Shown here in pieces: positions 1 through 64,000 of a stretch of DNA of 64,000 bases. The notes under the pieces are model-generated. The model was given only the letters and a program-made list of their open reading frames with translations, did no database searches and was not told the origin of the DNA. The DNA lies in the NCBI GenBank assembly GCA_009746045.1, contig RPFO01000065.1, forward strand, positions 4,477,785 to 4,541,784, given 5' to 3'. The stretch is from Mesostigma viride. Lineage: Eukaryota; Streptophyta; Mesostigmatophyceae; Mesostigmatales; Mesostigmataceae. Within the stretch, counting starts at the first letter, position 1, and each line of letters starts with the position of its first letter. The translations under genes were made by a program, and so were the position numbers.

Positions 1-386
1 CTAGATGACCTAGACGGTGGGGCCGGAAACAGCATGCTTGATCAGGGCGTGTGTTTCTAGCCTAACTGGCCGGGAGTGTCTAGTGGTGAGCACCATTGCT
101 GCGATCGCTCTCCCACCATTTACGAGGAAATACCCGCAAATGGAAAACCACTGAAAAGGTCTAGCTAGTCAGTCATCACGTTAGCCATGCCATGATTCCA
201 AACGTCCAAGAACTGCACACGGTGCAAAGGCAAAAAGCCGGAGGACAGCACTTTCAAATGTGCGGCGGGAACCAAAAGCCCGCGGATGCCAGAAAACATC
301 GTGTTGCGGCAGCGACGCGACGATGTGGACAACGAATCCAGTGCCAAGCTCGGAACGGCCGCAAAGGAGATCTGGCATCACAGGGT
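1..386 (-). repeat. 3' UTR of the RT element (repeat A), cut by the window edge
   Basis: This is the region downstream of the RT stop codon at 387, read on the minus strand. Matching sequence lies at 27697-28047 (nearly identical), 1774-2041, 4628-4836, 5698-5902 and 63530-63845. Comparing copies shows that in RT sense the element ends ...GGTTGTCTCTTTG; here that end lies about 170 bases beyond the left window edge. The part at 1-110 is the inverse of 1785-1871 and looks like a TIR, but the second copy is an independent insertion of the same 3' end. Confidence 0.75.
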
Positions 387-1347
387 TCAGATGTGCGGAG
401 ATACTATGCGATCCAGCCGGTCCACGACCTGTTTGTAGAGCTTGTGCCAAGGGGCAGCACCGAACAGATGTGGGTGACGTTGCAAAAAACATCGGACTTG
501 TCGGAGCATAATGGCTCGGTCATAGTCTTTGACCAATAAACGCTGCAAGAGTTCAACAAGAGTCGTGATGAAATCAACACGATAAGAACAAAGACGGGAA
601 AAACGATGTAACTGAGAAAGAACAACACCATATTTTGCTGTGTGGGAAAGGAGACTGTGAATATCGGGGTAACGAATAAAAGGAATTTGCTGGTATTTAG
701 GATCCTTGCGCTTATCATAGACAGCCGTACGCCAGCCCTTCTTGTTATGGGTAATGTTAAGATCGAGGTAATTGCAATGAGTATCCTCCGACGTGAGCTT
801 TAATGTGAGGGACGCTTGCGGGTAGATGCCAGGCAGACCAGCGGTGATATACAAATGGGTTGCGAAATCAGGGTTGTCGAAAGCGATGACATCATCAATG
901 TATCGACATGTATAGTGGATAAAACGCCTGATGAGAACATCATCGTTTGAGGCAATGAGATTCTCCATGAATGCAAGCTCATAAGTGTATAGATAGAGGT
1001 TTGCAAGGAGCCCGGCACAGTTAGTGCCCATAGGGATGCCGATAGCTTGTTGGTATACATTGCCCGCAAAACAGATGAAGGTGTTATCAACAAGATAAGA
1101 GATCCAATGGACAAGGTCAGCCTTCGTGATAATATAATTATAACCATCCCGCACGATAGCACCTGCCGCGATCCCTGAGAGCCACGTTGCCGTGGGCTTG
1201 GTCTGAGAAACACGCACGTGCAGGTGGTTGCGCCCGTGAGGCCTACGTGCATACAGACGAGTAAGGAGGCTATCTAGACGGGCTTTCAAATCGTGCAAAT
1301 CTAGTGTGGTATATAGAGTGGTGAAATCATAGGTGGCTATGGGCATA

Positions 1348-1380
1348 GGTATACCAAAGAGACAACCAGCGCTGGTATAC
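1348..1380 (-). mobile_element. 19-nt insertion of the RT element's 3' terminus, 7-bp target duplication
   Basis: GGTATAC at 1348-1354 and again at 1374-1380 flanks CAAAGAGACAACCAGCGCT. On the minus strand the last 18 nt of the insert equal the extreme 3' end of the element. Taking away 26 bases (insert plus one repeat) makes the RT frame continuous across this point. Confidence 0.8.
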
Positions 1381-1765
1381 GTTTCTCTGCTGCTGTCTTA
1401 GAACGGCTAAGGGCGGCAAGGCGTAGGCGTACTTGGGCTGAGTCTATGACGATCCAACTACCAGCGCATTCATACCCGGCATTCGACAGCACCTCCACCC
1501 ATAATGCATTGGCTTCGGGGAGAAGAGCATTCAAAGCATGGCAGATGAGTTTCGAGAGAGGCATCAGTGGGGCTGAATGCGACGCAGCAATGGTGCGCAA
1601 AGCAACAGGAGTTTTGTGCAGCTTAAGAGTGAGATACAGATATGGGAACGTAGTGGTGGTGGCGCGTCGCTGCCGCTTAAGGAATGCCCGAGCAAAAATG
1701 TTTTGGCTGTGCAGAAAAGCCCGATGAGCAGCAGTGATACTGGCGGTGGACTGTGCACGCTGAAC

Positions 1766-2049
1766 ATAGGTAGACACTCCCGTCACCACTAGACACTCCC
1801 GGCCAGTTAGGCTAGAAACACACGCCCTGATCAAGCATGCTGTTTCCGGCCCCACCGTCTAGGTCATCTAGTCGCTCCACACGTAAGCCAGCCATAATTT
1901 CAATGCACAAGGATACACATTTCCATCACCATTCATCTTCATCATCCTGAACGACTCGAAAACGCGGAAAAGATAACGGCAGGCTCGAGCTACCATGGTC
2001 CGGATTCTCCCGATTTCTGGCCTGCGCTGGTTGTCTCTTTGATAGGTAG
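1766..2049 (+). mobile_element. 268-nt 5'-truncated copy of the RT element's 3' end, antisense inside the RT gene
   Basis: ATAGGTAG at 1766-1773 and 2042-2049 flanks the insert 1774-2041. The insert runs through the repeat A sequence and ends with GGTTGTCTCTTTG, so its sense strand is plus while the interrupted RT is on minus. At its 5' junction ACACTCCCG is repeated, consistent with a template jump. Insert plus duplication is 276 bases, so the frame resumes on the far side. Confidence 0.85.
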
Positions 2050-2176
2050 GGCTGGACGCCAACTCGTGTTGCAAAGTAGCAAGGTAGTGCTTCTTGCATA
2101 TGAAAGCAAAGTTGTTGGCACTCTTGTCAACACACGTGATGATAAAGTCCTGCTTGAAGTGGTCAAGAAGTGACAT

Positions 2177-4627
2177 CTTTACCTAGGTGACTTAAAATTT
2201 CTGTGTAACTATTTTTTAATAAAAAACCAAGTTTTTTGGCGGGAAACGAGAAACGAGAAACGAGAAAAATGCACCTCGAGCCAATCGTAGAAAATAAGTA
2301 GTTGGGGTCGGGGTCGGGGTCGGGGTAAAATTGGCTCTTTTTTAGCAAATTAGCAAATTAGTGGAGGCGGGGGCCGAGATTAATTAAGAGGTACCTTGAA
2401 ATTAAATAAGAGGCATGCCTCTATCGAGATATATGTATGGAGGCGAGTTTCTATTGGCGTTAATTTGTAGTATTGTACGACATCTGTCAAGGGTGACGGA
2501 AAGTACTGAAATCGCGGAAGTGGCGCGGAGACGTTTGTACTTTCTAGATCGATCGCGCATTCGACGGTTAAAAGGCAGAGGTGCGGTCGACTGGCAGTAC
2601 TGTACGACGGTGTTGGACGGAATTTCCGGTCAGCGATGCGGTCTCAAGCTTTGCATCTCACGTTGTCGGATCTTAGCCCATGCGTCGCGCTATGCTGTGG
2701 CGAACTTATTCTCCGCCGTCAGATTGCACCGTCGATGAGCGTCGATGCTCGTCGATGAACCCAACGCAAGCCATGTGACGAAAAGAAGTAAAAATTGGTG
2801 CGGCGGCACTTGGTCCCGAGTTCGGTAAGTTACGGAACTTGCAGCCCGGCGACTCCGCGTACAGCAGTCCGCAGGTAGTCCGCCGGCGTTAATTTGTTAA
2901 TTTGTTAACTGGGGACAACCTAGTCAGTAAAAAAGAAGTAAAACAGTAAATTTAGGACTGAGATTTGGGGTTTCGTAGAAAATTTGCCCCGATCGGAAGG
3001 TTTGTCAAAAAAATTCCCTCAAAATTTATTCAAATACTACGTGAAAAGATCTTTCTTGGACATATTTTTGCGATTTTTTTGGATTTGGTATGAGCGGCTA
3101 AATGTACGGTCAAAGAACAGGTGGTAAGGGTACTTTTCCACGTGAAACGTGTGTTCCGGAAATGCACGACCTAGCCATGGCGGCTTGCGCCCATGCATGC
3201 AGTTTACGTTTTCCGACGATATAGCTGGCCAAACTCAGGAAATAGTTTTTATATATCATAGAGATGATACAAGTCAATTTTCAGCTCGCGGAAATGCGAT
3301 TTACTAGGTGTCGGCACCGTTCTTGCTGGAAAAAGCTGCGATCAGGCAGGCCGACGGAATTGATTACTACAACTGCTTTCCGGCGCAAGTCAAAGGGTTT
3401 ATAGGTTTCTTTCTACTTGTTATCATGCATGGTCATAGAATTGACTTAGTGGCAGTATAGATTTGATGATTTCGACCACTCTGTCACTTCATGGTGTGTG
3501 TGCCTCAAAGTTCCACTTTTGCGGGCACCGCCTGGGCCAAGGTAACGCCAGCCATGCAAGGTAAAGCCGGAATATCGTTGTCTCATCATTTCTTAATGTT
3601 CTTACATGAGTTTAAGCTTGCGAGGTGTTGCCAGTTTCGAGTCTTGATGCTCTTTCTTGACCGTTGCCTGCCCCTCTCCAAAACCCCCTTTTTAGATGAT
3701 GTTGCCAGGCATTTGCCTTGCCCTGGTGTAGTTGTGCAGGTTTTTAGGCGCTGTATGGGTTTAAACACCTTCATAGATGTTAGTTGTTCTTTTGCTACGT
3801 TCATACTGCATAATTGTGTGGCCATGGGCCTCGTCAAGGGTGCTTTCAAGCTTATATGGGTGAGTGAAAGATCTTGGTGGTAAACCACTGTCATCATGTG
3901 CCAGCAAGTATGTTGGCCATGCCATGGCAAGGCAAAACAGTTTCATCCATGTCCATTCTTGTTAGAGACACTTGAAATATGCTTAACCTGCCCAATACAT
4001 TCGTGGTTAACACACAAAAAAAACCCTTTCGTGGGTAGGTATCCAAACCCATTCCCTACGTGCTTGCATAGGCTCTCACACATTATAAGGTATAATATTG
4101 CAATATGATGATGCAAGCATGTTGTCCTATTATGCTGGAAGGGAAATGAGTTGATTGGCATGGTTGGTGGCCACGGTGGTGTGTAGTACGACCTCACTCC
4201 CATGCTAGCATTTTGTTACCAAGGCCCAGTCCTATTTATAGGACTGGCAGTGTTTTGCATGTTTCAGGCAGTGCCAGTGGCCGAATTGAGTCCAGTTTTT
4301 TTCCACAGTTCAAGAACTCTAATATCTACACGCCTATGATTTTTAATAGTGAATATGGATTTTATTGGATTTTACACACTCGTGCTTCCACAGAAAATTC
4401 CAAAATCGCGAGTAAGGGTTGAGAGTCATGTATAATTTTACATGATTTGGTCAACATATGATTTTTTAAGCACATGCCCAAGCATTAGCATGATATTGAG
4501 TGCTATGATGCATATCAAATATATGGGGTACCCCCCTACCCTTACCGCCACATGATCTCAAAGATGGTATACTCAGTCCTATTTTTAGGACTGAGTTTCT
4601 ACAGGGGACGTGTTAATCAATTTAGTG
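2177..4627. other. Stretch with no recognisable gene
   Basis: Short tandem motifs occur at 2242-2270 (GAAAC/GAG units) and 2303-2326 (GGGGTC units). A 107-codon open frame at 2415-2738 and a 130-codon one at 3491-3883 match nothing I know. Part of the second (about 3590-3780) is a diverged copy of minus-strand sequence at 49800-50000, which argues for an old repeat rather than a gene. Confidence 0.4.
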
Positions 4628-4836
4628 CAAATGTGTAGCTTTGTGCATTGAAATTATGGCTGGCTTACGTGTAGAGCGACTAGATGACCTAGACGGTGGG
4701 GCCGGAAACAGCTTGCTTGATCAGGGCGTGTGTTTTGAGCCTAACTGGCTGGGAGTGTCTAGTGGTGAGCACCATTGCTGTGATCGCTCTCCCACCGGCA
4801 CCATTCACGAGGAAATACCCGCAAATGGAGAACCAC
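4628..4836 (-). repeat. Repeat A fragment (3' end region of the RT element)
   Basis: It is colinear with 1-150 and with the segment upstream of it seen at 5800-5902, with scattered substitutions. It carries no coding part of the RT. The extreme terminus is missing, so it has either decayed or recombined. Confidence 0.7.
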
Positions 4837-4839
4837 AGA

Positions 4840-4924
4840 GATATGTTCTTAAATTCTGGTTTGGCACGCCGCAAAGGTGAAAACCATTTGCGTTCAGTGC
4901 CGGTCCGCGGATATGTTCTTAAAT
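4840..4924. mobile_element. 55-nt insertion flanked by a 15-bp direct repeat
   Basis: GATATGTTCTTAAAT is present at 4840-4854 and 4910-4924, with 55 unrelated bases (4855-4909) between. It has the form of a short insertion with target-site duplication. No second copy of the insert was found in this window, so its source is unknown. Confidence 0.5.
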
Positions 4925-5624
4925 AATTAAGGTCAAAAAATTAAGGTATTGTGCACATGTAATCGTGTGACAATGTTGGGAAGAAATCTTATATTCCCAT
5001 GACATGAAGTGAGACTAGAGAAATCTTTTACTAGTACAGCAATAAAATACAGTAGATATCTTATTCATATATGGTCTCTTTGATATATGAAAAAGCAAAA
5101 ATACATACCTGGCTCTAGAACCATCTGTAAAATATTTTGTTACGAATTTTGAGACTGAAACTGTTGCACGGGTACCAGAGATCTATCAATGATCTCATCA
5201 GATTCACCGAGAAACATCTTACGAAACACCTTTGGCAGCCACGCGAAAGCGCATCACGATCTTTATCAGGCCCTCCCATGGGCCCCCAACTGTTACCAGT
5301 CAAGCCATGACACAGCCAACTTACAGATTCTGCTGCAGCGATTGAAGGATGACACTACCAACTTCAGCTGCATGGTTCACCTGTGCGGTTGACGCATCAT
5401 CCGGGCGCCGAAGTCCTTTCTACCGAGGGTTTCCGTAGGTGAGGGTCCGGGCGCGAATTTTTTGGCGCCGAAAAAATTCGCGGTACCCGTCCGTACCGTG
5501 AAAAAGTGGTGCACGGTGCGCGCACCCCTATAGTAGCGGAGCTGGCCATGGCGACGGCTTTCAGGCAAAACTAGACAAATATCAAGTAACGTGCGTGTTT
5601 GCAACTTGCCCGTTGAAACTCTAC
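4925..5624. other. Stretch with no recognisable gene
   Basis: AT-rich sequence to about 5200, then mixed composition. No frame, RNA gene or family repeat was recognised. Confidence 0.4.
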
Positions 5625-5981
5625 GGCGGAGCCAATTTTCGGAAGAACCTCACCCTTATGCTTGCAAATTCGGGACAAATTCGGTGGATGTATGTATCAA
5701 AGAGACAACCAGCGCAGGCCAGAAATCGGGAGAATCCGGACCATGGTAGCTCGAGCCTGCCGTTATCTTTTCCGCGTTGTCGAGTCGTTCAGGATGATGA
5801 AGATGAATGGTGATGGAAATGTGTATCCTTGTGCATGGAAATTATGGCTGGCTTACGTGTGGAGCGACTAGATGACCTAGACGGTGGGGCCGGAAACAGC
5901 ATCACTATACTTTTCGTCCGAGGGTGGTAAAAAGCATCCGAGGCGTAAATTACGAGGTGGTAATTTACTCCGCTTTTACTC

Positions 5982-6798
5982 TTACCTGGCTGTCCGCGAC
6001 ACTCCCGGAGCTAGTGTATACCACCCCCCGGGGGGGCATTTTCTGGGGTGGGGGGGTGGGGGGGGTCTTGACCCCCGACCCCCCCCCCCCCCAGTTTTTT
6101 TTTGGGGGGGGGGGGGGTCGGCCCCCCAAAAATTTATATATCCTTAAGTGTATTAAAAAACAACTCTCTGCTTGGGCGCGGGTAGTTCCGGTGGGGCGCG
6201 GGTAGTTCCGGTGGCAAAACGCAGGGGAAGTGGCGCGGGGGGGGGGAGCGGCCTCTGAGAAGTAAGGAATACTAAGCGAAAATGCCACGTAGGGGCACAA
6301 AGAGAGACTGGACTGAATCGTATTGAGTTGCTGCAAATCATGATGAAGGGAAGAAGGGTTTAGGGGAGGGGAAAGGAGTAATATTTATACCTGGGACGCA
6401 ACAGGGTGTTTACTTGCATTCCTCACGGTGACCTTACGCGCGTCACTTGGCTCCCCTGGTCACATAATGCTCCCGTTCTAAACCTTTCACCTATCACACT
6501 ACCCTCCGTGGGTAACCAGCTGGTCGATACGTGGTACCTCTTAACCTACCGATATTCCGCTATTGGTTAATAAAAAATACCCATTTACCCGGAAAATATT
6601 TATATTTCAGGGAGGGGGGGGGGGGGGTCTGCATCCAAAACCCCCTAACCCCCCCCCCCCCATTTTCTTGGGGGGGGGGGGGGGGGGTCCAACCCCTTAC
6701 CCCCCGCCCCCCCAGTTTTGGGGGTGGGGGGGTGGGGGGGGGCTACCCCCCCCCCCCTGTATACACTAGCTCCGGGAGTGTCGCGGACAGCCAGTTAC
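5982..6798. mobile_element. G/C-homopolymer-rich TIR element, 4-bp target duplication
   Basis: Inverted 36-bp ends lie at 5986-6021 and 6759-6794, starting CTGGCTGTCCGCGACACTCC. TTAC at 5982-5985 and 6795-6798 is the target duplication. Runs of 10-18 G or C sit just inside both ends. One end of a relative lies at 43167-43202 after TTAA. No transposase was seen; the 809-bp size suggests a non-autonomous element. Superfamily is unknown. Confidence 0.75.
6505..6600 (+). repeat. Repeat E (3' end of a short retroelement)
   Basis: It reads GGGTAACCAGCTGGTCGATA...TTGGTTAATAAAAAATACCC and ends at ATTTACCCGGAAAA. Minus-strand relatives lie at 42337-42442, 42450-42505 and 42546-42670; a bare end is at 7199-7225. 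Confidence 0.6.
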
Positions 6799-6811
6799 GG
6801 TATACATTCGC

Positions 6812-7060
6812 GCTTGGATCTTTCTCGTAAGTTACGAATTAGATCCGAGGTAAGATCCGACGTCGTAATGTACGAGGTAGTAATTTACGAGGTAGTAATT
6901 TACGAGGTAGTAATGTACGAGGTAGTAAGGTACGAGGTAGTAATGTACGAGGTAGTAATGTACGAGGTAGTAATTTACGAGGTAGTAAGGTACGAGGTAG
7001 TAATTTGCGACGTAGTAATCTACGAGTTGGTAATTTACGATCCCGGTACTCGGTCCCGTA
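6812..7060 (+). repeat. Subterminal array of 16-bp units (TACGAGGTAGTAATTT)
   Basis: About a dozen units of TACGAGGTAGTAA plus TTT, TG or GG follow each other. The same words occur near the right end of the CACTA-like element, so these are probably its transposase-binding subterminal repeats, expanded here. Confidence 0.75.
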
Positions 7061-7756
7061 GGTTACGACGTCGTATGCTTCTCGCGTACACTACCGGTAC
7101 TACAATCATGTCGCTATGTCGTTCTGAATTGCAGTACGCATGTCACTTATCAGAATTTCACTTTGATTTCACTTATCATTTCGGTCAACCTAACCCCTAA
7201 CACCCATTTACCCGGGGGAAAAAAAAATGAATGGCATTTGCAGCAAGGCTCATGCAAGACAAGTTCCTATTTCATAAAAAATTTCATTATTAAATGCAGG
7301 ATTACATGTCATGCACAAAAATCCAACGCCTTCACAGAAAATAGCATATCAAGTCTTCTGACGACAATATCAAGTCAACATCAAATTCGTGGCTTCTCTT
7401 CGTGGCTTGAAATAATGTTTCCATGCGGTGCTTAGGACAGCTCCGGGGATGTCGGCACCGCACAGAAGCTCCATCCGGGAGCAAGTGCGCCGGGGGAAGA
7501 TGTTGTACATCCAGAGCTCGATATGTGCGGGAAGCCGTCGTGTTGGAAACCGATGTGTCTGCACAGAATTCCGCGCGCAGGCAGCTTGTGCCTTTACGGG
7601 GGAAGACCTGCGACACAAAAACCGTGTCCGGACAATGCAATACGGAGAAATGGCAACGGCAGATGGAGTCGGCGAAGGCCGCTTGTAAGGAAAGTGATTT
7701 TTAATGCACGAATAAATGTATAATGCATGCTACATCGCCATCGCTTGGGCGGTGAA

Positions 7757-8010
7757 AAGACAAGGACCAACCACATGCCCCCACCTACCCTTCGTGCATC
7801 CCGCCCTTGACGAGGCACAACCATGTGCCCCCACCTACCCTTTGTGCGTCCCTCCCTTGACAAGAAACAAGCACGTGCACCTATCTAACCTTTGTGCATC
7901 CCTTCCTTGGCAAGGAACAAGCACACCCACCCACCTACTCCACATGCATCCCTCCCTTGACAAGGAACAAGCACGATCACCCAGCTACCCACTAGCACGG
8001 CAGCAAGGCA
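7757..8010 (+). repeat. Degenerate minisatellite, about 50-bp period, 4.5 copies
   Basis: Units start GACAAGGAACAAGCAC and contain CCCACCTACCC and CATCCCTCCCTT. Substitutions between units are common. Confidence 0.65.
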
Positions 8011-8224
8011 GACCTTACAATGGCAAGTGATGTTTATCGGTAGAAACTGTTAGACAACTAGCAAACGAGCCAGCCGGTGAAGAGCAAGGCACGCATGCAA
8101 GGAATTTGTCGTTGCCTATGTCTACGCTTGTGTTTGTCACTGCAGTTGAAATCTGCATTTGCATCAGCAGGCCCGATCGAACCCCATGTCGCCACCCGCA
8201 TTTCCACTTATACTTCACGGCCCC

Positions 8225-8640
8225 TTATTCTTCTCTTGTGCCTGCCTTTGCCCTAACTGTTACCCTAGCATCTGCCCTTGCCCCTATCCTTTGATCCCCA
8301 GTGTTTGCCGTTGCCCTCATCCTTCCCCTAGTGCCTGCCCTTGTCTTCATCTTTTCCCTTGTGCCTGCCCGTGCCCTTGTCCGTTCCCTCGTGCTTGACT
8401 TGTCCTAATCTCTTTCCCTTGCGCCTGCCCTTGCCCTTATCCGCTTCCCTTGTGCCTGCCCCTGCCCTTGTCATTTCCCTTGAGCCTGCCCTTTTGGCAA
8501 GCACAAGTGCCTTTGTCCTTTCCTTGGCCTTGTGCTTGCTCTTCCAGTTTCCCTTTCCTTTGCTCGTGCGGTTGCCTTTGCTCTTACCCGGGTGCTTGCC
8601 CTTGCCGTTTGCAAGCTGCATTATTGTCTTAGCAAGCTAG
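8225..8640 (+). repeat. Degenerate CCCTTGTGCCTGCC low-complexity tract
   Basis: The stretch is built from variants of TGCCCTTGTC and CCCTTGTGCCTG. Its lysine/glycine-rich minus-strand translation is a by-product of the repeat, not a gene. Confidence 0.6.
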
Positions 8641-9342
8641 CAAGTGCAAACTGGCACTGAGCCAGAAATGCAAGCAAAGCAGCCAGTGTAAATAAGGATG
8701 GACGGGAACAGTAGAAAGCTAGAGGTGGCAACGGTGCTAGAGCTCATGGCAACAAGGTGGTCCCATTCTTGCTGCATTGGGTGCGTTGCGTGGGTGGGAT
8801 ATTGCGATAGGGGGACATTCTTGCCTTGGTTGTGTTTTCACATGCACCCGGTGCTTGAATTTATGCGTGCAAGGGTGGCTGGTATCCCAACCAACAGCCC
8901 AAGAGGAAAAAGAGTGCTTAGAAAGCAAGAATGACTTCATGTTGGTAATAGCAGTGGTGGCGGCAGCAAAAACTGTTGTTGTAGATGCAAGCTACAACAC
9001 TGCTGATGGTTTCTCACACTAATGTGGATAATGATAATGCATGCCACTTAACGGGACCATATAAACCACAACAAGAATAATCGTGAGAGCAAAAGAAAGA
9101 GGAGTACAAAACGGCCGGCTTACCTAGCTACAGCAAAAAAATTGCATGAAAAACAAGATAACTCACCTTTGTCGCAGCAGTGACCATATCAGACAGCTCA
9201 CAAAAACTTGTTGATCCTTGAAACTTCCTGCTTGAAGGCAGCCACCAACGGTCTGGATTTTTCACCCCAGTCCTTCTCAACAGCCAAGGGAAAGGGAAAG
9301 AGAGAGGAGGGGTGCGGGAGGGACAAGAGAGCGGGGGTGGGA

Positions 9343-9344
<2 letters not shown>

Positions 9345-9428
<84 letters not shown>

Positions 9429-9607
9429 AGAGAGAGGAGAGAGAGGAGAGAGAGGAGAGAGAGAGGGGAGAGAGAGGAGAGAGAGGGGGGAGAGAGAGGG
9501 GGAAAGAGAGGGGGAGAGAGAGGGGAGAAAGAGGGAGGAGAGAGAGGGGGGAGAGAGAGGGGGGAAAGAGAGGGGGGAGAGAGAGGGGGGAAAGAGAGAG
9601 GGGGGAG

Positions 9608-9702
<95 letters not shown>
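9345..9702 (+). repeat. (GA)n / GGGGAGAGA microsatellite
   Basis: Pure GA runs flank a central block of GGGGAGAGAGAG-like units. Open frames of Arg-Glu or Ser-Leu repeats here are artefacts. Confidence 0.9.
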
Positions 9703-9703
<1 letters not shown>

Positions 9704-10477
9704 GAGAAGTGCGGGTGGGGGTGGGAGAGGTGGGATGGAAGATTCACTACGTTAGCAGGCGACTAAACTGCTACAATGACACAAAACCACGGAGCTAGGC
9801 CCTTAACTCCATCAGATCAGAGTGAGAACCCATGTTGAAACTGGGACAAATGCCATTAGAATGTTACTATGACCGTGGCTAGTAAACGTGAATTGACACC
9901 CAGGTTGTGACTTCAACGATTGGAGGCAACCTTGCCAAGTCTCCCAAATGCAGTCGGCTAGACAAGCTTCACAAAAAACGCAGCAAACATGTTAAGGTTG
10001 CTAATATTCCAACGACGCGCATCCGCAGTCCGGCTGCCAATGAAGTCTTCTTGGTCGCCAGCTGTGCACAGAGGAGTAACCGCTAGAGACGCCAATTTGC
10101 GAACAACTCATTACAATTACAAAGCGCAGCAAGCAGATGGCTATGCATCAACAATTACTTCCGCTCGCCCTCGTATTTAGCCAGGTCTATCTGCCCAAAC
10201 TGGGTAAATGTTTTGCGATCGGTGAAATTGGCACTCTAGTGACTTACTTTCCCAGAAAGTGTCCATTCACACGACAACCGACTCACGCTCACACGTCGTG
10301 AGGAGTTGCCGATAGGATAAACGGCCACAGTTTCTCGGTTCTCTTGTTCCGTTGGTCGTGCCGCTAGCGTGCCAGCCGCTCCAGTCCCTAAAATTCAAAT
10401 TCTAGTTGTTCGAGAAAACGTTGTCGGCACGGCGACGGCACGATGCCGGGCCGGGCTGCATGGGCCATGGAGGGGGG

Positions 10478-10960
10478 TGATACACAAATACCGTACAGGT
10501 GGTACACAACTGCCGCCAGTACAACAGCGGGGCGCTGCGTACCTGCCGCGTGGGAAGGAGGGGGTGGTACACAAATACCGTACAGGTGGTACACAACTGC
10601 AGCCAGGACAACAGCCGGGCGCTGCGTACCTGCCGTGGGAAGGAGGGGGGTGGTACACAAATACCGTACAGGTGGTACACAACTGCAGACAGGACAACAG
10701 CGGTTCGCTGCGTACCTGCCGTGGGAAGGAGGGGGGTGGTACACAAATACCGTACAGGTGGTACACAACTGCAGCCAGGACAACAGCCGGGCGCTGCGTA
10801 CCTGCCGTGGGAAGGAGTGGGGTGGTACACAAATACCGTACAGGTGGTACACAACAGCAGCCAGGACAACAGCGGGTCGCTGCGTACCTGCCGTGGGAAG
10901 GAGGGGGGTGGTACACAAATACCGTACAGGTGGTACACAACTGCTGCCAGTACAGTACAA
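10478..10960 (+). repeat. Minisatellite, 87-bp period, about 6 copies
   Basis: Each unit contains GGTACACAAATACCGTACAG, then GTGGTACACAACTGC, CAGGACAACAGC and GCTGCGTACCTGCC. Units are almost identical. The word GGTACACAAATACCGTAC is itself partly palindromic. Confidence 0.9.
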
Positions 10961-10991
10961 CAGCGGGTCCTGCCGTGGGGAGTTAGCCAAC

Positions 10992-11562
10992 GGCCAACAT
11001 CTAAACTCTTCTCTTAATCAACAATCTATATTACCAATAGCCGCCGCCTATCAAACAGATCCTATTCATCACGCGCGGCAACGCCCCGTCATCGCCCCGT
11101 CATCGCCCCGTCATCGCCCCGTGATCGCCATGCCGAGGGCCAACCTCTTAACTCTTTATTCGGAGTAATAGTCAACGACCTATATTACCAATAGCCGCCG
11201 CCTATCAAACAGGTCCTTTCCATCACGCCCGTCGAGGGCGATGACGGTGACGCCGTCACCGTCATCGCCCTCGACGGGCCAACATCTAAACTCTTCTCTT
11301 AATCAACAAACTATATTACCAATAGCCGCCGCCTATCAAACAGATCCTATTCATCACGCGCGTCAACGCCCCGTCATCGCCCCGTCATCGCCCCGTCATC
11401 GCCCCGTGATCGCCATGCCGAGGGCCAACCTCATAACTCTTTATTTGGAGTAATAGTAAACGACCTATATTACCAATAGCTGCCGCCTATCAAACAGGTC
11501 CTTTCCATCACGCCCGTCGAGAGCGATGACGGTGACGGCCGTCACCGTCATCGCCCTGCCGG
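10992..11562 (+). repeat. Two direct copies of a 285-bp unit with a central palindrome
   Basis: The second copy repeats the first at an offset of about 285 bases. Each holds two CTATATTACCAATAG words, a CCCCGTCATCG run and a GC-rich palindrome. In copy 1 the palindrome (11228-11278) has 25-base arms around one base; in copy 2 it is partly decayed. Confidence 0.85.
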
Positions 11563-12770
11563 CATTGCCATACAAGAAGAAGCTCTCGATCCGAGGTATA
11601 GACTACCTCGGGTATCATCATCGTAATTGCTAGCATCGAGATCATTCATACCTACCGACGATGGCCAGCTGCAAAAGAAAAATGTCGACCAACAGACAGG
11701 ACCTATCGCCGGGAACCCTCAAGGCAATAAGGGCGAGACAGGCTTTCACCGTTAAGTAAAGTTGTCCACATCGTGCTAAGGAATTTGTGCTAATCTATGA
11801 GTACCTATATGGACACTTTGTCGCATTTTTTACATGGCAAATAAGCGATGTATGTGTCATGTAGGCTGCCATAATTGGTGCATGCATGCATGGGCCAGCA
11901 ATGATGGTCAGAGGTACATTGTGCCTATGAGATAACCATCGATTTGTTGATCAGCAAGTGATTCATTACGTGAGACAACAATATGTTTGGGGGCTAAGCT
12001 TCTTACATTGGTCACATGGCCCGCCATAATTGTTTTCTGATGTGTTTAAGGTTAGGGCTCTGTTCATGACTGAACGTCATGAACGCGCTCTATTCATGGC
12101 ATTGATTAATTGATTTTAGTTAGTCTCATGTCCATGTTGGGGGACCGGGATCTCTGAATTCCCCAAAGAAGATATAGTGGAAGTCACCCCAAGACGTCAA
12201 TATCCGTCAAGACGTCAATAACTACAAGTATGTCCACAGCTCAGCTAGTAGTCTAAAATATGGGCCTCGAGCTAATCTTGCACGCAAGCAATGCCTATCA
12301 TCAAGGATTAATTAATGCCTATCAACAAGGAGACAATCATGCTTGTTAAATTTCCTAGGACCCACAACTGGGGGGTCGTAGTCTTTGACAATGTCCGCCT
12401 GGGCAACGCTACTAATCCTACATATCCGAGGTCCCATGTCTGAATAAGAGGGGTTGAGCGGATGACGCCAACAGTGTCTGTGCTCTGCATGTCAGCTAAA
12501 ATCATATCGCGGAGACAAACATATGGCGGTATGTCCAATGTTGGCCACTGCGTCGCCTAACAGGTTCGTTCTTACATGGTCGGCAAGGGCCTGACCATGT
12601 AAGAAGATATCTCCCTGGCTGGCCAGTCCACAAGGAACCAGCAGGGACCTCATCTGAATCAACCTGATTTATTAACTAACTACTTAATTCATTTATTTAA
12701 CTCATGCCCCCATTAGGGAGTCAAGGAGCATTAGTTAACCCCGATTCATTCATTAATTAATTATTAAACA
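11563..12770. other. Stretch with no recognisable gene
   Basis: No family repeat or convincing frame. A 76-codon minus-strand frame at 12308-12538 has no recognisable motif. A degraded LINE 3' hairpin (CCCCCATTAGGGAGTCAAGG) lies near 12705-12735. Confidence 0.35.
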
Positions 12771-13036
12771 CGTGCTCCCGTTGGGGAGTCACGGAGCACC
12801 GAAGTGCTTTTGATCCCTGTGTGTGCACAACATGAGAAAGGGCAGAGACCCCCAGTCTCCTTCATGCCTAAGGCATGCCACAGCTGCATTCGGGAACGCT
12901 AGCTAAACGGACACGCTAACGATCCGGCAATCTGTGGGTGCAATAAGACCCATGTGAGCATGGCATAACACTAGGAGCGTGGGCAAGTAATCTCATCATA
13001 GCCAGGACGTAGCATGGCTGTACTAGGACTATACCC
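12771..13036 (-). repeat. LINE 3'-terminal fragment (repeat C)
   Basis: On the minus strand it ends GACTCCCCAACGGGAGCACG followed by a TTAA-rich tail, as do 51168-51430, 54163-54300 and 62980-63240. It is the 3' UTR and tail of the LINE family whose coding part is seen at 29.5-32.7 kb and 51-59 kb. Confidence 0.65.
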
Positions 13037-13040
13037 CGAT

Positions 13041-13830
13041 CAATGGATGGATGGATGGATGGATGGATGGATGGATGGATGGATGGATGGATGGATGGAT
13101 GGATGGATGGATGGATGGATGGATGGATGGATGGATGGATGGATGGATGGATGGATGGATGGATGGATGGATGGATGGATGGATGGATGGATGGATGGAT
13201 GGATGGATGGATGGATGGATGGATGGATGGATGGATGGATGGATGGATGGATGGATGGATGGATGGATGGATGGATGGATGGATGGATGGATGGATGGAT
13301 GGATGGATGGATGGATGGATGGATGGATGGATGGATGGATGGATGGATGGATGGATGGATGGATGGATGGATGGATGGATGGATGGATGGATGGATGGAT
13401 GGATGGATGGATGGATGGATGGATGGATGGATGGATGGATGGATGGATGGATGGATGGATGGATGGATGGATGGATGGATGGATGGATGGATGGATGGAT
13501 GGATGGATGGATGGATGGATGGATGGATGGATGGATGGATGGATGGATGGATGGATGGATGGATGGATGGATGGATGGATGGATGGATGGATGGATGGAT
13601 GGATGGATGGATGGATGGATGGATGGATGGATGGATGGATGGATGGATGGATGGATGGATGGATGGATGGATGGATGGATGGATGGATGGATGGATGGAT
13701 GGATGGATGGATGGATGGATGGATGGATGGATGGATGGATGGATGGATGGATGGATGGATGGATGGATGGATGGATGGATGGATGGATGGATGGATGGAT
13801 GGATGAATGAATGGATGGATGGATGGATGG
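13041..13830 (+). repeat. (GGAT)n array, about 790 bp
   Basis: A nearly perfect tetranucleotide run, with one GAATGAAT variant near 13803. All six frames encode repeated WMDG or HPSI and are not genes. Confidence 0.97.
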
Positions 13831-14074
13831 ATGTCAGGCTTGTCTTACATGATGCAGTGGAACTTTGGTGCTGGAGGGTTAATTGTGGCCCGGTCTGGTT
13901 TAGCTTCAGTGCTCTCATGGCGGCCTTCATTTGTAATTATTTGAATGCATGCCCATTGGGCCATGCATAGTGTATATTTTTTACGCATGCACGCCCATTA
14001 TGTATCGCTGGGTCCATCCCATCAATGCTTGTTTATTGCCAGGTCTGGTGTAAGTAAGTTAGTGCTATCTAGTC

Positions 14075-14290
14075 TACAAAATCCTCACTACACTTCTCCC
14101 CAAAGCGCCCCTTCCGCTTTGGGGGAGGGGGCTTACCCACATGGGCTGGCGTGTGAGCCGGGACATTGGTCTTCCACCTCTTCTTGTTCTGCATAGGAAC
14201 AGAGAGCGAAGAAATGCGGTGTGGGGACCCCTTCTCGTGGTAATGCGTTACATGTACTCCCCACCGGGCTTTGCTCTTCATGGGTTCATA
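14075..14290 (-). pseudogene. LINE C-terminal fragment
   Basis: The translation contains MQNKKRWKTNVPAHTPAHVG then KPPPPKR, close to MQNKTRWQKIVKAHTPAPVG at 50780-50900. It is the tail of the LINE ORF2-type protein. The duplicated copy is at 18885-19090. Confidence 0.6.
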
Positions 14291-14470
14291 AAGACAACAA
14301 TTATTCAGTAAGAATTTAATAAATTAGGAACATATATCCGTTGGGAGTCACTGTTACACATATACCTGAAAAGGGGCATATGATTTTAAATACATTCTGA
14401 GCTACAACCTGCACGTGCATGGGTTTAGTTAACTGGCACCTATACTAGAGGCCTGACATGGGGTGGAGCT

Positions 14471-16495
14471 TCAGTGCTTCCCCGCCTTCTCCTTCTCCCA
14501 CACTGGGTGCTCCGCGTCCTTCTTCTCCGGCCCTGCCCATGGGTGCACCGGCCCCGCCTCCTCCTTCTCCTCTCGGGACGATTCGCGCTCCACGCATGGC
14601 TGCAGCATCAGTTAGCACGGGCAAGACATAGCAGTAACCGCGCTATTGCTGTTCTAGCACCAGCCTAGCAGACTGCCATGATCACTCAGCAAACCCACGA
14701 CAGCTAAACCCTTGGCTGTCACAACCAGTCCATGCATCATTAAGTATGGGTACAGGGAAAGCTTCCCGCATATCCATGGCCATATGGATGGCAGCAACAC
14801 AACGACTTGCCCCCTAGCCCCCCGTGCACACACAAAAACGTGGGTCGTGGCTTCCACGCCCCATCCGCCATGCATGACAGCGCGTACCTTACTCGCATTC
14901 ACACCGGGCTGCATCCCAGCGCCGTTGCTGTCCCCATGTGACACGTCGGCTGATTAAGCAGACACACAGCAGAGTCTGATGTAAACCGCTAAACCCCAAA
15001 CCCATGCAGACCACAGTCAAGGACGCGTGCATGTCAAGCCATGCCAATTGTGAACCGTACAGCAATTTACTTTTCAAGCCTGAAGAGGTGGATAGCAGAT
15101 ACTAGCCTGGAAGAGGTTACAGGGGCACATGTCCATTAGCGAGCGGAACAACACAGCATACACCCTACAAGCGTACCGCACAATGTCCTCCTGCAATTGT
15201 CTGCAGATCTCCCAATGCCGCAGACATCTCCACTGCTCTCATGGCGATTGCAAATGCTTCATGCCGCTGACATCTCCACTGCTCTCATGGCGATTGCAAA
15301 TGCTTGATGCCGCACCTCTGCTTACAGCAGAAAAGCTTCCTCCGGGCGAGGCACCTGACTGGAACCAACACCCATTCCTTGGCTTCACAACGTGGCCATG
15401 ACAGCATCGTGAATCTGCTTCGCCAACGCCCACACTTCAGGACCCGCGCCCTGCACCGCCATGGCCACAGGCTGCACCGCTGCAATCGATGCAGCATTCA
15501 CTGCCTGCGCCGCACCATGTACTGCATGCACGAAAGCCAATCCTGGCTCGGTTATCATGGTCTTGCCCGATTCCTGCTGCTTCTTCTTCTTCGATGCGGT
15601 CATGCGCACTTTATACCCCTTCCTCTCCAAGCACGCCTTCAGCACCTGGCTCGTGCGGTGCTGAATATGCTTCTGAAGGCGCGCCTTCTAAACACGAAAT
15701 GTTGGCAATGTATGATTCCCAAACGGCATGATAGGCACATAATCAGTCCCATTAATTGCTTTGCGGCAGTCAATGCACCAGAACACCTGTTGAAAAAAGA
15801 AGGTTATGCGCGCTAGCGATTACCCGCGGCAAGAAGCAATCAACACGCCTCGCTAACAACTGCAACCACAATGTAATTCATGACGGGCCACTCACCGCTA
15901 CCCTGCTCTCCTGATTCAATGTCTCCCCATTCTCAAGGCCTCCATTGTAAACCTCTCCGTCTTCACCATCGTCATCGTCTTCCTCTTCCTCCACTCCGAC
16001 GTATCCGTGTTTCCTTTTCCTAAGATACCTAGGGTTGTTCAAGTCGTATGTGCGGCGTTGGCACACTTCCAACAAAATTTTGGCCGCCTCTACCCATTAC
16101 CATTTATTCGTACTATCATAACATATCCAGGCGTTTGAAAAATCATTCCCTCGTTCGAACTTCTACCCCTGGGCGTCCATGACGAGGCAGTCACGACGGG
16201 ACGCAGATGCACAAAAATAAAACAAGGCGACATCCCTTCAATCATTGACCAAAAAACAGAATACGCGCAGAACTTGGATTTCAACACCACGCACCCATTA
16301 CCAGCGAGCACGGCTGGCCTGCAACCGCCATCATTTCATAACCAGAAGCCAGGGCCCACACTCCATCCCGTTACCTCATCTTCCACGCACGGCTTCCGCT
16401 GCTTCCCTCTGCTCTTTCGCATTCTCCGCCAGCAACCTCGCCTTCTCCTCGTCCAACAATCCACTAAGAATAAAATCCCCTCTATTGGACGCCAT
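14471..16495 (-). CDS. Unidentified multi-exon gene, copy 1
   Basis: Several minus-strand stretches look like exons. A start at 16495 gives MASNRGDFILSGLLDEEKAR with a possible donor after 16391. About 16075-15905 encodes LLEVCQRRTYDLNNPRYLRK then an acidic run (VEEEEDDDDGED). About 15786-15385 encodes FWCIDCRKAINGTDYVPIMP, then an in-frame TAG, then KARLQKHIQHRTSQVLKACL and a KKKKQQ basic patch. A short exon near 14955-14895 has a good GTACGC donor. The last exon, 14599-14471, encodes a charged CVERESSREEKEEAGPVHPW tail ending in TGA. FWCIDCRK suggests a small Cys pair. Function is unknown; it may be CACTA cargo. The in-frame TAG in both copies suggests a missed intron or a dead gene. Confidence 0.35.
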
Positions 16496-16953
16496 TCAGA
16501 CGAACTTTGCTAGCGTCTTTTCACCGGCCCCAGCACACATAATCTATAGCCGCTTAATGACAACGGCCGACAACGACAACTGCTGAATAGGCGAAAAAGG
16601 CTGATAACTACATTTTTATATTTCGCTGCATTTGCTAATAGACACGCACGTTCTCCCACTTCTCCATTACAATATAATTATCCATCTGGCCGTGTACAGG
16701 CAAAGATCCCCGAAGTAACTTACTGAAACGTATCTTACAGCATCGGATCACTGGCACCTAATCTACAGGTGGTAGATTACCAACCAAGACCCGTCGCGGT
16801 AATTTACTCTGTCGGTAATGTACTACCAAAGATGTGCAGTCGTAACGTTACTCTTACTTACGGCTAGTAAAATTACTACGTAGGATGATAGGTAGTAATG
16901 ATTACGGCGTTGGATCTCACGCCTCGTATCTAGGTAGTAAGATAAGACCTCGT

Positions 16954-17061
16954 AATTTACGCCTCGGATCTGATACCCTAGGCTTAGCAGGGATTAACTA
17001 CTGGCTATATTTGGAATAAACGTACACCTATTTACCTGGAAAAAAATTTACGCCTCGGATC
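16954..17061 (+). mobile_element. 74-nt insertion with 17-bp target duplication (repeat E end)
   Basis: AATTTACGCCTCGGATC occurs at 16954-16970 and 17045-17061; the insert 16971-17044 ends CACCTATTTACCTGGAAAA. The corresponding site in copy 2 (near 27640-27660) is empty, so the insertion post-dates the duplication or was not copied. A related insert lies at 43023-43094. Confidence 0.85.
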
Positions 17062-17093
17062 CTTTTTACTACCCTCGGACGAAAAGTATAGTG

Positions 17094-18063
17094 ATGGATG
17101 GATGGATGGATGGATGGATGGATGGATGGATGGATGGATGGATGGATGGATGGATGGATGGATGGATGGATGGATGGATGGATGGATGGATGGATGGATG
17201 GATGGATGGATGGATGGATGGATGGATGGATGGATGGATGGATGGATGGATGGATGGATGGATGGATGGATGGATGGATGGATGGATGGATGGATGGATG
17301 GATGGATGGATGGATGGATGGATGGATGGATGGATGGATGGATGGATGGATGGATGGATGGATGGATGGATGGATGGATGGATGGATGGATGGATGGATG
17401 GATGGATGGATGGATGGATGGATGGATGGATGGATGGATGGATGGATGGATGGATGGATGGATGGATGGATGGATGGATGGATGGATGGATGGATGGATG
17501 GATGGATGGATGGATGGATGGATGGATGGATGGATGGATGGATGGATGGATGGATGGATGGATGGATGGATGGATGGATGGATGGATGGATGGATGGATG
17601 GATGGATGGATGGATGGATGGATGGATGGATGGATGGATGGATGGATGGATGGATGGATGGATGGATGGATGGATGGATGGATGGATGGATGGATGGATG
17701 GATGGATGGATGGATGGATGGATGGATGGATGGATGGATGGATGGATGGATGGATGGATGGATGGATGGATGGATGGATGGATGGATGGATGGATGGATG
17801 GATGGATGGATGGATGGATGGATGGATGGATGGATGGATGGATGGATGGATGGATGGATGGATGGATGGATGGATGGATGGATGGATGGATGGATGGATG
17901 GATGGATGGATGGATGGATGGATGGATGGATGGATGGATGGATGGATGGATGGATGGATGGATGGATGGATGGATGGATGGATGGATGGATGGATGGATG
18001 GATGGATGGATGGATGGATGGATGGATGGATGGATGGATGGATGGATGGATGGATGGATGGAT
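17094..18063 (+). repeat. (GGAT)n array, about 970 bp
   Basis: Perfect tetranucleotide repeat that starts directly at the GTATAGTG terminus of copy 1 and runs into copy 2. Its open frames are artefacts. Confidence 0.97.
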
Positions 18064-18183
18064 GTCAGGCTTGTCTTACATGATGCAGTGGAACTTTGGT
18101 GCTGGAGGGTTAATTGTGGCCCGGTCTGGTTTAGCTTCAGTGCTCTCATGTCGGCCTTCATTTGTAATTATTTGAATGCATGC

Positions 18184-18527
18184 CCATTGGGCCATTAATT
18201 AATTAATAGACACGTGACTGCGTCACGTGAGCAGAAGTCCTCAGTGGGAGGGGAACATGGGATGGAATGGATGGTATAAGCTATCTAGGTCCTAGCTACA
18301 GGGGTGTGGGCACCGCGGCCCGAATCGCTATGAATGCCATACTTGGTCACACGCGGAGCCCCCACAGGCTTGGGGGTGGTCTCCTTCATCACTACTTGCC
18401 ATCTATCCTTGCGCACCATCTGCCTCCATATTACAGACAAACCAGGAGGCTGCCCGGGGGTGAGCCCGTCACGTCTAGTGTAGCACATGTCCATGCCGAG
18501 TCTATCACGAAAAGTCCATTGGGCCAT
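18184..18527 (-). mobile_element. 320-nt 5'-truncated LINE insertion, 12-bp target duplication
   Basis: CCATTGGGCCAT at 18184-18195 and 18516-18527 flanks the insert; the empty site is at 13953-13975 in copy 1. On the minus strand it encodes the LINE C-terminus (GLSVIWRQMVRKDRWQVVMK, compare GLSVIWKKMMDKAKWAQVIE at the end of the 32.7-kb LINE) and finishes with a TTAATTAAT tail next to the duplication. Confidence 0.9.
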
Positions 18528-19269
18528 GCATAGTGTATATTTTTTATGCATGCACGCCCATTATGTATCGCTGGGTCCACTATCCCATCAATGCTTGTTT
18601 ATTGCCAGGTCTGGTGTAAGTAAGTTAGTACTTGCGTGTCATGCGCATGGGCATGTTTAGAGTACTATGCTAATCTCTTTAGAAACATAATTACACGGAA
18701 GTTACAAATCTCATCTGCATCATGCCCCAAGACACTACATCAAAGAATCAAATAAAATTATAACATGCCTCCGTTGGGAGATCATGCAGCACATGCATAT
18801 TCCTTGCTGAATGGGTAGAGGTGGGTCAAGCCGCGACATCGAAATAAGCTAACTCTAAGCTATCTAGTCGATCTACAAAATACTAACTACACTTCTCCCC
18901 AAAGCGCCCCTTCCGCTTTGGGGGAGGGGGCTTACCCACATGGGCTGGCGTGTGAGCCGGGACATTGGTCTTCCACCTCTTCTTGTTCTGCATAGGAACA
19001 GAGAGCGAAGAAATGCGGTGTGGGGACCCCTTCTCGTGGTAATGCGTTACATGTACTCCCCACCGGGCTTTGCTCTTCATGGGTTCATAAAGACAACAAT
19101 TATTCAGTAAGAATTTAATAAATTAGGAACATATATCCGTTGGGAGTCACTGTTATACATATACCTGAAAAGGGGCATATGATTTTAAATACATTCTGAG
19201 CTACAACCTGCACGTGCATGGGTTTAGTTAACTGGCACCTATACTAGAGGCCTGACATGGGGTGGAGCT

Positions 19270-21296
19270 TCAGTGCTTCCCCGCCTTCTCCTTCTCCCAC
19301 ACTGGGTGCTCCGCGTCCTTCTTCTCCGGCCCTGCCCATGGGTGCACCGGCCCCGCCTCCTCCTTCTCCTCACGGGACGATTCGCGCTCCACGCATGGCT
19401 GCAGCATCAGTTAGCACGGGCAAGACATAGCAGTAACCGCGCTATGGCTGTTCTAGCACCAGCCTAGCAGACTTCCATGATCACTCAGCAAACCCACGAC
19501 AGCTAAACCCTTGGCTGTCACAACCAGTCCATGCATCATTAAGTATGGGTACAGGGAAAGCTTCCCGCATATCCATGGCCATATGGATGGCAGCAACACA
19601 ACGACTTGCCCCCTAGCCCCCCGTGCACACACAAAAACGTGGGTCGTGGCTTTCACGCCCCATCCGCCATGCATGACAGCGCGTACCTTACTCGCATTCA
19701 CACCGGGCTGCATCCCAGCGCCGTTGCTGTCCCCATGTGACACGTCGGCTGATTAAGCAGATACACAGCAGAGTCTGATGTAAACCGCTAAACCCCAAAC
19801 CCATGCAGACCACAGTCAAGGACGCGTGCATGTCAAGCCATGCCAATCGTGAACCGTACAGCAATTTACTTTTCAAGCCTGAAGAGGTGGATAGCAGATA
19901 GTAGCCTGGAAGAGGTTACAGGGGCACATGTCCATTAGCGAGCGGAACAACACAGCTCCCACCCTACAAGCGTACCGCACAATGTCCTCCTGCAATTGTC
20001 TGCCGATCTCCCAATCCCGAAGACATCTCCACTGCTCTCATGGCGATTGCAAATGCTTCATGCCGCAGACATCTCCACTGCTCTCATGGTGATTGCAAAT
20101 GCTTGATGCCGCACCTCTGCTTACAGCAGAAAAGCTTCCTCCGGGCGAGGCACCTGACTGGCCACCAACACCCATTCTTTGGCTTGACAACGTGGCCATG
20201 ACAGCATCGTGAATCTGCTTCGCCAACGCCCACACTTCAGGACCCGCGCCCTGCACCGCCATGGCCACAGGCTGCATCGATTGCAATCGATGCAGCATGC
20301 ACTGCCTGCGCCGCACCATGTACTGCATGCACAAAAGCCAATGCTGGCTCGGTTATCATGGTCTTGCCCGATTCCTGCTGCTTCTTCTTCTTCGATGCGG
20401 TCATGCGCACTTTATACCCCTTCCTCTCCAAGCACGCCTTCAGCACCTGGTTCGTGCGGTGCTGAATATGCTTCTGAAGGCGCGCCTTCTAAACACGAAA
20501 TGTTGGCAATGTATGATTCCCAAACGGCATGATAGGCACATAATCAGTCCCATTAATTGCTTTGCGGCAGTCAATGCACCAGAACACCTGTTGAAAAAAG
20601 AAGGTTATGCACGCTAGCGATTACCCGCGGCAAGAAGCAATCAACACACCTCGCTAACAACTGCAACCACAATGTAATTCATGACGGGCCACTCACCGCT
20701 AGCCTGCTCTCCTGCTTCAATGTCTCCCCATTCTCAAGGCCTCCATCGTAAACCTCTCCGTCTTCACCATCGTCATCGTCTTCCTCTTCCTCCACTCCGA
20801 CGTATCCGTGCTTCCTTTTCCTAAGATACCTAGGGTTGTTCAAGTCGTATGTGCGGCGTTGGCACACTTCCAACAAAATTTTGGCCGCCTCTACCCATTA
20901 CCATTTATTCGTACTATCATAACATATCCAGGCGTTTGAAAAATCATTCCCTCGTTCGAACTTCTACGCCTGGGCGTCCATGACGAGGCAGTCACGACGG
21001 GACGCAGATGCACAAAAATAAAACAAGGCGACATCCCTTCAATCATTGACCAAAGAACAGAATATGCGCAGAACTTGGATTTCAACACCACGCACCCATT
21101 ACCAGCGAGCACGGCTGGCCTGCAACCGCCATCATTTCATAACCAGAAGCCAGGGCCCACACTCCATCCCGTTACCTCATCTTCCACGCACGGCTTCCGC
21201 TGCTTCCCTCTGCTCTTTCGCATTCTCCGCCAGCAACCTCGCCTTCTCCTCGTCCAACAATCCACTAAGAATAAAATCCCCTCTATTGGACGCCAT
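19270..21296 (-). CDS. Unidentified multi-exon gene, copy 2
   Basis: Same exon-like stretches as copy 1, at an offset of 4799-4801. Start ATG at 21296; last exon stops at 19270. The in-frame TAG after PTFRV is also present here. Differences from copy 1 are a few substitutions and small indels (for example near 20275-20300, within the Ala/Val-rich segment), which do not show selection either way. Function is unknown. Confidence 0.35.
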
Positions 21297-21592
21297 TCAG
21301 ACGAACTTTTGCTAGCGTCTTTTCACCGGCCCCAGCACACATAATCTATAGCCGCTTACTGACAACGGCCGACAACGACAACTGCTGAATAGGCGAAAAA
21401 GGCTGATAACTACATTTTTATATTTCGCTGCATTTGCTAATAGACACGCACGTTCTCCCACTTCTCCATTACAATATAAGTATCCATCTGGCCGTGTACA
21501 GGCAAAGATCCCCGAAGTAACTTACTGAAACGTATCTTACAGCATCGGATCACTGGCACCTAATCTACAGGTGGTAGATTACCAACCAAGAC

Positions 21593-21868
21593 AGTTGTAC
21601 TGTGTAGTTCTACTCAGTACCCTAAATCCTAGTGTGGACGCCGCGCCGTCAGCATCTTTGCTGCGACGGAATCTTGTGAACGGCATCTAGCGTCGCGCCG
21701 AGGAATCTCGGACTATGTTAAGCAAGTCCAATGCACGATGATAAGTTAATGAGAAATAAATGCAACGTGACGGCGGACGAGGTAGCCGCCTGCGTGTTCC
21801 TCTGCGTAGCACCAAAGCACTTGCCTCTCGACGAAGAGCGTTGGTATCCAAAACACATTATTGCAACT
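21593..21868 (+). repeat. 5' LTR, 276 bp
   Basis: By eye it is identical over its whole length to 27202-27477. Promoter and transcript start are expected inside but cannot be placed. The sequence after it (TGTACTCAAGAAAGAAC) is where a primer site would lie; I do not recognise the matching tRNA. Confidence 0.95.
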
Positions 21869-21895
21869 TGTACTCAAGAAAGAACATTTTCAAAA

Positions 21896-23122
21896 ATGTT
21901 CCGGACGGGCCTGACAACGCCGTCGTCGAAAATCAAACACAAAATCAAGCTGCCGAATCTCGGAGCCCTGGGCTCGAAGGGCGTGGGCACACTTCGCAAG
22001 CCCACCGCGAGCGAGATTCAGAGGAATCTGAACGAAGAATTTGCCAAGCAGGATAGCCCCGCAGTGGTGGACACTGCGGCGGAGGAAACTGCACCTGCAG
22101 CTGCCCGTGCAGCGGAGCTGCCAAGTGGATCACAGGCGGCTGGGCTGCGCACTGCAAGCCTAGACCGTGCTGCCCGCATCCTCTGGATGAAGGAGCAAAA
22201 GGTGATCGAGGAGCGAATTCCTGCGCCGATTCCAGCGGCTCCTGAGCCATCAGAGAAGGTGAAAGAACAGTTTATTTTGAACCTGCGCAAGTGGCACAGT
22301 GATGTCCAAGACATGGTAGCCAAGCCTATCGAATTGCTGAGGCGCAATCGGCTGGCCACCGAGGGTTACAAGGTCGTATCCGACCTGATCGAGATAGCCT
22401 ACAAGGAGGACCGGAGCTGGGAAGAATTCATGGCTAGCCTTGAGAAGAATCTCCTGAAGACGGGGCTAATGCGCCTCGTCGCAGATGCAGTGAGTATTCT
22501 AAAGTTTGATCTGAATCGGAAGGTAGACATCAGCCAGGCAACGCTCGACTACGAGCAGAAACTGGCGTTGTCGTCCTGCTCGCCAGGTGACGCCTTCTCG
22601 GTGGTAATGTTTCTGGCAAAGGGCATCATGTCTGGTAGCCTGTCTGAGTCCGCCCTCCAGGGCATGTCGGGAACACTGACTGTCGACAAGCTAGCAAATA
22701 GGGCAGAGGCTTTCCAGATTATTCGCAATTCTGTTGCTGTGCCGGCTGCCGCCAAGGCATTGGTGGCAGCGGGCATTTCTGACCCTCTTTCCTCTGCTGC
22801 AGCGCCCATTGCAAGAATTCATGGTGCAGGTGAAGAGAAGTGTGGCCGATGCCAGGGCACCGGGCATGTGTGGTCGGATTGCCCAGCCAACACGAAGGCT
22901 GGTCCGAATGTGCGGCTGTGTGGCGCCTGCCACCAGCCAGGGCACTTCGCCAAGGACTGCAAGCACACACGCGGTCCGCAGGGCAAGAAGCGCCCGCCCA
23001 AGCCGGCTGGCAACATGCGGCCCAAGAAGGCCAAGTGGAACAAATGGCAGAGGCAGGGGAACACCCAGGCCACACCTGCTAACACTCATGTGCCTGTCCC
23101 TGCTCCCTCTGCAGCAAACTAG
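21896..23122 (+). CDS. gag: Gag polyprotein of the copia-type element
   Basis: A 408-residue frame from the first ATG after the 5' LTR; an earlier in-frame ATG (21731) lies inside the LTR and is unlikely to be used. Two C-x2-C-x4-H-x4-C zinc knuckles, CGRCQGTGHVWSDC (about residue 316) and CGACHQPGHFAKDC (about 342), bind RNA in Gag proteins. They are followed by a Lys/Arg/Pro-rich tail. The protein would form the particle in which reverse transcription occurs. The frame ends TAG; pol overlaps it by about 40 nt in the -1 frame. Confidence 0.9.
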   Translation: MFRTGLTTPSSKIKHKIKLPNLGALGSKGVGTLRKPTASEIQRNLNEEFAKQDSPAVVDTAAEETAPAAARAAELPSGSQAAGLRTASLDRAARILWMKEQKVIEERIPAPIPAAPEPSEKVKEQFILNLRKWHSDVQDMVAKPIELLRRNRLATEGYKVVSDLIEIAYKEDRSWEEFMASLEKNLLKTGLMRLVADAVSILKFDLNRKVDISQATLDYEQKLALSSCSPGDAFSVVMFLAKGIMSGSLSESALQGMSGTLTVDKLANRAEAFQIIRNSVAVPAAAKALVAAGISDPLSSAAAPIARIHGAGEEKCGRCQGTGHVWSDCPANTKAGPNVRLCGACHQPGHFAKDCKHTRGPQGKKRPPKPAGNMRPKKAKWNKWQRQGNTQATPANTHVPVPAPSAAN

Positions 23123-26100
23123 ATAGCCCATGTTGGGACGATGATGTGTTTACCACTAATCTAGCTGCATGTGATGAGCTGGGTAGTTGTGTAGACAACA
23201 ATTCTGCTGCGTGCATTGCTGCTGTGTTGCGTAGCGGCTTGTGCACAGACATTGTTACGCCTGCGGCAACGCGGGACCATGAACCCCCACCGACCAGTAA
23301 TGCTGGTACTATGCAAGCTGGACTCATGCACGTCGACCGTGACGATGGGGGGTCACTGGCCACACCAGGTGAAGTCCTTTCCTTGACTGCTGTTGCTGCA
23401 CGCTTGCATCATGTGTTAGGCCATGGGACCCACGCTATCCGTTTTGCACGGGCACTGGCACCGGGGACTAAGTTGGCTAGCACGGTGCAGTCCATGTACA
23501 GTGGTTGTCACCAGTGTCAGTCCACTGCGCCTAAGCGTGCACGTAGGCATGTCAAACACCCACCCCTTGAGCGTGGTCACTTGGTGTGTGACATTTTGTT
23601 CCAGGACCAGGCTGTCTACTTGCTGGGAATAGACAGATTTTCCCATTTTGTTTCAGTTGTCCCACTCAAGTCACAGCATGTTGGGGACCTCCTTGAGGGG
23701 ATAGACCTGTTGGACTCCATGTTTAGCATGGTTACAGGGATGCAGTTTGATCAGCAATTCAAGTGGGCTGCCAAGGAACCTGGATATGAGTTTGTGGGAA
23801 CAGTGGGGCGTGAGGACCACGAGTCACAAGGGATAGCGGAGAGAGCGGTACAGGAGTTTAAGCTGCTTGCTACCCGACGTGGGGACCACATGCCACACAG
23901 TGAATTCTCTAGTCGGCTCTTGTGGGCACTTGCCGTGTGTCGAAGTTTGAACAACCGTGTGCTGATGTCGACACAGGATGGGGTGTTGGTGACTGCCGAG
24001 GGTTTGCAGTTTGGCCAATATCACGATGTGGTGGTGGATGTGTACAAAGACCACCTAGCATCCCGTTTTCAGCGCCTTGTCCAGTTGGATAGGCGACGTG
24101 GGGCTTATGAGCCCAGTGTGGGGCATGATGTTTGGCTGCACAAGGAAGGTGCCCTGGGTAAGCGTGGCAGGTGGCTTGGTCCAGCCAAGGTAATTTCTTG
24201 TGATGCTGCTATGCGTAAATGCGTGGTGGACTATGAGGGCACTGAGGTCACTATGGCTTGGAATAGGGTGAAGCCCTACATGCGTGATGTGGAGGCTTGG
24301 TCTAGAGTGTTGGAGTTGTACTCCGACCCTAGCAGGCTCTCTAGCACTGTGACTCCTCCTTCCTCTTCGGCTCCTGTATGTGACAATGCAGGGGACAGTG
24401 GTACTAGCGCGCCTAGTGGGGAAGCTGAGTTGGAGTTGCAGAGTGGGGACTATGATGATGATGTTGCTGTGGTAGCACACCACTTACACACCCTAGGGGT
24501 AGAACAGGCAGAGAGCTTGCGCGACAGCTTGCCTAACCTCCCCCCTTCTGGCGTTGGTCGGGAGGATCCCTGCGTTGGTAGGGATAGTACTCAGGGCAGT
24601 TCCTGTCTTGAGCGCCCAAGCCGTAAGGGCTTTCTCACCCTTGCTGTAGAAAGGTTGATGCGTAAACCTCCTACAGACGCTTTGCAAAATCCCGTCAAGG
24701 CAGCGATGGTATCCGCATTTGGTACCCTGGGTGATCAGCATGGTATGAGGATGTTGGTAGATACGCAGGCGAGAACCTCCATTGTCTCATCCCTGCACTA
24801 CAATCCTGTGAGACCCTCAGTGCACTGGGAGTGTGTGACTGATTTTGCTGGCTCAACGAAGTTCCCTGTCCTTGGTGTCATTGATGTCAATGTGATGGGG
24901 GTGCTAGTTGAGTTTTGCGTGGTGGAAGGGTATAGTGGTCCACCAATCCTTGGTCAGAACTTCCTTGTACGGGAGGATGTCTGGGTCAACTCCACCTGCT
25001 TGCGGCGGGAGGGGCATGCTGATCTGCCTCTTGAGGACTATGCTGTCATGTCTGACTGCCAACTTGTTGCTGTCATAGGCAACATTCGGCACGTGAACTA
25101 TGCCCGTGAGAGTGATGTGCCGTTGGTAACTCAGTTGTTGCTTCCTAAACGTCCTAGCTTGGCTAGTCTCGGCATTGGACGTCATGATGTTGCTACCCAA
25201 AGCCCTATCTCTTACCATGATGCTGACGTGGAGTGTCAAACGGAGGAGGGGCTAGATGGGTGGACTAAGGCCATTATTGCGTCAGGTGAAAGGTGGCTTG
25301 CATACCGTGCTGTTGAACCGGTTGATGAAGTGCCCAGTGGTGCTCGCCTTTTGCGCCACAAGTGGACTTTGGAGCGTAAGTTGGTGCCTGACACAACAAC
25401 TAGGGTGCCTTTTGTTCGCCCGGTGGTCCTAGAATTTTCAGGTACTAGTGATCTTCCGGACAATGCCATCTCAGCACCTGGGTTGATCAAGGATAATTGG
25501 CGCATGGTCCTGTCCTTCTACCTAGGCCAGCTCAACAAGGGACTTCCGTATGAGTCAGCCCTCATGGATTTCAGCAAAGCTTTTTTGAATGGTGATCCCA
25601 AGCTCGCTGAGAATGTGTGGGCTGGCACGACCCGCTTGTATGTGCGCTGTCCTCCCTTGTGGCAGCCTATCATGGGCAAGAAGTTTCTCCGTCTCTTGAA
25701 GGGTGTTGACGGTACTGTGACAGGTCCTCGGATTTGGCGCCTTTGCCTCGAGCGTCTTTTGCTTGATGTGATGCACATGTACTATCATGACCTGGACCCC
25801 TCTCTGTTTGTTGGCTCATGGGAGGGGCAGCCAGTTTTTGTGTTCATTCATGTCGATGATGTGGACTGCATGGGCCCCACACCGTGGCTAGACTGGTTTT
25901 GTGCCACTGTTGCTCAGCACTTCCCGGTCGGCAAGGTCATTCGCCGCGTCTTGGACAAGTATGTCAAGTTCTGTGGCGTCGACACTATGCTCACCAAGGA
26001 TGCCTCTGGCAGATATGTGATGAAGCTGCGTGCAGCGGGGGACTATGTTCAGGAGCTCATCACTCAGCTTTCATCCCTTACTAGTCAGTATATTCAGCCT

Positions 26101-26784
26101 GCTGAGTGTGGTTCTCTGCGGGGTAAGCTGAACTGGCTGGTCTCTACCGTCTCCCCTGACTTGGCGGTGCTTGCTCGGTTGCCAGATGACTTGATGTGCT
26201 CTCTTTCCCGCAATGTCATGTGTAAGTACATTTCTGCCTCCCCTGGGTTGGTCTTACATGGGGTGGACTATGAGCGGCCTATTCACTTGTCCGCGTATTG
26301 TGATAGCAGTTTGGATAGTGCTAATATCTCTAAGCTCCGTGGGCGCTGTGCCGCTGTGGTGCTTTTGAGTAATTCTGCCACTGTCCATGTCCCTGAATCT
26401 TCCCCTTCACCCTTTGCGTGGTTTTCTCGCTTACATCGGCGGGTGTATGTGGGTAGTGACACTGCAGAGGCTCGTGCCTTCTGCGAGACTGCTGAGGAGT
26501 TGATGTATTTCCGTGCGGTTCTTCGGTGGTGTTTGAAGTTTTGCCGTGTCATTCCACAGGTTGATACCACCATCTTCACGGATTCGCAGTCGCTGATTGA
26601 CTTTTTGGCTGATCCTTATGCGCGCACGCGCAAGCTCGACTTCCTTCGTGCCAAAGAATATAGTGACGCTGTTTCGCTGTACCATGTTCGCGACAATGAT
26701 AACATTTCAGATGCTTTGACCAAGCTGTATGCCAAGGCTAGGCCTCAGTATGACAAGCTTCGTCTAGTTCAGGCGACACTTTAA
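23083..26784 (+). CDS. pol: Pol polyprotein: integrase, protease motif, RT, RNase H
   Basis: The frame is open from 23083; it has no ATG near its start (GTG at 23146), so production by -1 frameshift from gag is likely. Counting from 23146: zinc-binding HHVLGH...CHQC (88-124); integrase D149, D202, E232 (CDI, FDQQF, GIAERAV); a retropepsin-like MLVDTQARTSIVSS at about 539 with ILGQNFL near 600; RT with ALMDFSKAFLNGD (805) and HVDDVDC (903); RNase H with AYCDSS (1050) and FTDSQSL (1144). RT and RNase H at the C-terminus after integrase make it Ty1/copia. The protease motif lies after integrase, unlike the usual gag-PR-INT-RT order; no DTG/DSG motif is seen between gag and integrase. Confidence 0.9.
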   Translation, partial: HSCACPCSLCSKLDSPCWDDDVFTTNLAACDELGSCVDNNSAACIAAVLRSGLCTDIVTPAATRDHEPPPTSNAGTMQAGLMHVDRDDGGSLATPGEVLSLTAVAARLHHVLGHGTHAIRFARALAPGTKLASTVQSMYSGCHQCQSTAPKRARRHVKHPPLERGHLVCDILFQDQAVYLLGIDRFSHFVSVVPLKSQHVGDLLEGIDLLDSMFSMVTGMQFDQQFKWAAKEPGYEFVGTVGREDHESQGIAERAVQEFKLLATRRGDHMPHSEFSSRLLWALAVCRSLNNRVLMSTQDGVLVTAEGLQFGQYHDVVVDVYKDHLASRFQRLVQLDRRRGAYEPSVGHDVWLHKEGALGKRGRWLGPAKVISCDAAMRKCVVDYEGTEVTMAWNRVKPYMRDVEAWSRVLELYSDPSRLSSTVTPPSSSAPVCDNAGDSGTSAPSGEAELELQSGDYDDDVAVVAHHLHTLGVEQAESLRDSLPNLPPSGVGREDPCVGRDSTQGSSCLERPSRKGFLTLAVERLMRKPPTDALQNPVKAAMVSAFGTLGDQHGMRMLVDTQARTSIVSSLHYNPVRPSVHWECVTDFAGSTKFPVLGVIDVNVMGVLVEFCVVEGYSGPPILGQNFLVREDVWVNSTCLRREGHADLPLEDYAVMSDCQLVAVIGNIRHVNYARESDVPLVTQLLLPKRPSLASLGIGRHDVATQSPISYHDADVECQTEEGLDGWTKAIIASGERWLAYRAVEPVDEVPSGARLLRHKWTLERKLVPDTTTRVPFVRPVVLEFSGTSDLPDNAISAPGLIKDNWRMVLSFYLGQLNKGLPYESALMDFSKAFLNGDPKLAENVWAGTTRLYVRCPPLWQPIMGKKFLRLLKGVDGTVTGPRIWRLCLERLLLDVMHMYYHDLDPSLFVGSWEGQPVFVFIHVDDVDCMGPTPWLDWFCATVAQHFPVGKVIRRVLDKYVKFCGVDTMLTKDASGRYVMKLRAAGDYVQELITQLSSLTSQYIQPAECGSLRGKLNWLVSTVSPDLAVLARLPDDLMCSLSRNVMCKYISASPGLVLHGVDYERPIHLSAYCDSSLDSANISKLRGRCAAVVLLSNSATVHVPESSPSPFAWFSRLHRRVYVGSDTAEARAFCETAEELMYFRAVLRWCLKFCRVIPQVDTTIFTDSQSLIDFLADPYARTRKLDFLRAKEYSDAVSLYHVRDNDNISDALTKLYAKARPQYDKLRLVQATL

Positions 26785-27201
26785 ATTGTCCCTGTCTGAT
26801 TTCAGGGTTACATCTTGCCCTGGCTGATGTGTGTTTTCACTCTTTTCTGAATTTCCTATTTAAAATTGGCATTGACCATGGCCTTGATGCTTCTCTCTGC
26901 GGGAGAGTTGCATACTATGTAATGGGCTCTTGTCTGGGTTTTCACCCGTTGATGCTTGGCGGTGGCCGGCATACTATGTTTCCGGGTTTCCCCAGTGTGG
27001 TACGATGAATAAATGACTTGCCATAATGATGTGTGTCTTGCACATGCATCCAAGTTCATGCGACCGCTATGCTTGTTGGTGTTGTTTCCCAACAAGACTT
27101 TGCCACTACTAGGATTGTGAAGTCGGTGACTGGGATGCGGCCGTACCGATCATCTTGAGTACATCCCTGTCCGTACCGACTCACAAAGAAAAAGAAGTCG
27201 G

Positions 27202-27477
27202 AGTTGTACTGTGTAGTTCTACTCAGTACCCTAAATCCTAGTGTGGACGCCGCGCCGTCAGCATCTTTGCTGCGACGGAATCTTGTGAACGGCATCTAGC
27301 GTCGCGCCGAGGAATCTCGGACTATGTTAAGCAAGTCCAATGCACGATGATAAGTTAATGAGAAATAAATGCAACGTGACGGCGGACGAGGTAGCCGCCT
27401 GCGTGTTCCTCTGCGTAGCACCAAAGCACTTGCCTCTCGACGAAGAGCGTTGGTATCCAAAACACATTATTGCAACT
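27202..27477 (+). repeat. 3' LTR, 276 bp
   Basis: Identical by eye to the 5' LTR. It is preceded by AAAGAAAAAGAAGTCGG, a purine-rich stretch that can serve as polypurine tract. Confidence 0.95.
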
Positions 27478-28185
27478 AAGACCCGTCGCGGTAATTTACT
27501 CCGTTGGTAATGTACTACCAAAGATGTGCAGTCGTAACGTTACTTTTACTTACGGCTAGTAAAATTACTACCTATCATCCTACGTAGTAATGATTACGGC
27601 GTTGGATCTCACGCCTCGGATCTAGGTAGTAAGATAAGACCTCGTAATTTACGCCTCGGATGCTTTTTACCACCCTCGGACGAAAAGTATAGTGATGCTT
27701 GATCAGGGCGTGTGTTTCTAGCCTAACTGGCCGGGAGTGTCTAGTGGTGAGCACCATTGCTGCGATCGCTCTCCCACCATTTACGAGGAAATACCCGCAA
27801 ATGGAAAACCACTGAAAAGGTCTAGCTAGTCAGTCATCACGTTAGCCATGCCATGATTCCAAACGTCCAAGAACTGCACACGGTGCAAAGGCAAAAAGCC
27901 GGAGGACAGCACTTTCAAATGTGCGGCGGGAACCAAAAGCCCGCGGATGCCAGAAAACATCGTGTTGCGGCAGCGACGCGACGATGTGGACAACGAATCC
28001 AGTGCCAAGCTCGGAACGGCCGCAAAGGAGATCTGGCATCACAGGGTTCAGATGTGCGGAGATACTATGCGATCCAGCCGGTCCACGACCTGTTTGTAGA
28101 GCTTGTGCCAAGGGGCAGCACCGAACAGATGTGGGTGACGTTGCAAAAAACAGCGGACTTGACGGAGCATAATGGCTCGTATGTA

Positions 28186-29177
28186 TGGATGGATGGATGG
28201 ATGGATTGACGGATTTTCATCCCCTATTCCTATGTTTTCTCACGTGTACGGCCTTATAAGCTTCGCCAATTCTGGCGAACCTAACGGTTCTTCCGAAAAT
28301 TGGCTCCGCCAGATAACAAGCGGAATGCAGAGAAATTGCGAGAATCTTGAAGGCGATGAGTTTATGATATTATTTCATCGCTAAGTTTGTGCGCTTTGCA
28401 ATGTCGATAATTTTATTGATGACCATCGCCGCGGGGGTCCAATCCGAAATTTTCGTCGCGAGGAATAAATAAGAATGCTCGCTGGCGGCCGTGATTGTCA
28501 GGTTTTATGGGCTTTACTTAGCGTCAAGGATGCGTTTGCATTGTCAATAGAGAATCCTAAAGAAATTCGCCGGGGTTCTGCAAGATTTCCGTCATTTTCG
28601 GTAAGACACTGTCCAGGCTCGCCGGATGCGCGTCTCATCCTTCCATGGAAGGTTGGTCTTTCTTGCGCCACTGGGCATATGACACTGCCGGTAATGGTAC
28701 GATCCCGTGCTTAGCGTCCCCCTATGACTGTTTCGCTTCTTTTAATGGTTGTCAACGCAAGTTTTCGCCTTCTATCCGCGCAGTTAGCGCCAGGTAGCAT
28801 GCCATTCCGTGATGCGCATCGCCAGATTCCTGGCAGCTTTCAGTGATTTTATCTAGGTTGCATCGCTGGGACGTGTCAAATCATGAGCCGTGGCATGTTG
28901 GCAAGTTGTAAGGGATTTGTCGAGTGGTTTCCTGGAAGGAGTTTGGTAAAAACACTGAGTTTTGTATGAATATTGACGCAGCCTTTCTTAGCAGTGGTTT
29001 CAGTGTGCTTAGAGGCTCACAAGGTTGAGGTTGTTTCTTAGCAAACAATCGCGCTGAAAAGAAAAGCTATAGTGGGCGTTCTGAGGGGCATATTGCATGG
29101 GTGGAACTGCATGTAGGTAGGGGATACCGTTGTTTTGTTGGCCTCTCTCCCACTGAATTATGAGATAGCCCTGTCAT
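28186..29177. other. Stretch with no recognisable gene
   Basis: The first 125 bases are the right part of the outer TIR element. Beyond 28310 there is no recognisable family repeat; a 79-codon frame at 28475-28714 has no motif. Confidence 0.35.
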
Positions 29178-29454
29178 ATGCTAGCAAGGCAAAGTAACCA
29201 TGGTAAGAAGCCCTGGCACGCAGCATTTATGATTAGTATGGTTTCTCTGTGGACTGTCTGTTGTTCCCCTTGGTTGGGCAATCAGTGGATATGGCTTTCC
29301 CGCCAATTTACCAGCCTTACACGCCTCCTAGCCCGACTTGAGCGGGATGAGGCCCAGTCGACACGCCGGCGACCCCAGCCAGGACGCCGGAGACGACGCA
29401 TATCCGTCCTGAAAGAAAGCCTCCATGCGTTGACAAGCATTAACCCCAATCGCC

Positions 29455-29537
29455 ACCCTCCCCCCCCCCCCCCCCCCACCCCCACCCCCACCTCCAGCAC
29501 TACCCTTCTCCACCCCCACCCCCACCCCCACCCCCCG
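29455..29537 (+). repeat. C-rich tract, (CCCCCA)n
   Basis: Poly-C followed by CCCCCA units just before the endonuclease domain of the LINE; length change here could also disturb the frame. Confidence 0.85.
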
Positions 29538-32500
29538 CTAATAGGGCAACGGCCCATTCTTGGCATTGCTAGTTTTAACGTGCGCACCCTCCCCGCAGAT
29601 CCTTCTACGAGCGGCGGCACCCCAGCACGCCAACGCGTCGACGACGGAGCTGATCGCCCTGTGCGCCGACAACAAGATCGCTGTTCTTGGAGTCCAGGAG
29701 CACCGACGCACCGTTGACCCTCAGCACGCGGTCAACGGTCTGCTGGTCGACGACCTGCGTGCAGGCTGGCGGTTCCACTATGGTGGCGGCGACGCGCCGG
29801 GCCAAGGTGGTGTGGGCCTCTTGTGCTCGCCGGCAGCATCAGAGCAGCTCCAGTCCGTCGTGCTGCGGTCCCCGCGTGTGCTAGTGGCCACTTTTTCGGC
29901 CACTGAGGGCCATTCACACCACACGCTAACCGTTATCGTGGGATATGCACCACATGCGGGTCGAGCTCAGGCGGAACGTGAGGCCTTCTTCGACGCCCTC
30001 AAGGAGGAGGAGGCCAACATCCCAGCTCGGCACTTCCTGGTTATGCTGCTCGACGCCAACGCCACGCTGCCAGTTGGCACTGGGGGCGCTCAGTCTTCCC
30101 CAACCAACACGACAGCCAACGGTAACACGCCTTTATTTGCGAATCTGCTGGCAGAATCTGCGCTGGTTGCATGCAATGCTTCTTTCGCACGCCCCGCTGA
30201 GCAGCTGGCCACCTTTTTTTGGGCCGTCGGATCGGGTGGTGTGCCTTGATTATGTCTGCGTACGTCGGGCTCAGCGCCCCTCAGTTGTCGATGCTCGCGT
30301 CCTGCAAGATTCTGTCAGCACGGTGGAATCTGATCATCGTCTCGTGCTCGCTCGCATCAGATTGCGGTTTCCTGGGGTGAAACCGTCGCGACAGCTGGCA
30401 CCTCAGCCAGATCTGAAAGTGCTCCGGATTGTGCTGAAGGATGCCGACAAGATGTCAGCAGCAGAGCAGGCCGCTATGTCGCACAGGGATGATTTCCTGG
30501 CCGTATTCGACGCCGGGGGCAGCCGACAGCAGTTACACGCCATTCCGCCGCCGGGGGATATTTCAGTGATCCTCCGTGGTGTCGCCGCCAAGTATCGCCT
30601 GGCTGCCCGCACCCTCCCCACCTTGCCTCCGCGTCGGCAGCTTGCTGTCCACCGTCACGCACCGACAGTGGTCGCCGCCAGGCAGATGCTCCGCCGCAAC
30701 AGAGATCCGCTCGCCAAACCTGGGCTGCAAGCAGCTCTGCGGGCCGCCTACGAGCAGGCTGAGAAGGCAGATGCTCAGCAGATGGTCAAGGACCTGCGCA
30801 GCTGCCAGCAGAAGCACGACGGCAAGGGGGCCTGGTTCTGGTACAAGCGCCTCGGGCACCCGGACGGCCTCGGCCGGCCCCACCGCCACGACGTCCCCGG
30901 CGCCCCAGCCAAGCGGCTTCGTACCTGGGCCACGGCCACGGCCGAGGTCGTGGGGACAGCTGCGCCGCCCCCACCCCTGCTCCCAGCCGCCGCCGCCCGC
31001 CCGGCCGCCCTGGCCGGCCCCGCAGGGCCCCCGGCCCCGCCTAGGTCAGCGGCGGACTACCTAGTCCCCCCGCTGGTCGGCCCACTTGGCGACCCGTCTG
31101 ACATGCCTCCTTTCACCTCTCGCGAGGTCACGGAGGCGGTCCAGCGCCTGCGTTATGACGCAGCCACCGGCTCTGACGAGATTCCGGCCGCAGTTGTAAA
31201 ACTTGCAGCCGAATTCGAGGACACAGGTGTTATGCTGCTCTTCCGGGACATCTGCAACCGCCTTCTGCTGTCGTCGCAACCACCTCCAGCGGCCTGGCAA
31301 CACAGTTTTCGCACGATGCTGTACAAGAACAAGGGGTCGCCTGCCGACCCCGGCAACTACAGAGGGGTGTGCATTCAAAGTGCCCCCCTCAAGCTTCTTA
31401 TGCGGCTCATCCTGAACCGCCTGCGCACGGCCCTGGACGGTCACCTCAGCGAGACTCAGCACGGCTTCCGTTCAGGTCGCAACACAGTACAGGCGCTCTT
31501 CGCTACTCGCCGACTGGTGGAGGAACTGCAACGCCTTCAGCCTGGTGAGTCCCCTTTGCACCTTGTGCTGGTGGACTTCATCAAAGCCTTCGATTCGGTT
31601 TTCTGGCCTGCGCTTTGGGACATCCTCGAGTTGTTCCGGATCCCCCGCCCTCTGATTGCTGTCATCCGCAACCTGTATGAAGGGTCCACCACTTCGGTGC
31701 GCACTTCTTACGGGACCACGCCCCCATGCCCTTTACAGAAGGGTGTGTGGCAGGGCTGCGTGCTGTCGCCCTACCTGTTCATTATTGTTGTCGAATACGT
31801 AATGATTCAGGCGCGCAAGCGATTTGCCCGCATCGTGGGCAGGGAACCAGGAGTGCAGGTTGCTAACAAATTCTGGCATGGCGGTGCGGACACGGAGATT
31901 CGGCTAGCAGACATCATTTACGCAGACGACACCACCCTCTTTGAGGACACTGAGCACGTGCAGACATGGCTTGACTGCCTGGCTCTCGAGGCCCGTGCAG
32001 TGGGGCTTGAGGTCAGCAAGAAGACAGAGGCCCTGGCGGTTGGGCTCACCACCTCAGCGCCGCCCCTCTATCTCCTAGACGGCTCTCGAGTCCTGTATCG
32101 GGACCGCGTTAAGCTGCTGGGCAGCCTGCTCCCTAGCTGCGAGGTGGATGTGGACCACCGCATCTCCCTCGCCTGGCACGCTTTACGCCAGTACCGGGCC
32201 CTATGGCGCAAGCCCCTGGGCAAGATCGAGAAACAGGACCTGTTCAAGGTCCTCGTCCTTCCTGTTCTCACGTATGGCGCCGAGACGTGGACCCTCACCG
32301 CCGACCTGGCCCGCAAGCTGGACGGCGCGGTCACCAGCATGCTGCGTTCCATTTTCAGAGTAGGATATGCTGCTCATGTCCGCAATGAGGACCTGTACCA
32401 GGGCATGCCCTATATCACCAGCACAATTAAGCAACGCCGCCTGCAGCTAGTAGGGCACCTAGCTCGCACCAACCAGGTAGACACCTCACGTGGCCCCCCC

Positions 32501-32746
32501 GCAGGACTGCGACCAGCCCAGCCTGGCCGGCACCTCCTGACGTGGGCTGGGCCCAGTGATGTTAGACGCCGCAAGGCCCGCACCTTCAAAGAACAGCTAG
32601 TAGAGGACATGGGGGGCCTAGGCCTCTCCGTGATTTGGAAGAAGATGATGGACAAGGCCAAGTGGGCCCAGGTCATAGAGGACAACGAGCCCCCCCCAGT
32701 GGGGAAGCGCCCGCGTGTGCAATCCCGCGGGAGGCACGCTAGATAG
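29538..32746 (+). pseudogene. Non-LTR retrotransposon (LINE) endonuclease and reverse transcriptase
   Basis: The endonuclease begins ILGIASFNVRTLP (29540-29590), shifts frame near 29600-29640, runs through LGVQEHRR, HTLTVIVGYAPHAG and FLVMLLDANATLP, then shifts again at a T8 run near 30216 and ends with STVESDHRLVLARI. The long frame to 32746 holds the RT: KGSPADPGNYRGVCI, ETQHGFRSGRNT, LVDFIKAFDSVFW, GVWQGCVLSPYLF and IIYADDTTLF, then the YGAETWTL and RRLQLVGHLART signatures. An APE-type endonuclease upstream of RT is typical of RTE/Jockey-like LINEs; the clade is not assigned. Two frameshifts make it non-functional unless they are assembly errors at homopolymers. No ORF1 is seen 5' of it; a related ORF1 is at 51.6-53.0 kb. 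Confidence 0.85.
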
Positions 32747-32930
32747 CTCCCCCTAGGGCAGCGTGCGGCTGCCTAGATAGATGACGTAGATAGAATGTTG
32801 TTAGATAGATGTAGTATGTAGCCAATGTAGATAGATTAGACCGGTAGGAATGTGTGCACCCATCCATCCATTCATCGGGGTTAATGCTCCGTGACTCCCC
32901 AACGGGAGCACGAGTCTAATTAATTAATTA
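32747..32930 (+). repeat. LINE 3' UTR, terminal hairpin and TTAA tail
   Basis: It ends TGCTCCGTGACTCCCCAACG...GAGCACGAG then (TTAA)n. GTGCTCC and GGAGCAC can pair as a short hairpin stem. The same end marks all fragments called repeat C. Confidence 0.75.
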
Positions 32931-33580
32931 ATGGCTTTCTAGGGTCTATTTGCATTGGACACCTTGGTTTTGGTATGATGATCACAGCACACGCCTAGAA
33001 TTTGCTTCAGAAGTGCTGGCTAGACATGTAGAGCTACCTGCCTTGTTGCTGTGCACACACCCATGAGGTTGCCCGTGCCAAGGTAAGGCAAGGGCACATG
33101 AGGTGCCCAGCCACCTCCTTGTACGTTGTGCTCGAATTGGGCATGGTCTGGAGCCATTTGGATGGCATAGAAAGTGTTAGTGTGCCTTAATACTCACTAT
33201 TGCCTTCCTTAGCGGAGCCCTGCACAGGTGGCCAACTGCCAAACGCTATAACTTCCACGTTTGTAGTCAGAATGAGCTCAAACTTTGTGGGATTGTGTAT
33301 GCCCATGTCTAGTATTTGTGTATATCTCCCCAGGGTCAAATTGTGTGTCTATTATTTGTTTTATTTTTTTCAGCCCAAAAAAGTACCTCTTTGGGGGGGA
33401 AATTAATAACTGATGAAATACTCACTATTTTGGGGTGCCAATTAGGTGGAAAATTTCCAAACTGGGGCAACTAAATGGGAATATATTGAAACATGCAAAA
33501 AGATGCCCCCATTGTCCTAGGCAGAATGTGCCATAAATAGCGTCTTTTGCTATTTTTAGCACAATTCGAGCGTGTAACTG
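32931..33580. other. Stretch with no recognisable gene
   Basis: AT-rich intergenic sequence; no family repeat recognised. Confidence 0.35.
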
Positions 33581-34015
33581 TGCATGTACATGTACGCCTC
33601 CTAGAGGCACTATCCCAGCTAAGCCACGCGCTTTATTTAATCATGTACATGTGTGCCTATGATGAGCCACACTCCAGATGATGCCTAGCCTTATTTAGTT
33701 ATGTTGTGCCCATGCAGGGAGTAACTCTCTGCTGAGAGCCACGCTTTAGCCTTTGTATTCTGATCTTGATTGAGCCTTTGTATAGCTATGCTGATCTTCC
33801 CCCCCCATGACAGGCTCCCCCTTCGCTGGGCATAGCTTGAAGATCATGGGGATGCACGTGCCCTGGTGCACCTAGAGCAAGGGTCCTTTACATCCCCACC
33901 CTTGCAGGAAGTAGCTTAGGATGTATGATAGGCCATATGCCCCCTCTCAAGGGCTATGTGCTACATATACTCCCAACGGAGTTATGTTACAATTCAATTC
34001 AATTCAATTCAACTG
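33580..34015 (-). repeat. Repeat D with (AATTC)n tail
   Basis: On the minus strand it begins ACATAACTCCGTTGGGAGTA and matches 59247-59640 over about 390 bases; a partial copy is at 48590-48930. AATTCAATTC units at 33990-34013 lie against its outer end. Likely the untranslated end of another retroelement. Confidence 0.65.
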
Positions 34016-34811
34016 TGCATACCACCCTCAACAAGTGGTGGGATGGACCCCCATACATCCTATTCACATGCCAAAATCATCTCTTGGGTCCCCCCAGGTC
34101 AACAGTACATGTTATTCCTTGGTATCGTTTCAGGGGGGCTGGCACCATACCCTCAGTAGGTGAGGGTATGAAGTAGTTTCCATTTTGCTAGCTAACTGCT
34201 TCCATGTCCAATGGAATGAACAAGAGACAAGCACCATCATTGCATGCCCACGCCACGCCTGACAAGAACATCCGGGGACGCTAACGACGCGCCACCTGGC
34301 AGCTCATGGCTCTTCAACCAGGGGCGTGGAGCAGCACGGTGCAAGGTGAAGCAAGGGTTTTTGGCAAGAGGGGTGCGCAAACCCGCAGGAGAGCGCAGGG
34401 AAAATCATGGTCACACCATAGGGCTGGGTGCCACGCTCCATGGTTTGAACCCCCTCGCAATTCTACAGGTCCGGTGCCACGCACCGGGCACAGAGATGTC
34501 ACGATTTGCACGATTATCTCCTCCTACGCCCACCACCAGCGGGCGACGGGTGAGTAAACCGATTTCTATCACACGCTGCCGGGCAGGGATGACGCATGCC
34601 GGGCAGGGATGATGCGGGCGTCTGCCAGGCACCAAAGGGGCAAGCAGTGCAGGCCTCGCCAGCCAATCACGTCGCAGCAAGCGGGCCCATGCCGCACTGC
34701 CCAATGTCACGAGGTAGCACCCTTGAGGCGAACAGGAGGACTATTTAAACAGGTGCATGCCTCGATCTCGTACGGGTGCAGCGACTTGTTAAGCGAGGGC
34801 ACAGGAGGGCA
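34016..34811. other. Region 3' of the phosphodiesterase gene
   Basis: No gene recognised. It probably holds the 3' UTR of the minus-strand gene. A 20-bp tandem duplication (GCCGGGCAGGGATGA) is at about 34578-34612. Confidence 0.35.
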
Positions 34812-37800
34812 TCAGCGTGCCGCAACGGGCATCTCCTGCGAAGTCGCCACCGCCGCTGGGCGCTCCCCCTCATCCTCCATGCCCACCCCTGCGCACCCGT
34901 GCGGCATCCCCATCCCACCGCACCCTTGCTGCCGCTGCTGCCACCGGCGGGTGCAGGCAGCAGCTAGCAGGGCGCTTGGGTCACCTCCATTGGCGGCCAC
35001 TGCAGCTCCTTTGCGGCATGTGCCGCCGCAGATCGAGTGGCGGTAGACAGGTTTTGACGGAGCGGGCGGCTGCACGATGTTGATCTGCAGGTCAATGTTG
35101 CGTGCGGTGAAGCTGTGCCGCTTGAGCGCGCCGTAGTGCTCCTTGAAGCGCGGCAAGAAATACGAGTCGCGCTCCATCCCCGCCGCCCCCATCGCCCGCT
35201 GCCGCTGCAACGCAGCCCCGATGCTGCTCCCGTGGTTGCTGCCACCGCCACCGTAGTTGCCGCCGGAACTCCGGGAGGGCGAGGGCGCATGCAAGCGAGC
35301 GCGGGGGGACACCGAGGGAAAGGCCATTGGCGTGGCTGCGTCGCCCTCGTCGGAGGAAGAACCCGAGAAGCTGTCGGAGCTATTCGACCCCGAGTGGGCT
35401 CCGAACGCGGACGCCGAACCACCCGATGTGGACTCCGTGACCCACTTCTGGGGGTCAGGTGCATCGGTCCCTGTGCCGCTCCCTGTCGTGTTCCCTTCGC
35501 TCGTGCTGCTGCCCGCCACCGTGGCGCACTCAGAGGACGCGGACGAGAAGGGCTCGCCCGTGAGCGGCTCGAAGCTGTGGGGAACAAACTTGGCCAGCCA
35601 GTCACCCTCGCGGTAGGTGACGAGGGGGGTGGGCGACGTGCTCTCCCAGAAGGCCAGGTTGGCCTTGCACGTGGACAGCAGAGAGGCGCCGCACGCGGGG
35701 AAGATCTCGGCAAATGCCTCAAACATGGGCAGCGAGAGGAAGCGGAAGAAGCTGACTTGCGACTTGACCACCGAGTCTGGCTTGGACCGGTCCATGAAGG
35801 ACGAGACCGACATCCCCTGCGCGGCCTCCTCATCACCCTGGCGATAGAACTCCTCTTCGAGCGCCATGACATATTTGAGGTGGATGGGCAGTTGCTTTGC
35901 TGAGTGGCCGAGGTCGGACAGCTTGAGCAGCATCTGCAGCAGGAGGGTCACGTCGCTCGCCTTGTCCTTGCAAAAGGCGGGGCGGGGGGCAGGGGGGGGG
36001 GAGCGGGCGGCTCCACACCGCTGGAGGGCGCAGCGGCGGCGGCGGCAAGGTCGGTGAGGGAGGAGGGGCGGGATAGGGTGACGACGGCCCCCCCCGAGAT
36101 GCCCATGATGCTGGCGGGGACGCGGCGCGAGAGGAACATATTCACCAGCATGAAGTGCTGCAGGGGGGGGGGGGGGGGCGGGGGAAGGCGCACACACAGA
36201 GAACGCAGAAGGTGAGAGGGCTGTTGCGTGCCAACGGACAAATGTTTGGAGCAGGAAACAGCTGGCCCATGGGCTAGACCGACAGGCAAGGGCCTCAAAC
36301 CTACAAGGACAAGGGCAAGGGTAAAGGCAAGGGCTGACATGCGTGATCGGTTGAGCAGACCGCACGCCTATTCACCCAAAAGGATAACCACCAATGCAAG
36401 AAGTGGGTGATTGAGTTTTTATATACATGTATTCCCCACCCACCATGGCTATGGCTAATGTTCATAGCCGACTTGTGCCCCCCATTCGCCAGCAACCACA
36501 AGGCCACCCATTCACACAAGGAGACCAAACAAACCATGGAGACGTTGGTCGCCAGCTCCATGTTCGCCGCTCACCGCCCACCACTGAACAAACAAACCAT
36601 CCGCCGTGCATCAACTAGGCCACTCACCGATGGCCAATGAACGGTCAACAGGCTCACAACACAGCATATATTATTGACAAAGGAAACCACACGCACCATG
36701 GACAACACAGCCCAGGACGCACCATGGACAACACAGCCCCGGACACACCATGGACAACACAGCCCCCGACGCACCATGGATATGTCGGTCGCGAGCACCA
36801 TGTCCACCACCAGCGCTTTGAGCGTGCAGAACTCAGCCGTCGTGAGGCCGGACAGGAAGAAGTTCTGTGGCTCCTCCAGTAACGCCAGGGCGGCACACGC
36901 GTGGAAGTTCTCGTTGACCGACTTGCCGTTGTAGATGTGCGCCAGCCGGTCCTTGCTGCGAACCTGGTGGAGCAGAAAAAGAATGGACCATCCAGGGTAG
37001 GGAAAACACACATAATTAGGTGGGAGGAGTACGCAAGACCCCACGCAGCAGGATGACCCATAACGCAGAGAATACACCGCACAAGCCGCAGGTAAAAAAA
37101 GCAAAGCGCGACTGCACAAGGCGCGACACGCAATTAATGCTTACTGGTTATGTTGAAACTTCCATTTATCATGTAGTTCATTTGTGACTGGATAATCAAA
37201 TGAAACTCAACTTCCCCCCACCCCCACCCCCACCCCCACCCCCCCCCACCCCCACCCCCACCCCCACCCCCACCCCCACCCCCACCCCACCCCCCCCACC
37301 CCCACCCCACCCCACCCCACCCCACCCCCACCCCCATCCCCATCCCCATCCCCATCCCCATCCCCATCCCCATCCCCATCCTCATCCCCATGCCCGCTCC
37401 CCCCCCACACCCACACACAACCCTCCCTTGCACCCCCACATTGACGGCGGGCTCCCACACCCAAGTGCCAGCCACCCACCAGGTAGTCGTTCGTCTTCCC
37501 CTTGTGCTTGAAGTCATGCACGGCCGCCGCGATCAGCGCCGCCAGCACGTGCAGCGGCTGCAGGTGGCCCCCGATGTCCTCCCTCCGCAACAGGTAGTAC
37601 ATGCTCGCGACCACATCCGCCACGTGGACCCGGTTGTGGAACGGGTTCCGGTACCGCTCCATGGACCGCTCGACGGCCGAGAAGTAGTTGATGGCCTTGG
37701 CGGTGTCGAGGCCGAAGAGCATGACGAGCCCCTCGCGGTGCAGCAGCTCAGTCATGATCACGACCAGCGGGTGGCCGCGCGTGATGCGGTCCAGCTCCCA

Positions 37801-39629
37801 CACGTCCAGGTTCCAGGTGCCCAGGCGGAGCAGCTCCGCGTTGAAGTAGTGGCTGTTGTCGATCGTGCCGTCGGCGCCGAACAGCAGCCGGCCCGCCTGG
37901 TGGGGTGGGTGAGGGGATGTGGTGGTGGTGGTGGTTGGTGGTGGAGAGGGTGTTAGTGTTGGTGTCGATGTCAGCGTTAGTGGCACCGGCGGTGGTGGTG
38001 ACGGGTGGTGGAGCGAAGGGAGGAGCCATCAGGGGGGGATGCCAAGTACGGAAGGAGGGAGGGGTGGCCCAAGTACGGAAGGAGGGAGGGGTGGCCCAAG
38101 TACAGAAGGAGGGAGGGGTGGCCCAAGTACGGAAGGAGGGAGGGGTGGCCCAAGTACAGAAGGAGGGAGGGGTGGCCCAAGTACGGAAGGAGGGAGGGGT
38201 GGCCCAAGTACAGAAGGAGGGAGGGGTGGCCCAAGTACGGAAGGAGGGAGGGGTGGCCCAAGTACAGAAGGAGGGAGGGGTGGCCCAAGTACAGAAGGAG
38301 GGAGGGGTGGCCCAAGTACGGAAGGAGGGAGGGGTGGCCCAAGTACAGAAGGAGGGAGGGGTGGCCCAAGTACAGGAGGGAGGGGTGGCCCAAGTACAGA
38401 AGGAGGGAGGGGTGGCCCAAGTACAGAAGGAGGGAGGGGTGGCCCAAGTACGGAAGGAGGGAGGGGTGGCCCAAGTACAGAAGGAGGGAGGGGTGGCCCA
38501 AGTACGGAAGGAGGGAGGGGTGGCCCAAGTACAGAAGGAGGGAGGGGTGGCCCAAGTACAGAAGGAGGGAGGGGTGGCCCAAGTACGGAAGGAGGGAGGG
38601 GTGGCCCAAGTACGGAAGGAGGGAGGGGTGGCCCAAGTACGGAAGGAGGGAGGGGTGGCCCAAGTACAGAAGGAGGGAGGGGTGGCCCAAGTACAGGAGG
38701 GAGGGGTGGCCCAAGTACGGAAGGAGGGAGGGGTGGCCCAAAGGGCAATGGGAGAGACACATGCAGGGGCATAGGGGGTCCACGGGTCACTGGCACGCAA
38801 GCACCAGCCAGGTGGACCGTACTGGGGCCTTCCTACCAATCAGGCACGCACTAGTGAGGACTGCTAATCTCACGATATTAGAATTATGCCCACTGTGGCC
38901 ATGAGGGCAGCGAGCAGCAGACGTAACAACACGGCGACACCCCGGCCAAAGCAATGCGGCCATTCCCTTGCTGCCATGTACACAGTCACAGCAACACTAG
39001 CACCCTCATACATTAAAATCGCGTGGGCCAAGCCTTTGTGCCAGGTAAACACGCCATCACCACGAAGCAGACACACCCACATATCCAATCCGGGTTGGCA
39101 TGCACCATCCTAATAATACGCGGGCATCAAGAAACAAGGCAGTCGCTCACCCCTGCCAGGTCTGACATCCAGCAACACGGCAGTCACTCACCCCTGCCAG
39201 GTCCGCGCTGAGGCTTGGTCGCCTTCGCTGCCTCCACGCGTTGTTCCCCAGCAAGAGCTCCTGGTGCGGCCAGTGCTCCCCCGAGAAAAGATTGTCCCCC
39301 AACAGGCTGTCCTTGATGGCGTCCACGATATGGAGTGGCGGGTTGTGGCCTCCACTGCCACCGGAAGCGCTGCTGGCATCCGCAACGCAGAACTGCGAGC
39401 GTAGCCAACGGGAGACCTCTGGGTCCATCGCCAGCTCGCTCTCAGCCGCACAGGTGGCCGCCAGGTGTCCCATCTCCTCCGCACCACTCAGGGGCGTCTG
39501 CCTGGGTCGGCCGCCACAGTTGTCGATCACAGCCAACATGTCGCAGAAAGTGGGCGAGTTGGGCTGCTCGTTGGTCAGCACGGGGGTGGCCTCCAGCAGT
39601 TGGCTGCGCACCTCCATCGCCAGCTCAAC
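34812..39629 (-). CDS. Class I 3',5'-cyclic-nucleotide phosphodiesterase
   Basis: The enzyme hydrolyses cAMP and/or cGMP. Exons on the minus strand: 39629-39192, 37896-37480, 36963-36775 and 36157-34812, all joined in phase 0 with AG acceptors and GT donors. Visible motifs: HNRVHVADV (catalytic His), [17 protein letters not shown] (metal-binding His-Asp), [29 protein letters not shown], then [24 protein letters not shown] (third metal Asp), [25 protein letters not shown] and [13 protein letters not shown] with the purine-binding Gln. Exon 4 changes frame between about 36100 and 35975, either a further intron or a homopolymer error in a C-rich tract. A Ser/Gly-rich tail of about 300 residues follows. 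The 5' end is not established; an exon upstream of 39629 must exist. The substrate cannot be told from sequence alone. Confidence 0.85.
37205..37400 (-). repeat. (CCCCCA)n/(CCCCAT)n tract in a phosphodiesterase intron
   Basis: The transcribed strand product is G-rich (GGGGTG/GGGGAT units), so the RNA could form G-quadruplexes. It lies in the intron between the exons ending at 37480 and starting at 36963. Confidence 0.85.
38040..38745 (-). repeat. 27-bp minisatellite, about 26 copies, in a phosphodiesterase intron
   Basis: Plus-strand unit: AAGTACRGAAGGAGGGAGGG then GTGGCCC; R alternates between A and G, and two units lack three bases (GAA). All six frames are open because the unit is a multiple of three; these are not genes. 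Confidence 0.95.
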
Positions 39630-39631
39630 CT

Positions 39632-39836
39632 GTGGTGGTGGTGGTGGTGGTGGTGGTGGTGGTGGTGGTGGTGGTGGTGGTGGTGGTGGTGGTGGTGGTG
39701 GTGGTGGTGGTGGTGGTGGTGGTGGTGGTGGTGGTGGTGGTGGTGGTGGTGGTGGTGGTGGTGGTGGTGGTGGTGGTGGGTGGTGGTGGTGGTGGTGGTG
39801 GTGGTGGTGGTGGTGGTGGTGGTGGTGGGTGGGTGT
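39632..39836 (-). repeat. (CCA)n tract directly upstream of a splice acceptor
   Basis: On the minus strand about 200 bases of CCA repeats end in ACAG at the acceptor of the exon beginning at 39629, so the microsatellite takes the place of the polypyrimidine tract. Confidence 0.9.
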
Positions 39837-40519
39837 GAGGGGGGGGCATTGCACGATTGCGTCCAGGAGCATGTGCTCACATGCATGTGTATGCGCGTAA
39901 AAGAGGAGGCAAGTTGGATGAGGAACAAAGAGGCCTCGCAAGCAAGCAAGGCAGGCGGGCAGAGCTAGCGAACAATGACGGCCAAGCCCTGTGCACACAC
40001 GCATGAATGGGTGGGAATGACAAGCGACCAGCTGCCACACATGGAGATAGAGGCATCGCCCCCCCCCAAAAAAAATGGCTGATCTACTACTTTTAATGAT
40101 CAAACCAAAGAATACATCAAAACATTACTAGACTCCTTTCTTTATCAGCCAAATATCCCCATGGAACTAGAAACATTCAATTGGAAGCCCAGTCGATGGA
40201 TACGCGCCACGCGGACAGCGTCCACAGAAGGCGGAATGAAGCAGTAAGGCCAGGGTGAGGACCCCTTGACACGAGCCAGCGAGCAGGCTTGTACGTGGCC
40301 AGGACGTGGAGACATGAAGAGGAGGGGAGGCGCAGCTCATCGACAACGGTAGAGAGTGATGGTCAAGTTGGAATGCATGGCCAGCAAGCAAGCGGGCAAG
40401 CGGGCGGGCAGGCACATAGGCGGGTGAACGGGCGGGCGAACAGCATGCGCGTTCATCCAGGCAAGCAGGCATGTGTGCAGGCAAGGGAGCATGTCATGGA
40501 GTACTGGAAGGAATAGTCA
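39837..40519. other. Stretch with no recognisable gene
   Basis: Probably intron or upstream region of the phosphodiesterase gene. Contains GGCAAGCAGGCGGGC-like degenerate repeats at 40383-40490. Confidence 0.35.
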
Positions 40520-40562
40520 GAAGGCTGCAGATGAGAACATGCCCTTGAGCAACCCGTACCAT

Positions 40563-41506
40563 GTCCACTGAGGTAGAGACACTCGCCCTACCAATACGGA
40601 TAAGTAGGACTGCCAGAACAACAATCAAGGAGTAGGGCGGATCTATCATGGTGCGGCAGAATAACACTGCAGCGCTGACCATCATGGTGGCCATCCATGT
40701 CCAGCATGGGGTGGCCTTCCAGGAGGTACAGGGGCGGACGGCCTCATCAACACCATCTTAACTTTTGACGAGCTCATGCAGCACGACAGATATGCTTTTG
40801 ACCTTACCGGCAATGGCTTCCCTTCCTCGATGTACGACGTGATTATCCTCAGAAGTGTGGACGCGTCGTGCAACGTTTTCTGGGCCAACGCAGGCCGGAA
40901 ACCCATCTCGCCCGACTGAATGGAGGTTCGGCGCATGAGGCCGCTGTAACGCCCGACCGATGTGTTCTCGCGAGCGGCCCCTCGTTTCGTGTCGTGCGCC
41001 GAGGGCAGGCAGGTATCCACGACGTCGAGCGACCTTCGCCCATAATGACGAAGCACTGCTGCGGAAGGGGAACCAACGCCCCGGAATCCGTGCGACATTA
41101 TACGGATACCGGGAACTTTGTCCTGCATTTCCTTGTCCTGCATTTCCGCAGCCTCGCGGGTTGGGGATGTTGCCTGCGCCGCATTTTCGTCCGGTGGGCA
41201 GGAAAGCTGGTTAACAGACTCACTTGAAGGCTCCACATCACGTGAAACGAACAACCGATGGGCCCAATCCCCGGTGGCTCTAAACAGAAAGGCCGCCAAT
41301 CGTCGCCGTGCGAGGACCGCAAGTACCCAGGAAAACATGGCATGACCACCATGCCATCCTAGACGGCGAAAACCCAACAAAATCAAAACTGTATATATAA
41401 CAACGGGTAAACCCACGAGTCGCCAGCTCGCTAACTGAACTAAAGGCAAATCTTGAACTGTACACTGGTCGGATAAGTCCTGGGCGCTGTGGTAAACAAC
41501 GTTCAT
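40563..41506 (-). CDS. Membrane-protein-like exons upstream of the phosphodiesterase
   Basis: A first exon, 41506-40812, starts with ATG and has a good donor (CCG|GTAAGG). It encodes two hydrophobic segments (LVGLPVVIYTVLILLGF and AMFSWVLAVLARRRLAAFLF), a long polar region and TLLRIITSYIEEGKPLP. A second hydrophobic stretch, PYSLIVVLAVLLIRIG, lies at about 40670-40563 between an AG acceptor and a GTACGG donor, but its phase does not match the first exon directly. The exons could be the membrane-anchored N-terminus of the phosphodiesterase gene, or a separate gene; I cannot decide. Confidence 0.35.
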
Positions 41507-42326
41507 TTTCAGTGAGCAAAATTTGCAGAAATTTCCGGACTACACAACATCATGGACATTTATCTAATCTGCATAAAAAGCGGAGAACTTGCTCAGCATC
41601 CATTATCCTTAAAAGGCTCAGGCCGCCAAAGCGTATCAGGTATCGTCTTCGTTCGTGTCTATTAAGTCTTCGTACCTCTGCTCTTTTGGGCAATATCGGC
41701 ATCAATTTCACGAAGGCGCTCGCCTTTCCCCAAAAGTTTTCGGCTGACGGCAAGCTTGTCGGCGATATTTACAAGATCCGGCCGAGATTATGCTTTGAGG
41801 TGAGCAGACATGGACGGAACGGATATTTGTCATCCGAAAAGTGAGATCACTGTGCACGCCGATGACAGCAATATTTTACTACAAGTCGTAACCGCCACCA
41901 CAGGCAACGATACGATATCCCCTGTCAATCGGAAAAAGCAAAAAGCCTGTCGAATATTAAATATCCTGTACAACCTAACCGTACCGTATCTGATTTGAGT
42001 TTACGCTGCCCGACTCCTACTCGCCAGCGAAGCCAGAGCACGACCGCTTTCGTCGAACGTACGCGTGGGCGACCACCACAACCGTGAGCGAAACGGATAG
42101 GATTAAGCAGCACGACAGTGGACTGGTATTGTACCGTACAATAAAGCCTCAAAGCGGTAGATTGTTGTTGGTGGTGGTGGTGTTGTTGTGTCACAACAAC
42201 AAAGCGGTAGATAGGAACAAGGAAAGCTTGAGATCTTTGTCGTTGTTGTTGTTGTTGACCACGCCTTGAGATCTCATTCTTGATTGCGTGGCGGGAATAG
42301 AACTCGGGACCTTTGGTAACCTGTCT
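41507..42326. other. Stretch with no recognisable gene
   Basis: A 110-codon frame at 41512-41844 has no motif. GTTGTTGTGTCACAACAAC near 42182-42201 is a short palindrome. Confidence 0.35.
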
Positions 42327-42685
42327 AAGCCTTGATTTTTCCGGGTAAATGGGTACTTTTTATTAACCAATAAGGTGATCGTTAGGAGGTACCGCGTATC
42401 GACCAACTGGTTACCCACTGAGGGTAAGACACTGTATAGGCCAAGGCCTTGATTTCCGGGTAAATGGGTATTTTTTATTAACCAATAGGAATATCGTTAG
42501 GAATATCTTAGCCTTGATAGTTGTCTCTTTGATCTTAGCCTTGATTTCGGGAAATGGGTATATTTTATTAGCCCGCAATTATGGACCAAAGAGGTGAGAG
42601 GGGAAATGAGTATCAGCGAATCCTAATTAAGGTGGGCACACACACGTGTGGCGGTGACAGGTGAAAGGCTAATCTTAGCCTTGAT
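42327..42685 (-). mobile_element. Stack of insertions at one ATCAAGGC target
   Basis: Five copies of GCCTTGAT (plus strand) at about 42330, 42443, 42511, 42538 and 42676 separate four inserts. Three are minus-strand repeat E copies ending ATTTACCCGGAAA or a variant next to the target; one (42519-42531) is the 13-nt end of the RT element on the plus strand, flanked by 14-bp repeats. The spacing means the duplicated target was hit again and again. Confidence 0.75.
42505..42545 (+). mobile_element. 13-nt insertion of the RT element's 3' terminus, 14-bp target duplication
   Basis: ATCTTAGCCTTGAT at 42505-42518 and 42532-42545 flanks AGTTGTCTCTTTG. The last 12 nt are the exact 3' end of the RT element. 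Confidence 0.7.
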
Positions 42686-43006
42686 TCATTCACACCATCG
42701 CGTGGATACGCTAATTAAGGATTGGCTGATACTTCGGTTACCATTTTACATCTCTGATCCATGGGATATTAAAAATGCCAACTTTTTGAAGATCTAAGCC
42801 TGCCGTCTCGTCAGTAAAAAAGAAAATAATTAAAATCAAGGAGCGTCCTTAACTGCTGGGGACGGACTAGAATCTGGTCCACATCTACACATGCGTGACA
42901 GGAATCTGTGATGAAGCGTGTCCAATGCCCATTAAAAGTATCGACAGCCCTGCAAAAGATCAGAAAGCAATCACACACAGAATCGAGATCGTGTTGCACG
43001 ACAATT

Positions 43007-43110
43007 AATAATGGAAGGGGCCTAGGCTCAGCAGGATTAACTATTGGATATATTTGGAAATTGGAATAAACGTACACCTATTTATCTGGAAAAAAATAAT
43101 GGAAGGGGCC
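43007..43110 (+). mobile_element. 72-nt insertion with 16-bp target duplication (repeat E end)
   Basis: AATAATGGAAGGGGCC at 43007-43022 and 43095-43110 flanks an insert homologous to 16971-17044, including GGAATAAACGTACACCTATT and the terminal CTGGAAAA. Confidence 0.85.
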
Positions 43111-43166
43111 AGGAAAAATTATCAAGTACTGGGCGTTGTTACGTGAACGTTGTACTTTCACGTTAA

Positions 43167-43345
43167 CTGGCTGTCCGCGACACTCCCGGAGCTAGTGTAT
43201 AGGGGGGGGGGCGGGGGGCCGGTAAAGGGTCACACACAGAAAATGGCGGCCGGGGGGGGGGGGTTGGATGCAGACCCCACCCACCCACCCCTGAAAAAAA
43301 GGGGGGGGGGGTCGCCAACCAAATTTATATTCTTTATTTCGGCTC
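43167..43345 (-). repeat. One end of the G-rich TIR element
   Basis: It starts CTGGCTGTCCGCGACACTCC after TTAA and continues with poly-G runs and GGTTGGATGCAGACCC, as does the right end of 5986-6794 in inverse. The other end is not present. Confidence 0.7.
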
Positions 43346-46224
43346 CAAGAAGGGAGCGGGTCCAAGAACTGAACACATCAGTCGCACCCATTCTCCTAGC
43401 CCTGGCCGGCTATCAGATGATGGTACATAGCCTGGCGCCAGCTATGTTCTGTGTTCCGGAAATCCGGGTTCCCTGCCGAGCTCGGCCTTTTTTTTTTTAA
43501 TAATTACCACCAATTAATATGTGGAGCATGCCCTATTCAGCTAACTATACAAACTGTAACGTAACAATCATAGTTAGATAGAGTCGTCTCACTTAATTAG
43601 CTATCAGCATAGCGGGTCCCCAATTCCGGACAGTGTTTCGATTAGTGGCGATACACCGCCAAATGTGGCGGTGTGGCACTTTTTTTGGCAAAATGTGGCG
43701 TTGCCACCCACTTTGACAGGTCCCAAGAAGCCACAATTTGGCCGTGCTGTTCTACTTTGTAGTTTCGTTTCGCCACAGGGTGGCCGTGCCTGAAGTTCAC
43801 CGACTCTAGTACAGGTTCATACGCCACAATTGGCGGTGTCAGCCGGTCTTCCGGCCGGCGTTCCGCCACAAGCCTCCCTAGTACTAGACTACTATGAGTA
43901 CTACTATGACTAACTGACTTACTGACTGCATAGTGCATGGCCAAGAGCCCGGCCAACTGAAGATGAGCCCGGCCACTGAAGTGCCAAGTGGCAAGTGGCC
44001 CGCTGCCAGCTGAGACGGAGACCATAGTGCACTGTGCAGACTGCAGCTTGTGTGCATTTTCACTTTTCAGGCTTCAGCTGGCTGGCGGCCGCCGGCCTGG
44101 CGCCTCAGTTATTAATAAGACACTCGCCAGCCATACTGCATTGACTAGGTTTATTTATCTACTAGGTCGGTATGGTATCTACTAGGGCTATTACCGACTA
44201 GGTCGGTAATTTTCAACAGACCCCTCCGGAGGTGCACACCCGCCCCTTCACGCCGTTTTATTAAAAATCGGACCCATTTTAACGTGAACTAGGTACCGCC
44301 GTACCCAGTTCGTACACAGCGGTTCCACCACCAGATTCTCGGGCGGTTATGGGAGTTACGTTGGAGTTACGCGATCCGATCTTGCTACGGCCGCATCGAT
44401 CCCCGCCTTGATGGCTTGCCTCGAGGAGCACCGCAAGATGAAAAATTGGCTAGATCGAGCCGTCCACGTGTAAATTTGTGCCCGTAGCTTTTTAATAAAA
44501 GTTCGTATAAACCCAGCCTAATGTGTTTCGACTTTCGGCACTAGTACATGTAATCGGGGTTTTGGAAATCACACCCGGTGTTGGGAGCACCCGGTGACGG
44601 GTGACGGGTGACGGGTGACGGGTGACGGGTGACTTGTTAATGTTGTAAAATAAATTGTTGTTGTTAATTTACCAAGTAGGAAAAATCCTCTTGTGTACAG
44701 CCAGTACGGCGCCGCGCCGCGCTGACCCCGCTGCCGGCAGGGTCATTTGCCGCACCAAAAAGCCAGCCCGCCACACGTGGCCGTGCCAAGCCCAATTTTA
44801 ATTGGCTTAAAGCCACACATTGGCCGAGTAAACTGAAGTTTTCATAGTTCGAAACGCCACAAGTGGCCTAGCGCCACGAGTAACGAAAACCTTAATCGAA
44901 CCACTGAATTCCGGAGTCCGGACGTCCGGACTTGGCCAAAACGGCCTCCGCAGCCAAAAAGTAGCCTGACGCCTGCAGTTTGGCTCAATGCCGCGTTAAG
45001 TTACGATGGCACCCAGGCTCGCCGCCCACACTTCGGCGTCGTAACTTAACGCGGGAGCGTAACCTTAAGAATCGTACTGTAAGTTAACGCGGGAATGACT
45101 GTATATAATTATGTTGAATCCGGACTACCTCCAATCTTTTCTTACTTTAGGCGCCCTTGGAGATGGCCGCAGAGGCGCACGTGCCAACGTGCCAACATAA
45201 ATGCAAGCCAGCAAGAATCACATTTCCTTAAGATATGCGGCAACCACCAACATCACGACCACGTGGACGAGGCGTGGAAACTGGACAGCCAGATCTTCGA
45301 CCGGAACTGTTTTTTCGTCTACCACAGCGCCTGGAGGAACTTGTCGAGTATTGCGACGAACCACATCCGGCACGCGCGGCGGGCGTCAGCTGATTCACTC
45401 TGTGCGGGCAGTGAAATAGTTTGGTACCATACCGGATTCGAACACAGGACCTCTTGCATGATTTCGCGGCTATAGGGGCCTGCTGATCCGAAGGCATCCC
45501 AAACGATAGCCCAACGTTGGCTACAACGGCAGGACTCGGGTGTCATGTTGGCGTTCTCATACGCGCGTTACCTTAAAACGCGGGGTTATACTGGATGCCA
45601 TTCGTGGATCCACGTTACTGGCGATGGCCCACTCCTGATTCCGCCATGCTGCGACTTTCAACTTGCGTTGTGACCGCGTGACAATGCGGCAGCGCCGGGC
45701 TTCCGCACATCTCGCCATCGCAATGCTCGCCATTCGCACGCCCATTCTCCAATGTCCATGGTCGGGAATTTGTTAGGTGCCACATTACTTACAGGCCAAG
45801 CTGCTCCGCTGACGCGGCAGTAACGGCATTCGTCCACGTTTCCGGTTCGGTCGCGGAAGAGTCGAGCGCGCGCACGTCCGCAGGTCCAGACCTGCAGATT
45901 TCAGGCAGCCGGATGTCCTCTATAACCGATGAGTAGGCGATAGTCTTTCGTTCCAGATCCCCCGTCAATTGACAGCACATCTGTGAATACCAGGCGCGCC
46001 TGCTCTGCGTTACTTGCTTCCTAGGTACGTTGCCACGTCCTGTCCGTCAACACCAGTCTGCCAACGAGGGCACGCAGTTCTAAGCGGTGCACCCTACCCT
46101 GGTTGCCATGGTTCTGAGCACCTTTGACTTGGCATCGCTCTGTCCTCTCACCTACGACGGCAGATAACCAACGCGCTGTTCCGGGACAGGGGCCTTTGTC
46201 GCCGCCCACTACTCGCCAGCTGGC
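43346..46224. other. Intergenic stretch with motif clusters, no gene recognised
   Basis: GCCACAA...TGGC words recur at 43640-43880 and 44750-44880. (GGGTGAC)n lies at 44592-44634. A tRNA B-box-like GGATTCGAAC at 45432 does not sit in a foldable tRNA. Open frames at 45095-45475 and 46021-46641 (minus) have no recognisable motif. Confidence 0.4.
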
Positions 46225-48345
46225 ATGCAGGTTGCGCCACGTATGCAGCGACCCCAGGCGCCCCTGCTGCTGCTGGCCGGATGGCTGGTGTTGCTGCTGC
46301 ATGGGTTGCTGGTGCTGGACCATGGCCCCGCGACGTGTGTGCTGGCGCGACACACCGCCGCCAAGCGGCTCATTGCGCACATGACCACGCACCGTGCGAT
46401 GCCTATCGATACCACGCACCGTGCAGCAGCGGCACGTGTGCGGCGGACGCCAGCAGGAAAGCACCGTGTACCCACCGCCACACACCCCAGTGTCGATGGC
46501 CATACTGTGTGGTCGGCTGTGCCGCTTGACAGCCATCATGGAGGAGACATCCTCGCGGACACCCTGAGGGGAGGGGCGGGCACGAACAGGCAGCGGGTGG
46601 TGCGGTACCGGCTTGGGACGGCCGGCACGTCGGGCAGTCAACGCCCGCAGTCCACTAATAGTTCAAGAGCGCGTGGCATGCGGGCACGTGGGCCCGCCCC
46701 CAAGAAACCCGCGCATTGCGACCCATCCCCCAACTCGGTGCGCGTCGTCCTCATGAGCTCACGCCTGGGCAACTTCCCCGTCGGCTGCGTGAACGCAAGC
46801 AAGTGCCCTCACTGGGGCAAGGACAGCACCCTCTCCTGCTGCTACGTGCAGGGGGACCCTGGCAACCCGCCCAACGCGAGCATGTGCGAGGACGCCGTCT
46901 GGTACCACGTGCCGGACATACACAGGAGACGCATCAGCAGGCCGCGGCCGGACGTGGTCCTGGTAGCGGTCTCATACGAGTCATCGGGCAACTACCCGCT
47001 GTTGAAGAGCCGAGCGTTCATGTCCCAGTTTGACATCGAGCAGACCTACCGGGTGACGGCGCCGATGCTCCCAGTCCACTTGCCGATGCTCTTTGACAAC
47101 GGGGCTTGGCTGCATCCAGAGGATGCGACGCAAGCAAAGGGTTTCTTTCGGCCGCCACTCCCCACCGCAGAAAAGCTCAAGGCCATCGTGACCGTGAACT
47201 CCAACTGCCACACCAAGAACCATCGTGAGGAGCTGGTGAAGCGGCTCATGGACGGGTTCGAGGTGCACTCGTATGGATCCTGTCTGAAGAACCGAAACGA
47301 CACGATCCCCAGGCACGTCCCCAACACAAATATCCCCCTCTACTCCAAGTATCGCTTCTGCGTTGCGATGGAGAACAGCAACACGGTGGACTATGTCAGC
47401 GAGAAAGTCTATGAAGCGCTGAACGCCGGGTGTGTGCCGCTGTACTTGGGAGCCCCCAACATCCAGGAGTTCCTCCCCTACGAGGTGTCGCGCATGATTG
47501 TTGACCGGAGGAGGTTTGCGACGGAAGGGGAGTACTTTGCTGAGATCCAGAGGCTGATGCACGATGATGAGGCGTATGAGGAGTACATGGCTTGGAGGAA
47601 GGACGCGTGGGCTGGGAAACCGTTCCATCCGGCATTCAAGAAGTACTTGGACCTATTTGCAAAGGACAAGCCACGGTGCGAGCTGTGCCGGTACCTGGCA
47701 GGGCACAAGTATGGAGACCTGGAGGCGAAGCAGCGTAAGGCTCTTCCTTCCCCTCCGCCCAGTGGTTTGGATGGCGACAATAATACCATCCCTCCCCCTG
47801 CGCCTTCTGGTTTGGATGGCGACGATCCCACCGTTCCTCCCCCTGCGCCTACTGGTTTAGATGGCGACAATGCTACCGTCCCTCCCCCTGCGCCTTCTGG
47901 TTTGGATGGCGACGATCCCACCGTTCCTCCCCCTCCACCTACTGGTTTAGATGGCGACAATGCTACCGTCCCTCCCCCTCCCCCTACTGTTTTAGACGGG
48001 GACAATGCTACCGTCCCTCCCCCTCCACCTACTGGTTTAGATGGCGACAATGCTACCGTCCCTCCCCCTCCACCTACTGGTTTAGATGGCGACAATGCTA
48101 CCGTTCCTCCCCCTCCACCTACTGGTTTAGATGGCGACAATGCTACTGTTCCTCCCCCTGCGCCTACTGGTTCGGATGGCGACAATGCTACCGTTCCTCC
48201 CCCTGCGCCTACTGGTTTAGATGGCAACAATGCTACCGTTCCTCTCCCTGAGCTTGGTGGTCTGGATGGCGATAATGCCACCGTTCTGTCACCCCCTCCA
48301 TCATCGCCCCTGTCAAATGTGCCTGCATTCAATTCAATTAGTTAG
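46225..48345 (+). CDS. GT10 alpha-1,3-fucosyltransferase with C-terminal Pro-rich repeats
   Basis: A single 706-codon frame. The enzyme would move fucose from GDP-fucose to glycans in the Golgi. Residues 13-33 form a signal anchor (LLLLAGWLVLLLHGLLVL), giving type II topology, then a basic, low-complexity stem to about 165. The catalytic region (about 170-490) has VWYHVPD, NSNCHTKNHREELVKRL and the GT10 donor-site motif YRFCVAMENSNTVDYVSEKV with YEALNAGCVPLYLG. CELC near 485 resembles the C-terminal CXXC of plant-type enzymes. From 509 to about 690 there are 12 repeats of 15 residues (PPPPPTGLDGDNATV); most contain the N-A-T glycosylation sequon. No intron is needed. The start is the first ATG that gives a signal anchor; the acceptor glycan is unknown. 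Confidence 0.88.
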   Translation: MQVAPRMQRPQAPLLLLAGWLVLLLHGLLVLDHGPATCVLARHTAAKRLIAHMTTHRAMPIDTTHRAAAARVRRTPAGKHRVPTATHPSVDGHTVWSAVPLDSHHGGDILADTLRGGAGTNRQRVVRYRLGTAGTSGSQRPQSTNSSRARGMRARGPAPKKPAHCDPSPNSVRVVLMSSRLGNFPVGCVNASKCPHWGKDSTLSCCYVQGDPGNPPNASMCEDAVWYHVPDIHRRRISRPRPDVVLVAVSYESSGNYPLLKSRAFMSQFDIEQTYRVTAPMLPVHLPMLFDNGAWLHPEDATQAKGFFRPPLPTAEKLKAIVTVNSNCHTKNHREELVKRLMDGFEVHSYGSCLKNRNDTIPRHVPNTNIPLYSKYRFCVAMENSNTVDYVSEKVYEALNAGCVPLYLGAPNIQEFLPYEVSRMIVDRRRFATEGEYFAEIQRLMHDDEAYEEYMAWRKDAWAGKPFHPAFKKYLDLFAKDKPRCELCRYLAGHKYGDLEAKQRKALPSPPPSGLDGDNNTIPPPAPSGLDGDDPTVPPPAPTGLDGDNATVPPPAPSGLDGDDPTVPPPPPTGLDGDNATVPPPPPTVLDGDNATVPPPPPTGLDGDNATVPPPPPTGLDGDNATVPPPPPTGLDGDNATVPPPAPTGSDGDNATVPPPAPTGLDGNNATVPLPELGGLDGDNATVLSPPPSSPLSNVPAFNSIS
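47752..48291 (+). repeat. 45-bp coding minisatellite, 12 units
   Basis: In-frame tandem units at the end of the fucosyltransferase gene (GGCGACAATGCTACCGTCCC core). Units differ at a few positions, mainly AAT/GAT and GCG/CCA. Confidence 0.95.
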
Positions 48346-48932
48346 ATGAATCCTATTGGTGTCAAGTATTTAGATCAAGGAGACAAGCAGCGCAGTGTTA
48401 AGTATTTAGATTTTTGTATGTGAAGGTATTCAAATGGCTGCTAGTTTTTCGACACAGAGTTGATAAGCTCCTTCTGGTAGAATCTCAACAATTCTAAAGT
48501 TCTGTGCTCCTACTTATTTTATGAATTCGACCCCACGTGCTGGGCCCGCATTAAATTCAATTAAAATATAACATGACTCCGTGGGGAGATCATGTAGCAC
48601 GTATTCCCTTGCTTTATTTAGTTATGCTGTGCCCATGCAGAGAGCTACTCTCTGCTGAGAAGCCATGCCATTGCCATTGTTTAGCCATGATGATCTTCCA
48701 CCCCATGCCAGACCCCTAGCTCTGATAAAACATGGTGGTGCAGGTGCACTTGGTGCACCTGGAGCAGGTGTAGTTTACATCCTACCCTTGCGGGACGTAG
48801 CCCAGAATGTATTAAAGGCCATATGCCCCTTCTCAGGGATATGTGCCACATGTACTCCCGACGGAATTGAATTGAATTGTCCAGAACATAACTCCGTTGG
48901 GAGTATATGTAGCACATTAAAAAAATTAAATT
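48346..48932. repeat. 3' flank of the fucosyltransferase, with repeat D fragment
   Basis: 48346-48560 shows nothing recognisable. From 48590 the minus strand matches repeat D (33580-34015), with CTCCGTTGGGAGTATATGTA ends on both sides of 48850-48915. Confidence 0.55.
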
Positions 48933-50678
48933 AACCCGTGTTTTTAAAATTAGAACGCGATATATCGCGTTGTAAGCTTTTTTTAGAACGCGTATAGCAC
49001 CTAAGGAAAATTTTTTTTCATGGTCATGTATATACTTTCCTGAAAGCCCATAAATCAAAGGATTTTTTGAGCTACTCAGACCTACAAAATGCTTATTCAT
49101 TAGAGAGATACACTGGTTTGAATACAGGGGGGTCTGACCATGACCGCGATTTCTTGACCCTAGGTCACAAGTCATGTGCTTATTCACAAATGGTTCATGA
49201 AAAAAATCTGGCTTCTTGCACGAGCTATGGGCAACATATGCAGGCTCTGTGAAACAAAACTCAGGCCCATTGGGCCACTGGAGCTATTTTTCATTAGCAT
49301 CACAATTACAACGCAGTACAACGCAGTGGGAAAAATGAGAGCCCTTCACATCATGACACAACGACACGAGCCCCATAAACGGGGCCATAGTGAGCTTGGA
49401 GGGTCAAAACGTTGAACATAGGCGTTGTATAAGTTATACAGCATCAAACATGCATCAAACATCATGACTGGATGACCTAATATGACTGAATCAGGCAGCC
49501 ATAGCCAAAGCATCATCCACTCTCACAACGTGTTGAGCACATGCCTCGTGGGAATGGAGGTGCTGGGTTTTCATTCCATAACGCGTGCAATACTGAAAGA
49601 AAGAGGCACGTGTAATGCAAGGCTTGGATAGGTTGAGTGATCCATGAGCTTACATGCAGGCAAAGATGACGCTGGAATGCATGCTAGCAAATGGTGGCAA
49701 GATGCTAACAACACATGATTATACACCATGATTATGGGCACCCAGCTGATCTTCTTGCACAATCAAAGCAGTATAAACCATCAACATCTAATCCTCACGA
49801 TATATGCACGGCTTGACGACGTATACAGCACCTAAATACTGCACAACTGCAACCTGCTATGGCTGACATGCAAGCAACGTCGAGTAGGATGGCGGTCTTA
49901 GAGAGGCTGGGCAGAGGTCGGTAGAAATAAGTGGAAAACTGGCAGAAACTAGGTAGAAACACGATATACTTACGCCTGCAAGCACTATTGAGCCGGTGGC
50001 AGAGGCCATTTCCAGGAAAATACAGCATACCGTAGCAATAGCCACGGTCACGCCTTACGCTATTTGCAGGCACCATCATGCCCGGAGCTACCCAATAAAA
50101 GTCTGCACAAATCTCGGTTTAGCCGAGAGTCCGGGCGTTCGGAATGAATAAACATGTGTTAAGAAGTCGAAACACCATGGAAATACCAAGCATGGTGCCG
50201 CAGCAGACCCGAGTCTTGACGTAATAATATGTATGCCGGTTTCCAGGGTTTCCGCATGAAAGTTGGGTGAGAAACTGGAAAAAACTACGTTTCCTTTGCC
50301 CCAGTACCTCAACAAACTCGTAGAAACCTAATTATCAACCTTTGAACGCATCATCATGGTCGTGCTACCCAACAGCCACTGAAATTCGCGCGAAAACTGG
50401 CGAGATCTACCTGCCGCCATCGCCGTCGTCTTCACCTTCGTCCCGCGAAAATGCCTGATTTCAGTGGTACATATTTGTTTGCAGCTGTCACAAAAAAAAT
50501 ACCAAAAATACCAGGATTTTTTCTTGAATTCTATGAGATGTTTCTGACCTATCTTGAAAGCTTCAGACCAAAAATCGCATGTTTAATAGGTTTGCCACGT
50601 GTCAGATTACAACGCGATACATCGCGTTCTAACCCTACAACGCGATGTATCGCGTTGTAAAAAAACACGGGTTAAATT
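48928..50678. mobile_element. 1.74-kb TIR element with 5-bp target duplication
   Basis: AAATT at 48928-48932 and 50674-50678 flanks 48933-50673. Ends are AACCCGTGTTTTT and its inverse, each followed within 25 bases by the palindrome AACGCGATRTATCGCGTT (one copy on the left, two on the right). The interior has no transposase; part of it (about 49800-50000, minus) is a diverged copy of 3590-3780. Superfamily unknown. Confidence 0.65.
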
Positions 50679-50756
50679 ATAACATGCCTCCGATGGATGG
50701 GTGGAGTGGAAGGAGCCGCGTAATCGAACTAATCTAACTCTAAGCTATCTAGTCTA

Positions 50757-51160
50757 GAAAAATCCTCACTACACTAAGTACTCATCAAAACGCCGCCTCC
50801 TCTTGGGGGGAGGTGGCTTGCCCACAGGGGCTGGCGTGTGAGCCTTGACAATCTTCTGCCACCGCGTCTTGTTCTGCATGGCAGTCCAAAGAAGGGAGAG
50901 AGAGTGCATGGATGCGGTGTTCAAACTGGGCTGGGACCACGAGGTCGTCCAGCAACATCTGGATGTAGTTAGTGACACGTTTCCCTACCCTTTTGGGAAT
51001 GCCCTTGGGGCCAGGCCAGGTCAGAATATGCCGCCCTGGCTGGCCAAGCCGCTGGGGGGCTGCCAGACCAAAGGCGGTGTCGACCTGGCTGGTGCGAGCA
51101 AGGTGTCCTACAAATGCTATCCTACGCTGCCTATTCTCGTCCGAAATACGAGGCATTAAT
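50757..51160 (-). pseudogene. LINE C-terminal fragment
   Basis: The minus strand encodes RQRRIAFVGHLARTSQVDTA, then PGRHILTWPGPKG, and in another frame MQNKTRWQKIVKAHTPAPVG, matching the end of the LINE at 32.4-32.7 kb. It is frameshifted. Confidence 0.75.
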
Positions 51161-51167
51161 TAAACAT

Positions 51168-51596
51168 GTGCTCCCGTTGGGGAGTCATGTCCAGAGCACC
51201 GAAGTACTTTTAATCCCTGTGTGTGCACAACAGGAGAAAGGGCAGAGACCCCCAGTCTCCTTCATGCCAAAGGCATGCTGGACAGCTGCATGCGGGCACG
51301 CTAGCTAAACGGACACGCTAACGATCCGGCAGTCTGTGGGTGCAATAAGACCCATGTGAGCATATCATAACAAGGAGCGTGGGCAAGTATAATCTGATCG
51401 AAGCCAGGACGTAGCATGGCTGTACAAGGACTAAGCTAGGGCTATGGCTGGTTGTGTACCGTGCGTTAGCGGTGCACGTGACTAGGTAAGGTGGCACAAC
51501 TAGGCAAACATTCTAAGCATAGCTGCCATGGCGGCAATGACTACCAATGGATACAAGCTAGGGCTACAAGCTATTCTAGCTAGCCCGCTGGGGGCG
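51168..51596 (-). repeat. LINE 3' UTR and tail (repeat C)
   Basis: Read on the minus strand it continues from the ORF1 stop to GACTCCCCAACGGGAGCACA and TTTAATTAAT. It directly follows ORF1, with no ORF2 between. Confidence 0.75.
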
Positions 51597-52977
51597 TCCA
51601 CATCTTGTGGTTGATCATCAGGTCCCCGCCCCTCCAGTACACCTTGGGCTTCTGGGGGTCCTGCTTGTGGCGGAGGTATTCAGGCCACAGGTCATGTCGC
51701 TGCTGCTGCTGAGCGGGGGTCAGGTCGTCATCCAGCGTCCAGGTTCAAGGTCGTGCAACCGCTTGCGACGAGAGAGGAACCGCTGCTTGTCCTCACGGGA
51801 AGGGAAGGTGAGCAGGACTGGTGGGGGAGCCGCCTTGTCCCGTGAGTGGGGAAGGCGGTGGCACCCACGCAGTTCTACCTCACCTACCAGGCCCATGAGG
51901 GTAAGGAGCTGGTCCTTAAGCTCGTCGGCAAGGGAGGTTGACGTCTCACCTGGCTTCTGGGGGAAGCGACGCAGCACCACCCGGCAGTCGCGGCGGGCGC
52001 GGTCGGTGGCCTCCCGTTGTTGAGCCTGGCGAAGGTCTTCAAGCTCCTGGAGCTTCGTAGCGATGGCGTCGGTGGTGGAGGCGGTCGCTGTCCGCAGCAG
52101 GTTCGCATAGGAGAGGGGCGGGAGGTCACCAGCATCCAGCCGGGGTGGCTGGGATGCGATGGTGGCCGTCTGCTCCGCTATCTTTGGGACCTGTGAGGCA
52201 AGGGCCTCGGTGTGGGCGGTGATGGCTTCAACTTAGCTTCTTCATGAGCACGCCGCACTTGCCCTCCACCTGGTTGCATGAGGCTAGAGACAAGTGCAGC
52301 GTGCGTCTCAGATGCCTGTGCCGCGGTGTGCAGCGCCGTAAACTGGGGTTGGAGCTTGTGGACGACTTTGGTTTCCACATTGGAGACCCGGGCCTCCTCC
52401 ACCGTGTTGAGTGTCGTGTTCAGCGAGGTCAGCTTCTCGGCCAACGGCCAGGTCACGTGCTCCTCCAGCACTGCTCGGATGTCATCCTTGCAGAGGGAGG
52501 AAGCCGATGTGGCTGTCGGCTGCGCAGGCTGGGCTGGGGCGCGGATGTTGGCGGCGATTTTGTCCAGGGGTAGCTGGAAGAAGCTGCACAGGATAATAGC
52601 GAGGCGGTGGTCTCCCGTGTTAAAGAACCTCTCCAGGTTCTCGTCGGGGATTGGCCCTGTGGTCCCATGGACCTTGCGTTCCTGTGCTAAGTAACCCACT
52701 ATTTCGGCGCATTCTGCTGTGGTAAGCTGCAGCCATGCAGTGCGGAAAAGAAAAGCGGTCGTAATCGGGTAGCCACTGTCGCCATTTGTGGTCGTGGCAT
52801 GGTTTCTTGGGTTCAGGCGATTAATTAATTAATGGGTTCAGGCGAAGCGCTTGGCGATGGGTTTGCTGGCGATGGATTGGCGAGCCCAGAAGGCTGGGCC
52901 AGGACGATGGCGAGTGGGTTGGGCTGGGAGCCGGCAAGCTCCTTTTCCAAACACCGTTTTGCTTTTGGGGTCGTCAT
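51597..52977 (-). pseudogene. LINE ORF1 (coiled coil plus RRM-like domain), frameshifted
   Basis: From ATG at 52977 (MTTPKAKRCLEKELAGSQPN) through RTAWLQLTTAECAEIVGYLA, a coiled-coil-like region (EKLTSLNTTLNTVEEARVSN), a frameshift near 52225, LQELEDLRQAQQREATDRAR, and then CRVVLRRFPQKPGETSTSLA...LLTFPSREDKQRFLSRRKRL and WRGGDLMINHKMW to a stop at 51597. This is the layout of L1-type ORF1 proteins, which bind RNA and chaperone target-primed reverse transcription. It also carries a 13-nt tail insertion at 52821-52833. Its C-terminal codons recur at 63362-63425. Confidence 0.65.
52809..52845. mobile_element. 13-nt LINE-tail insertion, 12-bp target duplication
   Basis: GGGTTCAGGCGA at 52809-52820 and 52834-52845 flanks TTAATTAATTAAT, which is the LINE's own microsatellite tail with no 3' UTR attached. 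Confidence 0.7.
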
Positions 52978-53194
52978 AGCTGCTTGTCACGTGCGTAACT
53001 TTGGCAATACTGCGTTTCAGCCGTAACCGATTATACTGACGTACGTGTGCGTCTCAAAAAGGCGCATCGAATGCAAGTGGTCTGACCCAATTTGGGGCTC
53101 AGACGCAAAAGATCTGAACTCCGCCGTCAGCCATATACAGCCGTCAGCCATGCATTTTCGTCAACTGCATAATATTTTCAAATAATTCGTCGAA
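52978..53194. other. Short intergenic or LINE 5' UTR sequence
   Basis: No motif seen; position suggests the 5' UTR of the ORF1 element. Confidence 0.3.
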
Positions 53195-53580
53195 TACGAG
53201 GCATACCCTGCATGATACAAAGACTCTAATGACGGGCGCTTGGAAAACCCTACGTTTGAAGGACCTGTCGGAGCATCCTGTAAACCGTGCCGTCGAGCCT
53301 AGCTGCCAGTGTGGGTGTGAGTGTCCACGCCTCGGCGCCCATACGTGAGCACCGTGAGGACGAGGACCTTGAAGAGCATGCGCTTGCAGTGCTCGCCAAG
53401 GCCCTTCGAGCGCCAGTAGGTGTTGAGTGAACGGAGCCTGGCCCAGGCCAGGCCGATGCGGACGTCCACATCGTCTGCGGTGTCAGGGAGCCAACTCCCC
53501 AACAGTTTGAAGCGATCGCGGAACGGGACCTCCGTCCCGTCGAGCAGGCGCGGCAGCGGCGGTGGTGGTGGTGGTGGCGG
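53195..53580 (-). pseudogene. LINE fragment (C-terminal of the RT region)
   Basis: The minus strand encodes LLDGTEVPFRDRFKLLGSWL and AWARLRSLNTYWRSKGLGE, like 54600-54770. It meets an oppositely oriented LINE end across a (GGT)n(GGC)n run at 53555-53593. Confidence 0.75.
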
Positions 53581-53609
53581 CGGCGGCGGCGGCGGCCGGT
53601 GTAGCACAT

Positions 53610-53877
53610 ATATCCCTGCCAGGTGGTTTGTCTGTAATAATATGGAGGCAGATGGTAGGCAAGGATAGATGGCAAGTAGTGATGAAGGAGACCACCCCCA
53701 AGTCTGTGGGGGCTCCGCGTGTGACCGCGTATGGCATTCATAGCGATTCGGGCCGCGGTGCCCACAACCCTGTAATTAGGACCTAGACACTACTTATACC
53801 ATCCATTCCATCCCATGTTCCCCTCCCACTGAGGACTTATGCTCACGTGACGCAGTCATGTGTCTATTAATTAAATT
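53610..53877 (+). mobile_element. LINE 3' end with C-terminal codons and TTAA-type tail
   Basis: Matches 18196-18500 in inverse. It encodes KDRWQVVMKETTPKSVGAPR and ends GTGTCTATTAATTAAATTATT. Confidence 0.75.
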
Positions 53878-54093
53878 ATTAATCCCTGCACGGTCCCGTG
53901 GGAGGCTCTTTGGGCCATCCTAGCTCTGGATCGGGTACCACCAGCGTTTATTGCTGCCATCATTCGTCGACTGTATGAGGGCTCACAGGCAGTCGTGCGG
54001 ACTGCGGAAGGCACCACCCCATGCACCATTCCCCCTTCATGACCACGGGGTGTGCATGGCAAGGTTGTGTCCTGTCCCCATATCTGGTCATCG

Positions 54094-54302
54094 ATTAATT
54101 AATTAATTAATTAATTAATTAATTAATTAATTAATTAATTAATTAATTAATTAATTATATAGAGTTAATTAAACTCGTGCCCCCGTTGGGGAGTCACGGA
54201 GCACCGAAGTGCTTTTAATCCCTCAGTGTACGGTGCACAACAGGAAGAAAGGGCAGAGGCCCCCTTTCTCCTTCATGCCAGAGGCATGCCACAGCTGCAA
54301 TC
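54094..54302 (-). mobile_element. Antisense 5'-truncated LINE 3' end with (AATT)n tail
   Basis: An (AATT)n run of about 65 bases precedes ACTCGTGCCCCCGTTGGGGA, i.e. repeat C on the minus strand, inserted between the YL and FIIVV codons of the host LINE RT. Confidence 0.75.
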
Positions 54303-55029
54303 GGTTCATTATTGTCGTGGATATATCACGTCATGCGCCGGGCACATGCGCGCTTTACTGCGGGGTTGATTCGAGCCCGGCTTGGACATCCGAGCGCAAG
54401 CATGGCGGGGGCGGCACTGGCTACCGCGGATGGCTGGCGCGCCTGGCCGACCTGATTTATGGGGACGACACCACCGACACTCATCGAGCGCCCCGAGCAC
54501 ATTCAGACCTGGCTGGCGAACTGTTGGGGCTGGAGATTAGTGTCAAAATTGAAGCGATGGTGATTGGGGCCTCCAGTCGCCCGGCCACCGCTGCCGCGAC
54601 CGCTTGACAGGACAGAGGTCCCGTTCCGTGATCGCTTCAAACTGTTGGGGAGCATGCTCCCCGACACCGCCGACGATGTGAACTTCCGCATCGGCCTGGC
54701 CTGGGCCAGGCTCCGTTCGCTCAACACCTACTGGCGCTCGAAGGGCCTGGGCGAGCACCGCAATTAAGCGAATGCTCAGACTTCAAGGTCCTCGTCCTCT
54801 CGTGCGGTGCTTACGTATGGCGCCGAGGCGTGGACACTCACAGACACAATGCCCTCCAAGCTAGACGGCACGTTTTACAGGATGCTCCGACAGGTCCTGA
54901 ATGTAGGGTTTTCCATTTTCCAAGCGCCCGTCATTATAGAGTCTTTGTATCTGGGGATGACTCGTATTCCGGACGAGATTAGGCAGCGTACAGATATATC
55001 CTGTATATATATCCTGTGGCTGAGCGCGA

Positions 55030-55305
55030 CAAGTTTGCCTCCTACGGCAATGTGGGGCCCCACCGGGTCATCCCCTTTGTCCTTGAGGAGTTCGGGGCCA
55101 TGGGCCCCAAGACAGCGGAGTTTTTCCACGAGTGCTGCCAGCGCCGTGAAGACCGCCTCGACCTCGAGGGTCAGACCGCCCCGTGGTCGGCCCGCACGTG
55201 GTCCTCGTATTGGCGGCAGCGTCTGTCACTCGCCCTCACTCGCACCGTGGCTGATGTGTTATTCCGCCGCACCCGGGCCGACTTTGTCGCGACCCATGCG
55301 GTCTA
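55030..55305 (+). pseudogene. C-terminal fragment of the RLE-type LINE (copy 1)
   Basis: Encodes HRVIPFVLEEFGAMGPKTAE, EDRLDLEGQTAPWSARTW and LSLALTRTVADVLFRRTRAD to a TAG stop. The same protein end is on the minus strand at 55995-56249 and, more diverged, in the two longer copies. Confidence 0.8.
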
Positions 55306-55534
55306 GATTCCTTCCAGGCCTGCATGGTGGGCCGGCAGCGCTGTTGCTGCGTGTAGTTTTGTGATGTATAGTTAGTTGTCCCTTGTGCCGCTGGCGTGAT
55401 CCTTGGATGTCTGTGTCAGATTACTATTAATTTCTTCAGGGTTATTCTCCCAGTTCTCGGGTTTTTCCTTATGTTGCATGCCTATCTCACCTCCGTAATC
55501 TATCATTCTCAATGAATATATATCCTGTATAGAT

Positions 55535-55783
55535 CGTAGTATAGAGCTTTGACATGGCTCTGTATATAGGTTTATAGCTGGGCGTTTGCTTTGGTTTGAG
55601 TGATTTCACTCTGCTGTAAGTAATTATTATATTTTTAATATATATTCATTGTTATATTATATAGTCATATCATATAGTCATATCATATAGTCATATTATA
55701 TAGTCATGGTTTATAGCTGGGCGTTTGCTTTGGTTTGAGTGATTTCACTCTGCTGTAAGTAATTATATTTTTAATATATATAT
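55535..55783 (+). repeat. 3' UTR modules of the RLE-type LINE
   Basis: GGTTTATAGCTGGGCGTTTG...TCACTCTGCTGTAAGTAATT is present at 55565-55635 and 55708-55775, separated by TCATATCATATAG repeats (55655-55705); other copies are at 56290-56345 (minus) and 58708-58770. Confidence 0.8.
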
Positions 55784-55994
55784 TCATTGAGAATGATAGA
55801 TTACGGAGGTGAGATAGGCATGCAACATAAGGAAAAACCCGATAACTGGGAGAATAACCCTGAAGAAATTAATAGTAATCTGACACGGACATCCAAGGAT
55901 CACGTTAGCTCGGCACAAGGTACAACTAACTATACATCACAATACTACACGCAGCAACAGCGCTGCCGGCCCACCATGCAGGCCTGGAAGGGAT

Positions 55995-56249
55995 CTAGAC
56001 CGCATGGGTCGCGACAAAGTCGGCCCGGGTGCGGCGGAATAACACATCAGCCACGGTGCGAGTGAGGGCGAGTGACAGGCGCTGCCGCCAATACGAGGAC
56101 CACATGCGGGCCGACCACAGGGCGGTCTGACCCTCGAGGTCGAGGCGGTCTTCGCGGCGCTGGCAGCACTCGTGGAAAAACTCCGCTGTCTTGGGGCCCA
56201 TGGCCCCGAACTCCTCAAGGACAAAGGGGATGACCCGGTGGGGCCCCAC
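55995..56249 (-). pseudogene. C-terminal fragment of the RLE-type LINE (copy 2)
   Basis: Inverse of copy 1 with a few substitutions (QTALWSARMW for QTAPWSARTW). Confidence 0.8.
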
Positions 56250-56416
56250 ATTGCCGTAGGAGGCGTGTATATATATTAAAAATATAATTACTTACAGCAG
56301 AGTGAAATCACTCAAACCAAAGCAAACGCCCAGCTATAAACCTATATACAGAGCCATGTCAAAGCTCTATACTACGATAAGACCAATGGAAACGCCTAAC
56401 GGGAGGAACCTAATAG

Positions 56417-57780
56417 CCCTGCTGCACCGCAAAATCAGCCCGCGTACGGCGGAGCATGATGTCAGCCATGGCCCGAGTCAGCGCCACCGACAAGCGCTGA
56501 CGCCAATATGACGTCCAGGTCCGCGCCGACCATGGGGCCCGCTGGCCCTCCAGGTCCAGCCGGTCCTCCCGGAGCCGGCAACACTCCTTGAAGAAGGCGG
56601 AGGTCAGGGGCCCCATGGCCCCAAACTCCTCCAGGACAAAGGGCACCACACGATGGTGCCCGACGTCGCCGTAGGCCAGGAGCTTGGCCCGCTCCGCCCG
56701 GTCCGCCGTGTAACCTGCCGTGAGGGAGGCCCCAGCCACGTGGCTAAGAGCCAAGGGCCGCGCCACCGAAACGTCAATAAGCAGATGCCGGCCACCCCCC
56801 TCAAAGTCCAGCACCACGATGTCAGGCCGGTGGTTGGGGGAATAGAAGGCAGCGCCATCCGCATCCTCGGACCGGATGTTCGCGTGGGGGAAAACCGACC
56901 GAATCATGGCGAGCACCACCGTCAGGAGGACAGTGTGCAAATACAAATACCAATTCTGATTCTGTTGGCCCCCCATGCAGGCAAGGTAGTGAGTCCCCGT
57001 GGGATCCAGCGGCTGCCCACAGCTACCACAAGGCCGCCCGGCCGGAACAAGAGGCTGCGGGGCAAATAGCTGGTGCCGGAGCGCCACCGAGTAGTGGCTG
57101 GGAGCCAAGGCGAATGGGGGGCCATGGGAAGAGCACGAAGGTACGCCGAGCCCACACTCCGCAAGGAAAGCGAGAACAGCCACGCACGTCCCTGGGCGTT
57201 GAGGTCCGCGAAAAGAGCCATCCAATCAGCCGTGTGCAGAATACCCGCGTAGGTTTTCTGGTGTTTATCGATGACGCGAGCAGGGAATGCGGCGGGAGAT
57301 TGAACGGAGGCGACCGAGGGAGTGCCGCGAGGGAGGTGGCGCTGTACCGCCTGAGCGGCACGGACGGGAGAACAGGCCTGCTGGATCTCAGCATAGGCCT
57401 CCTGGATGGCGGTGACGAAGGGCAAAGGGCTGCTGGGGTCCAGGAGGTCAGGCGCTGCCGTTGCCAAAAGGGGCAGGAGCCGGCAGCTTTCCGCCCACGA
57501 CTGAGCGACGGAGCCCAAAAATGCTGCCGGGGCCAGCCGGGCGGCACGAGTCAGACCGCAGCCACCCATCCGTGCAGGCAGGGAGGCAATGCGAATAGCA
57601 TGTGGCGGGAGGTCGGGGCCCGGGACCAGCTGCGCCAAGGCCGATTGGATGCGTTCGTCGTGGCCCTCGGCAGCCAGCCGGACCTGAGCCGGAAGAGCGC
57701 CCCGGAGCCAGTGAACGACGCGAGGGTGAGCGCAAAACCACAGAAGCAGACCCTTGGTCTGCGATTCATGAAGGCGTGTA
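56417..57780 (-). pseudogene. C-terminal half of an RLE-type LINE protein (copy 3)
   Basis: The longest of the four. From 57780: LRGALPAQVRLAAEGHDERI, ASLPARMGGCGLTRAARLAP, then KTYAGILHTADWMALFADLN, a zinc-finger-like CGSCGQPLDPTGTHYLAC and a PD-(D/E)XK nuclease core, RPDIVVLDFEGGGRHLLIDV. These are features of LINEs with a restriction-like endonuclease (R2/CRE/Dualen-type). The stretch near 57130-57220 is frameshifted relative to copy 4. Confidence 0.75.
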
Positions 57781-57792
57781 TATATATCCTGA

Positions 57793-58640
57793 AAACCTAC
57801 GCGGGTATTCTGCACACGGCTGATTGGATGGCTCTTTTCGCGGACCTCAACGCCCAGGGACGTGCGTGGCTGTTCTCGCTTTCCTTGCGGAGTGTGGGCT
57901 CGGCGTACCTTCGTGCTCTTCCCATGGCCCCCCCATTCGCCTTGGCTCCCAGCCACTACTCGGTGGCGCTCCGGCACCAGCTATTTGCCCCGCAGCCTCT
58001 TGTTCCGGCCGGGCGGCCTTGTGGTAGCTGTGGGCAGCCGCTGGATCCCACGGGGACTCACTACCTTGCCTGCATGGGGGGCCAACAGAATCAGAATTGG
58101 TATTTGTATTTGCACACTGTCCTCCTGACGGTGGTGCTCGCCATGATTCGGTCGGTTTTCCCCCACGCGAACATCCGGTCCGAGGATGCGGATGGCGCTG
58201 CCTTCTATTCCCCCAACCACCGGCCTGACATCGTGGTGCTGGACTTTGAGGGGGGTGGCCGGCATCTGCTTATTGACGTTTCGGTGGCGCGGCCCTTGGC
58301 TCTTAGCCACGTGGCTGGGGCCTCCCTCACGGCAGGTTACACGGCGGACCGGGCGGAGCGGGCCAAGCTCCTGGCCTACGGCGACGTCGGGCACCATCGT
58401 GTGGTGCCCTTTGTCCTGGAGGAGTTTGGGGCCATGGGGCCCCTGACCTCCGCCTTCTTCAAGGAGTGTTGCCGGCTCCGGGAGGACCGGCTGGACCTGG
58501 AGGGCCAGCGGGCCCCATGGTCGGCGCGGACCTGGACGTCATATTGGCGTCAGCGCTTGTCGGTGGCGCTGACTCGGGCCATGGCTGACATCATGCTCCG
58601 CCGTACGCGGGCTGATTTTGCGGTGCAGCAGGGCTATTAG
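57793..58640 (+). pseudogene. C-terminal part of an RLE-type LINE protein (copy 4)
   Basis: Open frame from KTYAGILHTADW through CGSCGQPLDPTGTHYLAC and RPDIVVLDFEGGGRHLLIDV to a TAG stop at 58640. It is the near-exact inverse of copy 3 from 57254 down, so 56.3-57.25 and 57.79-58.75 kb form a palindrome with arms of about 0.9 kb. Confidence 0.8.
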
Positions 58641-59246
58641 GTTCCTCCCGTTAGGCGTTTCCATTGGTCTTATCGTAGTATAGAGCTTTGACATGGCTCT
58701 GTACATAGGTTTATAGCTGGGCGTTTGCTTTGGTTTGAGTGATTTCACTCTGCTGTAAGTAATTATATTTTTAATATATATCCTGTAGTAGGATATAGCA
58801 TTTGTAGGACATCTTGCTCGCACCAGCCGGGTCGACACCGCCCTTGGTCTAGCTGGCCGGCCCCCAGCGGCTTGGCCAACTAGGGCGGCATATCTTGACC
58901 TGGCCTGGCCCCAAGGACTCTCCTAGGAAGCTACTAGGTAAACCTGCCATGAACTACACCCAGATGTTGCTGGCCGACCCAGTGGTCCCAGCTCAGTTTG
59001 AACACTGCATCCACTCCCTCTCCCTTCTCTGGACTGCCATGCAGAACAAGACGAGGTGGCAGAATTAGATTGTCCAGGCTCACACGCCATGCAGCCCCTG
59101 TGGGCAAGCCACCTCCCCCCATGCAAGAGGAAGGGGCGTTTTGCTGACTAGTGTAGTTAGGATTTTCTAGACTAGATAGCTTCGAGTTAGGTTAGTTCGA
59201 TTACGCTGCTTCCTTCCACGTACCCCCACCCATGCATTAATTATAG

Positions 59247-59645
59247 GAACATAACTCCGTTGGGAGTATATGTAGCACATAGCCCAGAGAAGGCGCATAT
59301 GGCCATCATACATTCTAAGCTACTTCCTGCAAGGGTACGTGGGAATGTAAACGACCCTTGCTCTAGGTGCACCAGGGCACTTGCAGCCCCATGATGTTCA
59401 AGCTATGCCCAGCTAAGGGGGAGCCTGTCATGGGGGGGAAGATCAGCATAGCTATACAAAAGGTAGGGCATGGCGTCTCAGCAGAGAGTTACTCCCTGCA
59501 TGGGCACGGCATACTTAAATAAAGCTAGGCATCATCTGGAGGGTGGCTCATCATAGGCACACATGTACATGACTAAAAAGGCTAGGCCTCAGCTGGTATA
59601 GTGCCTGTAGTAGGCGGGCATGTACAAGGCCACTGTCTAACTATT
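59247..59645 (+). repeat. Repeat D
   Basis: Colinear with the minus strand of 33580-33990: ACATAACTCCGTTGGGAGTA at the left, ATGTACATG words at the right. Confidence 0.7.
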
Positions 59646-59719
59646 CTACACTACTGCTACTGTATTCCCCTAGGCTGGGGCTTCTGGGCCGGGTCGCTGG
59701 GGCCGCGGTGGTCGAGGGG

Positions 59720-61229
59720 GTCGCGTGCCAGGGCTTGTGGCCGACGTAGATGGCCGCCCAAGAGGTACCTGAGGGGGCAAGGGTGCTGCCCCTCAAGATG
59801 GTGCTGTCGCATAATAAGGTGAAGGGGGGTGTGGAAATTTGCTATGTCAGGCCTGTGTCACAAGAGTTCTCGGGCACGAGTGAGCTTGCGAGGGAGGAAC
59901 TGTACACGCCTGGTCTTGCTTGGGATAGCTTCCGGGTACTTAGTATGATCCTCTTAGGTTTCCTGGATGAGGGCAGGGACTATGCAATTGTGGCTCGGTT
60001 GATATCAAGCGGGCGTTCCCCAACTCGAGTGAGGAGGTGTTTGATGAGGTACGGGGTGAGACATCGCCACTGGTGGTGGTGGCTCCGCCTTTCTGGCGGG
60101 AAGTGGTGATGGCCAGGTTTATGGGGCTACGCAAGGCAATAGAGGGTCTCCAGAGCGCGTCGATAGTGTGGCGGACTACGCTGGTACGCAAGCTCAGCGA
60201 GATAGTCTCCTTTGAGGTGTCCCCATTTGATCCATCGCTGTTTGTCACTCACACACCCTCTGGACCTATGTTTGTTCAGCTCCATGGGGATGACCTGCGT
60301 GTGATTGCGCCTCGTGCTGACCTACATCAGTTCTAATAATGCGGCGGTTGCGGAGCGGTTCCCAGTGGGTGAGTTACAGCTGTTGGAGCCAGGTAAGCCA
60401 CGAGTGTTCTGCGGTGTCCTGCAAACCATGAGTGTGGTGCAGGGCAAGTATCAGTTGCACCTGAGTGTGCCCAGTGAGTATTGCGAGAAGCTGGTGATGG
60501 GAGTGGATGAGTGGTGTGACAAGGGATTGTGGAGCCGGTTGCGTGGCAAGCTTGGTTGGATGGCGACGGTGTGCGCGCCTGACCTACTTGTGCTCAGCAG
60601 GACTGTAGATGAGGTGCTTGCTCCCATCCCTCCCTCTGACAGTGGTGAAGCAGTATGTCCGCTCGAGCCCTGGTGTTGTGTTGTCCGGGCTGAGCTTATC
60701 CCGACCAGTTACTCTGCACTGTTTCGCCGACACCGCTGGTGAGGGTCGGGAGGTCACCCGGGTACGAGCACGCATGGGTGGTCTGTCTGTCTTGGCTAAC
60801 TCTGATGGCAATGCATCCTTGTGTGCGTGGTACTCTCGCTTGTGCCGGAGGGTGGCTGCTGGCTCGGATACTAACGAGTGTCGTGGTGTATGCGAATGTA
60901 TCAAGAATTCGATGTATCTCGAACAGTTTCTGCGCTGGTTGGGTGGGTGGTTGAGTGTGCATTTGGTGCTGACCACCACTATTCACACCGACAGCCAGCC
61001 GTTGGTGAGTTTCATTCTGAACGCGCTGTCCCGGACGCGCGATCTTAACTTCCTTCTTTTGAAGGAGTTATCTTACGCTGTGAGCGTGCTCCACATGCCT
61101 GGGAAGCTCAACCCCGCTGACGCTGTGACCAAGCTGTTCTCGGCGGCGCGTGAGCAGTACGGGATTCTGCGGATGGTCATGGCTGGTGCCCTGGGCAACT
61201 TGCGGGGACTGCTGAGTGGCACATTGTGA
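59720..61229 (+). pseudogene. Decayed copia-type pol (RT and RNase H)
   Basis: Blocks in three frames match the end of the 23.1-26.8 kb pol: PEGARVLPLKMVLSHNK, YVRPVSQEFSGTSELA, FDPSLFVTHTPSGPMFVQLH with GDD in place of VDD, WSRLRGKLGWMATVCAPDLL, then RNase H blocks LHCFADTAG, THTDSQPLVS-like IHTDSQPLVSFI and LNPADAVTKLFSAAREQYG to a stop at 61229. At least two frameshifts. No LTRs were found around it. It is a related but distinct family, old by comparison. Confidence 0.8.
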
Positions 61230-62590
61230 CCCTGTGGCAAAATCTTTCCAGCAGTTGACATTTGGACCTATCTGTTTGGTGGGCTGGGTATGATCCCTTA
61301 ACGAGCCCTTTAACTGAAAAGGGGGACCCGGTACGGCTGGGTTAACTTGGTGGGGCTGCATGTGTCCTTGGTGGGTGTGCGGTTTTGATGATATGTGTGG
61401 ATGTGCCGTGACTCAAGGGCGATCGTAATGATCAGTCCTGTGTTCTAGCTTGCTCACAGGACTTACGGCAGACACTGACAGCTCAACCAGGGCATGAATG
61501 GGCGCCAAGGAAGGGGTAGAGACTCCTCTAGTACATAATGCTCTGGATGATGTTGTGCAGTATGGGGAGTGTTTGCTGGTAGCTCTTGAGTGAGAATATA
61601 TGGTGTTGATTTCTGGCCTGCGCTGGTTGTCTCTTTGATATGGTGTTGATGGATGGGTGACTGCTCGAAAAGAAAATGGGCTGGTGTTGTGATATTGCAG
61701 ATCTCGCAGTCACTACTTGAATTGGTATGGAATTTGGTACGCCGATATTTGGGCTATTGCGTGTCTGAGCGTTGTCGGAATTTCAGGGGTGCGCAATCTG
61801 ACTTAATTACTTCTTGCGTTTGTCAATATTGTCCGGCTTATGTGGTCAAATCTCGGTGATGCTATTTTCGGTGGTGACGGCTTATGCGTTTGTGGTCCTG
61901 TAACGGTTGTGACTGTTGGTTGGTTGGTACTCGGCCGGTGGTTTAATGTTAAATTGTGGGCGGCGCTGAATGGATCAGTGTAGCGCCGCAGGTCCTGTCA
62001 CTACTGCTTGGCGTGCTAGGATGACAAAAGCCGACAAAAGTGGTGCGAACGTAACATTGAGGGTATTCCACTGTTAATGGCGTACGTGAGCTACAAAGAG
62101 GTCGGGGGCTTGTGCTGAGCGCGTCAGATTATTGAGTTTTCCGTCAAGAAATTTTCTATTCAATATCCATTTAATACAACACTCCGAGCGTCAGATACTT
62201 GGAAATTTCGTTACGTTCGTATCGAGAGTAGATTTCTGACAACTTTCCTCGTTCGGACAGAACCACAGTGAATTTCAGCATCCGTCCGGTACCAAAGCAT
62301 GGACCTATAGCAGGAATTCTGTCAGACATCTCGGAAGTAGCAATTTTTAGTATCGAGCGCACTTGCGCTAGTGTTCAGTCTGAATTTGGCCTCCGTCAGG
62401 TCAGCAAGGGGCGTAGGAATACACTGAACTGAACAAAACGGTGGACTGTACTAAGAAATTCGTACTCAATTTTCGTCATCCAAATCGGAGGGAAATATTC
62501 GACCAAGGACTAGAGATTTCATCGAATTTTCAGAACTGGCCAATTGATGCACTAGGAACTCAATTTCTGAGAAAATTCTCAAAACCCCTC
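61230..62590. other. Stretch with no recognisable gene
   Basis: Apart from the 27-nt insertion at 61611-61637 nothing was recognised. Confidence 0.35.
61598..61650 (+). mobile_element. 27-nt insertion of the RT element's 3' terminus, 13-bp target duplication
   Basis: ATATGGTGTTGAT at 61598-61610 and 61638-61650 flanks 61611-61637, which is exactly the last 27 bases of the RT element (TTCTGGCC...GGTTGTCTCTTTG). The element also has GAT just upstream, so three bases of microhomology are possible at the 5' junction. Confidence 0.85.
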
Positions 62591-62596
62591 AATTTT

Positions 62597-62885
62597 CTCA
62601 CCCCTTTGAGAAAAAAGGTGAGAAAAGTGAGAAAAATCTCAATTTTTTTCCGCAAACGCTAGGCAACAAAATCTCACCAGGGTGAGATTTTGGTGAGAAA
62701 AAGGGGGTTTGGGTGAGATTTGGGTGAGAAAAAACCCTAAAGTGAGAAAAAATGTGAGAATGGGTGAGAAAAAGTGAGAAAAAGTGAGAAAAAGTGAGAA
62801 AATTGAGAAGTTTCTCACCAACACGAGAAAAATCACTAACACGAGAAAAATCACAAGTCAACGTGGTGAGAAATTTCTCACCAAG
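62597..62885 (+). repeat. Degenerate GTGAGAAAA array
   Basis: Some 25 copies of GTGAGAAA or GTGAGATTT at irregular spacing. The frames through it are artefacts. Confidence 0.8.
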
Positions 62886-62964
62886 AGTGTAACACGAAAA
62901 AAATCATGAGCTTTATTTCATTAAGTCATTAATGTGAAAATAAACTCAGCACCACTAATTAATT

Positions 62965-63250
62965 AATTACATGATTAATTGAACTCGTGCTCCCGTTGGA
63001 TCACGGAGCACCGAAGTGCTTTTAATCCCTGTGTGTGCACAACAGGAAGGGCACAGACCCCCTTTCTCCTTCATGCCAAAGGCATGTCGCAGCTGCTATT
63101 GGACCCGATAAACGATCCGGCAATCTGTGGGTGCAATAAGACCCATGTGAGCATATCATAACGGGTGCATGGGCAAGTAATCTGAGCATTGCCATGACGT
63201 AGCATGGTTGTACAAGGACTAAGCTAAGGCTATGGCTGGTTGTGTACCGT
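62965..63250 (-). repeat. LINE 3' UTR and tail (repeat C)
   Basis: AATTAATTAATTACATGATT then the GTGCTCCCGTTGG end, matching 51168-51430. It continues to an ORF1 C-terminal remnant at 63362-63425 (minus), the same order as at 51.2-51.7 kb. Confidence 0.7.
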
Positions 63251-63529
63251 GTGTTAGCGGTGCACGTGACTAGATATAATGGCTCAGCTAGGCAAACATT
63301 CTAGGCATGGCTGCCATGGCGGCAGAGACTGCCAATGAGTACAAGCTAGGGCTATTCTAGCCCGCAGGGGGCGTCCACATCTCGTGGTTGATCATCAGGT
63401 CCCCGCCCCTCCAGTAAACCTTGGGACGTCAGGATTGTTGATTCCCAGCACGTTGAACGCGTTGTGTCAGCACAGCGATCCCCCCTGCATCCAAACAAAG
63501 GCACACCGATAACCAAGAAAAGAGTATGC

Positions 63530-63845
63530 AAATGTGCAGCCTTGTTCATTGAAATTATGGCTGGCTTACGCAAAGAGCGACTGTAAGATGACCTATACGG
63601 TGGGGCCGGAAACAGCTTGCTTGATCAGGGCGTGTTTTTCGAGCTTCACTGGCCGGGAGTGTCTAGTGGTGAGAACCATTGCTGCGATCGCTTTCCCACC
63701 ATTTACGAGGAAATACCCGCAAATGAAAAACCACTGAAACGGTCTAGCTTGATTCAGTCATTGCATTAGTCACATGCCATCATGCATGTTTCCAAACGTC
63801 CAAGAACTGCCCACGGTGCAAATGCAAAAATCCGGAGGACACGAC
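63530..63845 (-). repeat. Repeat A fragment (RT element 3' region)
   Basis: Colinear with 1-245 and its upstream part, more diverged than the other copies; no RT codons remain. Confidence 0.7.
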
Positions 63846-63892
63846 CTCATTGCTTCATATTTGTATGCAGAAGAATAAAAAAGTAACATGCA

Positions 63893-64000
63893 TTAAGGGC
63901 CCGCCTGCATAAAGGGCCTGAATTCTGATGCGGGCCCAACGGCAGCACCGCCAAAGCAGATAAGGGCCCGCAGTCTGATGCGGGCCCCACGGCACCACCG
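63893..64000 (+). repeat. Tandem repeat of about 50 bp, running off the window
   Basis: GGGCCCGCMGTCTGATGCGG with CACGGCACCACCG occurs twice; the third copy would lie beyond the edge. Confidence 0.6.

Follow-up and report, generated by a model that had tools for sequence, protein, structure and literature searches.

A series of short inserts in the DNA of Mesostigma viride very probably represents insertions of a Penelope-like element (PLE) by target-primed reverse transcription, with synthesis often stopping within 40 nt. The sites carry the hallmarks of this process, namely a fixed 3′ end, a variable 5′ end, a target duplication and an empty site. The preliminary description had read them in the same way, and this reading is upheld here, since target-primed reverse transcription fits inserts that keep a constant 3′ end but vary at the 5′ end and in the length of their duplications.

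The features identified in the window, by which we mean the whole 64-kb stretch of DNA that was analysed, are given below. The copy at 1774–2041 served as the reference for the element end.

1–2172, minus strand: copy of the Penelope-like element with its reverse transcriptase (RT) frame, 5′-truncated at 2172, running off the window start and interrupted by sites A and B
1348–1380, minus strand: site A, GTATACC duplication (1348–1354 and 1374–1380) around 18 nt of the 3′ end plus one extra A (1355–1373)
1766–2049, plus strand: site B, ATAGGTAG duplication around a 268-nt 3′ part (1774–2041), inside the same RT copy as A
4626–4839, minus strand: diverged partial copy of the element terminal repeat
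5067–5089, plus strand: site E, ATATATG duplication around the last 9 nt, GTCTCTTTG
5690–5902, minus strand: site F, 3′ part, with GTATGTAT (5690–5697) and the element 3′ end (5698–5902)
27695–28186, minus strand: site F, 5′ part, with element sequence (27695–28178) and the second GTATGTAT (28179–28186)
42505–42545, plus strand: site C, ATCTTAGCCTTGAT duplication around one extra A and 12 nt
48364–48411, minus strand: site G, 12-bp duplication AAGTATTTAGAT around 24 nt of a diverged end
61598–61650, plus strand: site D, ATATGGTGTTGAT duplication around 27 nt (30 nt with a 3-nt GAT overlap)
63526–63841, minus strand: diverged partial copy of the element 3′ region

The terminal 9-mer GTCTCTTTG has six exact occurrences in the window, and all six are element 3′ ends flanked by duplications of 7–14 bp, with insert lengths of 9, 12, 18, 27–30, 268 and approximately 687 nt. 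Exact matches to at least 9 nt of the element end likewise number six. Five of these directly adjoin a duplication of at least 7 bp. The sixth, on the minus strand with its 3′ end at 5698, contains a 21.8-kb inverted-repeat element, and when this is disregarded, it too is bounded on either side by GTATGTAT. This inverted-repeat element (5903–27694) splits copy F (5690–28186, approximately 687 nt); because the copy resumes beyond it at 27695–28178 and ends exactly at GTATGTAT, all six sites are counted as flanked by duplications. Site G came from an unbiased scan of direct repeats and lies just behind an ORF ending at 48345; the last 20 nt of its insert match the element end at 18 positions, as in a diverged subfamily. 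Site A sits inside the RT frame of another element copy, and the insert at site B carries a repeated TAGACACTCCCG at its 5′ end. We note that a third ATCTTAGCCTTGAT is found near site C, at 42672, that the insert at site E is only 9 nt long and lies in AT-rich DNA, and that GATTGTCTCCTTG near 12326 adjoins another direct repeat.

The preliminary description had reported inserts of 18, 12 and 27 nt with duplications of 7, 14 and 13 bp (sites A, C and D, at 1348–1380, 42505–42545 and 61598–61650), and a 268-nt version with an 8-bp duplication at 1766–2049 (site B). These were borne out in position, length and duplication, with the addition that A and C carry an extra A. Its list was thus correct for A–D, but missed E (9 nt), F (approximately 687 nt) and G (24 nt, diverged).

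Several controls within the window indicate how often such structures arise by chance. Outside low-complexity DNA, a correctly placed duplication of 7 bp or more has a background of approximately 0.001 per random position. A control with 1741 dispersed 9-mers gave 7761 occurrences, of which 110 (1.4%) had a duplication of this size within 60 nt; GTCTCTTTG was the only one of the 1741 words with four flanked occurrences (of its six), and the next best words had two. When the spacers of direct repeats were scored against the element end, five sites were found, while the same scan with 400 shuffled ends gave no site in 366 cases, one in 31 and two in 3. Site D was recovered by both the 9-mer control and the spacer scan. 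The 35 places in the window that match only 6–8 nt of the element end had no duplication of at least 6 bp. Places that match only 4–5 nt had a duplication of at least 7 bp in 7 of 505 cases, above the 0.1% background and most of them near-tandem; as no low-complexity filter was applied to these places, they were not counted as sites.

We then carried out a count over the whole genome. In the 439.9-Mb assembly the terminal 12-mer GTTGTCTCTTTG occurs 3012 times (1529 + 1483), and the reversed word 26 times (14 + 12). As a junction sample we took 2 kb around each of the 100 places at the head of the listing, which all lie on contig C1; removal of four that duplicate another junction gave 96 distinct junctions. 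The sample comes from one contig and requires an intact 12-nt end, so the search word sets a floor of 12 nt. The retained element length is 12–40 nt at 48 junctions, 41–258 nt at 22 and at least 259 nt at 26. Comparison with a full-length copy (L102, described below) gave a similar proportion, at most 40 nt in 47 of 94 external junctions; for longer copies this ungapped comparison is uninformative, because an indel ends the match at 233 nt. If C1 is typical, extrapolation suggests that approximately half of the 3012 occurrences, or roughly 1,500, are insertions of 12–40 nt.

Duplications were scored by exact matching, and the left copy could begin up to 5 nt within the boundary or up to 8 nt beyond it. 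Among the 48 short sites, duplications of at least 5, 6, 7, 8 and 10 bp were found at 31, 22, 12, 8 and 5 sites, respectively, compared to means of 2.82, 0.74, 0.11, 0.02 and 0 for right flanks permuted between loci. This permutation took the place of the shuffled 12-mers suggested in the preliminary description. The flanking duplications that the preliminary description proposed to score are therefore in clear excess at 6 bp or more (22 of 48 against 0.74), although only 12 of the 48 reach the 7 bp that it specified and 17 had no exact duplication of at least 5 bp. The 22 mid-length copies have a duplication of at least 6 bp in 9 cases, against 0.33 for permuted flanks. Short and longer copies therefore look alike in this respect.

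The target sequences share a motif, which is common to micro and long copies. Of the 94 external junctions, 92 have A as the first base past the element end, 79 have T as the second, 77 have A as the third and 45 have T as the fourth. The element's own sequence continues past its end as ATATTAGA, and at 62 of the 94 junctions the target matches at least three bases (ATA) of this continuation, compared to approximately 1.2% of random positions. In the seven window sites the nick would lie mostly at RAAY/ATA. The targets of B and F, which are long copies, begin with AT, and so do those of four of the five micro-sites of the window. From these sequences we infer that the nicked target may pair with an internal AUA(U) of the element RNA and serve as primer at that point; a similar pattern would result if the endonuclease simply preferred ATA.

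The preliminary description referred simply to an RT element. An RT is indeed present, and on predicted structure and alignment the element is more exactly a PLE with an N-terminal GIY-YIG-like region. The RT frame in the window is 99% identical to the predicted protein P0001 (jgi/Mesvir1). At four sampled loci (L069, L070, L077 and L088), the sequence past the element end runs on into identical DNA, and longer stretches around three of them (L102, L103 and L104) were examined. L102 is a full-length copy, with an intact ORF of 1018 aa (1394–4450) flanked by terminal repeats (pLTR) in partial tandem arrangement, where 1–458 occurs again at 4553–5013. In L103, 80–307 occurs again in partial tandem at 4632–4859. 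The whole unit is present in both, while the end of the RT is missing in L104. The protein structures nearest to the RT model are telomerases (Foldseek ranks 1–13, TM-scores 0.41–0.57), and the RT is thus telomerase-like in its predicted fold, as in PLEs.

The N-terminal region, VIY..YVG..RFQEH, can be aligned to the part of P0143 that Pfam matches to GIY-YIG (32% over 952 aa), although that match itself sits just under the Pfam cut-off. By this alignment, the GIY-YIG-like region precedes the RT in the L102 ORF. PF01541 is borne by 15 of the 120 listed relatives, and GIY-YIG is N-terminal in 8 of the 9 relatives scanned, 7 of the 9 having been preselected for a listed PF01541. Pfam called neither a GIY-YIG nor an RT family on the 1018-aa ORF at E up to 1. 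In its domain arrangement, with the endonuclease N-terminal, the element would be of the Naiad and Chlamys type. Hammerhead ribozymes are common, though not universal, in the terminal repeats of PLEs; Rfam gave no match to one in the 268 nt searched, of a terminal repeat of at least 458 nt. The sequence ACCATGG, 47 nt before the end, was considered as a possible ORF start, as in PLEs where the repeat runs into the ORF. This was rejected, because the L102 ORF begins at 1394, approximately 940 nt past the repeat end at 454. Viral contigs gave a single 18-nt match (L001) and no encoded relatives.

Empty target sites were found for several of the insertions; these are paralogues within one genome rather than alleles. 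When the window RT copy is aligned with L102, the break at site B shows an 8-bp overlap and the break at site A a 7-bp overlap. In both cases the target is single in L102 and double around the insert in the window. The predicted protein P0001 is continuous across site A, with no insert there. For the micro-sites in general, 33 joined queries, which represent 31 different sites whose duplication is 5 bp or longer, were searched against the window and the sampled genome loci. Matches were accepted with no more than a single gap and an identity of 80% or higher around the junction, and 7 of the 33 gave an empty paralogue. The best of these, L101, is 98.3% identical to window positions 31251–31487, within an RVT_1 ORF (29945–32746) that by our reading is LINE-like. 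No empty paralogue was found in the window and sampled loci for sites C, D, E and G, nor for any of 12 mid-length sites.

We propose that the element endonuclease would nick AT-rich DNA, and that the 3′ end of the nicked strand would then pair by 3–4 bases with AUA(U) just behind the end of the terminal repeat in the element RNA, where reverse transcription would begin. Every copy ends ...GTTGTCTCTTTG, as expected if reverse transcription starts at the AUA(U) behind the terminal repeat. Synthesis would frequently end within 40 nt, the second strand would be cut some 5–16 bp away, and end joining, at junctions with microhomology, an additional A or filler bases, would seal in the short cDNA and leave the duplicated target. 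The Anolis enzyme discussed below is able to cut both strands, and by analogy end joining could close an event that had been aborted, with the duplication kept. The common 3′ end, the variable 5′ ends, the duplications, the target motif, the empty paralogues and the intact full-length copy are observations; for the rest of the scheme we infer the order of the nicks, the pairing of the primer, and that inserts are short because synthesis stops early.

It is also conceivable, though unlikely, that the same machinery completely reverse transcribed short RNA templates, that is, degraded or processed 3′ pieces, with no early stop. Such templates would leave identical DNA, and both they and early release of the enzyme fit stops within 40 nt. 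Discrete RNA ends could also give the observed clustering of lengths: 29 of the 48 short sites retain 12–18 nt and 17 retain 24–38 nt, with two between (both 20 nt), and none of the sampled lengths falls between 50 and 73 nt. Against this, the positions of the 5′ junctions shift in steps of one base, and microhomology, filler or an additional A is seen at them. A hairpin that might stall the enzyme was considered as well: the bases at which the 5′ ends lie (9, 12, 18, 20, 27 and 30 nt) are without exception paired in it, yet the sequence folds no better than its shuffles (z 0.41).

It is very improbable that the short sites are instead what remains of long copies after deletion of their 5′ parts. 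Genomes rich in repeats frequently undergo deletions, and the 17 short sites without a duplication of at least 5 bp would be compatible with such losses; but the left copy of the duplication, where found, lies at the truncated 5′ boundary or no more than 8 nt from it, and duplications of at least 6 bp are as frequent in short sites (22/48) as in mid-length ones (9/22). Chance words, or filler from double-strand-break repair without the element's enzyme, can practically be dismissed, for although some sites have filler bases or no duplication, the word counts (3012 against 26), duplications far above those of permuted flanks, the one fixed 3′ end and orientation, and the ATA target common to the sites all speak against them.

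Insertion by target-primed reverse transcription, with 5′ truncation and target duplications, is shared with LINEs such as L1 and R2, which differ from the Mesostigma element in RT lineage and endonuclease. No LINE family is known to us to have inserts of less than 40 nt in half of its insertions. The Mesostigma element resembles Naiad and Chlamys in its predicted telomerase-like RT fold, N-terminal GIY-YIG-like region, partial-tandem terminal repeats and variable target duplications, and would differ in that approximately half of the sampled insertions are at most 40 nt long. Naiad and Chlamys are both named as PLE classes in PMC10941475.

According to PMC11167929, the Anolis Penelope/Poseidon element (PAc) starts reverse transcription inside the RNA and cuts both strands; its endonuclease is C-terminal, and in vitro there is no homology between the cut DNA and the site at which synthesis starts. 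The putative internal RNA start and the AT-rich targets of the Mesostigma element are similar to this, whereas its targets match 3–4 bases of the element continuation and its endonuclease-like region is N-terminal. The internal pairing and priming suggested here would therefore agree partly with the Anolis element. In the bdelloid rotifer Penelope, as described in PMC3846280, there are terminal repeats with an optional short tail, duplications of 8–10 bp, and one microhomology junction without a duplication. The Mesostigma element is similar in its terminal repeats, target duplications and microhomology junctions without duplication, but the bdelloid terminal repeat runs into the ORF, while here the ORF lies approximately 940 nt past the repeat end. 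No description of PLE insertions of 9–40 nt was found in the open-licence papers searched.

Extreme 5′ truncation is expected for such elements, and the unusual part appears to be the proportion, with half of the sampled junctions at 40 nt or less. We consider it likely, with somewhat less confidence than the mode of insertion itself, that this element leaves micro-inserts of at most 40 nt in approximately half of its events, of which about 1,500 would retain the exact 12-nt end if C1 is typical, in addition to shorter or diverged ones; that internal priming is guided by 3–4 bp of pairing between target and RNA; and that the family is a sizeable and largely unannotated source of small indels with duplications. 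Insertions of 10–40 nt are below the length that most repeat finders report, and an analysis would class them among small indels or short duplications. If one family leaves hundreds or thousands of them, then small-indel spectra, frameshifts in gene models and rates of retrotransposition may be misjudged in such genomes. A search with the terminal word can be applied to any genome that has such elements. The length distribution would be a genome-scale read-out of early reverse-transcription failure and primer pairing in a class of retroelements whose mechanism is barely known and, if the reading is correct, would record under natural conditions the points at which a telomerase-like RT first stalls.

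One copy of the Penelope-like element (PLE), copy F, is about 687 nt long on the minus strand and is split into two parts (5698-5902 and 27695-28178). Sequence self-comparison identified the stretch that interrupts it:

5903-27694, 21.8 kb, stretch with inverted repeats (CACTATACTTTTCGTCCGAGG...) as its boundaries

The duplication at the split is 2 bp, AT. The stretch contains long ATGG arrays and a third terminal-repeat copy, which ends at 17093, as well as two open reading frames at 21731-26784 that look copia-like by our reading; a Pfam scan of one of these two frames gave zero matches. The two long tetranucleotide arrays (13014-13970 and 17091-18198) have mirror open frames, (MDGW)n, and recurring words are found near them at a spacing of about 4.8 kb.

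At 12290-12341, an 11-bp direct repeat flanks AATTAATCCTTGA and is adjoined by the diverged word GATTGTCTCCTTG, possibly representing two nested micro-insertions (short 3'-terminal insertions) from a related subfamily. The 268-nt copy has TAGACACTCCCG twice at its 5' end, separated by 7 nt (1771-1801), and TAG is the end of the target; the pattern at this junction looks as if copying had slipped backward.

Elsewhere in the genome, a 38-nt insertion of the PLE family (locus L079, L102:5979-6016) is located about 1 kb behind a full-length copy. Two further micro-insertions, L017 and L087, differ in length and occupy an identical position in one repeat family (CTATACAA), and this shared position suggests that micro-insertions have a site preference.
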